NCBI RefSeq assembly: GCF_037975245.1
Contig: NC_092570.1
Span: forward strand, 17,399,918-17,463,917
Length of the DNA: 64,000 nucleotides
Direction of reading: 5' to 3'
Source: Apostichopus japonicus
Lineage: Eukaryota; Echinodermata; Holothuroidea; Aspidochirotida; Stichopodidae
Part shown: in pieces, positions 1-64,000 of the stretch
Numbering within the stretch: the first letter of the stretch is position 1
How the letters are laid out: the number at the start of each line of letters is the position of its first letter
Position numbers and translations under genes: made by a program
The notes under the pieces: generated by a model
Database searches by the model: none
Told to the model about the DNA's origin: nothing
Seen by the model: only the letters and a program-made list of their open reading frames with translations

Positions 1-423
1 CCAGGTCAAGGGCGGCGGAAGCACTTTTAATCTGGGGGGGGGGGCACCGACATCAAAGGGCACTTTGCAGAAATTCGATTGGACTGATGCAGCCTTACAT
101 TTAGTACCCTTTATAAGTCTTATTGTATTATCTTATTTGTGTATACACATCACTCCATCAACGCCCCCCCCCCCCCCCTAAAGGAAAATATGCATACTAG
201 CACTGCAATATCCAATGCGCAAATTAGGAAACAAGGAACAAGTTTTCTTTTGAGACAAAATGAGGTGAAATCATGCTAGTTGCTAATGTAGGAATCTTCC
301 GAATTAGAGTTTTTTCTTGTTAATATCTTAACAATTTTTTTCCATTCGAAATAGCTTTGAGTTTGCACCACAGAATTTCATTAAAAGTCACGGGCTTAGC
401 CAGGATTTATAAAGTTGTATGCA

Positions 424-534
424 CGACTATCTGTGCGGAGCGCCACCATCGGTTGGCGCGGAGCGTACTAGAAAAGTTTTGGTTTTACAAACCCCTCAGA
501 TGGCTGGAAACGGCCCTTCCCGAGTGTTTAATCT
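424..534 (+). repeat. Dispersed repeat with GC-rich hairpin, copy 1
   Basis: This segment closely matches 41530-41640. Both share a hairpin built from GCGGAGCGCCACC and GGTTGGCGCGGAGCG, then an A/T stretch with lysed copies of AAACCCCCAGATGG, then TTCCCGAGTGTTT. The 41.5-kb copy lies inside a hAT-type element with intact ends, so this is probably a truncated relative. A similar hairpin (GCTCCGCGCCAAC and GTTGGCGCGGAGC) lies inside the hAT element at 11936-12387. Confidence 0.75.
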
Positions 535-2056
535 GGTTCCCTGGCCTCTTTTTATGTTAGTCTGTTTCGTACTCTTCTCTTCCTCCCCTCTCTCCTCCCC
601 TCTCTCCACCTTTCTCTCCAACTCTCTTATCTTCTCTTTGCTCTACATTTGCCTTTTTATTTGTCATGGTAATTTCATGCATTTTTCCTCTTGTAAGGTG
701 CCGGGCACTCACCTCGAAAAGCATCATGCTTCTGTCAGGCCTCCCCAACATTCATTTCGGTCAATCCATTTGATATTTTGTCACGTTATGTTTGTATTAT
801 TGAGGGTGGAAGTTAACAACTTCATACTTCAAAGGCAAACAGTTGATTTGAGAATCAAGAATCGCCAGTTAAAGAAACTGACGGAAATAGAAAGCAAAAC
901 CAACAGCCAAAGGGAAATGTTTTACGTGTGTGATGCCATTGCTTCACTTACGTCATATTGGATTGTCCGATTACTCTCTTATCCATACTAGTTGTATATA
1001 ATGTCCAAATAACGAAACTCTTTGAAAATAAAAACCTCATTTATTTATTTATTGAAAAGTAAACTTACACCTTTCAATTGCAGATTGTACATTGTTTGAC
1101 GAGCTAATTTGTAATTTGTTCACATTGCTTAATAGTTTTGTTGACTAAAATCTACAATTGTGTTTGATTTCATATGATCATTATTGGACTTTAACCTAAC
1201 ATGTTTTGCTCCAAGAATTTAGCTGTGTTTTTTATTACGTTATAGAAGCACAGCTCCTAGATGTTTCAAATCAAATGGAATACATTAATTAGGTTCTATT
1301 TCATGTGTGACACAAAAAAAGGTTGCATATGACACCTATGCATAATCAGTGTAAGTCACATGCAAAATTCAAAGCAGAAATTTCTAAATTTCTCGCTTTT
1401 TTCTTAATTTTAGGAAGTGCAAGTTAGCTAGTCAATCGAGTAACAATTCTTTATTTGTAAGGAGATTTTAGTATCAACTTTAGTTCAAATTTTAGTTCAA
1501 ATAATTGTACTCCACCACCCTGCCAAAGTTAATCAGTCAGCAGTTTCCGCGAAAGCCCGTTGTGCATTACATTTCACTTTCGCATGTACCCCCTCTCCCC
1601 TACCCTTCGCTCCCCAAACCCTTTCCTCCCCCTATACCTTCCCCTCTTAATCGTTGCTCCGGTCTCTTACTTTACAATCATGTTAAAAATACAAACAATA
1701 CCTTCTCGTTCTAGTAATCAGAAGTTCGAAGTTTTAGAGCTACTTATTTGAAATGATAACCATGCGAGTTGAATTTGTGCATGGTGACTTATATTTCAGA
1801 ATTAAACTGCAGATATATTTTTTTTGCAATATCTGCAAGTTGAAAAAACTAATAAGATTCTGAAAATTTATGAATATAGTATTAGTCTATATTTTCAACT
1901 GTTTTGGAACGTTTGGTAGCTTTATTAAACCCATGACGCCACGATCGGGTATTTGTTTTTAATCTCTCTTTATAACACTTAATCCGCTTCTATATAAAAC
2001 CATGTTAAAATAGCCTATATGTTCCTTCCAATTTTCATAATTATTTATAGTACTTT

Positions 2057-2212
2057 TAAGAAAAAGTCGCCCAAGAAAGAACCTGGGCACGAAAACCAAA
2101 CTACCAAACGACTGATCCGCTCTCAACCCCAATCCCCTTGCATCGGGACTGTGACTGTGTGATCATCGTCAGGTGTGCATCACTATTCCCCTCGAAAGGG
2201 AACAGATACTAC
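2057..2212 (-). repeat. Dispersed ~155-bp repeat (inverted partner at 49.7 kb)
   Basis: By eye this is a near-identical reverse-complement match to 49706-49864. It includes AACCTGGGCACGAAAACC, CGACTGATCCGCTCTCAACC and AGGTGTGCATCAC. No ORF, tRNA boxes or target-site duplication is seen. The family is unknown to me. Confidence 0.8.
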
Positions 2213-2842
2213 ACATGATCTTATAGCCAAAAGGCCGAGGTAATTATTTATAGTTATGTATGTAAACATGTAAGTTCTTTTTTCGATTCTTTTATTCAGA
2301 GATACTCAATGATCATATAATACAAGATGAACGAAGACTGTGTGTTGAAATATTGTAAACATTTCCATCAAAATCCGGATTTCAGACTCAACTCTTAGTC
2401 TTAAACAATGAAATACTAGACAGTTTACATCATGATAACCCGGACCGGTGCTTCCTTCCGAGATGGTTTACGTACGTACGTTGTGTACCAACTGTGAACC
2501 CTTGATTTCTTAATATAGAAACAGGAATTTCCCAAAGTAAACGAGATCAAACAAAAGCCACGCATGCCATTGAAATAAAAGCTTGAACTTGACTTTAGTC
2601 TGCATATAAATAGTTCGTTCACTGTGAGATTGGGTGCGCACAACTACAACTGCTACAGTGAAAGAAAAAAATAATATCCAAACAGGGTTATCGTTTGATA
2701 CACAATCCATGTGGGTGTCATATAACTAGCGTACGTCGTACACGCACTGACTACTGGCCTGGTGATAAACTGCTTCGTTAGGCTTACTTCAAAACGAGTT
2801 TTTCATCTTCGTTTCTCTGCAAATTCCATCATTATCATCATC

Positions 2843-4182
2843 ATGGTCAGCCAAGGCGGTGAGAAAAGACCCTCCTACTTCGATTCTGCTTCTGTCGAGA
2901 CAGGAGTACACATGGCGAGCTCATCATCACATTCGGTAAAGTCACGACTGCAGTTGTTCTGGTTATTTGCTATTGTCGTCTGCTGTATGATATGTGTAGT
3001 TGCCAGACAACAGTGTCAAATCTATACGATCCAACGAGAACTGAATAGCCTATTGGAACTAGAAGATCTCTCCGACGAACTCCGCGATGGTGACATGGTA
3101 AGCAAAATCTTTGCGGCTTGGTGGTTACCAAATGTGGTGGTGGGTTCGGAGAAGGGGAAAGTTTGGAATTGTGGCATTCAATTAATGGGAATGGGTGGGT
3201 AACGTGGTGTTTGTACGTGGAGTAGTAGTAATGAGTCGAGAGGGGGAGGGGGAGCCGTGTACCGCTAACCTGAATGAATACTTGTGTGTGTGTGCGGGGG
3301 GGGGGGGCGGTGTGGTTAGCGGAGGAGGTTGGGGGTGCACTGATACAATTGACTATCGGAGGAGTTTTTCCATGACGTCCTTAGCCAAAACATAAAAATG
3401 TTAGAGTTCACTCAACTGTGAACCAACTACTGTCTACTATAGTATTACTGATCGAGAGGAACTTAGTGGTACAATGGGGGAGGGGTGGGGGAAGGACTGG
3501 TCAAGGAAGTTGGGGAAGGATGATCATGAATGGATACTAAGACGCCAGAGGGTATACTGTAAAACTTTATCAGATCAGATCAAACCATGGATAATAAAAA
3601 GTCACTTAAACTTCAAGGAATTAAAATTAACAAATATTGGTTAAATAAAAGTTACTTTAGAGAGTGCTCACGTTGTCTCATAGCGTATCCAAATACTAAA
3701 CTTACAGGAAATTAGAACCTGGAAATTAGAAAATTGTTTATCTACACTCCAAAATACAGAATAAGGTATGATAAGGTAAATTAAAAGGGTCTGAGGTTTC
3801 GATCCTAGCACGATCAAATCAAAGGTGTAGCCTGCCCCTGTAAAAGACCTTACTATGCGGTCGAAATGACAATTCTTAGTTAGTTGAACATTTCGATGGC
3901 ACCATAAAGTTTCCATACTACTAATATTCCTTTCGCACCCCCCAAAAGAAATAATAATAACAATATTAATGATAACAAAAAGCTAAAGGTACTGCTGCAT
4001 TGTTACTATAAATAGAGCCTGTTCCGTCCAACTTTCGTCAAAGGTTTATACACGCGTGAAAAAGCAAACATTAGGATTTTCGATGATATTGATGATATTT
4101 AACAAGATTGTTATAGTCACGTTACCAAAATATTATGGTAACAAGGAGGACAAAACTATGAAAAGTCAAGGAAAAGGTATAC

Positions 4183-4223
<41 letters not shown>

Positions 4224-4618
4224 CAATATTGTTGTTGTGATATTTGGAGTTGTTATCGTCTTTTGCGATTGGTAAAAAAAATAAGGGAAAATAAATATGA
4301 ATTTCCTGCAACATGATGACGCAGTTGAAACGTTGTTGACAAAATACAAAATATGGAAACTTGATACTGATATGCAAGACTGACAAGAGTAGAAAGTGGG
4401 TGGGGTGGGGTGTGGTGGGGGTGGGACCTACAGCTTTGAGTCGGGTTCTAGTAGGAGGCCCAAGAAAATACGGTATAGAAAATAATTTAGTCGCATTTTC
4501 ATACAGAAATATACGTAAGGACCAAAATAAAGTCAATTATTAAATATTGAAATGTTCAAGCCAGAACACGTTCGAATGAGCTCGAAAAATAATATGTATG
4601 TATGTATGTATATGTATG

Positions 4619-4661
<43 letters not shown>

Positions 4662-7414
4662 TATTTATATCAGTGTGTACATATACAAATATACAAATAT
4701 AAACATGATTACACGTGCATAGCGATTTCCATCACACATACGCTTCTTATAATGATCAATTAAGGATTACAACAATACTCATTTTTATGAAAGTACGCAA
4801 CTGACTTAATCGCAAATTTACTTTAATATTTTATATTTTATATTGTTTTTATCCATACAGTTTGCAGAAAACATCACAGGCAGCCTCTTGGGTAAACTGA
4901 CCGCTGACGAAAACAACACCCTCAATGGTAAGTGAATAAAGTCATCTCGATGTAAAGGAGTGGCTCAGTAAGGAACAATATGTTAACTTTGAATGAATTG
5001 CATACACATTCGTATTTAATGCTTTTGCGGTCACCCCCCCCCAAAAAAACCCTTAGTCACGTGGATGTTACCAGCATCACGTGATATGCATATACCACTT
5101 CATACCACTGCTGCACAGATGGCTTTATACCACTGCTGAATCGGTATTAACCCAATTATACAGGCCCATCAAATCTAGACCAACATAAAATATTACATTT
5201 TTTTTAAAATTTCCTTTAATTTTTAGTTTACGCCATCGTTATAATAAATTCCGTCAGGATACGATAATTTTATCTGTTCTTTTTACCTCTAGCCATCGTC
5301 TCCCGCCGCAGGCGTCAGACTAGAGGCTCAGATGTGGTAAGTATCTTGATTCCTTGGCTTACCTTTAACGGAACAGATAAACAATATTGGGTTTCAAATT
5401 CAAAGTTATTTATTTATTATTAATACTCTCCAAGAACGATACAACTATTTTTTCCGTATAGAGAGATAACAAGGCTGATGTAAAATTTGATTTATGTGTA
5501 TAAGAGGTGACGTCACATCCCTGCTGGGTCTTTTTATAACTTGTATTTGTATATTCCTGTTAACCGCTAGTCTCTGACGTCATGCGCAAAAATAGTGCTC
5601 AGAGAAGCCTCAATATTTGAGCTTTGTAAATCTTTAAGTTTGTTTTACTTCCCGGATCTTTGGACATGTTAAAAAAAATATCGTGTCATCAGCGATAGCT
5701 TTAGACTCTTCCCATTTAGCAATCTATGAATAATTTTGCCTTCATCAGAGTTTCTCGATCTCCTTATCTATTTGTAATTTACTAAAAATCGATATGTCAT
5801 TCGCCAGTTGATATATTTATGTTTATGTTTATTACTTTCTTACAGTCTGCGTTCGCTCATCTTGTTGGGAACGGTAATATAGTAGGTATGGAAAATCCAG
5901 ATATCTCAGTAATGTGTAGATTATGAAATATTAATTTAAAAATGAAAATTAAATATTACGAGAACATTCTAAAAAGAAACCAAGTTTTTTTCTTTTGTGT
6001 ATTGTCTTTTGCAGTTTATATTTTTGTGTGTTTTTTTTTTCTGCGGCTCTATAAACATATGCATTCAACTTGTTTTAAACAATCGTTTTGATCGACAAGA
6101 TGACGTTTCATGAATACATAATGCGATATATGATATTGTTGTTAAGTCGCAAGCCTGCAATAAAAAAAAAACTTTAAAATTTCCTTTGAACAGGTCATTC
6201 GACGTTCCTTTGGTCAGATCCCGACTCTTCAAGTAATTCTTATTCTTCTTTCGGGAACGTCCAACTTTACAAACCGAACAGAAACAATGCAGTGCGTGCT
6301 ATTCGTGTCCTTTGTGCAGGCTGGTATTATGTCTACACACAGATACCATATTTCTACGACAGTGACAGGCATCTTGGACACGAAATAGTCCGAATTAACT
6401 CATGTGGACGTTCCAACCCTATGACAGTACTCATGACTATTGTGAACCTGCCAAAGTAAGTAGCTTCAATTCATTGAATGAACTTCGATCAACTTTATGA
6501 TGCGGTAGAACCGTGGTAATAACATCCCGATATAGCATGTCTACTTCATTAATTTGTCTAGTCACATATTCATTAAAGATCTGCTTTATTGGCTCCAATT
6601 ATAGCACGCTATAGCTATATAGGAAAGTGTTGCGATTACGTAATCGACCTGCCACGATCGTAAATCGACCTCTGGGCTCAACAACTAGTCTGCATAGCAT
6701 CTTAACCCCATTAGGCTTTTTGTGTAAACACTGTGTGGAAAGATGTACATGTCTACAGTGTAATTAATCATACAACGTTCACTCAACGACTCTTCATACA
6801 AGAAAATAAAATGTAGCAGGCGTTGCAGACTAATTGGTGAAAAGAGGTCAATTTACGACCAAGGCAGGTCGATTACGTAATCTCAAGAAACTTTTCCATG
6901 ATAACGTGCTATAGTCCTGACAGTAGTTGGGGTCTATATAAAGCATACTTTAACTTCCACAGATTATCAATATCTCCCTTGCTGCCGTAAAGATGCATAA
7001 TAATTTCAAGATTTCATATAAATAGGTTTTCATAGATTACCCCCCCCCCCCCCCCAAACACACAAACAAGCACATACAAACACATCTTTTCCACTTCCGA
7101 ATTCCGATGTCAAAGTGTAGCATTAACATGCTACGTCAGACATAAAAAATACATCGTTGATTATAATAACTTCCAATCCGTCTGTTTTGTTTGTCAGTTC
7201 ACCGGCAGCCAGTAACAACAACTGGAAATACTTAGGTGGGATTGTTTACCTGGCAGCATCCAGTCACGTGGAGGTAAAACCGAGTGATAATGATCAACCC
7301 ATCGATAACTACATTAGCTCTTCGAATGAAGCCAGACAAACTGGGGCTTTCTTTGGACTGTACCTAGTGAAGGCCATGTCGCCATTAGATTGTGCAGTGA
7401 GATGTAACAACTAA
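2843..7414 (+). CDS. TNF superfamily ligand-like gene 1 (six exons, 294 aa)
   Basis: This is a type II membrane ligand of the TNF superfamily. Joined exons: 2843-3097, 4861-4927, 5293-5336, 5846-5885, 6194-6455 and 7198-7414. All junctions are GT-AG, the phases agree, and the total is 885 nt. The ATG at 2843 is the first in the open frame. Residues 36-54 are a membrane segment (WLFAIVVCCMICVVA) followed by a short helical stalk. Residues 112-115 are RRRR, a furin-type site that would release the soluble domain. The TNF homology domain follows, with the hallmark strand GWYYVYTQIPY, a cysteine pair (VLCAG, NSCGRS) likely to be disulfide-bonded, YLGGIVYLAASSHVEV, and the terminal strand GAFFGLYLVK. 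There is no collagen repeat, unlike vertebrate EDA. Furin processing recalls the EDA/APRIL/BAFF/TWEAK group, but the subfamily cannot be assigned by eye. The next gene downstream is its tandem paralogue. Confidence 0.9.
4185..4654. repeat. (TA)n and (ATGT)n microsatellites in TNF-like gene 1 intron 1
   Basis: There is a perfect (TA)n run at about 4185-4220 and a second at 4622-4654. The second is preceded by an ATGT/ATGTATGT tetranucleotide run from about 4592. Both lie in the first intron. ORFs reading IYIYIY here are artefacts. Confidence 0.95.
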
Positions 7415-8772
7415 ATAGCTAACATTGTAACAGAGGAGTAAGCAATGTCTAAGTCATCAGAAGAAAGGGGGGGGGGAGTGTAACCAAGCATAAGTTATCA
7501 AAGTAAGGATATTGCATCACTACAGCACCACACTGAGGGTAACTAATGTCTGTATCGTTACAACAGTGGTAAAACAATGATGATAGCATCACAGGGAGGG
7601 TAACCAATGATGATGGCATCACAGGGAGGGTAACCAATGATGATGGCATCACAGGGAGGGTAACCAATGATGATGGCATCACAGGGAGGGTAACCAATGA
7701 TGATGGCATCACAGGGAGGGTAACCAATGATGATGGCATCACAGGGAGGGTAACCAATGATGATGGCATCACAGGGAGGGTAACCAATGATGATGGCGTC
7801 ACAGGGAGGGTAAAGCAATGATGATTGATAGCGTCACAGGGAGGGTAATCAATGATGATGGCATCACAGGGAGGGTAAGCAATGACTACAGCATCATTAT
7901 GAGGGTAAGCCATCGCTGCCACGTGAGAGAGTGGGTAACTAATGGCTGTTGGATGACAACGAATGCTATAGTCATGACTGCCACATCAGAGAATAGGTAA
8001 CCAATAACCAGTTTCGTATCACAGTGAAGTCATGAATGCATCACTATTCCAGAGAGGGACACTAATGACTTTGATGTCACAGAGGACCGTGTAGCAGGCA
8101 CTACACATCACAGAGGAGGCAACCCATAAACCAGCAAACAACATTGACAAATGCCATCGCTACCAAAGAAAATGGGCAAAGTAATGAATACACTATAAGG
8201 ATAGGTAAAAATTATTGTTGAACTATTTAATGCTGATTATGTGTCAGTTTGGCTACACAACAGGTGTAATCTAAACGGTGTATCGGTCGTTATGACTACA
8301 CACAAATACAAAGTAAAAAAAATCATAGTGTATATCATTTACATAACAAAGCGATCAGTTCATGGTCCAATAGTTAAATCCTACCAGACTACATGTACCT
8401 ATATAGATACCCTACATGTGTGTCCGTATATGCGTGTGTGTTTGTGTGTGTAGCCAGGGTGGTGGTTGTCGCAACGTATTATGGCTCATATTGTTCTAGG
8501 GAATATTGAATATCAAATATCGCCTTAGATCGTGTAACAGACAAGTAGTATATTTACTTGTAAAAGTTTTTGGAAGGCATTTTAGTATCAATACGGAGAG
8601 TATAGGCCTATATACGGTGCATCGTTAAAGTCAGTTTTTCCTTCTTCAGTACTAACATGCATTTGAAATGTGTGGAATGTTCATTCAGTCACTTTGTAAA
8701 TAGTATTGTAAATATTTATTTAAGAACTACACGAAAATGAAATTGATATGAATAGTGGTTTGAGAGGTGAGA
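7415..8772. repeat. 30-bp minisatellite with diverged flanks, 3' of TNF-like gene 1
   Basis: From about 7574 to 7880 a 30-bp unit (GGTAACCAATGATGATGGCA plus TCACAGGGAG) repeats about ten times, nearly perfectly in the centre. Decayed units (CATCAC-GAGG-GGTAA) extend to about 7440 and 8125, so the array was once larger or is growing from its middle. It starts within about 30 bases of the stop codon and would lie in the 3' UTR or just past it. Because 30 is a multiple of three, all frames stay open across it and produce false ORFs. Positions 8130-8772 show nothing recognisable. Confidence 0.95.
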
Positions 8773-8962
<190 letters not shown>

Positions 8963-9720
8963 AAGCGAAAATGTTAAAGAAAAAAAAAAGAGGTATAGTT
9001 ATAATTTCTAAACAATATTCGCAGCATTATTGTCAATTTTCGATTTGATGCTTAATACCACGGTTCCCTTTTTTCATTGGACCATTCCTATTGCCGGACG
9101 ACACGTCTATTCGCTTCCGGTCGTAATGGGATCACGTGTTACCAAGGAGAAGAATTCCGTGAAACGTGGTTTAGAAAGATTTTGCTGTTATTTCAACAAC
9201 AACAACAAAATTATTTGTCCTTCAAATATATGTAATATGATACAATTGGAATATTTGCTTTGCTGTCAAATTACTGTAAATTGAAATGTTCTGTCAAAAT
9301 TTGGTTTATAAGACCGTCGTTGCCTGATACATACATAGAACCAAGTTTGGGATGAAACTACGTGCCAGCAGGTTGTTGTTTTCAACACAAAAAATATCAT
9401 TATTGTATAAATTGTAGTTATTATTATTGTTTTAATTGTTTAAATTTGATCAAAGGAATGCTCCAATAAATCTTACGCTTTGAACAATTATTTACCGTAA
9501 AATTTACATTTGAACAACGACCATTCTCTCTGTTTATTGCGTATTTTTTTTTATGTATATTGCGTCATCTTATATGAAATAGTTAACCGTAGTAACGAAA
9601 TAAATTAACAGTATGCCAATAACGATAATGCAATTGGAAATCTATTGTTTTTGTATTGATTACTATACAAAATAAATATTTGAAGTCACATTCCGAACGA
9701 CCTTGGCTACATTAATCGTC
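8963..9720. other. Non-coding spacer
   Basis: AT-rich sequence without a supported gene. AATAAA-like hexamers occur near 9466, 9599 and 9670 and could serve the 3' end of TNF-like gene 1 if its 3' UTR is long. Nothing else is recognised. Confidence 0.4.
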
Positions 9721-9728
9721 TTCTAGAC

Positions 9729-10370
9729 CAGGGTTTCCCTAAGGCTTTACCCCCCCCCCCCCCCACGAACATTTGGATGTCAGAGTTTGTCCACAAACCC
9801 CCACTTTTTCGAGACACGATCTGAGTCATTATTATACTATAATACGCATAACAGTGCTTCGTAAAAAGATCAAGTTCATAGTGTAATATTGCACTGGTAT
9901 ATCATGTTAAAACAGGCTACTGACTGCATGTTGTCACTCAACAACAACAACAAGCATGAATTTATGCTAAGTTTGCATTGTGTCGGGCAAAATGGAGGTC
10001 ATCTGGAATTTCCAAAATAATAATTACTTTGGCCAACCTTCAGTTACTTTATCAGCTCTTTTATCTTCACGATATACTGTCATGCGTACACCAACTTCAC
10101 CAAAGTCATGCGGCCTGTGTCTGTTTCATAATTCAGTCATTTATCACATGTTCGGTACGGTACTACTATATGGCAACATATGTCTATGGAAAAGCGAAAA
10201 GAGTTTGTCGATAGGTACGACTTTTGTACATTACTAAATTATATGATATATCAGATTTTAGTTCAACAAAAGGATACTCTAGTTTTGACTTTCAGAAACA
10301 TCTCACGAACAGCCTGGGATGGACTAACGCACCCCCTGGGGGTTCATGCACCCCAGTTAGGGAACCCCTG
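9729..10370. mobile_element. hAT-type non-autonomous element, 642 bp, intact 8-bp TSD
   Basis: The ends are inverted repeats: CAGGGTTTCCCTAA at the left and TTAGGGAACCCCTG at the right. The 8-bp direct repeat TTCTAGAC flanks both sides (9721-9728 and 10371-10378). An 8-bp duplication with CAG...CTG ends is typical of hAT elements. A C-tract follows the left end. No transposase is encoded; the ORFs inside are short and unrecognised. Confidence 0.92.
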
Positions 10371-10378
10371 TTCTAGAC

Positions 10379-11194
10379 GCATCAGCATTGGTATGCCATA
10401 ATACATGCTATAAACTAATATTTCCTTCAGTGTCCGGAGATCAACTCCCGAGCAATAAAATAAAGTGAGTCAGTGTGGGGATGCGAGTGTGAGGGCTGGA
10501 GGCGTGCCTTCTTTAATTGATGACTTTATAGACACAAACTAAACTAGGATAACTTTTAGACCGTTAGAATAGCGCTGCTATCGACCTTGGTTGCATTTGC
10601 TATTCCAATTTTTAATTTTTTAAAATATTTTTATTATACCCTTTAATCATCTGAAACTCATCAAATTAGTCATCAAATAATCTGCGTAGCCTATAACGCC
10701 CCCTCCCCTCCCCCATTCGTTGTTTCCTGCACTCTTTTGTTTTGCGGAATGGTATTAATAGAGGGAGTGAGCCGGGGGTACATTAAAGATCAGTCGCAGG
10801 TTCTCACTATAGGAAGGAAGAAGGTTGTAGGCTAAGGTGGATCGGAATTCTTACTTAACAGACTCGATGATAATAATGGAGAGTGAACGAGCTTACACAT
10901 TCTCGATTTTGCAGTGCAAATGGAATGCCAGGAATTTCCTCGGGTACGCAGTAATATATTCAACTGTTCAGCACAAAAGAATGCCAGAGATAGCCAGTAT
11001 AAGGATTCCCTAAGTTCTACAACGTGCTGAAGGCCCAAACATTGAAAACAACAAGGACCTCGCTGATGGAAGCTATCAAAGTAAAACACATGCAGTGGTC
11101 CAAAGTATTTTCGACATCATGGCGAAAAGTATACCCGGTTTCTGGTCCACCTGAAGGTTGAAAATAACGCCATAATCGGTATGTATACTGTCAG

Positions 11195-11233
<39 letters not shown>

Positions 11234-11927
11234 CCTATATCTTTATATGTATATAGGCCTATATCTTTATATGTATATATTATAAAGTAAGGATAAAATA
11301 ATGTAAGCCAGAGCAAGCTAAACCATTGTATAGTCTATATTAACAATTGGATGTGTATCATGTATGCATTTCAAGCGTTTTGGCGTGTACATGTTTATTT
11401 TGGTGGGTGTGAAATTGAATAGGGAGGCCTGTTTACATCCGTAATGATACGGTCTAATTCTTCTGCGTCGTAAAATGTTCCCATACAGACTCATTTTTAT
11501 CTCGAATGACAATGGAAGTGGAGCGCAGTGATATCATCAATACATATACCGGTAACCCTCAATAATGCGATACCTTATGAATGTTCGCTTAGCCTCTCAA
11601 TATTTTCTGTATTTAGAATTTAACGATCAACCATTATGTTTAATTATTATTATATTTGTCTGTGCATGGGTGTAGATGACTTAAATATTTTACAAAATTA
11701 AAGAAAACAAATTTACAGCTGATTTGCCATAATAAGATCGAGCAAAAGAAACATTCAAAGCAAAAGTTGTTGTCCCATCGAAACAATCACATTAATCTGA
11801 CGCATGCGCGGCGAGCACATGCGTTGACCTCAATATACGGCGTAATAGGCCTCTTGAAAAACAACTGTATAGTCTGCAAAGCGAACGATTTTCGATGGTC
11901 TCACCAGGAAGTTGCTATACTTAGAGT
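10379..11927. other. Intergenic spacer, unrecognised content
   Basis: No supported gene. A moderately open stretch at 10830-11150 has no family I recognise and lacks clear splice sites. A (TA)n run lies at about 11199-11231, followed by two copies of TAGGCCTATATCTTTATATG. The rest is AT-rich. Confidence 0.4.
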
Positions 11928-11935
11928 ATCAGCTC

Positions 11936-12387
11936 CAGTGGCGGAGCTTCCATACAGTCAGGGGGCGGATGCCCCCCCCCCCCGCCCCCCTGACGGACTC
12001 AAATGGACTGCTGGCGCCCTCTTCCGCTTTTTAACACTTTTTACTTATTCGCGATTATTGACTTTTTTTTATTGCGCTCTCATCTACCTGTTGACATTTG
12101 TCACATTTTGTTGGTGTAATTTTCTGACAAAATGCTCTAACGGCGGTCTTTAATTTACATTTAATTTTGCATTTTACGCCGCTCCATGATTCTTCGTTTA
12201 TCTGCATATTAACAAGGCCCGGAAAGGGTCATTTTCGGGCCTTTCGGCGATCTAGGGAGTATCTTTACTCAAAAAAAAATCAGACGCTCCGCGCCAACAC
12301 AGGTTGGCGCGGAGCGTGCATAGTGTCGAAAGCGCCCCTACAGACCATTCTCGCCCACCCTGACCAAAACCCCTAGCTCCGCCACTG
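11936..12387. mobile_element. hAT-type MITE, 452 bp, intact 8-bp TSD
   Basis: The ends are inverted repeats (CAGTGGCGGAGCT and AGCTCCGCCACTG) flanked by the perfect 8-bp direct repeat ATCAGCTC (11928-11935 and 12388-12395). Near 12275-12312 is a strong internal hairpin with arms GCTCCGCGCCAAC and GTTGGCGCGGAGC. The same hairpin motif occurs at 435-465 and 41545-41575. No coding capacity. Confidence 0.93.
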
Positions 12388-12395
12388 ATCAGCTC

Positions 12396-13771
12396 CCTGG
12401 ACCCACCACAGTCATGGATTCGACTGCCAGAGAAGCAACAAAGGACTCGGTAGGGGGAGGGGGGGGGGTATTAGAGTGTTCTTCGATACCGTATGATATG
12501 TATTTTTGTGATTATTAAATAAACAGTAGTACCGACAAAATAAAAATCGTTTTCGTAAATAATCGAGACTGAATGCAGAATGTATTGCTTAATTTCAATA
12601 TCGATTTAAATCTATTCGGAAGTAGGCTATGGGACATTTGATATGTTATTTCAGAATCTGTGCGATTACTTATTACGAAGCAAAGCAACTGCTCTTGCAA
12701 CCTAAAATTCAAGTGTATATCCGAATGTAATGATGTATGTAACAACCTGATACGAACCGGTACTGGTGACGTACAACTCGTCTACCGCTGGTTAATTGTA
12801 CAATCCAGATTCCGTGTTATAGGAGTGTAGTGATACTATACGGCGGGAATCATCCCTATAAGCCTCATGCCTCCAAGTTTCTCATCGCCATTCTTGATCC
12901 TATCTTATCCTCACATTCTTACAAGTAGCCGGCGTTACTATAAATCAAACTTAGCAAAAACAAATACAAAACAAAAACGAATAAATGAATAAATACAACA
13001 AATAAACAATGCATAGCTCGATCTATCTATCACCTCTACACCCACTGCATCGCTACACTCTAGCCCCCATCCATACAGTCTAAGCCCCCTCCCCTCCTCC
13101 CTCACAATTTAAATGTTGGTTGAGGCCATACTTATAGCCCTGTTGGCTTACCATAAACGCTTTTAACAAGCATAATCACACACCATGTACAGACTGAGTA
13201 CTATAGATAGATTTTTTTCTTTTCTCTTTACGTCATCAATTGTTTAACGGTAACATTTCAACCGCAGCCGTGTCTGTTCGATTATTGCAAATTTGTTCTT
13301 TCAGTTACTGACCTTAGTCAACGAGATATGAGTCATGGTTTATTAACAACTCTGTATATATATATATGGATGGTTAACCGTACTGAAATAACAACAAATT
13401 GTACATCCGTTCCGGACATGGATAGTTCTGTTTTTAAGACTTTTACACGTCGTGTGATTGTATCAAAGAGGAACTAAACTTTTAAAACTTTCATTACCAT
13501 GTCGAACGGTCCCGGATCTATTGTAGGACTTAAAAACAAACACTTTCATTGGAAAAAGTTCATATATCCTCCCAAGCCTCAGGGAAAGTAAGCTGCATTT
13601 AACGTTCATTTCGAAAGAAAAAGAAACGTCGTAGAACAGTCAGCAGATTATACATAAATTCTTTGGTTGGATTTACACATCTTAGAAGAAAAAAAAAGTC
13701 AGTTACATTTGTAGAGGATCGTGAAAGAAACAGGACAGACAACGCCTCGATTTTACCGAGTTAACGGCAAA
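12396..13771. other. Intergenic region upstream of TNF-like gene 2
   Basis: No gene is recognised. A G-run lies near 12450. A short TATATATATA stretch near 13350 is about 420 bases before the ATG and could belong to the promoter region of TNF-like gene 2, but this is a guess. The sequence just before 13772 should hold the 5' UTR. Confidence 0.4.
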
Positions 13772-14228
13772 ATGACCTCCAAAGCACCAAGATTTAGCGA
13801 CGACCGGCAGATTCTGTCCGAAGAAGCGACATGGGTCAAATGTGAAAAGTCGTCCGATCAAACAAGTTTCCATCGCTGGATCTTCGCTCTTCTCTTCGGT
13901 GTTATTGTTATTGTGATTACCGTACAACAGTATCAATTAATGACTATACAACGAGAACTCAACATTCTGAACCAGTTTGAGGAAGCCAGTACGGTAAGCA
14001 TTAAAGTGGTTAACATAAATATCCTTCCCCCGCCCCTCCCCCTCCTCCCGTCGATTCTTCCAGGCTGATCATGATGAGTATAGATAGGTTCAGGTGAGGA
14101 GGTGGGTGGGTATGGTATTGGAGGGTACTAAAATCTTGTTAAAACCGGTACGGAGTATTCCATATCATAAATGGAACTTATGATCGGTGTTAACTGTTTG
14201 TTAGTATGCACGTTACAGATTTGTAGTT

Positions 14229-14312
<84 letters not shown>

Positions 14313-17300
14313 CAAAGGGCATCCATGGGCGACTTTCATGCACCCTTTATACCCGTCCCATCCATTTATAGCCCGGAATGCACCATTTGACTCAGACGAT
14401 AGTTTTCCTTCGTGCAGTTGCCAATTAGTTTTATTATGTAATCAACATTGTCAAATTCATATCACTGACACATTCCATTTTTTCTTCATTTACTGCAAGA
14501 AATATTGAATTATTTAAAATATTGAATTATTTTATATTTATTTTAGATGATTGGCGCTGAAAATTTTACAGGTGACACTCAGAACAACAAAAATGAGACC
14601 ATACAAGGTATGTTAACACCATAACTAAGCCAACTAACAACCCAACCCTACTACCCCCCCCCCCCTCCCCACACACATTAACGTTTTGCATTGCACTTAA
14701 TTGGAGTTAATATATTAAAGGATACGGTAGTAATACTGCACTTCCATTAGGCCAATGGTTGTCAAAGTGCGACCCTCTCGCAAAGTTTCTGAGGGTCGCG
14801 CGGAGATGGCTTTCAAAACCATATTAGAGCAGCTCGCTAAACATAAAGTCGGAGCATTGGTTTCTTCCAACCATAAATAAATTGTCTGAAACAATAAATT
14901 TCATTAAATAAACGAAAGGGAAAATATGAAATATTATATATATAGTTTGTGCATAGTTTGCATAAAAGGCCTATACATATGAAAGGATGTTGTAGCAGAT
15001 GGACCAGGGGTAAAGAGAGCGTTGTAGTCAAGTGGTTAAGAGAGTGGACTTGTGATCTAAGGATTGTAGGTTCAAGTCTTGGCCAGATCATTGCGTTGTG
15101 TCCTTGGGCAAGGTACTTCATCTCCATTGCCTCTCTTCACCCAGGTGTATAAATGGGGACCTGTGAGATAAACTGTCAACTGGGCGCTGTTTAGCTGCTG
15201 CCATGTGGAGGGATTGTCTCTATATGTTTGACAGGTTATCGTTAACCAGGGTAATATTGTGATACGCCTTTATCACTGTTTATCGGTGGATATGTCTGCG
15301 CTTTATAAATTTTCAATATTATTATTATTATTATCATTAAACAAAATCAGAAATGCAAATATAATTCTGAACAAGATCATTTCCCCCTTTTTTTCTATAT
15401 AACAGGATTTCAGTCTCGTCGAAAACGTTATATTCAACCACAGATGGTAAGGATTTATGTGTTTTTCTATTTCGTGCCGCCTTAATTAACGGGTGTATGC
15501 ATGATTGTATAAAGGAGGGTGGGGGTGGGGTTATGGCCCGGTGTCCGACTCCTCATGTACTTTTTTCGTAAAGTTGTATTTTGAGTTAGTTTGTAGCTTT
15601 GTGTCAAACTGACAGCCATGGGATATTCATACAAATTGGTCTAACAAAGAGATCAGTGTGCAAGTACTTAAATTAACGATTTGTCAACCGCTCGATCCAA
15701 ATTTTCGAACATTATCCTCCACTGACTTTTTCATGTTTACTAATAGTAGTTATACCAGAGGTCATTGTCTTAAAACTCAAGGAGTTACAAAGTAGGATTA
15801 ATATTCGGCATAACTTGTTTTCTGATAGGGTTGTGAATGAGTGGAATGGTTTGCCTGAGTAAGTTGTACTTGCAAGTAGTGTGAATGGAATTAAGAATGC
15901 TTTGGACAAGCACTTTAAGCATTGTAATCGGGTCTGAGTGTTCGTGTCTTCAGTTTTTCTTTTCTTCTCTTTATAGGGTCCTTGATGGGGACTTGAGTGT
16001 CCTTCCTGATCCCTTTTCCCACTAAAACTAAACTAAACTAACAATATCCCATTTAAAATATGTTTAGCCTGCATAGCACAACAACACGTTTAACAACATA
16101 CAGAACCATACATATTGGCTCCGATGACAAATTGCTGAAACTCATGGCGCTATACATAAATGAAAACCCATATATGTGCTGATGCTTTGAATATATATCC
16201 TGTCGACAACTTACCGCGATTACAGTATAAGATCTTGTTATGCGCTTGAAGAGTTCATATTTAAATTACAGAATGCGTTGATTTTTCCTTAATTTCATGT
16301 TGGTGAATACTCAGTAACCATTGCATTATGTATTCACATATGATTTTATTCTGTCAGAAGGTATCATTTTGAGTAAAGCTCGGCGAACTAATGGAATACA
16401 CGGATACAAAAGTTTTTGTATTCATTCAAATATCGACAGAATTATTTTATTTTCTTCCCCTGTACTTCACAGATGGTGCCTCTTGTTCACCTTCGTGGAC
16501 GTCAAAGGAATGGTAAGAACTGTACCACCCTTTGTCAATTTCAGTCTTTCAAAGATTTTTAATTTTTTTTAATTAAGTGAGAATATACACGTTTGTATAA
16601 ATTCTGATTTACAAGCTAGGACAATTGAAACTTTTTTCTCTTATTTGATTGCTTGTATTGAGAGCAGATACTGCAACAGAACCGGATACCTTTAATAGTA
16701 GCCGATTGTTCTTCCGCCTCCATCATTCATTGTAGGACATACCTGCTTTATTTTAACAAATATCACTGCTCTTTTTCATCTCATATCTTAGGTTAAAAGT
16801 GCTGAATTGTCTTCTTGCATTACGTAATCATTACGCATAGTAAATGCTGCCCTATGCATAGTAAATGCTGCCCTATGCATAGTAAATGCTGCATAGTAAA
16901 TGCTGCATATATTAAAAATGGAATAGGCATGTTCTATTCTCTTTCACGATCTTAACTTACCTATTGGCTATTTTGTTTTTTGTAAGTCTGTTTTGCATGT
17001 TGATGAACACATTTCTTTTTACGCATCGCCACTAATTATACAGATGACGTCATTCCCCCCTTTTTTTATTTTCCACAGGATATGGAATATTCTACTGGAC
17101 GAGCAATAACGAGGGTAGCAGCGGCCATACAGGTGTTGAACTAATCGAGATCAACGACGCCGTAAAGGCCATTCGCGTCTTGTGTTCAGGGTGGTATTAC
17201 GTCTACGCACAAGTACCGTATAAACAGACGGAATCGTATAGTGTTACGACAGGACACAAGATCATAAGAAGAGAGAAGTGTGGCAGGTCAAATGAAGAGG

Positions 17301-18046
17301 TGGTCCTTCAAACCAGTGTCACTCTTGATGGAAGAACTCCTCAGTAAGTTTAAAGGTCAATTACTTTATTATAGGGATTTTTGAAGCTCGTGGATAAATT
17401 TCGAACGAAGTCCCATTCTAGCCTATACTCTGTTAATTCATTAATTCACGATGCTTTGGACATCGACTCACTGTAGGTGGACTGACCACAGACCCCGCCC
17501 TCTATATCTCTCACTCTATCTGTATACAACAGGTACATAACCTACCTCAAATTTGAGTAGTGTAAAAAAAATTTATAAGATATTATCTTGTTATCTTAAC
17601 AATTGACTGAAAAATGTTGACTTATTGGGGAAAGTTTTCTTATGTTGATGGCACTTTTAAGCTTCTGTAGAACCTCACACCTTGAACGGGACAAACTTTT
17701 CAGCAAGAAATATTCGGAGTTCCCTCTGCAAAGTTTGTGTAAGCGTTGCGAACATTTTAGACCAAAAAGAAAAGGGTTGCCAGTTAATTGAATCAGTCGG
17801 AGGAACTTTGCCTGTCACCAACGTTGTCACATTATACCAGTATGTCCATTTTCTTTACACAGTTCAATTCCACAAGACGTTAAGTACCTGGGAGGCATCG
17901 TACACCTAACGGGATCCAGCCAAGTGGAAGTCCGACCGATCGATCATGAAAATGCCCTTGATAATGCTGAAGTAACTGAACATGCTCATTTTGGTCTGTT
18001 CCTTATCAAACACCATGACCAGATGGAATGTTTTCAGATGTGCTAG
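13772..18046 (+). CDS. TNF superfamily ligand-like gene 2 (six exons, 270 aa)
   Basis: Tandem paralogue of the gene at 2843-7414. Joined exons: 13772-13993, 14547-14607, 15406-15446, 16473-16512, 17079-17343 and 17863-18046, total 813 nt, with the same intron phases as gene 1. Exon 4 is 40 nt in both. Residues 36-52 are the membrane anchor (FALLFGVIVIVITV), and the shared stalk motif TIQREL follows. Residues 99-102 are RRKR, a furin-type site at the same exon position as in gene 1. The TNF homology domain shows IRVLCSGWYYVYAQVPY, the paired cysteine in EKCGRS, YLGGIVHLTGSSQVEV, and the final strand AHFGLFLIK. The extracellular ends differ most, so receptor specificity may differ. An ATTAAA near 18098 is a possible poly(A) signal. 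The start is the first ATG of the frame; the upstream open part has no ATG. Confidence 0.9.
14237..14310. repeat. (TA)n microsatellite in TNF-like gene 2 intron 1
   Basis: About 37 TA units without interruption. The IYIYIY ORFs it produces are artefacts. Confidence 0.97.
15015..15340 (+). mobile_element. tRNA-derived SINE with (ATT)n tail
   Basis: The 5' part resembles a tRNA with a pol III A box (TAGTCAAGTGGTTAAGAG) and a B box (GGTTCAAGTC) at about 15070. The body contains CCTTGGGCAAGGTACTTCA, a motif common in deuterostome SINE core regions. The 3' end is GCGCTTTATAAATTT followed by (ATT)n. It resembles the tail of the LINE at 26.4 kb (GCGCTATATGAAATT then (AAT)n), consistent with retrotransposition by that LINE family. 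It lies in intron 2 of TNF-like gene 2. Confidence 0.85.
15720..16043 (+). mobile_element. LINE 3' end fragment (decayed)
   Basis: In one frame the sequence reads LFSDRVVNEWNGLPE, a stop, then VVLASSVNGIKNALDKHF. This is the characteristic C-terminal tail of a non-LTR reverse transcriptase polyprotein (RVVN-WN-LP...VN-FK--LDK). Further upstream the frame is broken by more stops. The 3' UTR has GATGGGGACTTGAGTGTCC and a tail of ACTAAA repeats. The same 3' end, inverted, is found at 22384-22450. It lies in intron 3 of TNF-like gene 2. Confidence 0.7.
16835..16909. repeat. 21-bp tandem repeat
   Basis: The unit GCATAGTAAATGCTGCCCTA(T) is present twice in full, then twice truncated to GCATAGTAAATGCT. 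Intronic. Confidence 0.9.
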
Positions 18047-18148
18047 GTAAAATATCGATTCCAAAGAGTGTTCGAAATGATTGCACTTGCGAGAGTAATT
18101 AAAGTTTGATAAGTTAATGTATATATCTGTCATATGCATGTACAATTA

Positions 18149-18417
18149 CAGGCGCGGATCCACGGTGTGTACACGATCTTCCCCACCCCCCCCCCCGATT
18201 TTCCAAAGCCACAAAAAATTAAACGTTATTTGTACAACCAAATGATAGCCTACATATGCCCCCAGAATGTGCGAATTTATGTCTAACAGTATTAAATTTG
18301 TATTCGGATGGACCACCTCCCCTACATTGGACAAAGTTTCAATGATCCCAGGCCATTCCCCCATCCCCACCCCCCGTGTTCTTACACCTTTCTAAAAGAC
18401 ATCCTGGGTCCACCCTG
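18149..18417. mobile_element. Possible hAT-like MITE with poor ends
   Basis: The left end CAGGCGCGGATCCAC and right end TGGGTCCACCCTG are imperfect inverted repeats of the CAGGGTGGATCCA type. A similar right end (CCTGGATCCACCCTG) is seen at 39632-39647. No target-site duplication is found, so the limits are uncertain. Internal C-runs. Confidence 0.4.
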
Positions 18418-20288
18418 TATTTCTGATGTCATTGTTATTTACCAGTATTAATAATTACATAATCAAGTATAAACCAGACAAAACCGAGAAGGGTTAAATG
18501 TTAGCATCATTCTTTTTTATTTCTTTACTCAGTGACATTATTCTTTACTCGATTTCATTTTCAGACATAATTCAGAAATAATTTTCATAATGACCTTTTG
18601 GTTAAATAACAAATATATAACTTGCACCATTTTCCATCATTTACAACCACATATGTACAACTATGCTTTCTTTATCTAGTCAATCAAATACCCCTTTGAA
18701 GCGTTGGTCTGCAAACTATGAGGTTTTTTTTCTCCAAATGTCAAAAACAAATTAGTCGGAGAGCTTGCTTGCCGAAGGAGATCGAGTTAGTCGTTTTCAA
18801 AAATCAACTCCATATTCCAAACTGCTGCCATGTATACTGACCATTGGTTCTGAGGGGAAGCAGTCTGGTGGGGTCACGGAGGGGTCATAGATCATATCCT
18901 CAAGGAAGCTTCTGGATCCAGAGCCTGAAAGTTTACAGACTGATGCTTGAAAGGGACTACACACACGTAAAAGCATTCATGAATGATAACCTGTTTCTGA
19001 TAAAGCATGGTCTTGTGGTAAATGATGGCGGTCTTTGCTGAATTTTTCAGGTAAAGTTCCAAACCTTCTTTCACGTATTAAGCCAATGTCATTGTTTAAT
19101 AGAAGAAGCAAAATTCACTTTTCTTCCATTTGGTCCTGTCATTTTTCAAGTTTCACATATCACTTCATCTCCTGTAAATGGCGGTAAATATACTTATGTT
19201 ACTGTACATTTTTGCATTTTGTGGTGCAACTTTTCTATCTACCAAATGCCAGTATTAAGCATTGTCCTTCACAAGGGAACAAGGTTGTCCACCGAGTGAA
19301 TTGAACCATATAAGCAGTCAATGGGTCAAGTCCAGCCAGTGAAAGATCTCAACCTAGCCGGCCCCCCAAAAAAGTCCAAAGTAACAAACTAGTCCACAAT
19401 CTTGCACTATTCCGGTCACAGCGAACCTTAAAGGCCTTAGGTTTGGACACCTTACAAGCCTACCCTGCACATTGAGGGTTGATTCTGTCAGACTCATTGC
19501 TGCAACCAATGTTATTCTGCGATACTGGTAGGGAAATGTGTTGAAAACCCCTGACCAACAGATAAATTTGATTAGCCCAATTACACCATTTAGTACACTG
19601 TGCATAGTACACATTCACTGACGAGACAAGTAACCCTGGTGACATCCCCTAGGTTCCAATCCTACATTAGCCAAGATGAGGACACATCAATTTGACAGAG
19701 AGGTTGTGACCAACTGACAAAATTGCTCTTCGGTGAGAATCAAATATTAAGAGACTTGGTAGTAGGCATCAAAGAGGACCTGAAAGGCAAGAAACAGGGA
19801 GAGGAATTTCTTTACTAAAATCTGAAATGTCAGTTTTCAGTTTAACAAGCATTTGGAGAGAGAACTTGAACAGAAATTGATTGACTTCTTGGGAAAATTT
19901 TGCAGATTGTTTACTAATTGACAGAAACAAATCAATAAACAATACTGGAGAATAAATTCAAACCAAACTGAAGGAAGGGAGAGTCTAAGTAGTGGTGATT
20001 AACATCCGGAGGGTGGGCAAATGTAAAGACTGGTGATTAGCCTCTGGAGGGTGGGCCAGATTAAGGACTGGTGATTAGCCTCTGGAGGGTGGGCCAGTCT
20101 AAGGAGTGGTGATTAGTGTATGGAGGGTGGGAAGGTTGAAAGACCAGCAATTAGGGTATGGAAGATGTTTATTTGTTTTTTTTTTGAGTCTCATAATGTT
20201 TGTAACAGTAACATAGAATGATGACAAGTTGAGATGTTTACAACGAACTCACCATGATTAGTTCACCTTCGACAGATGCGGCAGAAAA
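18418..20288. other. Region 3' of RNF7 (minus strand), probable long 3' UTR
   Basis: No ORF is recognised. It lies downstream of the RNF7 stop on the minus strand. On that strand AATAAA hexamers occur at about 20168-20173 and 18516-18521, so the 3' UTR may be about 120 or about 1770 bases long. A minisatellite lies at 19985-20165. The ORFs in this interval show no family features. Confidence 0.4.
19985..20165. repeat. ~40-bp minisatellite beside RNF7 3' end
   Basis: Four to five copies of a unit of roughly 40 bases containing ACTGGTGATTAGCCTCTGGA then GGGTGGGCCAG. Copies 2 and 3 are almost identical and the outer copies are diverged. If the distal poly(A) site is used, it would be transcribed in the RNF7 3' UTR. 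Confidence 0.9.
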
Positions 20289-22130
20289 CTATCTTCCTAT
20301 TCTTTGGACGACCCATTCCTGTTGGCATAGAGGACACCTATTGTTCTGTTTCACCCACAGAGACATGCAGCAATTGTGGAATGAATGATTGCATTCACCC
20401 CAGACAACTGTGTAATAAAGGAAGAAAAGTGAAAACAAGTAAAACAATTTTCTTTCCAATTCAATCCCTGAAAAGTTTCTCCCTTAAGACACTGTACTCA
20501 AAATGTAAAGCTACAGCTGTTGGAAAGTCCCCCCTGCAGCAAAGCTGAATCAATATTAAACAACAGAGATGATCTCGGCAGAGCAGCAGGGCCTGCTGTG
20601 TGAAACTGCACAGGTAAAAACAAGAATATGTACTGTGTAGCCTGGCTGCAGCCCCCTCAGCATGATGCTGCTGAGAGTGTCTTACCTGCCCTGGCATCCA
20701 ATGACACCGTTTTCCCATCCCATCCCTACAGAAACCCCACTCAGCAATTTTGTAACCCATTTCAACATGAAAATTAATAAGAATTGATAACATATTATTA
20801 CAACTTAAGGGATATTCCATAGTTTATCAGATGTTTCTTTTAAAAATTACTTCAAAATATTGTGCACTAAACTCTGATATCATGTATGAAATGTTTTTTT
20901 CAAAATATTTTTTAAAGCGAGTCATATAGATTTTCATGCATGTTACTTTTACAAAATAAACTTTGTTGTTTGTTTAATCAGGAATCATCTCCACAGAGCA
21001 AGATAGTTTTTTTTAAACATATTGGCAGTACCATTTACATGATGACAGCTATGCAAATATTCTCTCGTTTTACATTTCAAAAGAGTAGTCATGGATATGA
21101 CTACAACAAGAAGTCATGATAGTACTGAGAGAGAGAATTCACATTTCAGTATGTTAACAAATCGGTGTGATTTAGTTAACTTACCGACACACTCCCCTTG
21201 TTTGTTTTCTGTCTGACATCTCAAGCAATCGTCTTTAAAACGGAGAAGAAAATTGAGATAAGAAGAAACACAATAAAACATACATGTACAACAGTATTAA
21301 AGGTTCAGGGTTGTAGCTAGGGTAGTTTAAGTGATGGGCTCCCAATTTGTTTTTTCTTCTTAAAGTTTTATGGTTCTTATGGCAAGTGGAGCAAGTTAAG
21401 TTAGGGTGTGGCAGAAGTGGTTTAGAGGACTCTTGGTGAAATACATAGGAAATGCCCTGGCAGGGGTCAAGGAGGCAGTCCTGTCAGCTCTTGTGTCTTA
21501 CAGCTTTTAGGGTTCTTACCCCCCTCCCCCTCCTCCACAACAATGCAGTGAGAGATTTCTTATGGTAAAGCAATCAGATTTTTCTCAATGCCAGTTGTCT
21601 TAATCAGCAAGATATACTGTATGTGTGGCCATTTTAGCAGAATGGTTTGCTATATACTGACATATATGGTAAATAAAACCTTACCTGGGGTTGTCAGGGG
21701 ATTTGCTTTAAACATAAAAACAGCTTCAGGTAAGTGTTCAAGGAGATGTCAGCCGTCAATTACAAAGACATTGTAACAAGCACAGTTTGGATTTATAATT
21801 GCTATTACTCTCAATCTCATTTTCATTGTTTGTGACCACTGCAAGGTTTTTTTTTTGGGGGGGGGGGGGCTAATGTAAAGAATATGCTTTCAGGTACGTT
21901 CCTTTAGTAGTTGAATACCTTCCTCCAATGGTCGAACAGGTGTCCTTACCATACCGATTGTTACAATCGTATGTCAGTATCATGAAACTGAACTCACCCA
22001 TGACCTGTGCTCTGCATATGGCACACTCATCGCATTCAACGTCCCAACTCCACATGGCGACCACATTCCACTTCTTCAACGTGAATGGTTTTGATTCTGA
22101 CTGTTTGTCGACATCCATTGATTCTGTCAT
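20289..22130 (-). CDS. RNF7: RING-box protein 2 (RBX2), cullin-RING ligase subunit
   Basis: Three exons on the minus strand: 21998-22130, 21185-21232 and 20289-20407 (300 nt, 99 aa plus stop), all GT-AG and in phase. RBX2 is the RING subunit that binds cullin-5 and recruits an E2 to ubiquitylate substrates; it also works in neddylation. The N-terminus is short and variable. Residues 16-32 (FTLKKWNVVAMWSWDVE) form the strand that inserts into the cullin. From residue 33 the RING-H2 zinc ligands run C33, C36, C39, C47, C50, C59, C66, H68, H71, C74, C85 and C88. The C-terminus reads CPLCQQEWVVQRIGR, against human ...QQDWVVQRIGK. Human RNF7 is 113 aa; the difference is in the N-terminal tail. DDCLRC and NKQGEC distinguish it from RBX1. 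No disabling change is seen. Confidence 0.96.
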
Positions 22131-22383
22131 CTTTGGGCACCTGTAACAGTTGTACTAAGTAAGCTGTAAAAATACTGCAGGTAATGAGGTAAGCACACAA
22201 CAAGAGTACCTGAAATTTGTTCTTCTCTGAATGGGCGAGGTGATTTTCACATTAAAGAGGTTTAACGTCATGTCTGTAAAAGTTTGTAAATTGAGGGTGT
22301 TTTCATCTCAAGATTACCACGCTTGCCTTTTACCAGAGATTAGGCCTAGTCTGTTTTTAATCTTAGGGTAAAATGGCAGTTTC

Positions 22384-22670
22384 TGTTAACTAGTTTAGTT
22401 TAGTAGGGGAAAAAAGGATCAGGAGGGACAATCAAGTCCCCATCAAAGACCCTATTGGGGAGAGAAAAAAGTAACACGAAACATCCAACAGTTGATTCCA
22501 ACAAGTACTTGTAAGATGATGTTGTGATTGGCCCTTTAGTCCATATCTCAGTGAATCTGGCAAACCTTCCACAGATATAATTGCAATAATCCAAACACAA
22601 AAATAATAAGATCAAAACAAGAAATGCTGCTAATTTAAGGTAAGATATTTGAGGATGCAAACTATTCAAG
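22384..22670 (-). mobile_element. Retroelement 3' fragment, minus strand
   Basis: On the minus strand the 3' part reads GGGTCTTTGATGGGGACTTG, then TCCTGATCC, then a tail of ACTAAA repeats. This matches the 3' end of the LINE fragment at 15960-16043. The upstream half is not recognised as coding. It lies just upstream of RNF7 exon 1. Confidence 0.65.
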
Positions 22671-24576
22671 CTGCTACTGCAATTTCACTTGCCTAAAACA
22701 TTTTGCAAACATGTTCAATATCACAAGTAAACCAATAACTGCCTGAAATTTTGTTGTGACTAAACTGATGCACTGGTTCCAGTCATAAATTTACTCCCAA
22801 CCACTTAAGAGAAGATACCTTATGTTCATTCTGTAAGACTAGGAGACTATATTATTCAAACTAGTTTACCAGAGCTACTGAAGACTTAAGTGCAACCATT
22901 TTCCTTCTTTAATTTTAGCCAACTACAGTGGATACACTCCCCAAAACCTTACACACCATGGATATCACATCTTTAGTTTAGTTTATTTATTTCTACCATT
23001 TCACAACATACCAAAAAAAAGAGGAAAGACAAAGTTTCAATACTATTTGACATACGTGCATACAGTAGATAAGATATGGCTTGGAACTGCTCAGGCTGAT
23101 GTGAGTTTACCCATTGATATCAGATATGTGTGAATTTTAGCCCATGGATATGGTCAAGTTAAACAAGTTTCTATAGGGCAGTTATTCTGTGGTAGCCTAC
23201 GTCAGTCTAGACGAAAGTTGGGCTAGGTTGATGACTAATTTGCTAATGTTAGCTTAATACTAGTAACACTAGGCCTAGTTACAGTAATGTAAGTTGTTAC
23301 AGTAACTCGTAGTATGAATAGCCTTGCACGTTAGTACTGTGAAATAGGCTAGACTTTCGAACTCCCTACAATGAATAACGGTTTTGAACACTTTAACCTA
23401 CAGTGTTCGTTTTGGAACAGACACTTGGTTAACGACATTCATTCAAGCAGGCAGCTACGTATGTGATATCCTAACTAGGTCAGCTGTACCATGGCCTAGC
23501 CTAATAATAGTTAACGCTAGACTAGGCCTTGGCATAGTCATGAAGTAGGTCTAGGCAGTAGGCCTAGTCTAAAACTCTAAATAATGTTGTTTAGGATTAT
23601 GGACAATATTTGCAGTAGTTACCGAGTCTGTAACTTACTGAGGTGGTATACTATAATTTCGCTAACTGGTTAAGTATCACTTATAAGGCGTTCAAAAAGT
23701 TGGGACAGCAGAAATTTCTTCGGTTGTCACTTCCTAGATCAGCCTTCAGTGAAGAGGAAAAATTGGTCACAGATAAGAGAAACTCTACGTCCAAGGTGTT
23801 TGATGCTGACGTAACGAGTAGAGCGCCCATTGAATATGGAACGCGAAAAGGGAAAATTATTTTGTTGTTTAAAGTCTCAATTACGTGTTTGCTGATGAAT
23901 TTCGGAAAACAAACTTTCGAAGTAGATTCAATGTTTCTTATTCTAAATACACTCTGACCGGGTGGGTTTAATGGAGAAAAGCTGTCGTAATCGTAAGAAA
24001 GAAATTTATTTTCTGTTGTACGATTTACCGTAAAGTCACTGCGCCCGCCCATGTTCATTACACAAATGTAAACAACATAGTCTACACATGCGACCCGATC
24101 AAGTAACGCAGTCCTATACTCGTAGCATCCACTTTTACAATTCTACGGAGGAAACGTCTGAAAACACCTGTTTATTCATTGCAATAGAAGGAAATGACAC
24201 AATTTCGCAAGCAACATTTGTTAGACCGAGAGAAAGATACAAGAGCAAGGACATAAGACAGGCTAGCAACGAAAGTAAAAGAAAGCCAAGGCCTAACGGT
24301 CGTAAACAAAAATGAGAGATTTGATTGGCGCATGATCTGTTAGGCGGGGCTTGCAAATTTTGATTGAAGTTTGTAGAATCTAAGAACTCGTTAATAAATC
24401 TGGCGAATGTTATTCAGTTCAACATTTTTAACGACACATAACTCAATAAGAATAAAGAATATTGATATGAAAATTGCTTAGAACGGTGTCATTTTTCACT
24501 GAATGTTTAGTGCAGTAAGCTGGAAAGGTCGAAGTTTAAATTTGGCAAACACGTATCGAGACTTTAAGCTAAGTTT

Positions 24577-24760
24577 GTTGTTGTCTAAACTAAAGTTGTT
24601 GCTGCTGTTTTACCATGTTGCTGTTCAAACTCACGTTGATGTCTGAACGCACGTTGGTGCATAAACTCACGTTGATGTTTAAAGTAACGTTGATGTCTAA
24701 ACTTTCGTCACTATCTAAACTTCCGTTGTTGCCTAAACTTATGTTGTTGTCATCGGAGTT
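24577..24760. repeat. 18-bp tandem repeat, about ten decayed copies
   Basis: The unit is close to AAACTCACGTTGATGTCT, with substitutions in most copies. Because 18 is a multiple of three it keeps an open frame with a six-residue period (KLTLMS-like). I do not take this as a gene. Confidence 0.85.
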
Positions 24761-25418
24761 GTTCAACAATTGGTCTCACGAAATTCAACAAACATCACCA
24801 GCGCACGAGAATGCGTTATAGGCCTACCTATACTATTACAGGCTAGTGCCATAGTGGAATATACTACAATATAAGTACATAGATATTTCTCCATCTACTT
24901 AAGTCGCCTTTTCATGTACTACTGTATAGTAATACAGTTATATAAAGGATATGTATTGGCATAAACTGAAAATACCTTGTTTGTGTATAGTACTAATCTA
25001 AGAATAATAAAAATCTAGAATCAAAATGTTGTGTACTTAATACCATTTCAGTATTGTTAATAGGTTTTTAAAACGTGATAAAAATGTTTGTCTCCGCTCA
25101 GTAAAGCTCGCGTCTAGGCTGCTGTCCTCCATGAAAACATGCACTTTAAAATACTACCTCTACATGAACACGCAATACTTAGTTATAATGACCATGTCAG
25201 TACGCTGGCTTGTGCGTAAGGGAAGCGTATACTGTTTGGCCCATCACGTGTACCAAAAAGAATTTAATGATGAAAACTTTAACTAATATACAATAATAAA
25301 GCCTGTCAAATTGTGAAGCCGGAAATTGGCTGTAAATTACTAGTTACCATATATGCAGGCCTGGACCGCATGTAATGCCGCACTGCTGTACAGTAAACAA
25401 CTTTGAAAGTGATATAGG

Positions 25419-25680
25419 ATATGCATACGCTGTAAATGTCGGAAATCAAACAAAACGAATGTCTAGACAAAATACCAACATAACAATAATGCACTTTTAA
25501 CTGATTAAATTGAAACAATTCAATAATGCATAGATATGCCGTGAATGTCGGAAATCAATTAAAATGAGTGTCGAGTAAAAAATGCCAGCAAAAAAATACT
25601 GCACTTTGAAACTTTTAATTGAATCACTAAATGTTGTGTGCAAATACTCTGACTGTCGGTAATCAAGTAAAATGAAAGAC
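25419..25680. repeat. ~110-bp tandem repeat, 2-3 diverged copies
   Basis: The block with GATATGC, TGTCGGAAATCAA, AAAATG, GTGTC, a CAGCA/ACAATA run and TGCACTTT recurs at about 25419, 25530 and, partly, 25640. Copies are well diverged, so the array is old. Confidence 0.75.
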
Positions 25681-26404
25681 AGTAATATTGGCTAGAGAAA
25701 ATATTTTTTTGTGCCTGTCGAAGAACAATTGCGTTTATTATATGACATACTTTTACTATAGTGTAGTTGTAAAAAATGTCAGCAAATCAGTTTGATGCTA
25801 CAAAGTATTATACGATATACGTAATATACGATATTTGCATGTTTGTTGCTTCTAACCAGGACATTGTTAAAGATATTTACCTGGTTGTTGCTGCAAATCA
25901 GGACGATGACGAATTTTGCCCTTCTCGCGTTCCATAGTTAAGCCATCATACTAGTTTGCGTTCAATGTGCACTGAAGATGCAAGAATGTTTGCAGACAAT
26001 GGGTAAGGGACTATTAGCAAATCAAATCGCGGGAAATTTGGGGGAAACATATCATTGGCTATATTTAGCAAGAAAATAATCGAATCAGTTCATTTTCGAC
26101 TCATTTGGCCTATTTCCCAATCTGAAGGTTTTGCCCCAACTGAACGTGAAACTAGCGAGTTGATAGAAACGATATGTTTGATAACCGTTTCAACAACAAA
26201 ACGAAACTTCGTTCATTGTACCAATGCAAAGATAATCCGCTTTCGCTTACAAGAGTAACAGGTGCTCACCTTTGAATCCATTCCAAAAATACTTTGGACA
26301 TAAACAAGGGGAAATTACTATATATACTGCACAGCAGAACATCTGTCCAAGATATGGCTGTTGGCTTGGGATTTTAGCCTGTTGACCTCAAATGGCATTT
26401 GGAG

Positions 26405-27593
26405 TTATACATTATTATTATTATTTATTGAATTTCATATAGCGCAACCCCAACAAAGTTTTCGGTTGCGCTTTACAACAAAATACAAAGAAAGAATAAA
26501 ACCATTCATAAGAAAATAAGATATGAAATGGCGTAGAAAAATATACTAGATGAACGTACAAAAATATACAATTGTTATGAAAATCAAAGAGAAAAATAGA
26601 AAATGCAAAATGTTATATAAAATCTAAAAGAAAATTCAAAAATATGAAATATAATGAATACAAATACTGTAAATTTGAAAAATTGAGTATATAAGTGATT
26701 AGCCAGGAAATAAATATGTTTTGAGTTTTCTTTTAAATATTGCAAGATTCTCAGATTGTTTGACATGGTTAGGTAATTTATTCCATTGCTCGGCGCCAAA
26801 TACACTTATTGCTCTTGAAGCAAAAGTGACCCTCTGTGTTCGTGGAATGATCAGCTTATAAAGAATATTATTTGAACGTAGAGACCTACTAGATTGTGGT
26901 GCTAAAGTGAATCTAGATATAAGATATTGAGGAGCAGATTTAACATCAATTAAAGACCAGCGTTAATATTTTGTGCAGAATTCTTTGTCTGATGGGAAGC
27001 CAATGCAACTCCTTTAAAGCTTCAGAAGCACTATCCTCCTTTCCTCTTTTCAGAACAAGTTTGGCAGCCATGTTTTGAATTCTCTGAAGCATCATAATAA
27101 CAACATTTGGTAGATTAGCATAGAGGGAGTTAGCATAATCTAAGTGACTTATCACTAGTCCTAAAACAATAGTATGCCATGCATCCTTGGTTAGTAAGTG
27201 TCTAATGTTTCTTACAAGTTGAAGTCCTGCCATGGCAGCTCTACATTTGGCAGCAATGTGAGTCTTCAACGTTAAATGAGAGTCCAGATATGCGCCTAAA
27301 TATTTTACACAATTTGAACTATTTACGGTAGTGTTATTGATACAAATACTGTCTAAAGCACACTTAGATAATAATTTCTTCGATCCAACTTGTATATATT
27401 CAGTTTTAGTTTCGTTCAGTTTTAGTCTATTTTGGTCCATCCAAACTTTCACATCCCTCATAGTTGTTGAAATTTCATTTCTGACTGTGTTTGCCTCATC
27501 GAAGGTTGGTTTATGCGATTGTTTAATTGCATGATCATCCGCATGGGTGAATATGTGATCTGTAAACATTTCTATCCTAGAGACACCATGCAT
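26405..27593 (-). pseudogene. LINE (non-LTR retrotransposon) 3' fragment, L2/CR1-like
   Basis: The main open frame (27593 to 26946) covers the C-terminal half of a reverse transcriptase. It begins just before motif C, here HADD in place of YADD. It continues WMDQNRLKLNETKTEYIQVG, VKYLGAYLDSHLTLKTHI, then ISHLDYANSLYANLP and LKELHWLPIRQRI, the usual thumb and tail motifs of L2/CR1-type LINEs. After a stop at about 26946 the homologous tail (SAPQYLISRF..., FGAEQWNKLPNHVK) continues in another frame to about 26730, so there is a frameshift. The 3' end is GCGCTATATGAAATT plus an (AAT)n tail at about 26405-26425. The 5' part is missing. The element is dead: truncated, frameshifted and with a changed catalytic motif. 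Confidence 0.85.
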
Positions 27594-28313
27594 GCTTATA
27601 ATAATATTTCATGTTTTAACCACTAGACCATAACTAACATATTGACACATAATACATAATAAAGGTACTAATTGATGGTGTCCACAGTAGTTGTTCTTCG
27701 CTGGCATTTGACCTCAGAATTTGTACGGATTATCCATGCATGAACCATCTAAAGAATGTTACATGTTAAGTTTGTAAAATATGTTGCAATTTTACTCTTC
27801 TACGGCTTTACCCGTATACGCGTTTAATTGCACTAGCCTCAAACACAAGTACAAACATCTAACTTTTACAACAAAAAAATATTAATGACAACGCCCGCCC
27901 ACCTGTCAGTTGTGCTTAGCACCGTATCAAATACTGCGTATTGTAACAGTTTCTTTGCCAACTCATCCTACCCATCTATTCACAGCACGTTTGAATTCTG
28001 AGCACAGGTTCAGACGACGATTCCATACATGGACACTAATCCGTATGATAGGTTCCAAGCTTAATAATGATTGCCGTTAGCGTGAATTGATCTTTTGACA
28101 TCCACTGAAGTATAGCAATAATTCTCACTACAACGGACTCGAAAAGGAAAAGAAAGCAACGAAGAAGGAATACATACCAAGTGGCCATGAATAGGCAAGG
28201 TTGATACGGTAGAGTGCGTGACTAATTTCACAGACCAAGTAGCTCGTTTTGCTGACGGAGGTAAAAATCCACAACAATTTGCAAACAACAAGTCGCAATT
28301 CATTCAATTCATC
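27594..28313. other. Region upstream of SLC7-like gene 1
   Basis: No gene. It should contain the promoter and 5' UTR of the transporter gene. The reading frame of exon 1 is open back to 28218 but has no ATG before 28314. No clear core promoter motif is seen. Confidence 0.4.
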
Positions 28314-31300
28314 ATGAGTGCTTCGGATGACCCTGCATCCGGCAAAGTCGCCCTGAGAAGGGTCCTCGGCTTTTTTCCTAGCGTTGCCTTCATCATCGGG
28401 ATCGTGATTGGGACGGGTATTTTCGTTTCCCCGACGGGTATACTACGAGGGGTTGATGGCTCCGTCGGATGGGCGTTTACCATATGGATAACTTGTGCAG
28501 TCATCGCCATGTGCGGGGCATTGACTTATACAGAACTTGCGTCTTCGTTCACAAAATCTGGTGGAGAATTTATCTTCATTAAGGAGGCGTTTGGACCTGT
28601 TTTGGCGTTTCTTAGAATCTGGACTTTGGTGGCAATTTTAGGTCCAGCATCCATTGCGGTCCAATCTTTGACCGTAGCCAATTACCTGATTACACCATTC
28701 ATGGGCGATTGTAATAAAGAAGACTATTACGTGCCTATACGTCTCGTTGCTGCTTGTGTTATGTGTAAGTATAGACTTTTATACTTTTCACCCCTTCCCC
28801 TTTCCAAGCCCCCTCCCCTCCTCTCCTTCACCAGTCGGACGGAGGCTGGCGCATCATTTGCTATCGGCTCTATGTTCCAACCTGCGCGGCGCTGTGACCT
28901 TGAAACAAGCGAACTTGCATAGGATCACGCCAAAACTTTCATGCTACAATTATTACGTGATACATATTTAAACAGTCACCCTGATATATAGCCAGATTAT
29001 TACCGTAATTCAATAATATTCCATATAGACTGCTGGTATCGAATTTAATCTTTAGAAATAGTTGACCTTTATCCATGTCATTGTTGACCATGCCAATACT
29101 GCCCTTAAGGGTTGTAAGTTCCTATTGAATAAGTAGTAAGACCTAGAACTGCCATTGTTGTATTCAGCTCGGTGACTGATTTCACAACAACCGTCTTTTT
29201 TGAAGGGAACCCGCAGCATGCTGACTCCCAAGTTTTAACCTGCAGTAAAAACACACAGACTGACCATGTACTGCCTACGTCACAGACTGACTTAATTATG
29301 ACGGTAAACGCTATTATATAAAGGAATTTTGCTGACTGATCCATATCGAGACTCTAAAAGTTATTATTATCATTTTAATGTCCTTTTTCTGAAAGTTCTG
29401 AGCCAAATAACATGATTTGAGCCTTGAGGCACTCTGAATGACCACGATGATGTTGCAAAAAATAAGGCAAATTACGGTATCTTCCTATAAAAAACCCACC
29501 ACAGTTAATGTTTGAACATCACCGGCAGTAATACTCAGTAAGTAGAGCAGTAATAGCTCAGTGGTTAACGCCGGTGCCTTTCAATCATAAGGTCCCCGGT
29601 TCGAGTCACTCCAAGATTAACGTATGTCGTCCAGTTACAGAGTTGTTGACAATTGACAATCATGGACGTTAAATGTGAATGTAAGAGACTGACTTCGGTC
29701 AGTTTGCGGCTTTGATAAGTTCCTGCTGGCAGGAGGATCTAATATACATATATACATACATACATACATACAAAACTAAACCAAAATTGCTCGCAAGCGC
29801 ATATATAGGCATGCATCGGTTATTACATCGCATGCCAATAACATACAATCATTTGCCGTGTTATACCCTTCCATATTGGTTAGAATTGTTGGGGAAGTCG
29901 TTACAAAAATAATAATATCAGTTTAATCATTGAAAAACACATCGCAAATTATTTTTCTTTCAGTAGGTGCCCGAAAAATTCTCAGCATATTGCCCGAATT
30001 TTCTCAAAAATATTTGGTATACCATATATACCAACTTGTGTTTGATCAGGGAGTTGTTTTGCTCCATAACAACTCCCTGGTTTGATTAATAGAAATTCAA
30101 AAGAGAGAATTCGCTACTTTTGCTATAGACATCATGCATGGTCGTGCATGCCATTTAGACATATTGAAAGAAGAATGACTATATAGAGTGCACTTTTGGT
30201 AACATGTATGGGAAGTTAAACTGGCCATGCGTGATGACATTGAGTAACCATTCGTTATGACGAACAAAGTGCGGGTATACTCTGCAATCCTGACCTTGGT
30301 ATAAATATAGTCAAAATGTGTACAATCTATAGTAAAACGAATGACAGTAATATTACTAGAGAAAGTTAGTCAAAATACCATATAAAAGAAGAACTTAACT
30401 CTCATAGAATGTATATTTATTAAAGTTTGCATATTCATGAGGTCGACAGTGGTCTTTCCTTGTTATTATATAGTCATTTTGATGCTTTTAGGTTGTGTTT
30501 CTTCAAATTAAAACCCAATTTCCTTTCAATTTCTTCCATTGTATATACAGGTCTTATCACTTTCATCAATTGTCTCTCAGTTCCGGTCAGTTCGCATCTT
30601 CAGAGCTTCCTAACGGTGGCTAAAATAATGGGATTGGCCGTTCTCATATTGACTGGCATGGTTCTCCTCTTCCAAGGAAATGTCGATAATTTCAAGAATC
30701 CTTTCGTTGTTGAAGATTTTCAACCAGCACTTTTGCCAAGTGCTTTTTATTCTGGCATATTTGCATATGCAGGCTGGTGAGTCTTTTTGTTTATATTTTC
30801 CAGTTTATAATCTTATTTTATGCATGTTTGTATACTAAATTATGCAAATAATTCTCAAAACTTAATTTAAGAGAGAACTATCAACAATAAATCGATATAT
30901 GATGTTTAAGAATTCCACTGAATATCCCAAATGTCTGTAAAAACCAAGGAGTTGTTATGGCCTATACTTGAACCAGAGAGTTGTTATTCCATAACAACTC
31001 CCTATACTTATACCAGGAAACAGCCACGTGAATTACAAATCCCTGAATCCCTGCATGCTGAGTACACCATACGGTGAGTTCCCACAGCATTCCGACAGGG
31101 ACAACTTAACAAATAGATTGAAATTAAAAAAAAAAAAATTTTATTTATAAATGCAGGTAGCAATGAAGCGCATTCTTCTAGACATTATTAATGTTTAGCT
31201 ACAAACAGGGACGTAGCCAGAAATTTTGAAAGAAGGGGGGGGGGGTAGAAGAATTTTAAAAGGGACACTTCTCACAAAGGGAGCATTCTTACACTTAACG

Positions 31301-34300
31301 GAGCACCATGATTTACAAGGGGGGAAGCGATCACTCCCATTCCCCCCCCCCTCCCGCCCTGGCTACGTCCCTGTGAACAACCAACTTGTGCCATTACATG
31401 CTCCCGTAAGATAAGTTGTCATTATAAATGGTCACGTCCGTTAAGTTGCGATAATCTTGTTTTATTTATCAAAATAACCGCATTTGTCCACGGTCAATTA
31501 ACAATTGATATGAGGTCACATGCACGCATCAGGAGGTAAACAAAGGAGAGAACCCGTGTCCCGATAATCCAAGATTTACTCGATTTATACTTCCATAAAG
31601 CCTTTACTTACTTTTCAGGGTTTTTATTTATTTATATTACATATAAATGTTTTCATAGGCCTCTAACGTTATTAATACTTAAAAATGAAATATACAAAGG
31701 TAAAAACAGCCTTTGTATATAATATCTACTCTCCAAAAATGAGACACAGCACCCGGTTGAAGTTGAAATTTAATAGTCCATGCATGGATGACAAATAATT
31801 CATGATTTTATGGTATTGGGGTCGATTCTTCAAGGCAAGGGCTTGGAAATTATATTTCTCTGGTGTGAGAGAGGCAACCTGGCAGAACGGTCAGATTAAA
31901 ACTACCATGAAAAGTCAAAGATGCGCTACTCAGTAATCTGGTTAAAGTACCAGAAGGGAATTGAGAGTGAAGCAAAATGGGACATCGTTTGGTGGCAGGG
32001 ACGTAGCCAAGGGGGTGGGGCAGGGGTAGCACCCCCCCCCCCCTTGAGTACCCCGAAACGTGGGAGGCATTTTGGGCAAACATTTTCTTTTTACATTGTA
32101 ATGACGCTCCGTTAAGGATAATAATGCTCCCTTTGTGAAAAGTGCCCCTTTTAAAATTATGTTGCCCCTTTTAATATTATGTTCCCCCTTTCAAAGTTCT
32201 GGCTTCGTCCCTGTTGGATGGATACACAAATCTACAATAGACTGCTCTGCTCTATCTTTCATCACACCATGAAAACCTGTGAATACAAAATAATTAATGA
32301 TCTATTATGCAACTCAGTTGAGGTATTCAAAACCTGGCTAAAGGTGAATGCTTGCTATAGTCTGTTGTAGCCTACATTTTGTGTTTGTTTTTGCGGCCAT
32401 TATAGGGTCCAATATCTATAACAAACACTGTTTCTCTTAAATACCCTTTTAACATTAAAATTTAAAAAGAAATGTTCGATAGGCACTACCCCCCCTCCCC
32501 CTCACCCCATGCATGGTTTACAGACTACACATAGCAACAAAGGCAATATATACTATTATATGAACTACACGTTATACACTAAAAAAAAGAGTTAGATGTG
32601 TAGTCAGTGCTCACGTTATTATGTGATACTTCATTTTATAGTATCGAATGTGTGATCTATATGCTGTCGAAGGAAATGGGGTCGTATTTTGCTCAATAAT
32701 CTTATTTGCTTGACTTGTATTCTAAGATACATGTGTGACAATTTAGTTTGACACAGCATATCTGCTAAACACAGGCTGTATAGAGGGGATCTTGATCAAT
32801 GTGTATCTCTTTATCTTCTCCCATTTGCAGGGATTATATCACGTGCGTGACAGAAGAAATCAAAAGACCAGAGAAGTAAGTTTAATTACCGTCACACGAT
32901 TCTTGTTAATTAATAACTGTGATCTGTATACCCAGTTGCTCATGTGGACAATAAACATAAAAGAATTAGTGCATGAGCAGACACCGTGAGGCTTCACGCC
33001 TCCAGCGCACCCCACCCCCCCCCCCCGTCCATCCCTATCCACTCCTCCACCCATCTATCAGTGTCGTTCCACGAAACGAAATTCCGATTTCCACGAAAAC
33101 ACTAACCCAGTGGAATGTAGCGTATGCATCATAAGTATAGGGTGTTGACAGGAATCCCCCGTAACTAGATTAAACTAAGTGTCACAGGTCAATCAACAAC
33201 AAATATTAATCTGTTCACCATGTTCCAGTGACGTCAATGAACTCATTCATGTTTTAACATGTTTAAGGCATACGGACATTATCACTTCTGATTCAGTGTT
33301 TGTCTTCCAACTTCCATGGAGGTAAATACAGACTGTTTTTACCTCCATGCAACTTCCAAGCGATGGTCATTATTGATGCTGACGTCACGAGCAATATGAT
33401 TGGGTGAAAACTCCACAATTGCAAACCTGTTTGGGAAAAGCAAATTCGTCCCCAGGTCTACGCCGCATCTACCACAATTAAGGTAACAGTATAAGCCGAC
33501 ATACGAATGACATTACAGTTGAACATAGTTATTTTCCCAACGTAATGTATACAGTATACATATCAGTGTTTCCATGATACTGCCAAGTTAACTCGGCCGC
33601 CAGATCCTTTGAATATCATGTAAACTGTCCCTGAGCTAGGTATAGGCCTACTAAACTAACATATATATGAATCAGTATTGCTGTCTCCTTCATTGTAGCC
33701 TACAGTGTAAAAGTAAACAAATGGAACGCAAACATTGACACGCAAAAAAATTACGAGATCTGATGAACCAAGGAATTTATGTATGCGAACATCATCAAAA
33801 TGTGACAGTATTTAAAATTTCATTGCTGTTTGCTTTTTGTGTGTGAATACGATGTGGTATGGGGATGGTTGCTGGGGGGGGGGGGGGGTTGGGGCGGTAG
33901 CAGTACTACAAAGTGCAACGTCAATATATGATGCCTGCATGTTGTGCAACCTGACAACCTGTTTTTCAACATGAATTTTCATTGAGTTAAAGGCATTGAA
34001 GACTCGCCCCAAACCGCTTGCCGCGCTCTGAAAAAGTTAACTTTCCGTTGCTTGCAAGTGAAATTTTCTACTTGTCGCTACAAAATGCAGACAGTAATGA
34101 AACGTGATACCTTGTTATCAGTTTTATCTAGACCTGAGATGTACATCGCTGCTATGTACACTGTGTTGTGGATATTGACCCAGGGAGTTGTTATGGAACA
34201 ACTCTCTGAGTGACCGTAGCTGCATGTGTTGACTGTACACTATTGTGTCTAATCGGGGAGTTGCTTAACAATTCCTTTGAATAACCGACGGTAGCAAGCT

Positions 34301-37300
34301 GTGTGTGTATTTTCTGGGATCGATGGTGGTGCCTAACACTTCTGTAACACCTCATTGGTCAGGTTACCGGCATGAGACGTTTCTTTAAGCAAGCGAAGAT
34401 TTGTGGATATCGGCTGCATAGGCAGGGACGTCTAAATGCTAACACGTATATACAGCAACACTCAGCTGGAATATGCATCCAGACATCACTGTTGCGTGAT
34501 TGACACACTCGCCATTCACATGCGTCGCAATCACTACAACCTATAGTGTAGAATAACTAAATAGCAGTCTTGTACCACGATCATTGCTAGTAACAATACA
34601 ACAGCGTATAGTGTTTGTTCTTTGGTGGTTCTTGAAGTATTTCACTGTAAAGGTTAACAATTTAAGTGACAAAGCAAATAAAGGGTACATCTCTTTAGGT
34701 CTCTCAACCATGCAAGAAGCTGTCTATTGCTAAAAAAAAAAAACACAGCACCTCCAACTGAACTAAACTGACAATCCTCTCACCGATTCTCGCCAAGACT
34801 ATACAACCGATGGGTATACCAACCTTTTTTCTTTGTAACAAATCACGTTTTGTACGGGGGAAGACCTTAAAACAGTTCTTCGATGTAGTTGGACTATATT
34901 ACGCTTAGAAGTAAACATAGTAGGCCTACTCATGTCGATTTGATGACGTAATTTTTAGAGAGAACGAAAGGTGTAGAATAGTAAATAATAATTGTAAAAA
35001 TTTGTAATTAAAGAGCAAAGGAAAGACCTGTCAGGAATGATGATTTCATCGGAAAGGTTATAATATAACAGCGATGTTGTCGCTGAGTTGCAAAAGAGAA
35101 ATGAGCGGGAATTAAAGGATGGTTGTATAGGCACGCTTTTTAGTTGAATATATTGTGTATGTGTAAAAGTAAGTGGGCCTGACGTTTCGATCCTAGCAGG
35201 ATCTTTTTCAGAGGCTAAATGACAAGTAAAATATTTTGACAAGTAACATATTTTGTATCAATAAAATGGCTGTCGTTAGTTTAGCTTGCATTTCTGGTAG
35301 CATACGCCCATTAAAAGCCCCATCGACTTTACACACTATATCACAAAAGTAATGTGGTCTCTAAGTCTAGATAGAAGTTCTCACTAGCTAAACGCTACCC
35401 ATCACTGGATAGCTGACAAGTTGGCCTTTCATGGCCCGATCAATTTTCCGTATCATGACCATGCAGATTCTTTGGTATCCGAGCCTGAAGTTTCGTCACT
35501 TGTAAACAAACCTCTTCAATCAGTATAGTAAACAATTTAAACAGCTGAGACTCATTAGTAAAAGTGGCTGGACTACTTGGTCTAAGAAACAGATCCGTTA
35601 CGTCAGTTCCTCAATTAGTGCAACACAAGACTCACGGGAACTTATCGATATATTTTAATGGCCATGAAATAACATGTATACAATACATTACACACTTGTC
35701 AAGGAAAATTGTGTTGATTGTCGTCCTAATAAAGTTAATCTGTTATTGTTTACATATAAAAAAAAGTATTGGTTCAGATATAAGACATAACACAAACAAT
35801 TGATTAACGTTATACACTAAGGCCTGTAATGAGGAGCTGACGTCATTTTGAATTAAGTCTTAAAGGAGCATATACCAGAAATGTGGCATATTTTAAAGAT
35901 GAACGTCGTAACAACTGGAATAGCTATTGAAATATTATACCAGCACTCAATTATTTTCTTTCTTTTCTTTTCTTTTCTTTACGTTTTGGACGATGAAATA
36001 TGCGATAAGATTAAAAATTCTGCGTATTTTCTTCTTGTTTTTATTTTACATCATAGAACTGTGGTTGCCATGGTTGTGTCTTTGGTTTTCGTGACTATTG
36101 TCTATCTTCTAGCTAACACTGCATATCTGACGGCACTGACACCAGATGAAATACTCTCGTCTGACGCGGTTGCTGCGGTAAATAATGATACATTTACATT
36201 AAATTTGTTTCAATTTTGAATATACATATTATACTTGGTACGAGATTTTCTCTTTCAGCCAATCACTCAAGAGTCGCTGCAGAAAAATTCTTAAAAGAAT
36301 AAATATCTCTTAGGCCTACAACTTAACGTAACATACTGTAAACACCACACGCAATAGAAGTTATAATTCAAGAAGTTTCTAAAAGGCCTGCTCTTAGAAG
36401 CTATATATAAGCATTATGATGCCTTACGTATACATATAATATTTTATTCGTAGGTTATATCATATATTTAGCTTATATCAGCTTAGGCTCCACTTCCATA
36501 TAGCTCATATCACACTTATAGAAGGGTAGGCTGTACTTCCATATAGCGTATATCATATATTTATAGCTTATATGCAGCTTAGGCTGTACTTCCATAGCTC
36601 ATATCTTATATTTAGCTTCAGCTTAGGCTCTACTTCCATATAGCTTATATCATATATTTAGCCTATATGCAGCTTAGGCTGTACTTCCATAGCTTATACA
36701 ATATATTTAGCTTATATGCAGCTTCTACTTCCTTATAGCTTTTATCATATATTAAGCTTATAGCAGCTTATAGGCTCTCCTTCCATAGCTCATATCATAT
36801 ATTTAGCTTATAGCTATAGGCGTAGGAGGCGGGGGGGGGGGGGCAGCCCACCAGCCCCCAACGAAATATTTTTGTGGAAATTCGGGCAATATGCTGGGAA
36901 TTTTTCGGGCACCTACTGAAAGAAAAATAAATTGCAATGTGTTTTTCAATGGTTAAACTTATATTATTATTATTATTATGATTGTAACGACTTCCCCAAA
37001 ATTATAACCAATATGGAAGGGAAATAACACGGCAAATGATTTTATGTTATTGGCATGCGATGTAATAACCGATGCATGCCTATATAATATGTACATTAAC
37101 ATGTTGAATTTTGGTTATATTTTTCGGGCAAGTCGTTACAGCCCCCACCCCAAATCAAATTGGGCTCCTACTCCTATGCTTATAGCAGCTTAGGCTATAC
37201 GTTCATAGCTCATATTATATATTTAGCTTATAGAAGCTTAGGCTCTACTTCCCTATAGCTCATATCATATATTTAGCTTATATAAGCTTCGGCTCTACTT

Positions 37301-40300
37301 CCATAGCTGGTATCATTAATTTAGCTTATAGCAGCTTAGGCTGCATGTACTTCCATAGCTCATATATCCTACATTTAGCTTATACTAAGCAGTTTAGGCT
37401 ACACGTCCATAGCTTATATCATATATATTTAGCTTATAGCAGCTTAGGCTGTACTTCCATAGCAAATATCATATATTTTAGCTTATAGCAGCTTATACAG
37501 CCTATAGGCTGTACTTCCATAGTTGGTTCATATAGATCAGTCTGACGTTATTTTTTTTCATTCATCTTTTGAGATTTATCTTTCTCATTTGAGGCTAATC
37601 AGGATTTTGCTTGGTTAAATAATAATCTGCTGGTTCACTTACAGTGTGGTTTGTCATTTCATCATTTCAATCAATTTTTCTTTTTTTTAACTGCAGGTTT
37701 TATCAACTTATTTACAAGTCAATAAGAGTGAATACATACAATATTCAAGTAAACAAATTGAACTATTGGTTGCAATTAGTGTTTCTTGAAATAAATAAGA
37801 AAAAAAATCAAACCATGAAGATTAGTGTTAAAATATACCGGTACCTCAATGAGTCATAAAGTGTAAACGTCCAAGTCCCAATATACAAGGATGAAATTGA
37901 GAAGCCTTTATGTATGCTGACACATGTATGTAGATGCTGCATTTTGTTATCAAAAGTGGCCAAGGCAATTACAGAAGTCACACGCTGATTCCGAATTGGC
38001 TTTAACCTTGTAATATTATACTCTTGAAAAGAAAGAAGCGTGAGCCTTTTGATGAGTCAATTTCTTTCATGACCAAATTTAAACTCACTCCCCCACCCAT
38101 CCCCTTCGACTGACAACACCCTACTTCTCCCTTAAAAAAAAATTGAATAATTTGTTCTTTTCTTTTTTTCTTTTTTGCCCTGGCAGTGTCGTTTCATTTG
38201 CATAAAGTTCATATTAACACATTGATAAGGATACTTTCATGAAGGTTAATTTTGAGTTTATATGGTTTACCGCGTTCTATTTATAGACATTTGCTGTGCG
38301 TGTGCTGAAGAGTTGGTCATGGACCATCTGGATATTTGTGGCGATGTCGGCCGCTGGTAATCTCAACGGGCTCCTTTTTACGCGATGCCGAATGTTCTTC
38401 GTTGCCGCAAGAGAAGGTTACTTGCCGGAAGTGATGTCAATGATTCATGTCAGGTGGAAGACGCCACTTCCTGCCATGGTGGTATCAGTGAGTGTCGCCT
38501 TGAATTTGGGCTATATTGGCATCACCAAGCTGTATTTATGGTAGCATGAACTGGGGAAGGGGGTAGATGGGGTGCAGGCTGGGATATTAAAATGTGAAAT
38601 TTCAAAAACTTGAAAGTTTGAAAGAAATAAAGACTGTTACTTTATTCAACTTCTCATCGCTTTTGTTCATAAGTTAGAAGAAACAATGTTACTGATGAAT
38701 ATGAAATATTTATTTTGTTTTAACAATTACTTTTACACTGAATATTCATTTTCTCTTCAGTTGCCGCTCTCACTTCTCCTCCTCTTGGTCAGTGACGTCT
38801 ACGTTCTGATAGACTTTTTGACGTCAGTCGACACCGCCTTCACCGTGATAACCGTCTTGATCGTTCCTTACTTCCGGTGGAAACAACCCAATCGCCCGAC
38901 GACCTACAGGGTCAGTAAATTTGATTTTTGGTTAATTGTGTGTCCTTTGGCTGCAAGCAAGTACTGACCTAAGACGGCGAGTTGATGTGTATGTGTGCGT
39001 GTATGTATGTGATATGCGAGCTATTAAAACAGTGACTATATATGTATATATAACGGTTGTTGTGCTTCATACTAGGTGTATGATATATTTTACGAAGTAC
39101 AACACTTGTGGGTTTGTGGCGGTCAAAGGTCATTTGAGGTCAACAGAAATCCGTTTGACATTATTTTCAAACACGTCATTTAAGGTTCATTAAAAGTCAA
39201 AGTTTGAAATATTTGTTACCACGGTAACTAAAAGAAAAAGATACGGTGGGTGGATCCAATTCAAACACTCAACCAAAAAAGTGTCTTTTGTGAAGGTCAC
39301 AGTTCATTTGAGGTCAAGTCATAGTCTGACATCTTTAGTAGAACTGCTACGAAATATATTTAATTGTGCAGTAAGCTGGTAATTAACTTTAAAGCTTTGA
39401 CGGGAATAAATTCTGACACATGTTTAGTGTGGTACGCCTTTGTTATTTAATTGCTTTGATAAATATAACCATAAGATATATTAAAGTGAAGACTTACGTT
39501 ATATCATGATTGCCAACACGTTTTACACTAATGTATTTGTGTATCTGGAGCCCGTGGGACTAACTCACAACCTCCCATATATTGGAGTCGTGCTTCAAAG
39601 ACCCCAGGGCCACACCAATCCTTAATTAAGTCCTGGATCCACCCTGCATGACCCACTGAATTAGCCCTGTGTCGACAAAGCAATGTTGTTACAGAGTGTG
39701 GGTCTGGGTGGGGGTGGGAGGGAACGGGAGTGCATCCGAGCTCTCTTTAAATTAGGAGATCCAGCGAAACATGGTATGAAGAGTAATGTATGACCAAAAT
39801 ATAACCCTACCTAAGGAAACTTCAAGACTTCGGAAGAAGGCCCAGTGACATTATTGTCTTCGGAGCCTGACCAGGGCTCTCAACGCACCTCTACGTCGTA
39901 TAGTTTGCGGGGTTTAATCCGACATAGGGTAAACAATTTTAATGGGTGTAACGGCCTTCAATGGAAATCTGACAGCTTTCATATACGCAAACCAGCAACA
40001 GTACGTACCAGCAGGGTAACAGTAAGGTCATTGTTACTTCACGGTGACATTGAAGTAACAAACGTGAAAATAGACAAGGAGGAATTATCAAGCTATTGTA
40101 TGCATGCCTTGAACTCTAAGTCAATTATCTTTCTGTTATTCATACATACCGTATCTTATTTACTGATATTTTATCACAGTTTTTTCTTCTATCACACACA
40201 CACGCACACTACATGGAAACAGCACGGTATGAGCTGTAGGGGGCTTCCATAGGGAGCTATGGGAACTTCTTAAACAGGTGGATCTGACCTCCGCTTTAAT

Positions 40301-43300
40301 GAACTTTTTCCGAGGATTGATAATGTTTTTTAGCGTGTCCACAAGGTGCGTCGAAAGCGAGTCCGCTATACGTGGGTTGAACAGTAGAATCGCAACCATT
40401 AAAAGTCACTCTCAAATGACTCCTGAGCAAATGTCTAAAGGTCAACTCTAGCAAGGGTTGAGTTCTATTTAGCTATACTGCCATCAATATTTTGTACACA
40501 TACATTGTTGACATGTTAGGTTTTCAAAAGTACATTTCGGTAGATTTCCATCCATCAAATTATTCCCAGATCGTCAGCGGCGGAAAAGTTGACAATTGAC
40601 TTCCTCGATGAGGGAAAATGCTTGAGTTGGGTGACCATTAACATACGTTCTAGCATATTTTCCTTCGCCAATACTGATGACCTCCAACGCTGATTGATAC
40701 TTGAATACAGATATCCACTGCATAAGAAGGGGGAGAAGAGTTAGGGTAAAGGAGTGATTCATATCTTTTCTCTTTTTCTCTTCAACAGGTTTGGCTTATC
40801 ACGCCAGTTATCTTTATATTGTTTAATATGTTTGTTTTGTTGATGTCCTTCTACTCGACTCCTGTTCGGTCCACTCTTGGTTTGGTTACCACCCTTTTTG
40901 GTCTGGTCTTCTATTACTTTGGTTGTCGATGGACGAATAAGCCGCGGTCGGTCCAAAATGCTATTGGTAAGCCAAATTTCTTTCATTTTTGGAGAAGAGT
41001 CACGCCTTCAAAAACAATGATTGGAACTCCAATCCAAATGTCAGCCGAAATACGTATATTGGCTTTGAAGAGTATCGTAAGCTTTACAGCCAGGAGTGCG
41101 TGCGCGTGTGCGTTTGTGTATTGTGCGCGTTATGTGAAGGCTGCGTGTTCCGCGCGTGTATCAGACAAACCGCCTTAAAATTTAGCTCTTTATTCTACCT
41201 AAATTCGTATAAGTTGGAATAAAACAATTCATAATACATTTTACTTAAGTAGAATATAGGCCCTATATGTTCTCAATTAAAAATCATCCTAGTACAGTAA
41301 AATTTGGAAACCAATTTTACTTAAACCTGATTGTATTTCGCCTACTGGGGTGAAGTACCATCAGTGGCGTCACCAGACTTTTCAGTTTGGGGGGGCACAG
41401 GGGGGCACCAGCATTTGATGGGGGGCACTTAGGTGGATACGGATTGCCGTCCTGGGGAGGGGTGTAAGGGGAGGGGGTGCCCCTCCAGGTGCGGTGGATC
41501 GGGAAAATTATTGGGGGGGGGCTAATGTGTAGAGACTATCTAAGCGGAGCGCCACCATCGGTTGGCGCGGAGCGTACAAGAAAATTTTGGGTTTTTCAAA
41601 CCCCCAGATGGCCGGAAACGGCACTTCCCGAGTGTTTTATGCTGCGAATACCTAGCCCTAAAATATGGGTCTCAAGCCTGCAATTTCTCAGATTGCACGT
41701 AAAAGTCTGTAAAAACATTGTAATTTGTATATTCGATGGTGTTTTAAGAGAGTAGCTATTACTCGTAGTGTACTCGCAAAGACGTTTTTGAGTGTAGTAA
41801 GGGATGTTGGAGAACTGGCTGAAATAAAGCAAGTCATTGGCCTAAGACGAAGTTGTGTTGCGCTTACCGGTACTCACACTCACTGCTTCCACTTTTCACG
41901 GGGCTTGAAGACGCGGTTGGGGTGACAATGTGGTCTATAGCCAGGGGACGGGCCGAGGGCCCCCCCCCCAGCATTTACTAAAATTATTACACCTATATAG
42001 TATACGTGTGCATCGGACAGATCGACAAGTATGCATTGAAAAATGGGCAGATGCACGTTTCGGAGCCTTGGTAAATATTGGGGGGGGGGGGGCTTATCAT
42101 GCATTTGCCCCCTCAACTTTTTCATTGCCCCCCCGGTTCCGCCGCCACTGCCCCCCTCTCCTTTGGAAAATTTTCGCATACGGAGAATGGGCTAGATGCA
42201 AAATGCTGCCACATTTGATGCTAAATTCGATCTGAAGATATCTCCAGAAATTGCTATTTTTGAGGTAATGATTTTAACAAGGCGCAGAATTTTGCAGAGG
42301 ATATGAACCACATGCTGTCGATATTATGCCTAACCCTATATCAATAGAACCTACATTTGTTGAATTAATGTGTGCATGACCCCCGACCCCTTTCTTGTCC
42401 TTCTCGTTTTCGCCCATTATCTATTAAGATGTAACAGGTTCCAGCATCGTTATTGGCTCCTATCAGGGATCTCACAATGCAATCCAAAGTTTGATCACAC
42501 ATCGAGTATGGCTAAGTATGCAGGTGTGAACATTCGCCATTTGTTCCTACAAGCATCTGACCTCAAATGACCTCTGCACCCCCTACACAACAGGGTTAAT
42601 ATATGGGTCCACAAATATAGGCAAGTATGGTGCCTGCGGACCCTCACATTCTCACATTTCGTCAGCTCCTAACCTGTCAACCTCAGACCAAGGCAACATA
42701 TTGCAGTACCCTCCCTTCTCACAGTCATGTAGCTCGCGAAGCGGACGTGTATATCCGCTGGTATGGCGTGAGCACTGACACATTCAATGTAAATATCGAC
42801 ACCTGTTGTGATGGCGCGGGTTACGACTTCGATACCCGACGTTCAAGGATAAACTTTTTCATTTATTCGCAGCTCATTTGAAGAAAATACGAATTACTGT
42901 GCTTCTTTGTCCTTATGAAAAACCAACTCAGATGATGGGAGTTGAATATAACAAAATATATATATATTTTTCTACCAACCCAAATCTCAGATGGGGGGGC
43001 ACTCGGGGGGCACTAGGTTTTCCAGGGGGGCACGTGCCCCCCTGGCCCCCCCTTGGCGACGCCACTGAGTACCATTCTACTTAAAATGTCATTGGTCAAT
43101 CAGTTTCACTTCAGTCAAGTAGTTAGCTTTAAATAAAGTGTGAGTGGTCAGTCACTACTCTCTCTTTAGTTAAGTGCTTTTTAACTTAAGTGAAAATGCG
43201 AGTTTTAAGAGTATTATATCAATGCGTAACATTGATTTTATCCTTAATATATACCTCCTTGCTCAGACTTTATTCTGAAAGCCCCGTGTAACGTCTAGAA

Positions 43301-43482
43301 AATCCTTGTTGTCTTTGGTAGAGGTCAAAGGTTACACATTAACTATCACCGCTGGACGTATAAAGCTGATATGTTTTCCTCCAATGATTGCTTACATTAT
43401 TTTATTTTCTTTGCCAGATTCATCGAATCAATTCTTGCAGAAACTGTGCCTATCTGTGCGACAGGAGGTGAAAACCTATTGA
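28314..43482 (+). CDS. SLC7 amino-acid transporter light chain, gene 1 (eight exons, 478 aa)
   Basis: A light-chain subunit of heteromeric amino-acid transporters (LAT/xCT/b0,+ group, APC fold), which exchanges amino acids across the plasma membrane with an SLC3 heavy chain. Exons: 28314-28764, 30551-30776, 32831-32875, 36057-36177, 38287-38487, 38761-38910, 40789-40966 and 43418-43482 (1437 nt). All are GT-AG and in phase. TM1 carries the substrate motif GTGIF (33-37). C133, in the TM3-TM4 loop (FMGDC), is the heavy-chain disulfide cysteine. TM6 reads YSGIFAYAGW, then VTEEIKRPEK. Later family motifs are LNGLLF, FVAAREGYLPEVMSMIHVRWKTPLP and FRWKQPNRP. The length fits the family's usual 470-530. 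One oddity is PEKTVVAM after TM6: the usual proline-arginine is absent and one residue is lost against gene 2. Which substrate it carries cannot be told by eye. The paralogue at 51.6 kb has near-identical exon sizes. Confidence 0.94.
29548..29771 (+). mobile_element. tRNA-derived SINE, family B, plus strand
   Basis: The head has an A box (TAGCTCAGTGGTTAACGCC) and a B box (GGTTCGAGTC). The body has GTTGACAATTGACAATCATG and TTTGCGGCTTTGATAAG, and the tail is a TACA/TATACA run. A second, inverted copy is at 59067-59312. It lies in intron 1 of SLC7-like gene 1. Without a full cloverleaf I do not call it a tRNA gene. Confidence 0.88.
29774..30012 (-). mobile_element. Partial inverted copy of the 36.8-kb MITE
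   Basis: The reverse complement matches the interior of 36815-37178 over about 230 bases, including TAGGCATGCATCGGTTATTA, CATTTGCCGTGTTA, GGGGAAGTCGTTACAA and TAGGTGCCCGAAAAATTC. The terminal repeats are missing on both sides. The two copies lie inverted in introns 1 and 4 of the same gene. Confidence 0.85.
30047..30079. mobile_element. 33-bp palindromic micro-element with 7-bp TSD
   Basis: Arms CAGGGAGTTGTTTTG and CATAACAACTCCCTG around a CTC loop, with one mismatch between arms. Flanked by the perfect 7-bp direct repeat GTTTGAT (30040-30046 and 30080-30086). Intron 1 of SLC7-like gene 1. Confidence 0.85.
30945..31009. mobile_element. Palindromic micro-element cluster
   Basis: A half copy (CAAGGAGTTGTTATG, from 30945) is followed by a nearly full palindrome at 30974-31003 (arms GAGAGTTGTTAT and ATAACAACTCCC). 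TATACTT occurs at 30963-30969 and again at 31003-31009, but four bases separate the left copy from the palindrome, so it is not a clean duplication. Intron 2 of SLC7-like gene 1. Confidence 0.65.
31206..31373. mobile_element. MITE, 168 bp, TIR CAGGGACGTAGCCAG
   Basis: Perfect terminal inverted repeats CAGGGACGTAGCCAG and CTGGCTACGTCCCTG with G- and C-rich interior. hAT-like ends, but no clear target-site duplication. The left half matches, inverted, the right half of 31996-32213. Intron 2 of SLC7-like gene 1. Confidence 0.8.
31996..32213. mobile_element. MITE, 218 bp, same family, inverted
   Basis: Ends CAGGGACGTAGCC and GGCTTCGTCCCTG. The flanking octamers TTTGGTGG and TTGGATGG agree at six of eight positions, as for an aged 8-bp hAT duplication. 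The interior (GCTCCGTTAA, GCTCCCTTTGTGA) matches the 31206-31373 element in reverse complement. Confidence 0.78.
33066..33450 (-). mobile_element. Truncated copy of the MULE-like element at 50.4 kb
   Basis: In reverse complement it matches 50394-50700: ATTGATGCTGACGTCACGAG, GATTGG, CAATTGCAAACCTGTTTGGG and, at the other side, CGTTCCACGAAACGAATTCC-like sequence. One terminal repeat (CAATTGCAAACCTGTTTGGG) is present near 33420-33440; the other is absent. The tiny palindrome at 33315-33349 sits inside it, so it inserted later. Intron 3 of SLC7-like gene 1. Confidence 0.75.
33315..33349. mobile_element. 35-bp palindromic micro-element (second type) with 7-bp TSD
   Basis: Arms CATGGAGGTAAATACAG and CTGTTTTTACCTCCATG around a single A, with one mismatch. 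Flanked by the perfect 7-bp direct repeat CAACTTC (33308-33314 and 33350-33356). Same CA...TG ends and duplication length as the CAGGGAGTTGTT palindromes. Confidence 0.85.
34181..34208. mobile_element. 28-bp palindromic micro-element
   Basis: Arms CAGGGAGTTGTT and AACAACTCTCTG around ATGG. Flanks ATTGACC and AGTGACC agree at six of seven positions. A decayed relative (GGGGAGTTGCTTAACAATTC) starts at 34255. Intron 3 of SLC7-like gene 1. Confidence 0.75.
36437..37515. repeat. Decayed ~55-bp tandem repeat (satellite-like)
   Basis: About 12-15 diverged units of AGCTTAGGCTGTACTTCCAT, AGCTCATATCATATATTTAG, CTTATAGC. A MITE at 36815-37178 interrupts the array. Intron 4 of SLC7-like gene 1. Confidence 0.9.
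36815..37178. mobile_element. MITE, 364 bp, 8-bp TSD, inside the tandem array
   Basis: Ends TATAGGCGTAGGAG and CTCCTACTCCTATG are inverted repeats (12 of 14). CTTATAGC flanks both sides (36807-36814 and 37179-37186). Because that octamer is part of the host repeat, the duplication is likely but less certain than elsewhere. A partial inverted copy is at 29774-30012. Confidence 0.8.
41362..43067. mobile_element. hAT-type non-autonomous element, 1706 bp, 8-bp TSD
   Basis: Ends CAGTGGCGTCACC and GGCGACGCCACTG, flanked by the perfect 8-bp direct repeat AGTACCAT (41354-41361 and 43068-43075). The subterminal regions are GGGGGGCAC-rich on both sides. It contains the GC-rich hairpin at 41545-41576 shared with 424-534, and near 42125 a CCGCCGCCACTG motif that may be the end of a nested element. 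No transposase. It occupies most of the last intron of SLC7-like gene 1. Confidence 0.93.
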
Positions 43483-44701
43483 TTTTATAATTATCAGAGG
43501 TTCGGTTCGTGACTACATGAAGAACTATGGAGGACTATAGGGCTGGTGAATTGCATGTGGAGGATTATAGTTGGGTCTCGGGTAACTAAGGGCTATAGAG
43601 AACTAAGGAGGAGAGAAAGACAACTATGGAAGACAAACGCTTTGAAACAAAAACAAAAAATGCGTTTATTACATTTTGCTATATCCTTCCCTTCTTTTAA
43701 GATAGATTCTCGACCCAACCCCTATCTCTACACCCCGCCCCTCCCCCTCCCCCATCTTCCAAACAACCCCCTCTCAAATGTGCCTTTATGAGAAGGACAC
43801 TGATGTATTGGGTCTGCCTCTGCAGCTTGCAGAGTATCATTCAAATGACTTTAGGCGCACGATGTGGAATCGTCTGATGAATAGCTTCCAGTTTGAAATT
43901 CTCAACTGCCATAGTGTGTATATAGGAAGGCCATCCCTTCAAAAATAGTTTTAAGGGTTTTTTCTCACTCACTCTCTCTCTCTTTGTATCTGTTAGAAGT
44001 ATTCTCTTTTTTAAAACGTTAATTTCTATGCTATATATACAGGGTTCTTCGTAACATTGTCGAAGGTAAACTTGGTATTCAGGAATGCAATGAGGCTATA
44101 CTATTTCAGGTTCTACGGTTAATTTCCATCTTAAAGTTTACATTTTACATCTATAGTGACATAAAAAAATATATATATATGCATTTAAAACTCATTTTGC
44201 GTTTCGTTTTTTACTACAAAAGTTAAAGGGACATTCTCTACTATACTAGATGAAACCGCCATCTCAATATCTTGCCGCTAACTCGAGTTATGGTTGATTG
44301 AATGTATAACCTAATCTAACAGGTTAACATTCACTTACTTCGGGACGTGATTCACATTACATGGTCTGTGACGTCATCACGGTCGATCGATTTTTTTTTT
44401 TCTTCAAAATCTTTGCATTCCTTTAATAATCTTGTTGTTGACTCATCCTTGAAATATGATACGAAATAGAATATTCGCTTAGTTGTCAATGTTTTTTTGT
44501 ATTTATAATTTCATCAAACTTTCTTTATTTTTTGTAGAAATATGATTTTCTTCTGTGAAGAAACACAAAAGAAATGTCAGCTTCGTTGACCTGAAGTCAC
44601 CCGATAGCATCATTCACATAGCTGTTGTCATATGCTTCCGTATAAAGATATCAAAGAATTAGCAAAAGTCATATGCTTGCCATATAAAATGCTTGTATGA
44701 G

Positions 44702-44729
44702 TAGGGAGTTGTTATGGAACAACTCCCTG
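44702..44729. mobile_element. 28-bp palindromic micro-element with 7-bp TSD
   Basis: Arms TAGGGAGTTGTT and AACAACTCCCTG around ATGG. Flanked by the perfect 7-bp direct repeat GTATGAG (44695-44701 and 44730-44736). Confidence 0.85.
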
Positions 44730-44750
44730 GTATGAGGATATGGGTTTGAC

Positions 44751-44767
44751 CAGGGTTGTTGTTCATG
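44751..44767. mobile_element. 17-bp CAGGG...CATG micro-element with 7-bp TSD
   Basis: CAGGGTTGTTGTTCATG lies between perfect copies of GTTTGAC (44744-44750 and 44768-44774), only 15 bases past the previous element's duplication. It keeps the ends of the family but not the palindrome, so it may be a decayed or partly excised copy. Confidence 0.65.
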
Positions 44768-46755
44768 GTTTGACCTACATGGCAGAAAATGTCCGCAGCG
44801 TATTCCGAACATGAGTTGAGCAGATCCTTATACTAAAGAGGGACAGAAAGGAACGTCTGTATAGTCTGTAGGTTACTCTGTCAGCCAAGGCTTGCGTGAG
44901 GGGGTCAGGGGTTACAACCCGAGCCCTGGTCAATGAGAGAGGAAAATATGATCAGGAAAGAATTTAAAAAAAGTTTGCTCTCCCATATAAAAATTCCCAA
45001 ATGTAAAATGGAGGCACAGCAGTATAGCGTAAGGAGTAGCCATTTTTTTGTTTACAGTAACCAAGCATAACAAGACGTAGGGCCTGGGGGTGGGTTAAGC
45101 CCTATTTATAAGAAAATGAATGTACTACAAATCAGGAATATATACGCTGATCGGTCTATCCGACACGAGTGGTACAAGGGGATAAAGCCCCGGGGTGAGT
45201 CAATTAGGGGCCCGGGTTGGATATACAGGATACAGATCAATGTATTCTCAATTTACTTAAGGAAATGACAAGACTTCAAGAGGGGGGGGGGGGTGTAGTC
45301 ACCTTACTGTCCCCAGAGCCCGGCTGGGTTTTCTACACTACTTATCCAGTGAATGGCCGCTTGTATGTAACTTATTGGTTGAACATTTTAGTTTCCAGAC
45401 AATTAGATAACTATGTAGCGCCATCTTTTATTTTCGACGTTTTGAGACTTGTGCCTACGCTTGTAATAAGTTGAAAATGTTACTCTGTTAATATAAGATG
45501 TAGAGTTGCATTTCCTTGGTGAAATGCAGGCACGGGTACAGGGCTGTGGGGTCATCCCCCTCCCCCAGGCTTTCACGTCACAAAAAGATAAACTCGAATG
45601 TTGTTATAAGTAAAACCTTGTCGGTTTAGACCTGATTATTTGCCTTCGCAGGCACCATTTGACGTCTCAACTTTATTTGCAGGCTCAGGACACCAGTCTC
45701 CTACAAGTATGGGCGACGAACCCAGGAATACATCCTCTCCTTTTTAATGAACTTTCTTTATCGATCAACTGGCCCTGAAATAGGTCGAGAAGCTGTGTTT
45801 TTTTAGTTGATTTGAATAAATGTTTCACCATGATGCTGTTTTGGTAATAAAATTCCTGTTAGTTTAGCTCACGAGATTCACTATTCATGGGGTTTCATGT
45901 CAAATAATGAAGTATACTCAAAAAAATGAAGTGTTGAAAAGTAATCGATAAGTGTCATATCAAATACTTCAGCCTAGCTCGTACAGGGACAACACCCTCC
46001 TTGCTAATTTTACACTTTCCGAGTGTTGAAAATCTAACACCTCGCTGGTGTTGAATTTATCAACACTTGCAGGTGTCATTGTCACACCCAGTCCCCTAAA
46101 TTTAGCTCTTCAAAGGTGTTTTATTACTCAGTTGATGGGAGAGCTGTAGTAACACCACATGTCTGGCTATTCTTACACTTTTTGCGTGTTGAATATAGCC
46201 AACACCTTACTGAATGTTCAATTGACACTTGCAGGTGAAATTGCAAACCCCAAATCCCATAAATATAACACTTACACTCAAAAAACGTGATACACAGGTT
46301 AAGTAAAATTATACTTAATTTTCATGTGAAATAAGAACACTAAAACATTTAAGTAATAATTACTTAACTGCTGGTTTGTACAGTTTTACATGTTTATTAT
46401 GTAACGCAAATACAATACTGTTATGTAAAATTTTGCCAGAGAAGTTTACATAGCACCCATTTAGTAAATATTTTATACAGGTTTTAGGTTAATTATTACC
46501 TAGTAATTAGGTAAACAATATATGGATGCATGTTTGAATCGCCCACAGCAGAGAGGTACATTTAAGAGAGAGCAAAAAGCAATGACAACACAAACAATTC
46601 AGAATGTGCGATTTTCAGCAATTAAACACCCTACTACCTTCCTATTCCAGAGGTCCATATATTATATCCCATTAAATGTAAAATAAACAATTTAGGCTAT
46701 AAAAGTACTGTCTTGTGGAATGAAGTCAACTTAAAAGTGCCAACATTTTCAGTTG

Positions 46756-47262
46756 CTACAGTTCAGTTACTTGGTCTTTATTGTTTGCGCATACCTTTTG
46801 GTATTCCAGATTAAACACAAAGAAACAATTCTTCCCAAAGTCAATTTCAAATCATGCAACAACTTTAGAGAAATTCTGATCCATGGGATGAGAAAACATG
46901 GAGTGCTGTGTATGATGACTGCTACACTACAGTGACTATGTATTTGTTGTTGGCAAATGCCTTTTGGTATTCCAGATTAAACACAAGAAACAACTCTTCC
47001 CAAAGTCAATTTCAAATAGGCAACAACTTTAGATACTGATCCGTGGGATGAGAAAACGTAGAGTGCTGTCTCTGATGAATGCTACACTGCAGTTACTTTG
47101 TCTTTGTTGTTGGTTTGTGCCTTTGGTATTCCAAATTAAACACAAAGAAACAACTCTTCCCAAAGACAATTCCAAATAAGCAACAACTTTACATACATTC
47201 TGATCCGTGAGATGAGGAAATGTGGAGTGCTGTCTATGACAACTGCTAAACTGCAGTTACTT
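46756..47262. repeat. Three tandem ~160-bp units next to the element gene
   Basis: Each unit has TTTGGTATTCCAGATTAAAC, CAACTCTTCCCAAAGTCAAT, TGATCCGTGGGATGAG and GAGTGCTGTC. The unit nearest the gene overlaps the last codons (VTAV and stop), so the repeat arose by duplication of the gene's 3' end. Confidence 0.9.
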
Positions 47263-48569
47263 TGTCTTTTTTGCTGGCACGGTAAGCATAAAAATCTCGA
47301 ATCTGGTTGCACTTCACACCACCAGGCAACTGGTTGACAACTTTTTGGAAAAATTCCCAGGCACCGAAACTTGCAATTTGGTATAATTCAGATTTAACAC
47401 GTAGAATGATATGAAGCAACATCAATGGCTTCATAAATGTCCTCTGGGGTAGGGCATGTCTCTCGATGATCACAAATGACTGCTGAGGATGTATTTTGCT
47501 TCCTCCAAGAAGTAACACATATTGCTGAGGTCTTTCTGAAATCTTTTGCAAATAGAATTCCAAGTTGATGCTACCTAAGTAACAAAGAAAAGAAAAGAAA
47601 ATTCCCATCATAATGTAGTTGTGTTAAAACATTCTTGGAGCATAAGCAGTTATTTACATGTACCCCTCACAAAACATTGACATTCCTAAAGAAAATGCAC
47701 ACAATTTAATCAGTTTTGGTTGTCTTCTTCAAGCACATTTGAAACTAGAAAGCCAGATGGCCTATAGTGATTCCTTGTCAAAACAGGAACTTGCATTAAA
47801 CTTTCATCAGACAATGTAGGCAACTTTTACAACCAATGCATCATGTTAACAATGCTTAAAACAATGCTCACTCCCATTGTATGCAATTGTGTAGATGGCT
47901 ATGAACTGTAACAGCTAGATCACTTCCATAATATTGCTAAATTATAGTTGGGCCTAGGTCTAAAAGTATCACCGATCCACATCAGCTTCGGCCTACTTGC
48001 TACAACTTACAAGCTAAAATGGCAATTAGTGGTAATTATATATTGCATTACATGAATATATGTTTATCCCTTATTAAACATAGTACCAGCGTAACTATAG
48101 GCCCATGCTCGATGCTTTTAAAAATGCATTGCCTTGCAATAGCCTAAGTATATCCTACTAGGCTAGTACTACTATTTAAAAAAGTGACTCGCAGGGTATA
48201 CGAAGTTACGGTTAACGCCCAAAAGGAATAGAATGCACTAGGTTACATAAAAGGCCTAGACCAAAGTCCTCCGTCCGTCCGTCGGCAATTCCGTTTAATT
48301 TAACTTGTATGTAGATTACACAGATTCGTTGACAATTATGAGTTGGCTATGACAAACAGCAAGTAGCCTATTATATTAACTTATCGTATGACTTTAACGT
48401 TAGGTCTACGTAACGCAAGCGATTCAAATGCATTCGTCTACCCAACTTTGTCGTGGGTCTCTAAGCATATCTCGTTCTTTTCACGTTCACTTACATAATA
48501 TCAAAACATACCTCCGAATTTTTCAATCAATTCTTCCAGGCCCCAGTCTCCTATAACGTCATTTTCCAT
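47246..48569 (-). CDS. Element-borne gene: SAM-like N-terminus joined to PB1/SAM-family C-terminus (128 aa)
   Basis: Two exons on the minus strand, 48512-48569 and 47246-47574, with GT-AG junction in phase (387 nt with stop). Exon 1 encodes MENDVIGDWGLEELIEKFGG, which resembles the first helix of a SAM domain. Exon 2 encodes LQKISERPQQYVLLLGG, FVIIERHALPQ, and GAWEFFQKVVNQLPG. These match my recollection of the C-terminal motifs of a large multicopy family in fish and invertebrate genomes, often labelled 'sterile alpha motif domain-containing protein 3-like'. The usual middle (PB1-like region and the block seen at 62.0-63.8 kb) is absent, so this is an internally deleted form that keeps an intact frame. 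No catalytic motif is seen. Whether it is expressed is unknown. Confidence 0.6.
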
Positions 48570-48896
48570 GCCATTGTAGCTCGTTATCGCACACTGAATA
48601 CGTAACGTTATGTGGCTTGCACGTATATATGGCCGTGGTTACTATAGTACATTTAGTAACGGTAAATGTCAGTGGTTTAAATACTTAACTTGCACTAAGA
48701 ATCCAGCTGATGGGAGGTTTGACCAATCGGAATGCTCGAACTGAAAGTACAATTTCTGCAGGTGTAAAAAATACACGCTACTTGAATTATGTAACCCTAC
48801 TCAGGGTCAGAGTAACCCTTCAGGTGTAGGGTGAACGGTTACACCTGGAAAGTGTTCAAATTCAACACTCCATTTTTTTGTGTATAATTGCTAGAA

Positions 48897-50383
48897 GTTT
48901 TCAAAAAGTACTTTCCTGTAGGTCTTTTACGAATCCAAATTGTTCTCAGACACTTTTAAGGAACATACAAGATGACTGAATGTCCCAGTGAGGAAAATTT
49001 CCTCGAAAGATGTAATAAAACAGTTTAAGAATTTTGACCAAAGGTGACCATATTTGAATATCTAGCACATTGTGGAATTTTCAACTAAGGGTTTTCTTTC
49101 GTTATGTCCGGCTATTACTTTAGGCTATATGAAAAAAAAGCCTCGTTGGTTGAAAGTTGAGGATAGAATAATTCTATTGACTACTCACTCATTAGCTTCC
49201 TCTTCCTCTTTGTGAAATTTTGGTAAAATGGAGGATTGGTAGATTGTTACAAAATGGTGCTCTATATTGTCACTTTTGAAAACTATATTGAAAAAGTTTA
49301 AACCCTTTTTTCCTCGTTCAAGGTGGTACGGCATGCACAAAGGATTAATTTTTCTTTTTCTTTTTTCCTTGGAAAAGTTGTCTATGTTCAGTCAAGGAAT
49401 TGCTGGTAAATGAAGTCTTATATAATTACATTGTACAGATAGCCATAAATATACCCGAGGTCGGAGTAGAAGAGCCAATTAGGGAGGAATTTTTAAAGGA
49501 GAGGAATTTTTAAGTACTGAGGATTGTGGAGACGGAGCGGTTTCTATCGTTTGGGAAGGGAGTGCATGGTTGCTACTTGTTTTAATCAATCGGTCATTGT
49601 CGGAATTGTTTTTGTTCTTTATATATAAGTATACTTGTAGTCGGGCCTACACCCATTTAGGAAAGGATTTTTTAATGGAATGAGACTCTAAGTAGTAACA
49701 ATTGTGTAGTATCTGTTCCCTTTCTAAGGGGAATGGTGATGCACACCTGACGAGTGATCACACAGTCACAGCCCCGATGCAATGGGACTGGGGTTGAGAG
49801 CGGATCAGTCGTTTGGTAGTTTGGTTTTCGTGCCCAGGTTCTTTCCAGGGCGACTTTTCTTTAAAAAAAGTAACAATTGTGAATACAGAAAGGTTTTGGT
49901 TTTTGGGGAAGTGAGTTTGTTGCGACTTTGTATTTCAGTATAGGAGTTCTCCAATCAATGGGTCGTTCTCGAGGTTGTTTTTGTATAACTTGGTGTTGAA
50001 TTCTTCAAGTAGGGTGAAAAAAGATTTTGTTTCCTGCACGGAGAAGATGCGAAGTAGCAATATAGGAAGGGATTTTGAGTGCGAGTCGATAACCTGTGGT
50101 GTAGATTCTGTTTAAAATTTGTTTATTAGGGATAAGAGATGGTAAGCAGGGAGATGCTGAGGTTTGCGTCCTTCAATAAACTTCATGTGATGACAACAGC
50201 CTCTCGATTTTTACCCTCCTCCTCCTCCGGTTGAACCCCCAATGCTACCGCTGTGACCTGATGGTGCGAAACACTCACCGTTTAACCACCGTCGATAATC
50301 TCAGCGATATGATTGGCCGTCGCACCGTATACAATAATATATGAGAGCGATCGACTACCTGCCTATTCAAACAAACAGTATCC
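48897..50383. other. Spacer with dispersed repeat
   Basis: No gene is recognised. The inverted partner of the 2-kb dispersed repeat is at 49706-49864. Otherwise AT-rich with no structure I can name. Confidence 0.45.
49706..49864 (+). repeat. Dispersed ~155-bp repeat, partner of 2057-2212
   Basis: Reverse complement of 2057-2212 with few differences (GATGCACACCTGACGAGTGA, GGGTTGAGAGCGGATCAGTC-like, GGTTTTCGTGCCCAGG). Followed by an A-rich stretch (CTTTAAAAAAAG), which could be a retroposon tail. Confidence 0.8.
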
Positions 50384-50393
50384 CGCATCCCGG

Positions 50394-51145
50394 TTTTTTT
50401 TCCCAAACAGGTTTGCAATTGCGTGGTCTTCCGCCAATCAGATTGCTCGTGACGTCAGCATCAATAATGGGCATGGCTTCGAAGTTCGTAGACATGCACT
50501 GAGTTACACACTGACACTTAATTAAGTCTAGTTACGGGGTTTCCCATCAAACGCCCTAACTTTACTTTAATGCTTGAATCACATGTTGACCTTACTTATG
50601 ATACATACGCTACATTCTATTGGGTTCGTGTTTACGTTATTCAAGATTTGTGAGCCGTTCTACTACAATCGGAATTCGTTTCGTGGAATGGGTAGGCCTA
50701 CACTAAAATCAACTTCACGAGTCTTGAATGAATATACGCAAACAGTTTAGTGTACTGAGTATGATATTTTCCGTCACTGCACTGTGTACACAGTTGACAG
50801 TTATAATACATATAGGCCACCAGCGCATGTGTGATGTACCATGTACGAACATTTCACTGTGCGATGTTATCGATTAATGCATGCCTACACATAAAACTTC
50901 GATCAAAGTAGATGATCATACCATACTAGTGTGCTCAATATGTCTAAACCAATTCCAAACACATCTACATATATTAACGAATAGCTTCGGGTAATTTTGA
51001 ACGGGCATATCTTCGTTGCAACGAATGGATGCAGACACTTTGGTAACCTGGAAGTGAAGGTTTCTATCGTGATGACGTAACATTTCCGACCAATCATGAG
51101 CGCCTATTTACACGCAATTGCAAACCTGTTTGGGAAAAAAAATTC
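50394..51145. mobile_element. MULE-like element, 752 bp, long TIRs, 10-bp TSD
   Basis: The left terminal repeat begins TTTTTTTTCCCAAACAGGTT and runs on through TGCAATTGCGTG; the right is its perfect inverse over about 32 bases. The direct repeat CGCATCCCGG flanks both sides (50384-50393 and 51146-51155). A 9-11-bp duplication with long terminal repeats is typical of Mutator-like elements. It lies about 500 bases upstream of SLC7-like gene 2 and contains TGACGTCA, a CRE consensus, also kept in the truncated copy at 33.4 kb. No transposase. Confidence 0.88.
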
Positions 51146-51638
51146 GCATCCCGGTAACTTCAAGAAGATATATATATAGCTTTACTGATTAGATCCATGG
51201 TCGGATAGCTTATATTCGATTGTATTCAGGCTTACAGCTCATTGCATACCAACAATGGGGTTACCACAAGGAAATTAACTTTAGTGACTTGTTGCTAATC
51301 GAACCACTACATGATTCTTCCCCTGCGTGTAAACAAAGGCAGCGGTATACCTATAAGTGTGTGTTTATCCTTACACAGGATGTCTTACATACAACTGCGA
51401 AGTGAGTTGCGTTCATAGTCATTGAACTTGCGCTACGATTCAGAACGAAAGCAAACGTATCGTTCTTGCTGCCTGCCTGTCTGAGCGATATAAACTTGTA
51501 ATTGGTTGAGCATAACCCGTTGATGGCACAAGGCCAAAGCTGTGGATTTGCTACTGAACAGGCCTTAGAAAGTGGTCAAGGTTTATTATTACATATTTGA
51601 AGGGATTACGGCTATCTTCACCGCTTTGGAATTGTAAA

Positions 51639-54600
51639 ATGGCCAAACCTTCCGAACGTAGTTCAGGACGGCACAGAAACGTTGATGATGATAGTGTAGC
51701 GTTGGTCAGAACAATCGGGTTTTTTCATTGCGTTGGTGTTTTACTTGGTTGTGTTGTTGGGACAGCAATATTCCTGTCACCGACGGCGATACTGAGAGGT
51801 GTTGGTGGCTCCGTGGGTTGGTCGTACGTAATATGGATAGCTTCATGTATTTTAGGATCCATGGAGGCTATGTCGTTTGCAGAGTTAGGCTCATCACATC
51901 CCAAATCTGGAGGAGAATTCATTTACATAAAAGAATCCTTTGGACCGTTGCTAGCATTCCTTCGAGTTTGGACGAATGTGTTGATTATGAGTCCTGCGAT
52001 GGCCGCTCTTCAGACGATGGTGATCGGTACGTACATCGTAACGCCGTTCCTCGGAGACTGCCAAGAGCCTCTATATGGTGCAGTTAGGCTTCTTGCTGCC
52101 TGTGTTATGTGTAAGTATTCACTATTCCCACGTAATGTTTATATACAAAGACTATAATGCCTTCGTGTATACTGCAGTCTACGTAAGTCGAATTTTACTC
52201 TTGTCCCGATGGACTGTTTTTACCTCCATGGTTATACTCACACACACTACTCAGTTGTATAACTCTATACACTGTGTATTCCTCTAGCGTGTCCAAGCAG
52301 GGAGTTGTTATGTTCCATAACAACTCCCTGGTCCAAGATATGCCCTGCAATTATATATGAAAACAGCATGTTTTCATATATAATTGCCCAAACAAAGGGG
52401 TAGACTATTAGTTTTCAGCAAGTGATGTTCGTAAGGAGCCGAAGTGGCAGAACATACTCGGATGTTGAAGAGTTAAAATCGGTGTGTTGAAGCTAGAATA
52501 CAATTACGTCCTTGACCAACTGAATGTTGAATGTTGGCTCGACTACATTCAGTTGCGGAACTGACTGTATGTGTGTGTGTTGGGAGTGTATATGTAAGTT
52601 TGTAATTAGTCTTGTTACACTAATTGGTTGTATACACGATAATTCAAACAAATAAAGGGTGGTTGAACTTCATACTTTATATTTGTCATGTTAGGCCTAA
52701 ATGTCAGGGTAGGTTTTAATCCGAAAAATCTCAAAAAGATATGCTTTGGGAAACTTTTCTTCAAATATAACGTATGTAGTGACTAGCCTATAGAACAACC
52801 CTATATCTTTATCATAATCATTTTTCCAGATCAAAGGTCATTTAATTGAGACGAGCAAACGCCATAGTCCGAAAGTCTTGTAAACATATAGGCCTAACTG
52901 CAAATTATCTGAAAAAGTTCATATTTAGATCAAAGTCTGAAGACCACTGAAAGACGAAAACTCCTAAACTAAACGGTGTATGAAGTTGTTTCTTCGTCAG
53001 TTTAGCTCCATGATGAATGTTAGAACCTTTCTGACTGGCAAAAATTAAAAATAGTGTACGCAGTGTTATTATTAAATAGTCTCACATGATTGACGAGGGA
53101 CTGCCTGTTAAATATATGCTTATCTCTTCCCCAACCTCGTAATTAAGACAATAATAATCATCGTTGTTTTTTCATCTGCTGCGGCGGTGCGGCGTTCCAG
53201 TTGTGTAATTACTGTCTGTGAATCAAATTAATAACAGCCATAATTCCCTCACCCTTTCCTTTTTGGGGGGGGGGGGGATTAATAACAGCCATAATTACCG
53301 TCACCTTTTTTGGGGGGCAGTGGGGGGGGGGGGGGTACGGGTGAGAATTTGCCAGTGATTGCTGTCCATAACAAGATGTCTCCCTTATTTTTTTCTCCGT
53401 TTCTGTCTTGTATAGTTTTAATTTTCTTCATCAACTGTACCTCGGTACCGCTGACTGTCAGGATCCAATCATTTTTGACTGTCTCGAAGATCTTTGGTCT
53501 AGCCGTTCTGATTGGTTCAGGACTTATACTTCTCTTCAACGGACACACGGACAGTTTTCGAAACCCTTTCCATGTCAATCAGTTTCAGTTTGGTGGTTTA
53601 GCGAGTGCATTTATGGCGGGAAGGTACGCATTTGGAGGCTGGTAAGTAAACAAGCACGGTTATGAAGCAGACACCCCCACCCCCCCCCCCCCGCGCAATC
53701 ATCGTTATTGATATGTGTGATATCGATTTAACACACTTCAATGAAAAATTCCCCAAACAGCTTTAGACGAATCCTTTGCCCATTTGGAGGTTGGAGACTT
53801 GATCAAGTCAAACTATGACATCATTTAGCCATGTGTGCATGCTATACCGTTTGTTATGTTTCTTTTTAAAGATTATTATGTTTATGTTGTACCACGGACA
53901 TGGATTTTCACCTGATACTGAATCTTAAAATAAACTCTTGATCGTACCTAATGTCATGGCACTGCTGTCTATATCAACATTGTAAATATTCTACCTTGAA
54001 AATATGAAAACAAAGAGACCGTATAACGAGTTTCCGATCGTAATGGCACCATGATTTCCGGATTTACGAAATGATTGCTCACCAAAACACGACTTTTAAA
54101 CTAGGATAGCTCTCAAACTGAGCGAGACTGTTCGTATAGGTCTAAATGTTTTGGGAAGATATAACTTCACAAAGGTCTCTGTCATATAATTAGCTACATA
54201 ATGGCGGTTGTTTTTGTGTACTAATGAAGCTATCGGTAACGTGACGTCATATATAGCAACGAGAATTAGATAAGAATTCTCACTTTACTTAAACTGAAAT
54301 TAGGCCAATTGAGAGGTCCGAGTAAATTTTGGGGAATGAAGAATAATCTATATTCTCAGTTTCATGATATACTTCAGGAAACTTTAGGAATTCTAAAAGG
54401 AGCCAGGTGACGTGGTCCAATCTGGCTCTGACGTCATTGTCTATATCTTGACGTCACTGTCTATCTCCTGGAACAAAATTTGCAGTAGACTATAGGCATA
54501 GATGAAACATTTTTTTTTATTGTAAACTTAATGGACTTAGCTATGATATGAGGCTTAGCAATCGGGAGGTTCCGGATTCGATACCCTGCCTTGTCATAGC

Positions 54601-56165
54601 AAGGTGGGTTTTTCATCCAAGAGTAATGTACGGTTTCCATCTGAAATAACTAACTTAAAAAGATTCCAAATATGAGTTAAAATGTTGAATTGGAAGCCAC
54701 CCGACGTGTAAGTTGTAATTTAGAAGCCCTTGCGGGCTTCTCCTGCTTTAGCGTCGTAAAGTAACTGCTGATTACTATTATTATTATAAAGTAAATCGTA
54801 GTTTATTTAATGCAAATCGGGAAAATGGCGGAAAAATGTTACAGAGTAAATACAAATATGAAAACTGTACGTACAGATGAAATTATCAAAGACATAAAAT
54901 ACCAATCAAGATAATTCCCCCCCCCCTCAAAAAAAAAAATGTATCAAAGAACGTAAAACATAAAACACAAAACAGGCCAAAGTAGAATTACCTAATAAAA
55001 TCAATGTTATATAAGAGCCAATAGCGGCAGCCAAGAAAGGAGTGGCGGTATGGGTGCATGTATACACCAGTTAACCTACTGCTGCTTAGAATAAGGCTGT
55101 CAGTCAGCAGAAGATAATGTACTGATAGTTCTTCCCGCCCGTTTTAATACGTCATTGAGACATTTTCTCCTCGTTTTTTAAGTGTTTCCCACCCAGCATA
55201 TATAACACCAAACCGTAGATAATATTGGCCTATATAATATTAAAAATATTAATAATAAAACATGGCAAGTATGACAGGATTAAATATTAAAAGAATTTAG
55301 CTTATGAAAGCAGTTATAAAATCTAGATTTCAACCTCGGTTCAACATAAAGAACATGATCATTCCGGCCCAGTTTTTTCATCGAACATAACTCCCAAATA
55401 TTTATATGACGCCATGCACTCTCTCATATATACAAATATGTCCTCGCTTTTCACAGGATTTCTGTGTAAATTTGCGTGTTGTTCTGAAGTCAATAATCAT
55501 CTCTTTTGGTTTCGTTTTACACTCATTAATTCCAGATAGTTTTCTGTATACAATACCCGACGAATCATACTAATGTGATCAATATACAAACTAATGTCGT
55601 CATGATAAATAAAACGAACTGGAGGGTGGTGTCATCTGCAAAATTTCAAGAGGTGAAATCAGATGTGTAAATCTTTAAAAAGAAAAACGGGGCTAAAACA
55701 ATTCCACGAGAACCAACAGTAATTGATATAAGGGCCTAATAATATTGAAGTTTATCCTACTACTGAATCTAACAAATATAACTGATACTCTTCAAAATCT
55801 TCTCAAGAAACGATGGGCTACAACATCAATACCAGCGCGTCTTTTGCTGTTTTGTACTGGGAGACATTGCACCAGTGATATGTGTTACACACTGTAACCA
55901 TGGAGGTAAAACAGTTTTACCTCCAAGCTGTATATGCAAAATATGAAAGTATACAAAGTACACGACTTGATGCTATTCAGCAATGTGTTGTGCATCATCT
56001 GAATTCCTGCAAAAGCCCGCGAATGGTTGTGGATGTGTAATATACTGCACATAGAAATATATCGCTATATATAGGAGTACCTGTACAAATTAGAAGATAT
56101 CTTCAAACCGATGATGAATACAAATTTAACCATATACGCCCCGTATAATTCCCAAGCTTTATAAA

Positions 56166-56233
<68 letters not shown>

Positions 56234-59200
56234 CGTATAGTGATGATATATGGTGGACATGTAACAAAGCTTGCAACTATACAATTTACTGCCTTCTAGC
56301 TTTCTTTCTGTCCCATGCCTGGTCCCCTGTTTACCCATGCATGGCCCTTCCAACTGTTTTTCGAGATGATTGATACCCCTTTTCCTTATTTCTGTTTTCA
56401 TCTCTTCGTTTACAGGGCAATCCTGAATAATTTGACGGAAGAAATTAAGAATCCAGAAAAGTAAGTAATATTGTTTCAGTCTTACGAAAGATATATAGAA
56501 GAAACAGAGACTTAATCACAGAATATTACGTTTGACACCTGATCTATCCTTTATCGAATATTTTGAGAAGAATTTGAAAGTTATATTGAACCCCCACATG
56601 TTATTTCCGGCAAACCAGTGTGCTAGCCCTCCACCGTATCCGTTCCCCATCCCCTCTCTGCCCGCAGCCTACCCTGACTTCACCCTTTCCCTAACAGCCA
56701 TAAGAAGGATATTTTGAGCTATAAAGCCGATTTATATTGAATTAGTTGTGTTCCTCTTGATGTTTGCCGAGCTACACGGATTGTAACGAAAAGCACCCTA
56801 CTTGAAAATTACCATGGTAACCTCTATACTTCCATCTGAGAAGAATCTTGTGCCTCCAAACGTATCCTTCCCACCCCCCCCCCTTCTCCCCACCGAAGAA
56901 AAAGATATAGAGAAGAACAGAACGACAGAGAGGATGCCTAAGTGGATTGTTTGCTTGCGAATTATAAACTTCTTGTACTTTTTTTTTTCCTTCTTCAGAT
57001 GACAAGATAAATACATGCAGTGTTCCCACTGCAATTATAGCAGTTACTCTGCAGGATTGTTTGGATTATATGTTTGTTTACAGACATTTGTTTATCTGTG
57101 ATGAAGTCTTCTGAACAGGTTACTTGTTTCAGTTGTTGAGCTAGTCACCACTGAATATTCTGTGAACACTTTTGGGAAGTTTGGAAAGTTTATATATACC
57201 GTTGTTGTTGTTGTTTTTTTGTTTACAGAAATCTCCCAAGATCAATCTTCGTAACACTTCTGCTGGTGTTTACAATTTATATGATGGCAAATATCACATA
57301 CCTTACAGCCATGACAGCAGAAGAAATGCTAGCATCCGACGCTGTCGCCGTGGTGAGTTAGCTGTACAACCATACAACCAGTTGAGACAATTCTTTTCTA
57401 AACTTTACTGTCATGTCCCGCTTCACAGCACTCGTATGTATATAGTTAGCCACAGCGGACAAAATTCAAGAATTCATTGTACATATAGATTTAATGGTAC
57501 CATTTTAATCGATATCAAACTGTTTTTTGATTGGCTGGAATTACCCTTCAATCAAATATTTTTGCGCTGCGGCCAACAATATTTCGAGTAAGCAGGACAT
57601 GGCAGTATTGGGACGATAAAAATTGGGGTCTCTAAGCAAAAAGGTTGGAGTACCTGGGGTTTAGGCACTGAGGGTGTCGAGGAATTCATGTACAAAGGTC
57701 ATCCTGCCCAGGTCATTATAACTAAGTCATGTCTGAAAATGCACGAGCTGAATCCTCTACCACAGAAATGAAGTCCCAACCAAACTTGATCATAAGGATC
57801 ACTTGAAGAGCCTTCAATACTTCACTTAATACTCAATTTCTACATGGAATCTCGTGGCTTTTTGTTGTGGGGGGACTGAAACTATTGAAAACATTCACGT
57901 ACAATAATTATGGCAAGCCGAAAGAGCCAAATTATGGCAGTTCAAGGGATATAATAGTGATGATTTTCAAAATTCCAAGGTCCTTCGATGTACATGCGGT
58001 TTCACCATTAAAACCAGTGATATTGTGAGTTTTAACATTTCCCCGTATAATATGAATATTCACTAAGTAATGCATATGCATTACCCTATTTGTGAGCGAT
58101 GAAGCATTCTCATGTTGCTTATTAAGTTGTTTACTTACTCTCTTTAGATCTTCGCCAAGAGAACATTAGGAAGTTGGTCTTGGGTCATTTGGGTATCTGT
58201 GGTATTATGCGCCGCCGGACAATTAAATGGCGCATCTCTCTCAAGGGCCCGGATGTACTTTGTCGCAGCTAGAGAGGGCGCTTTACCGGAAGTATTATCC
58301 TTAGTTCACGTTCGGTGGAAAACGCCTTTACCGGCAGCTGCTGTCACAGTACGGTTTGTTTCATCTTTAAAATTTTGTTTCATCGTTAAAATTTGGTTTC
58401 ATCTTTAAAATGAATGATATTTTTAAGCAAATATTCTTTTTAAATATGTGTTTTGCATTAGTTAAATATAACTAAGAGTTGTCTAGTTTGTTTGCTTGTT
58501 GAAGAGGTAACCTTTGACCTTCCCTAAAAGAGTTAGCTTTTGTATAGTTCTAAAATATACGCAATGAACCTTTCACTGAACAAATTTGATTTACTGATAG
58601 TCTTCAAATTAAAAGAAAATATTTGTAAAAATTCATGAGTTAACCCTGTTTTAAGTTGACAGTAACAAATATTTTCCTGATTCTTTCAAAATAAGTCACA
58701 TATAAGAGAGACATTACTCTTATACATGTTCTTTTTAATCGTATACAAACTACTCTTGTTTACTTCTTTACAGTTACCTCTCTCGTTGATTATGCTTTGT
58801 TTTGGCAATATTTATTCTCTAATCGATTACATGATGTGTGTCGATACTTTGTTCACCGTCCTCTCCGTCGCTAGCATATTCTACTTCCGGCGGAAGTTAC
58901 CTGATCTACCGCGACCATATAAGGTAACGTATATCATTCATAATTAACAGCTTTACTTTATCTGTTTCAGCCGTCAACAAAATATATGAACGAAGCACGC
59001 ACCTTCTACAACATTGATGCAAGGGGGAAGGCAATAGAGATGAAATAATATTTGACATTTAGGGATGTATGTATGTTTGTATCTTAGATCCTCCTGCAAG
59101 CAGGAGCTCGCGAAGAAGCCATCATTGGCTTATCAAAGCCGCAAGCTGACCGTAGTCAGTCTCTTAGATTCATATGTTAACGTCCATGATTATGAATTGT

Positions 59201-59974
59201 CAATTGTCAACAACTGTCAGTAACTGGACGAAATACATTAATCTTGGAGTGACTCGAGCTCGGGACCTTATGATTGTAAGGCACCGGCGTTAACCACGGA
59301 GCTAACACTCCAGCTAAAACTCCAGGAATGTGTGTTCAAATGTTTTAAGTCATTACTGAATGACATATATTAGCTATAATTGTAGCGGGTTACAATGTGT
59401 ACTTCTTGCTCCATATGTATAGTAGCAAGAGCTATGAGTGGTGATTCTGATGTGTTTGTTTCATAAGTACCAGCAGAAGTTCATTTTGTATCGCATCAAT
59501 AAATTTAGTTACAAAGGTTGATTGAATAAAGTACGTTGGGATGACTTCATACTGCACTTTACATATTTTTTTTTATAAATAGATAAAATTCCATGAAATA
59601 CAATGCCATCGCTTAATATCATCCACTGTTGAACAATCCCTATGCACGGATGAAATAAAAATTTAATATTCATTTGAAAATTTCTACCAACTCTATTTAT
59701 TCCTTGCTTTTACTCGTGTAAAGATATATAATGTACAATGCATAATACTGATAATATTGCCTCTTCTTTGCAGGTATATCTAATTGTTCCCGGTATGTTT
59801 ATCTTCTTTAACCTGATTATTGTCGGAATGGCCTTCTATGATAGACCGTTTGAAGCAGTCCTCGGTATCGTGACCACGATTATCGGTATACCGTTTTACT
59901 TGTTTAGCCGCAGGAAGAATCGGTCTAATAGAATTCAACTTTACATGGGTAAGCTGGATCTTTCATCTCTTTAG
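51639..59974 (+). CDS. SLC7 amino-acid transporter light chain, gene 2 (seven exons found, last exon missing)
   Basis: Tandem paralogue of the gene at 28.3-43.5 kb. Exons: 51639-52110, 53416-53641, 56416-56460, 57229-57352, 58148-58348, 58774-58923 and 59774-59948 (464 complete codons). Exons 2, 3, 5 and 6 have exactly the paralogue's sizes (226, 45, 201, 150), and all phases agree. C141 (FLGDC) is the heavy-chain disulfide cysteine. Later motifs are LTEEIKNPEKNLPRS, LNGASLS, YFVAAREGALPEVLSLVHVRWKTPLP and YFRRKLPDLPRPYK. TM1 has GTAIF (41-45) where the family has G-S/T/A-G-IF. TM6 reads AGRYAFGGW, with arginine-tyrosine where LAT1 has the leucine-phenylalanine of its gate. No exon matching the paralogue's short eighth exon is seen by 64 kb. 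Reading through the exon 7 donor would add GKLDLSSL and stop at 59974. Transport activity may be altered. Confidence 0.9.
52214..52387. mobile_element. Three palindromic motifs within 175 bases
   Basis: A half copy of the CATGGAGGTAAA type ends at 52230 (TTTTTACCTCCATG). A perfect 33-bp palindrome lies at 52298-52330 (arms CAGGGAGTTGTTATG, TTC loop) with the perfect 7-bp direct repeat GTCCAAG on both sides (52291-52297 and 52331-52337). A 41-bp palindrome lies at 52347-52387 (arms GCAATTATATATGAAAACA, GCA loop) without visible duplication. Intron 1 of SLC7-like gene 2. Confidence 0.85.
53222..53335. repeat. ~52-bp tandem duplication before exon 2
   Basis: ATTAATAACAGCCATAATT followed by TCACC, a T-run and a G-run occurs twice (53227 and 53277). 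It lies 80 bases before the exon 2 acceptor of SLC7-like gene 2, between the polypyrimidine tract and the intron body. Confidence 0.85.
54535..54790 (+). mobile_element. tRNA-derived SINE-like element with (ATT)n tail
   Basis: The head has a B-box-like GGTTCCGGATTCGATACC. The body ends in a small hairpin (GAAGCCCTTGCGGGCTTC) and TCGTAAAGTAACTGCTG, with an (ATT)n tail. No clear A box, so the assignment is weaker than for the other SINEs. Intron 2 of SLC7-like gene 2. Confidence 0.6.
55899..55927. mobile_element. 29-bp palindromic micro-element (second type)
   Basis: Arms TGGAGGTAAAAC and GTTTTACCTCCA overlap at AC/AG; full ends CATG...CAAG. Flanks CTGTAAC and CTGTATA share five of seven bases. 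Intron 2 of SLC7-like gene 2. Confidence 0.7.
56167..56232. repeat. (TA)n microsatellite
   Basis: About 33 TA units in intron 2 of SLC7-like gene 2, ending some 185 bases before exon 3. Confidence 0.97.
59067..59312 (-). mobile_element. tRNA-derived SINE, family B, minus strand
   Basis: Reverse-complement copy of the SINE at 29548-29771. On the minus strand it shows AGCTCCGTGGTTAACGCCGG, a B-box region with TCCCGAGCTCGAGTC, GTTGACAATTGACAATTCAT and a TACA-type tail. Intron 6 of SLC7-like gene 2. Confidence 0.88.
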
Positions 59975-60565
59975 TTTTATGACGCACTCGTATATGTCAC
60001 CTCCATGGGGCAGTTTGAAGGAAGGGGAAATGTGTATGTGCGTTTGTTTTTCTATCTGACCGAGGACTTGAACAAAAGAATTCCAGGTCCTCGGTTGTGA
60101 TTTCTAAAGAATCACCAAGTCCTCGGAAGAATTTCTATTGTATGGGGTATTGTTAAGGTTAGGGTACGTAGATTTGAACAATGGAAAATACAATGGGGTC
60201 CTCGGTTGGAATGTAAAACCAAGATGTGTGGGTGTGCGTGTGTTTGTGGCAGTGAGGGGCTGCGTGTGTATGTGTGCGTGTATGGGTGCACTGTAAAACC
60301 CAACCGGTAGATGAGCTTTCTGAACAAGGGTTATGACAGTCAGGATGACTCAATAATGTTAAAATAAGCGTTACAACATGATTTAAGTAAGTTTTATGCG
60401 GAAACGTAGATCAACGTATGAAGATATCGTTGTTTCAACTTGTGATGGTCGAGTATCAAAACATTTCGACATGAAAACGACTGGAAAGAGAAGACTGTGC
60501 GTATTTGCAACAAATTTACCGGTAAGTGATCGCTCGCGCGCGTATATCGACTAAGTAGATAACAT
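59975..60565. other. Region after the last visible SLC7-like gene 2 exon
   Basis: Either the last intron or the 3' UTR of SLC7-like gene 2. TCCTCGG/CCGAGGA occurs four times between 60057 and 60205 in both orientations. No coding exon with the expected short C-terminus was found. Confidence 0.45.
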
Positions 60566-61008
60566 CAGTGTTACCAGAGTTAGCGTTTTTACACTAGATC
60601 TAGCGTTTTTAGTCATTTGTGGGGTTCTAGCGCACGTTTTTTCTAATTTTGGTAATTCTACCGTTTTTTGCCTAAAACTAGTTAAATTGCCAAAAATTGA
60701 CCACTTTTCAGATTTTTTAGACAAAATTCTTACTTGGAGACCCATCCAAATTTATTTTGAGTATTTTTGCCCAATCTTCGGAATTTCCTACCGAAAATTT
60801 CCATATTTTTTTAAAATTTTCTAGGTCAGACTATCACTCAAATCAACTATTCAAAATCTATTTTGTGATCGGTGACCATTCATCCTACGAATCTGTGCTA
60901 AATTGACTCGAAACAACACGAATGTTAGGGAAACTACCATTTAGCGTTTTGTAGGGTTTTATTTTCGCAAATCTAGCGTTTTTTCGTCAACTGTCGCTGG
61001 TAACGCTG
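60566..61008. mobile_element. hAT-type MITE, 443 bp, 8-bp TSD
   Basis: Ends CAGTGTTACCAG and CTGGTAACGCTG, flanked by the perfect octamer GATAACAT (60558-60565 and 61009-61016). The interior carries repeated TAGCGTTTT motifs near both ends. No coding capacity. Confidence 0.92.
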
Positions 61009-61396
61009 GATAACATACGCCAGGGGCCAGCTTTTCCAAGTCTTGGATGATTTACGGTTCGTATTTAGAATGATTAATGCTCAATACAGTAATGATATTC
61101 GCAAAAATTCGACTGAATCTGAAATATGTTGTTAAAATTAGCCCAAGTCAAAGTTTAAAACTTGCAGCATGAAATTATATGCGTGATTGAATTGGATTAG
61201 AAAAGTTACTATTTCAACAGCCTGGCCTACAAAATTTACAAGCTCCATTTCACGTTGAACGTAGGCTTTGCATTAGGTTAGGCTATAGAGCTTAACAGAT
61301 AGGCCTAACCATTAACAGTTGCGCAGTGTGAGACAAAGGAGTAAAACATTCGGTTCATCAGCATGAGCTCATGTGGTTAATACATGGTACTGATTA

Positions 61397-61711
61397 GCAA
61401 ATTTGAATGAGGTATAATTTAGAGATATGTTTGTTGTGATTGGCAGTGATAGTGGTCATTCTGTACTAGCAAATATACAAACTATTATTGTTGATAAACA
61501 CAATGGATGGCTTGTAGTAAAATTTCATAAATCTATTTTTCAAAGCCACATTGGAGCATACAAAGTGACAGAGACTGAAAACTATGATCAAGTAGTTTGT
61601 CCAGGTAATCTTACAGATTACTACCCTCTAACTTCCTAAACTATCAGAGAAGCTAAAGTGGTTGTGTTGAAACACTCTGTAGATATACATGAAGAACAAT
61701 AGGAGTTACCC
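61397..61711 (+). pseudogene. C-terminal piece of a multicopy element protein (stop inside)
   Basis: The frame from 61427 reads SVLANIQTIIVDKHNGWLVV, YKVTETENYDQVV and NLTDYYPLTS, then TAA at 61637-61639. It continues in the same frame TIREAKVVVLKHSVDI. From memory this matches the C-terminus of a multicopy zinc-finger-type element protein in which PLADY is followed by a conserved V-LKRYI motif. The stop stands where the family has tyrosine, so one substitution explains it. The rest of the protein is not seen upstream. It ends about 300 bases before the next element ORF. Confidence 0.6.
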
Positions 61712-62007
61712 TAAGTTGAGTTGTCTGTGATAAAGCATGAGCCTTACTAAACGTTGAAAGATGCAGTACTTGGATGACATTTACATGCAAAATTTCTACT
61801 CATGCAAGTAGCCAAGAGTAGATGTACAGTAGATCAGCTGCCACACTGCATATTTATGCAGTGCATTTGGTATACTGCAGCTGAATGGGTTGTTGCACTT
61901 ACTGCTAAAATATTACTATGTGGTACAGTACTGTAATTCTAAGGGGAGCGTACGAAACGACATAGCCAGCTTCTAACTCACTTACATTGTTCTCTTTTCA
62001 TGCATAG

Positions 62008-63786
62008 GAATGCTCAGAAATTGATACTATGTACAAATTGAGGGTAGTGTTGTCACCAAAGGACATTCAGAAGGTGTCCCTTGAGCAACGTCCAGAGTCT
62101 GTTGAAAACCTTATGGTAACTTTGAAAGTTAAGTTAAGCCTTGAAGGCAGTTTCACTTTGCAATATGCTGATCCAGACTTTGGCGGTGAGATGGTGAATC
62201 TAACTAATGCAAATGATTTACCAGAGAGATGTGCATCTGTCCAAGTGATATACACTGAAATTGCTGAAGATCAGTGCTATCAGAGTAGTACACCCTCACT
62301 GTCATCTGTCGGTTCGTTCAGAAGCTCACATGACACTATGAGTGTTAGTTCAAATGATGACATACAGTCGGTAGAAGCCAAACTGAGACAAGGGTGTTGG
62401 CCAGAGGTCTTTCAGGTACCTAAAGTAGGCCCAGAGCTTGAACTGGTTTTTGAAGATGGTAATAGAAAGTATCTGTCAGAAGGAAAGAAGCATCTTGACT
62501 TAAGCAAAGATCACAAAAGTCAGTTCCTTGATGCGATTGCTAACCGCATTTGGGAGGACAAAGCTTATCCAACACACATGGAATACACTGAAGTAGCAAA
62601 AGCAATCATGAGGACCTATCCTTGTTTGGCTGAAAAGGGAAGTTCCTCTGGCTATGATGAAATGCTGAACAGCATCAAATTTAAGATGGGTAATCTTAGA
62701 GCAAAAATGAGAAAGTTGGACTGCATGGAACTAAACGTTAACTCAAGGAAGCGCTCCTACCCTGGAACGTCTTCATCAAAACACAACAAACCAAAGAGAG
62801 CAGAAATAAATTACTTACCAGACATTCCAATTGGAGAAGATGCAACAAGTATGGAGTCTTATTGAGAAAACTTTTGCACAGAAGTTCAAAAGAGAAACAG
62901 GGACATGGACAAGATTTTAAAAATGATGATAAGGACCTATGCATACCGTAGACAGGACCTGGTCTTAAATGCGCCAGCCGTCAGCGAAATGGTCGAAAGA
63001 TGCCCGCCTTATTTCTTCCCAGTGAAGTAAGTTCCTTAATTGTTCATTAATTGATTGGGGGTGCTGTCTCCTTCACTAAAATTGGACATTTTGTTTTGTA
63101 TTTTTCATGATATAGTAGCTGCAGTGTATAATGAGTAGTAAAAGTAATCACAGTGGGTGATTAGTGTTATAGATGTTTTATTTCTTATGTATAAAATTTT
63201 GGTAAAATACAGAAAAAAAGAGATACAAAGTATGTGGTCTAATATGGTGCAGCTCAGGGTGATCTGATCAGTAATTAGCATTTTAAGCATTTTTTAGCAT
63301 TAGTAATTAGTATTTTTTAACCCATGGATGTCAGTCACCATTACTTATTTTGTTTGTCACTAATATCTGCACTAAATACCTGTAAAATTAGTTTATAAGT
63401 GTATATTATATATGGTCTTACCTGGGATTCCGATTGGCAGTTGACTACCATTGACACATGCACTTACAAGTTGCATTTATACTCTCACCTTGGAAATGGC
63501 TTTCTATAATATTGCTACCTGGCAAAAGGGAGCCATCTTCTTTTCATGGGGCAAACTTAACTAAATATTGTTTTCTACATTTCTCATTTTATTCTTTCAG
63601 TTGAAGGCTGAGTTTTCAAGGTTAAGCAACTATGCTCTGGACAGCAGTTTCTTTTCTTCACTAGACCAACACCTTGACAGAATGGTGGAAATATTGTCAA
63701 CCAGACAAAAGTTTCAGAACTTGTTTCACTTTGAGACAGGGGTAGGCTATATAACTCATTCTGTAGTGTATGGTATGATCAGATAA
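62008..63786 (+). pseudogene. PB1/SAM-type multicopy element protein, with in-frame TGA
   Basis: An exon opens after an acceptor at 62006-62007 with ATG at 62029. Residues 1-78 (SLEGSFTLQYADPDFGGEMV) form a PB1-like region. After a serine-rich linker comes FQVPKVGPELELVFEDGNR, then DKAYPTHMEYTEVAKAIM, CLAEKGSSSGYDEM, FKMGNLRAKMRKL and KPKRAEINYLPD. The frame meets TGA at 62863-62865 but continues in the same frame with family-like sequence (EVQKRNRDMDKILKMM, YRRQDLVLNAPAVSEMVERC) to a donor at 63021 or 63026. An exon at 63601-63786 continues LKAEFSRLSNYALDSSFFSS. Only the 63021 donor keeps the frame across that junction. The family is multicopy in fish and invertebrates, often labelled SAMD3-like; I do not know its biochemical role. 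It is probably a decayed copy. Confidence 0.7.
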
Positions 63787-64000
63787 TACAAGAGCTCATT
63801 CATCTATATTCTTGTTTTAGCAATACTTAAAATACAGAAAATAAGAGTACATACTTTTTATTAGAAATTACCTTGTGACAATTTAACAGTTACATTTTGC
63901 ATTGTGTGTACAATATTACATGCAAAACTAGCATAAAGGTATGCTGTATTTGCCCCAAATATACCAGAAATTCAAATATGGTTACATTTGGTAGCATAAA
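63787..64000. other. Window end, no feature
   Basis: AT-rich sequence after the last element exon. The terminal repeat of the element, if present, would lie beyond the window. Confidence 0.4.

Follow-up and report, generated by a model that had tools for sequence, protein, structure and literature searches.

Short Palindromes Flanked by 7-bp Duplications as Probable Excision Footprints of P-Superfamily Transposons

Palindromic Inserts in the Window

The window, the whole stretch of 64 kb that was analysed, lies on contig C10 of the assembly and contains a series of short palindromic inserts. Two open frames near these sites match amino-acid permeases (PF13520, E 1.8e-13 and 3.2e-11), which fits the SLC7-like label that the preliminary description had given to the neighbouring genes. 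Re-reading of the window sequence confirmed the six palindromes and the 17-bp insert of that description at their coordinates. Three end sequences are distinguished in what follows, namely F1, CAGGGAGTTGTTATGGA; F2, CATGGAGGTAAAAACAG(A); and F3, CAGGGAGCTGCTACTCT. The features of the window are as follows.

30047..30079, no strand assigned: putative F1 footprint, 33 bp; heptamers GTTTGAT at 30040-30046 and 30080-30086, matching 7/7
30974..31004, no strand assigned: F1 palindrome, 31 bp (~14 + 17 nt); flanks unmatched, 1/7
33315..33349, no strand assigned: putative F2 footprint, 35 bp; heptamers CAACTTC, 7/7
34181..34208, + strand: putative F1 footprint, 28 bp; heptamers ATTGACC/AGTGACC, 6/7
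44702..44729, + strand: putative F1 footprint, 28 bp; heptamers GTATGAG, 7/7; first base T, not C
44751..44767, + strand: 17-bp insert CA..TG; heptamers GTTTGAC, 7/7
52214..52230, - strand: single F2 end, 17 nt; CATGGAGG end, no partner found
52298..52330, no strand assigned: putative F1 footprint, 33 bp = 17 + 1 + 15; heptamers GTCCAAG, 7/7
55899..55927, + strand: putative F2 footprint, 29 bp = 17 + 12, end AG; heptamers CTGTAAC/CTGTATA, 5/7

Exact 7-bp repeats flank five of the seven features named earlier (30047, 33315, 44702, 52298 and 44751), while 34181 matches at 6/7 and 55899 at 5/7. The 17-bp relative at 44751 does lie, as had been described, between two copies of GTTTGAC that agree at all seven bases. 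At the same spacings, random positions gave a 7/7 match in 0.19% and a match of at least 6/7 in 0.52% of 400,000 draws.

The inserts differ in construction. Read on the - strand, the one at 30047 consists of the 17 nt of CAGGGAGTTGTTATGGA, which GC separates from a shortened second arm bearing one changed base, and that at 34181 is 17 + 12 sharing one A, again with one changed base in the second arm. The insert at 33315 reads as 17 + A + 17 or as 17 + 18, and a near-identical 35-mer occurs three times among the 50 F2 palindromes listed of 171. The site at 52298 is located after a permease-like open frame. The 17-bp insert at 44751 may be a footprint in which one arm is almost gone, and the end at 52214-52230 is read either as a footprint with its other side deleted or as a lone end. 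The palindrome at 30974-31004 is an eighth one, absent from the earlier list, and an additional single F1-like end lies near it at 30945. Four of the window palindromes fold well as RNA (z -5.4 to -8.3); good hairpin folding is unavoidable for any palindrome, and no sign of function was seen. A search of the window against Rfam gave no match.

Target Duplication and Empty Sites

An excess of matching heptamers, proposed earlier as a check, was found in a set of 60 distinct palindromes drawn from the window and from sampled genome loci, with duplicates merged. The flanking repeat is exact at length 7 in 34 of the 60 and at lengths 3-6 and 8-12 in 0 or 1, and the mean flank identity is 0.867 for 7-mers vs 0.18-0.28 at the remaining lengths in the 3-12 range. 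No length but 7 bp suits these 60 sites, which do not agree with the duplications of hAT, MULE and CACTA elements (8, 9-11 and 2-3 bp, respectively). Flank mismatches at 72 palindromic sites, selected mainly on their arms, numbered 0 at 43 sites, 1 at 13, 2 at 8, 3 at 4 and 4 at 4. In a set of 83 sites, retained only with at least 5/7 matching flank bases, the flanks were exact at 62, 6/7 at 14 and 5/7 at 7. The 83 sites yielded 49 distinct exact heptamers, 42 of which fit xTnnnAx against a window background of 9.2%; with both strands pooled, G stands first and C last in 54%. This agrees with the 7- or 8-bp duplication at a GT..AC-like palindromic target that is expected of the P superfamily.

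Copies with a single heptamer, the empty sites that had been proposed for examination, were also found, in paralogous copies of a repeat and not in alleles or sister species. In a dispersed repeat, some copies (L032 and others) hold a 25-bp insert between two ATCTCAG heptamers. The uninterrupted exact 24-mer with one ATCTCAG occurs 229 times and the form interrupted by 16-46 bases 87 times, and an F1-like 25-mer is present in all eight inserts listed of the 87 interrupted copies. As 78 of these 87 share the total length, a single event appears to have been propagated together with the repeat. The window site at 34181 lies within a copy of the same repeat family as L032. In the window it is filled, reading TATTGACC, the 28 bp, then AGTGACCGTAGC, and the same position is empty with one heptamer in L031 and L046, which read TATTGACCGTAGC, and in L032, which reads TATTGACCGTAAC. 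The reciprocal state was observed as well, the window copy being empty at the position where L032 is filled. Within the window, what had seemed to be an empty site for 33315 was not borne out by alignment. Both properties looked for in a footprint, an insert with a direct target duplication and empty sites with one heptamer, were found here. The earlier proposal of separate insertion events, each with a 7-bp target duplication, is borne out by the heptamers and the empty sites, and such insertions imply a transposase encoded elsewhere.

Abundance and Anatomy of the Inserts

The assembly searched comprises 671.6 Mb in 35 contigs. The 15-mer CAGGGAGTTGTTATG gave 1223 + 1243 matches against 0 + 0 for the reversed control; these 2,466 exact matches, with two-armed sites counted twice, correspond to at least 1,233 F1 sites. 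With a pattern of two exact 12-nt arms and 0-24 bases between them (maximum length allowed 48), 729 exact F1 palindromes of the CAGGGAGTTGTT type and 171 exact F2 palindromes of the CATGGAGGTAAA type were found genome-wide, with 0 for the control in each case. Selection by the exact 15-mer is biased to sites with one nearly full arm; the palindrome pattern, which requires at least 12 nt of both arms, has a smaller bias, although it passes over scars that were strongly trimmed. Before sites were counted, duplicate contexts were merged or removed, including L003, which is the other arm of L002. A 25-bp form is over-represented in the sampled sites, where each of two repeat families (heptamers GTACAAC and ATCTCAG) bears a single scar many times over.

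The 83 sites hold 56 distinct inserts of 16 lengths (15-38 bp), some differing only by point changes. In a typical F1 insert one arm extends over the 17 nt of the F1 end and the other is cut back, and the arms are joined directly, via one shared base or with filler, which at some sites lies between two full arms. Among the 50 F1 palindromes listed of 729, lengths range over 24-34 bp with none above 34, though 48 was allowed: one is of 24 bp, two of 26, 29 of 28 (27 of them identical), five of 29, four of 30, three of 31, one of 32, two of 33 and three of 34 bp. Two of the 27 identical 28-mers sit in duplicated sequence. F1 arms with 25-55 bases between them occur at 12 places genome-wide (reversed control 0), of which 11 are, by reading, two neighbouring footprints or ends, including three near-identical copies and several with a heptamer between; the remaining one is 17 + 34 filler + 17. 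Arm lengths were measured against a 17-nt template and are in themselves no proof of a limit, which comes from the listed lengths and the scarcity of wide gaps. F1 inserts hence retain up to about 17 nt of each end, with variable junctions.

Of the 50 F2 palindromes listed of 171, 49 are of 27-37 bp and one is of 48 bp (18 + 12 + 18), with two of the 50 exceeding 36 bp; the F2 arm reaches CATGGAGGTAAAACAGA (17 nt, four-A form) or CATGGAGGTAAAAACAGA (18 nt, five-A form). F3 is represented at L023 by 17 + AAC + 17 between GTATAAC and GTTTAAC, and at L020 by a slightly shorter form. One-armed inserts were also observed: exactly 17 nt between two exact GTTTAAC heptamers (L121), 17 nt followed by a second heptamer minus its first base (L041), and 17 nt with one A and a 6/7 heptamer (L077).

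P-Type Transposases and the Search for an Intact Element

The genome gave 45 matches to the P-transposase RNase H family (PF21787) among 71 scored candidates, and 14 control genomes gave none. Several of the matches lie in long open frames, one of which, of 763 aa, has four P-transposase Pfam domains. In the loci of such transposases (L089-L100), F1-F3 ends were seen only as lone matches with four mismatches, and the flanks of five of these loci contained no paired F1-F3 ends.

Sites were read past position 17 in search of an intact F1 or F2 element: none of 80, and none of a further 20, continues into sequence shared with other sites. These 20 came from the 81 places in which both bases after position 17 are not A and were picked for GC or GT; 18 of them have a second heptamer, and a lone end is present at the other two (L122, L123). 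When long elements with 7-bp duplications were sought, the window gave, besides the palindromes, only weak pairs with terminal matches of at most 10/14, and the sampled loci gave four weak pairs, none with F1-F3 ends. The same search of the window at 8-bp duplications, a positive control, recovered four long pairs of 443-1706 bp with CAGTG- or CAGGG-type ends and terminal matches of 12-13/14, which demonstrates that intact elements are detectable by the method. We take these four to be hAT-like.

With no intact element and no paired ends at the transposase loci examined, linkage does not connect these ends with a transposase. Either the search passed over intact copies, which would then be rare, or scars are nearly all that this genome shows of the lineage. 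The latter, a P-like lineage surviving almost only as scars, is suggested tentatively, as a possibility somewhat short of an even chance, by at least 1,233 F1 sites and no intact copy in 100 examined.

Comparison with Known P-Type Systems

The closest parallel is provided by Drosophila P, whose transposase cleaves 17 nt inside each end, as stated in the available portion of PMC7776569. Excision products in Table 1 of PMC2895639 consist of the 8-bp duplication, at most 17 nt per end, a microhomology, blunt join or filler, and the second duplication; the accessible text of that paper attributes them to 17-nt 3' overhangs and alternative end joining, and reports single products recurring up to 14 times. 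The inserts described here resemble those junctions, as far as the table and text extend, in their duplications, in arms of up to 17 nt, in trimming, in microhomology, blunt or filler joins and in favoured recurrent products. The Drosophila data were obtained in the laboratory from a single insertion carrying an 8-bp duplication (PMC2895639), whereas here natural scars at many sites carry 7 bp, with three end sequences and arms reaching 18 nt in one F2 form.

Galileo, a member of the P superfamily, has 7-bp duplications with the consensus GTAGTAC, GTATTAC or GTANTAC in the excerpts of PMC2775673 and PMC4168063. It shares with our sites the 7-bp duplication and the GT...AC motif, which is looser here; the same excerpts present Galileo as long-TIR copies in Drosophila and say nothing of footprints, whereas here the ends alone were seen. 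Zebrafish Pdre2/THAP9 is likewise similar in having a non-fly P-type transposase, CA..TG ends and excision followed by donor repair, but differs in an 8-bp duplication, 13-bp terminal repeats and excision products with larger flanking deletions, according to the available sections of PMC10983969.

For the mobility of Drosophila P, at least 138 + 216 bp are given in the excerpt of PMC1562414, which also describes P-MITEs of Anopheles gambiae, in which P-like ends of slightly less than 100 bp flank a central part and the duplications are of 8 bp. These are, on the same partial source, short P-type non-autonomous relatives as well, whereas the inserts here measure 15-38 bp. Among the papers listed in literature searches, no natural P-type footprints were recognised from titles and the starts of abstracts. 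Six end-derived 13-15-mers were also sought in the literature, and the 20 papers listed of 30 that matched look, by title and abstract, like chance primer hits.

Probable Excision Footprints and Alternative Explanations

The tiny palindromes are very probably excision footprints of larger cut-and-paste transposons of the P superfamily. A larger transposon with F1, F2 or F3 ends would insert at an xTnnnAx heptamer and duplicate it; insertion with the 7-bp duplication belongs to what was observed. To excise the element later, the transposase would cut one strand at 17-18 nt within each end and leave, at the donor break, the heptamer and 17-18 nt of each end as 3' overhangs; we infer this stagger from the limited arm length and by comparison with Drosophila P. 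The overhangs would then be end-joined, often via one shared base, with one arm trimmed or filler added. Joining, trimming and filler addition appear to be the steps involved, and polymerase theta is, by analogy with Drosophila, the likely enzyme. The predicted product is a heptamer, an arm, a trimmed arm and a heptamer, a near-perfect palindrome that should be immobile by itself and that may then be inherited or carried as a passenger of other repeats. The varied lengths, the trimmed or missing arms, the partly lost duplications and the filler all point to a residue of excision and end joining. The inserts are assigned to the P superfamily by their anatomy, duplication length and target motif and not through a linked gene. 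Counted against the footprint reading were the failure to find an intact element at the 100 sites examined or a pair of these ends at the transposase loci examined, the F2 five-A arm that reaches 18 nt, the two of 50 listed F2 palindromes above 36 bp, and the identical 28-mer in 27 of the 50 F1 palindromes listed of 729, which would also be expected from a mobile 28-mer.

The preliminary description had taken the palindromes themselves for mobile elements of minimal size, each a pair of joined inverted repeats spanning 28-35 bp and probably moved in trans by a transposase. The separate 7-bp duplications and the empty sites suit such units, as does the dominance of one 28-bp form among the F1 palindromes listed. 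Against it, favoured junctions also recur in the Drosophila table (PMC2895639, seen in part), and the 28-mer is not the ancestor of the 33-34-bp forms, because those keep bases beyond 12 in both arms and the 28-mer in one. The 83 sites have 16 insert lengths, some products are one-armed, some heptamers are partly lost, and P-type elements need far longer ends in the available text of PMC1562414. The mobile palindrome is not supported, given these varying lengths and centres, trimmed arms, one-armed and filler forms, and a size below that reported for P-type mobility, and we consider it quite improbable. A MITE, with shared internal sequence and mobilised as such, was rejected on the 16 lengths at 83 sites despite the recurrent 28-mer.

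It is unlikely, though somewhat less so than the mobile palindrome, that the inserts are footprints or remnants of a superfamily other than P that also makes 7-bp duplications and has CA..TG ends. Neither an intact source element nor a linked transposase was found among the sites and loci examined, which leaves room for such a source; CAGGG ends, to our mind, recall hAT ends and were counted in its favour, together with the presumably hAT-like elements of the window. Those four elements carry 8-bp duplications, however, and P-type transposases are present in the genome. The retained arms of 17-18 nt also match a long stagger that is called unusual to P in the accessible part of PMC7776569, and the 7-bp xTnnnAx matches the GTANTAC of Galileo as given in the excerpt of PMC4168063. 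Least credible of all is an origin as internal-deletion remnants of interrupted gap repair, or as chance palindromes without any transposition. That gap repair can yield internally deleted P elements is known and was counted for this explanation, but a broad spread of lengths would be expected, and none of the 50 F1 palindromes listed of 729 is longer than 34 bp, with only 12 places showing gaps of 25-55. Chance is excluded by the 7-bp duplications, and the reversed-pattern controls gave 0.

Implications and Local Clustering

If the palindromes are footprints, the genome is a natural archive of transposon excision and of how cells mend such breaks. Scars of 25-35 bp are liable to be missed by repeat annotation or mistaken for tiny elements. 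Read as footprints, they would record P-like activity of the past even where few or no intact copies are left, and would amount to a large collection of natural break-repair junctions, all derived from one known initial break. Such a reading also suggests that the long stagger of Drosophila P holds for 7-bp-duplicating P-type elements in another animal, and the scars would supply presence/absence characters for population and phylogenetic work. Should the lineage indeed survive almost only as scars, excision without template repair would have outrun copy gain, and the scars would be an evolutionary archive of germline end joining.

In the window, which was picked for its cluster, eight palindromes and inserts lie within 26 kb, denser than the genome average, and local hopping or site preference could explain the cluster.

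Further probable footprints and P-type transposase loci

Footprints, the short palindromes read as excision products of P-like transposons, also occur in tandem with the heptamer, their 7-bp target duplication, between them, as at 4299-4357 of the sampled locus L013 and in places with widely spaced F1 arms. Such putative footprints, of which GTCTAAC-scar-GTCTAAC-scar is an example, are read from their arrangement as one target hit by repeated insertion and excision.

Among the genome matches to P-type transposase, several copies are near-identical (L089/L090/L093/L094, L096/L097 and L099/L100; 92-100% over ~3.4 kb), which suggests recent transposition or duplication. L103, a flank upstream of one P-transposase copy, holds an F2-like palindrome, CATGGAGGTAGCTCCATG, on its reverse strand at ~165, so scars occur near P-type loci too.

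Two further stretches lie near window footprints. The degraded F1-like stretch CGGGGAGTTGCTTAACAATTCCTTTG at 34254-34279 is apparently missing from repeat copies L032 and L046 when these are aligned, and is perhaps an old additional insertion into the same repeat as site 34181. Near footprint 52298, an AT-rich near-perfect palindrome of 41 bp (52347-52387, arms 20 nt) has no clear flanking duplication.

Other repeats

Long terminal-repeat pairs, hAT-like, in the window

9729-10370, exact 8-bp flanking repeats
11936-12387, exact 8-bp flanking repeats
41362-43067, exact 8-bp flanking repeats
60566-61008, exact 8-bp flanking repeats

These four pairs span 443-1706 bp, with ends CAGGG.. or CAGTG.. 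and a terminal match of 12-13 of 14 bases; they resemble non-autonomous hAT elements.

At the sampled locus L004, palindromes of 22 bp (1392-1413, CACTGATC..) and 25 bp (2940-2964, CAGAGCC..) are flanked on both sides by exact 8-bp repeats, GTTGTATC and ATTGTACC, respectively; other families that make 8-bp duplications may have left them as footprints or remnants.

Minisatellite arrays are found in the window at 7575-7885, 36451-36812, 37178-37495 and 46754-47279, with periods of 30, 46-95, 50-156 and 160 bases.
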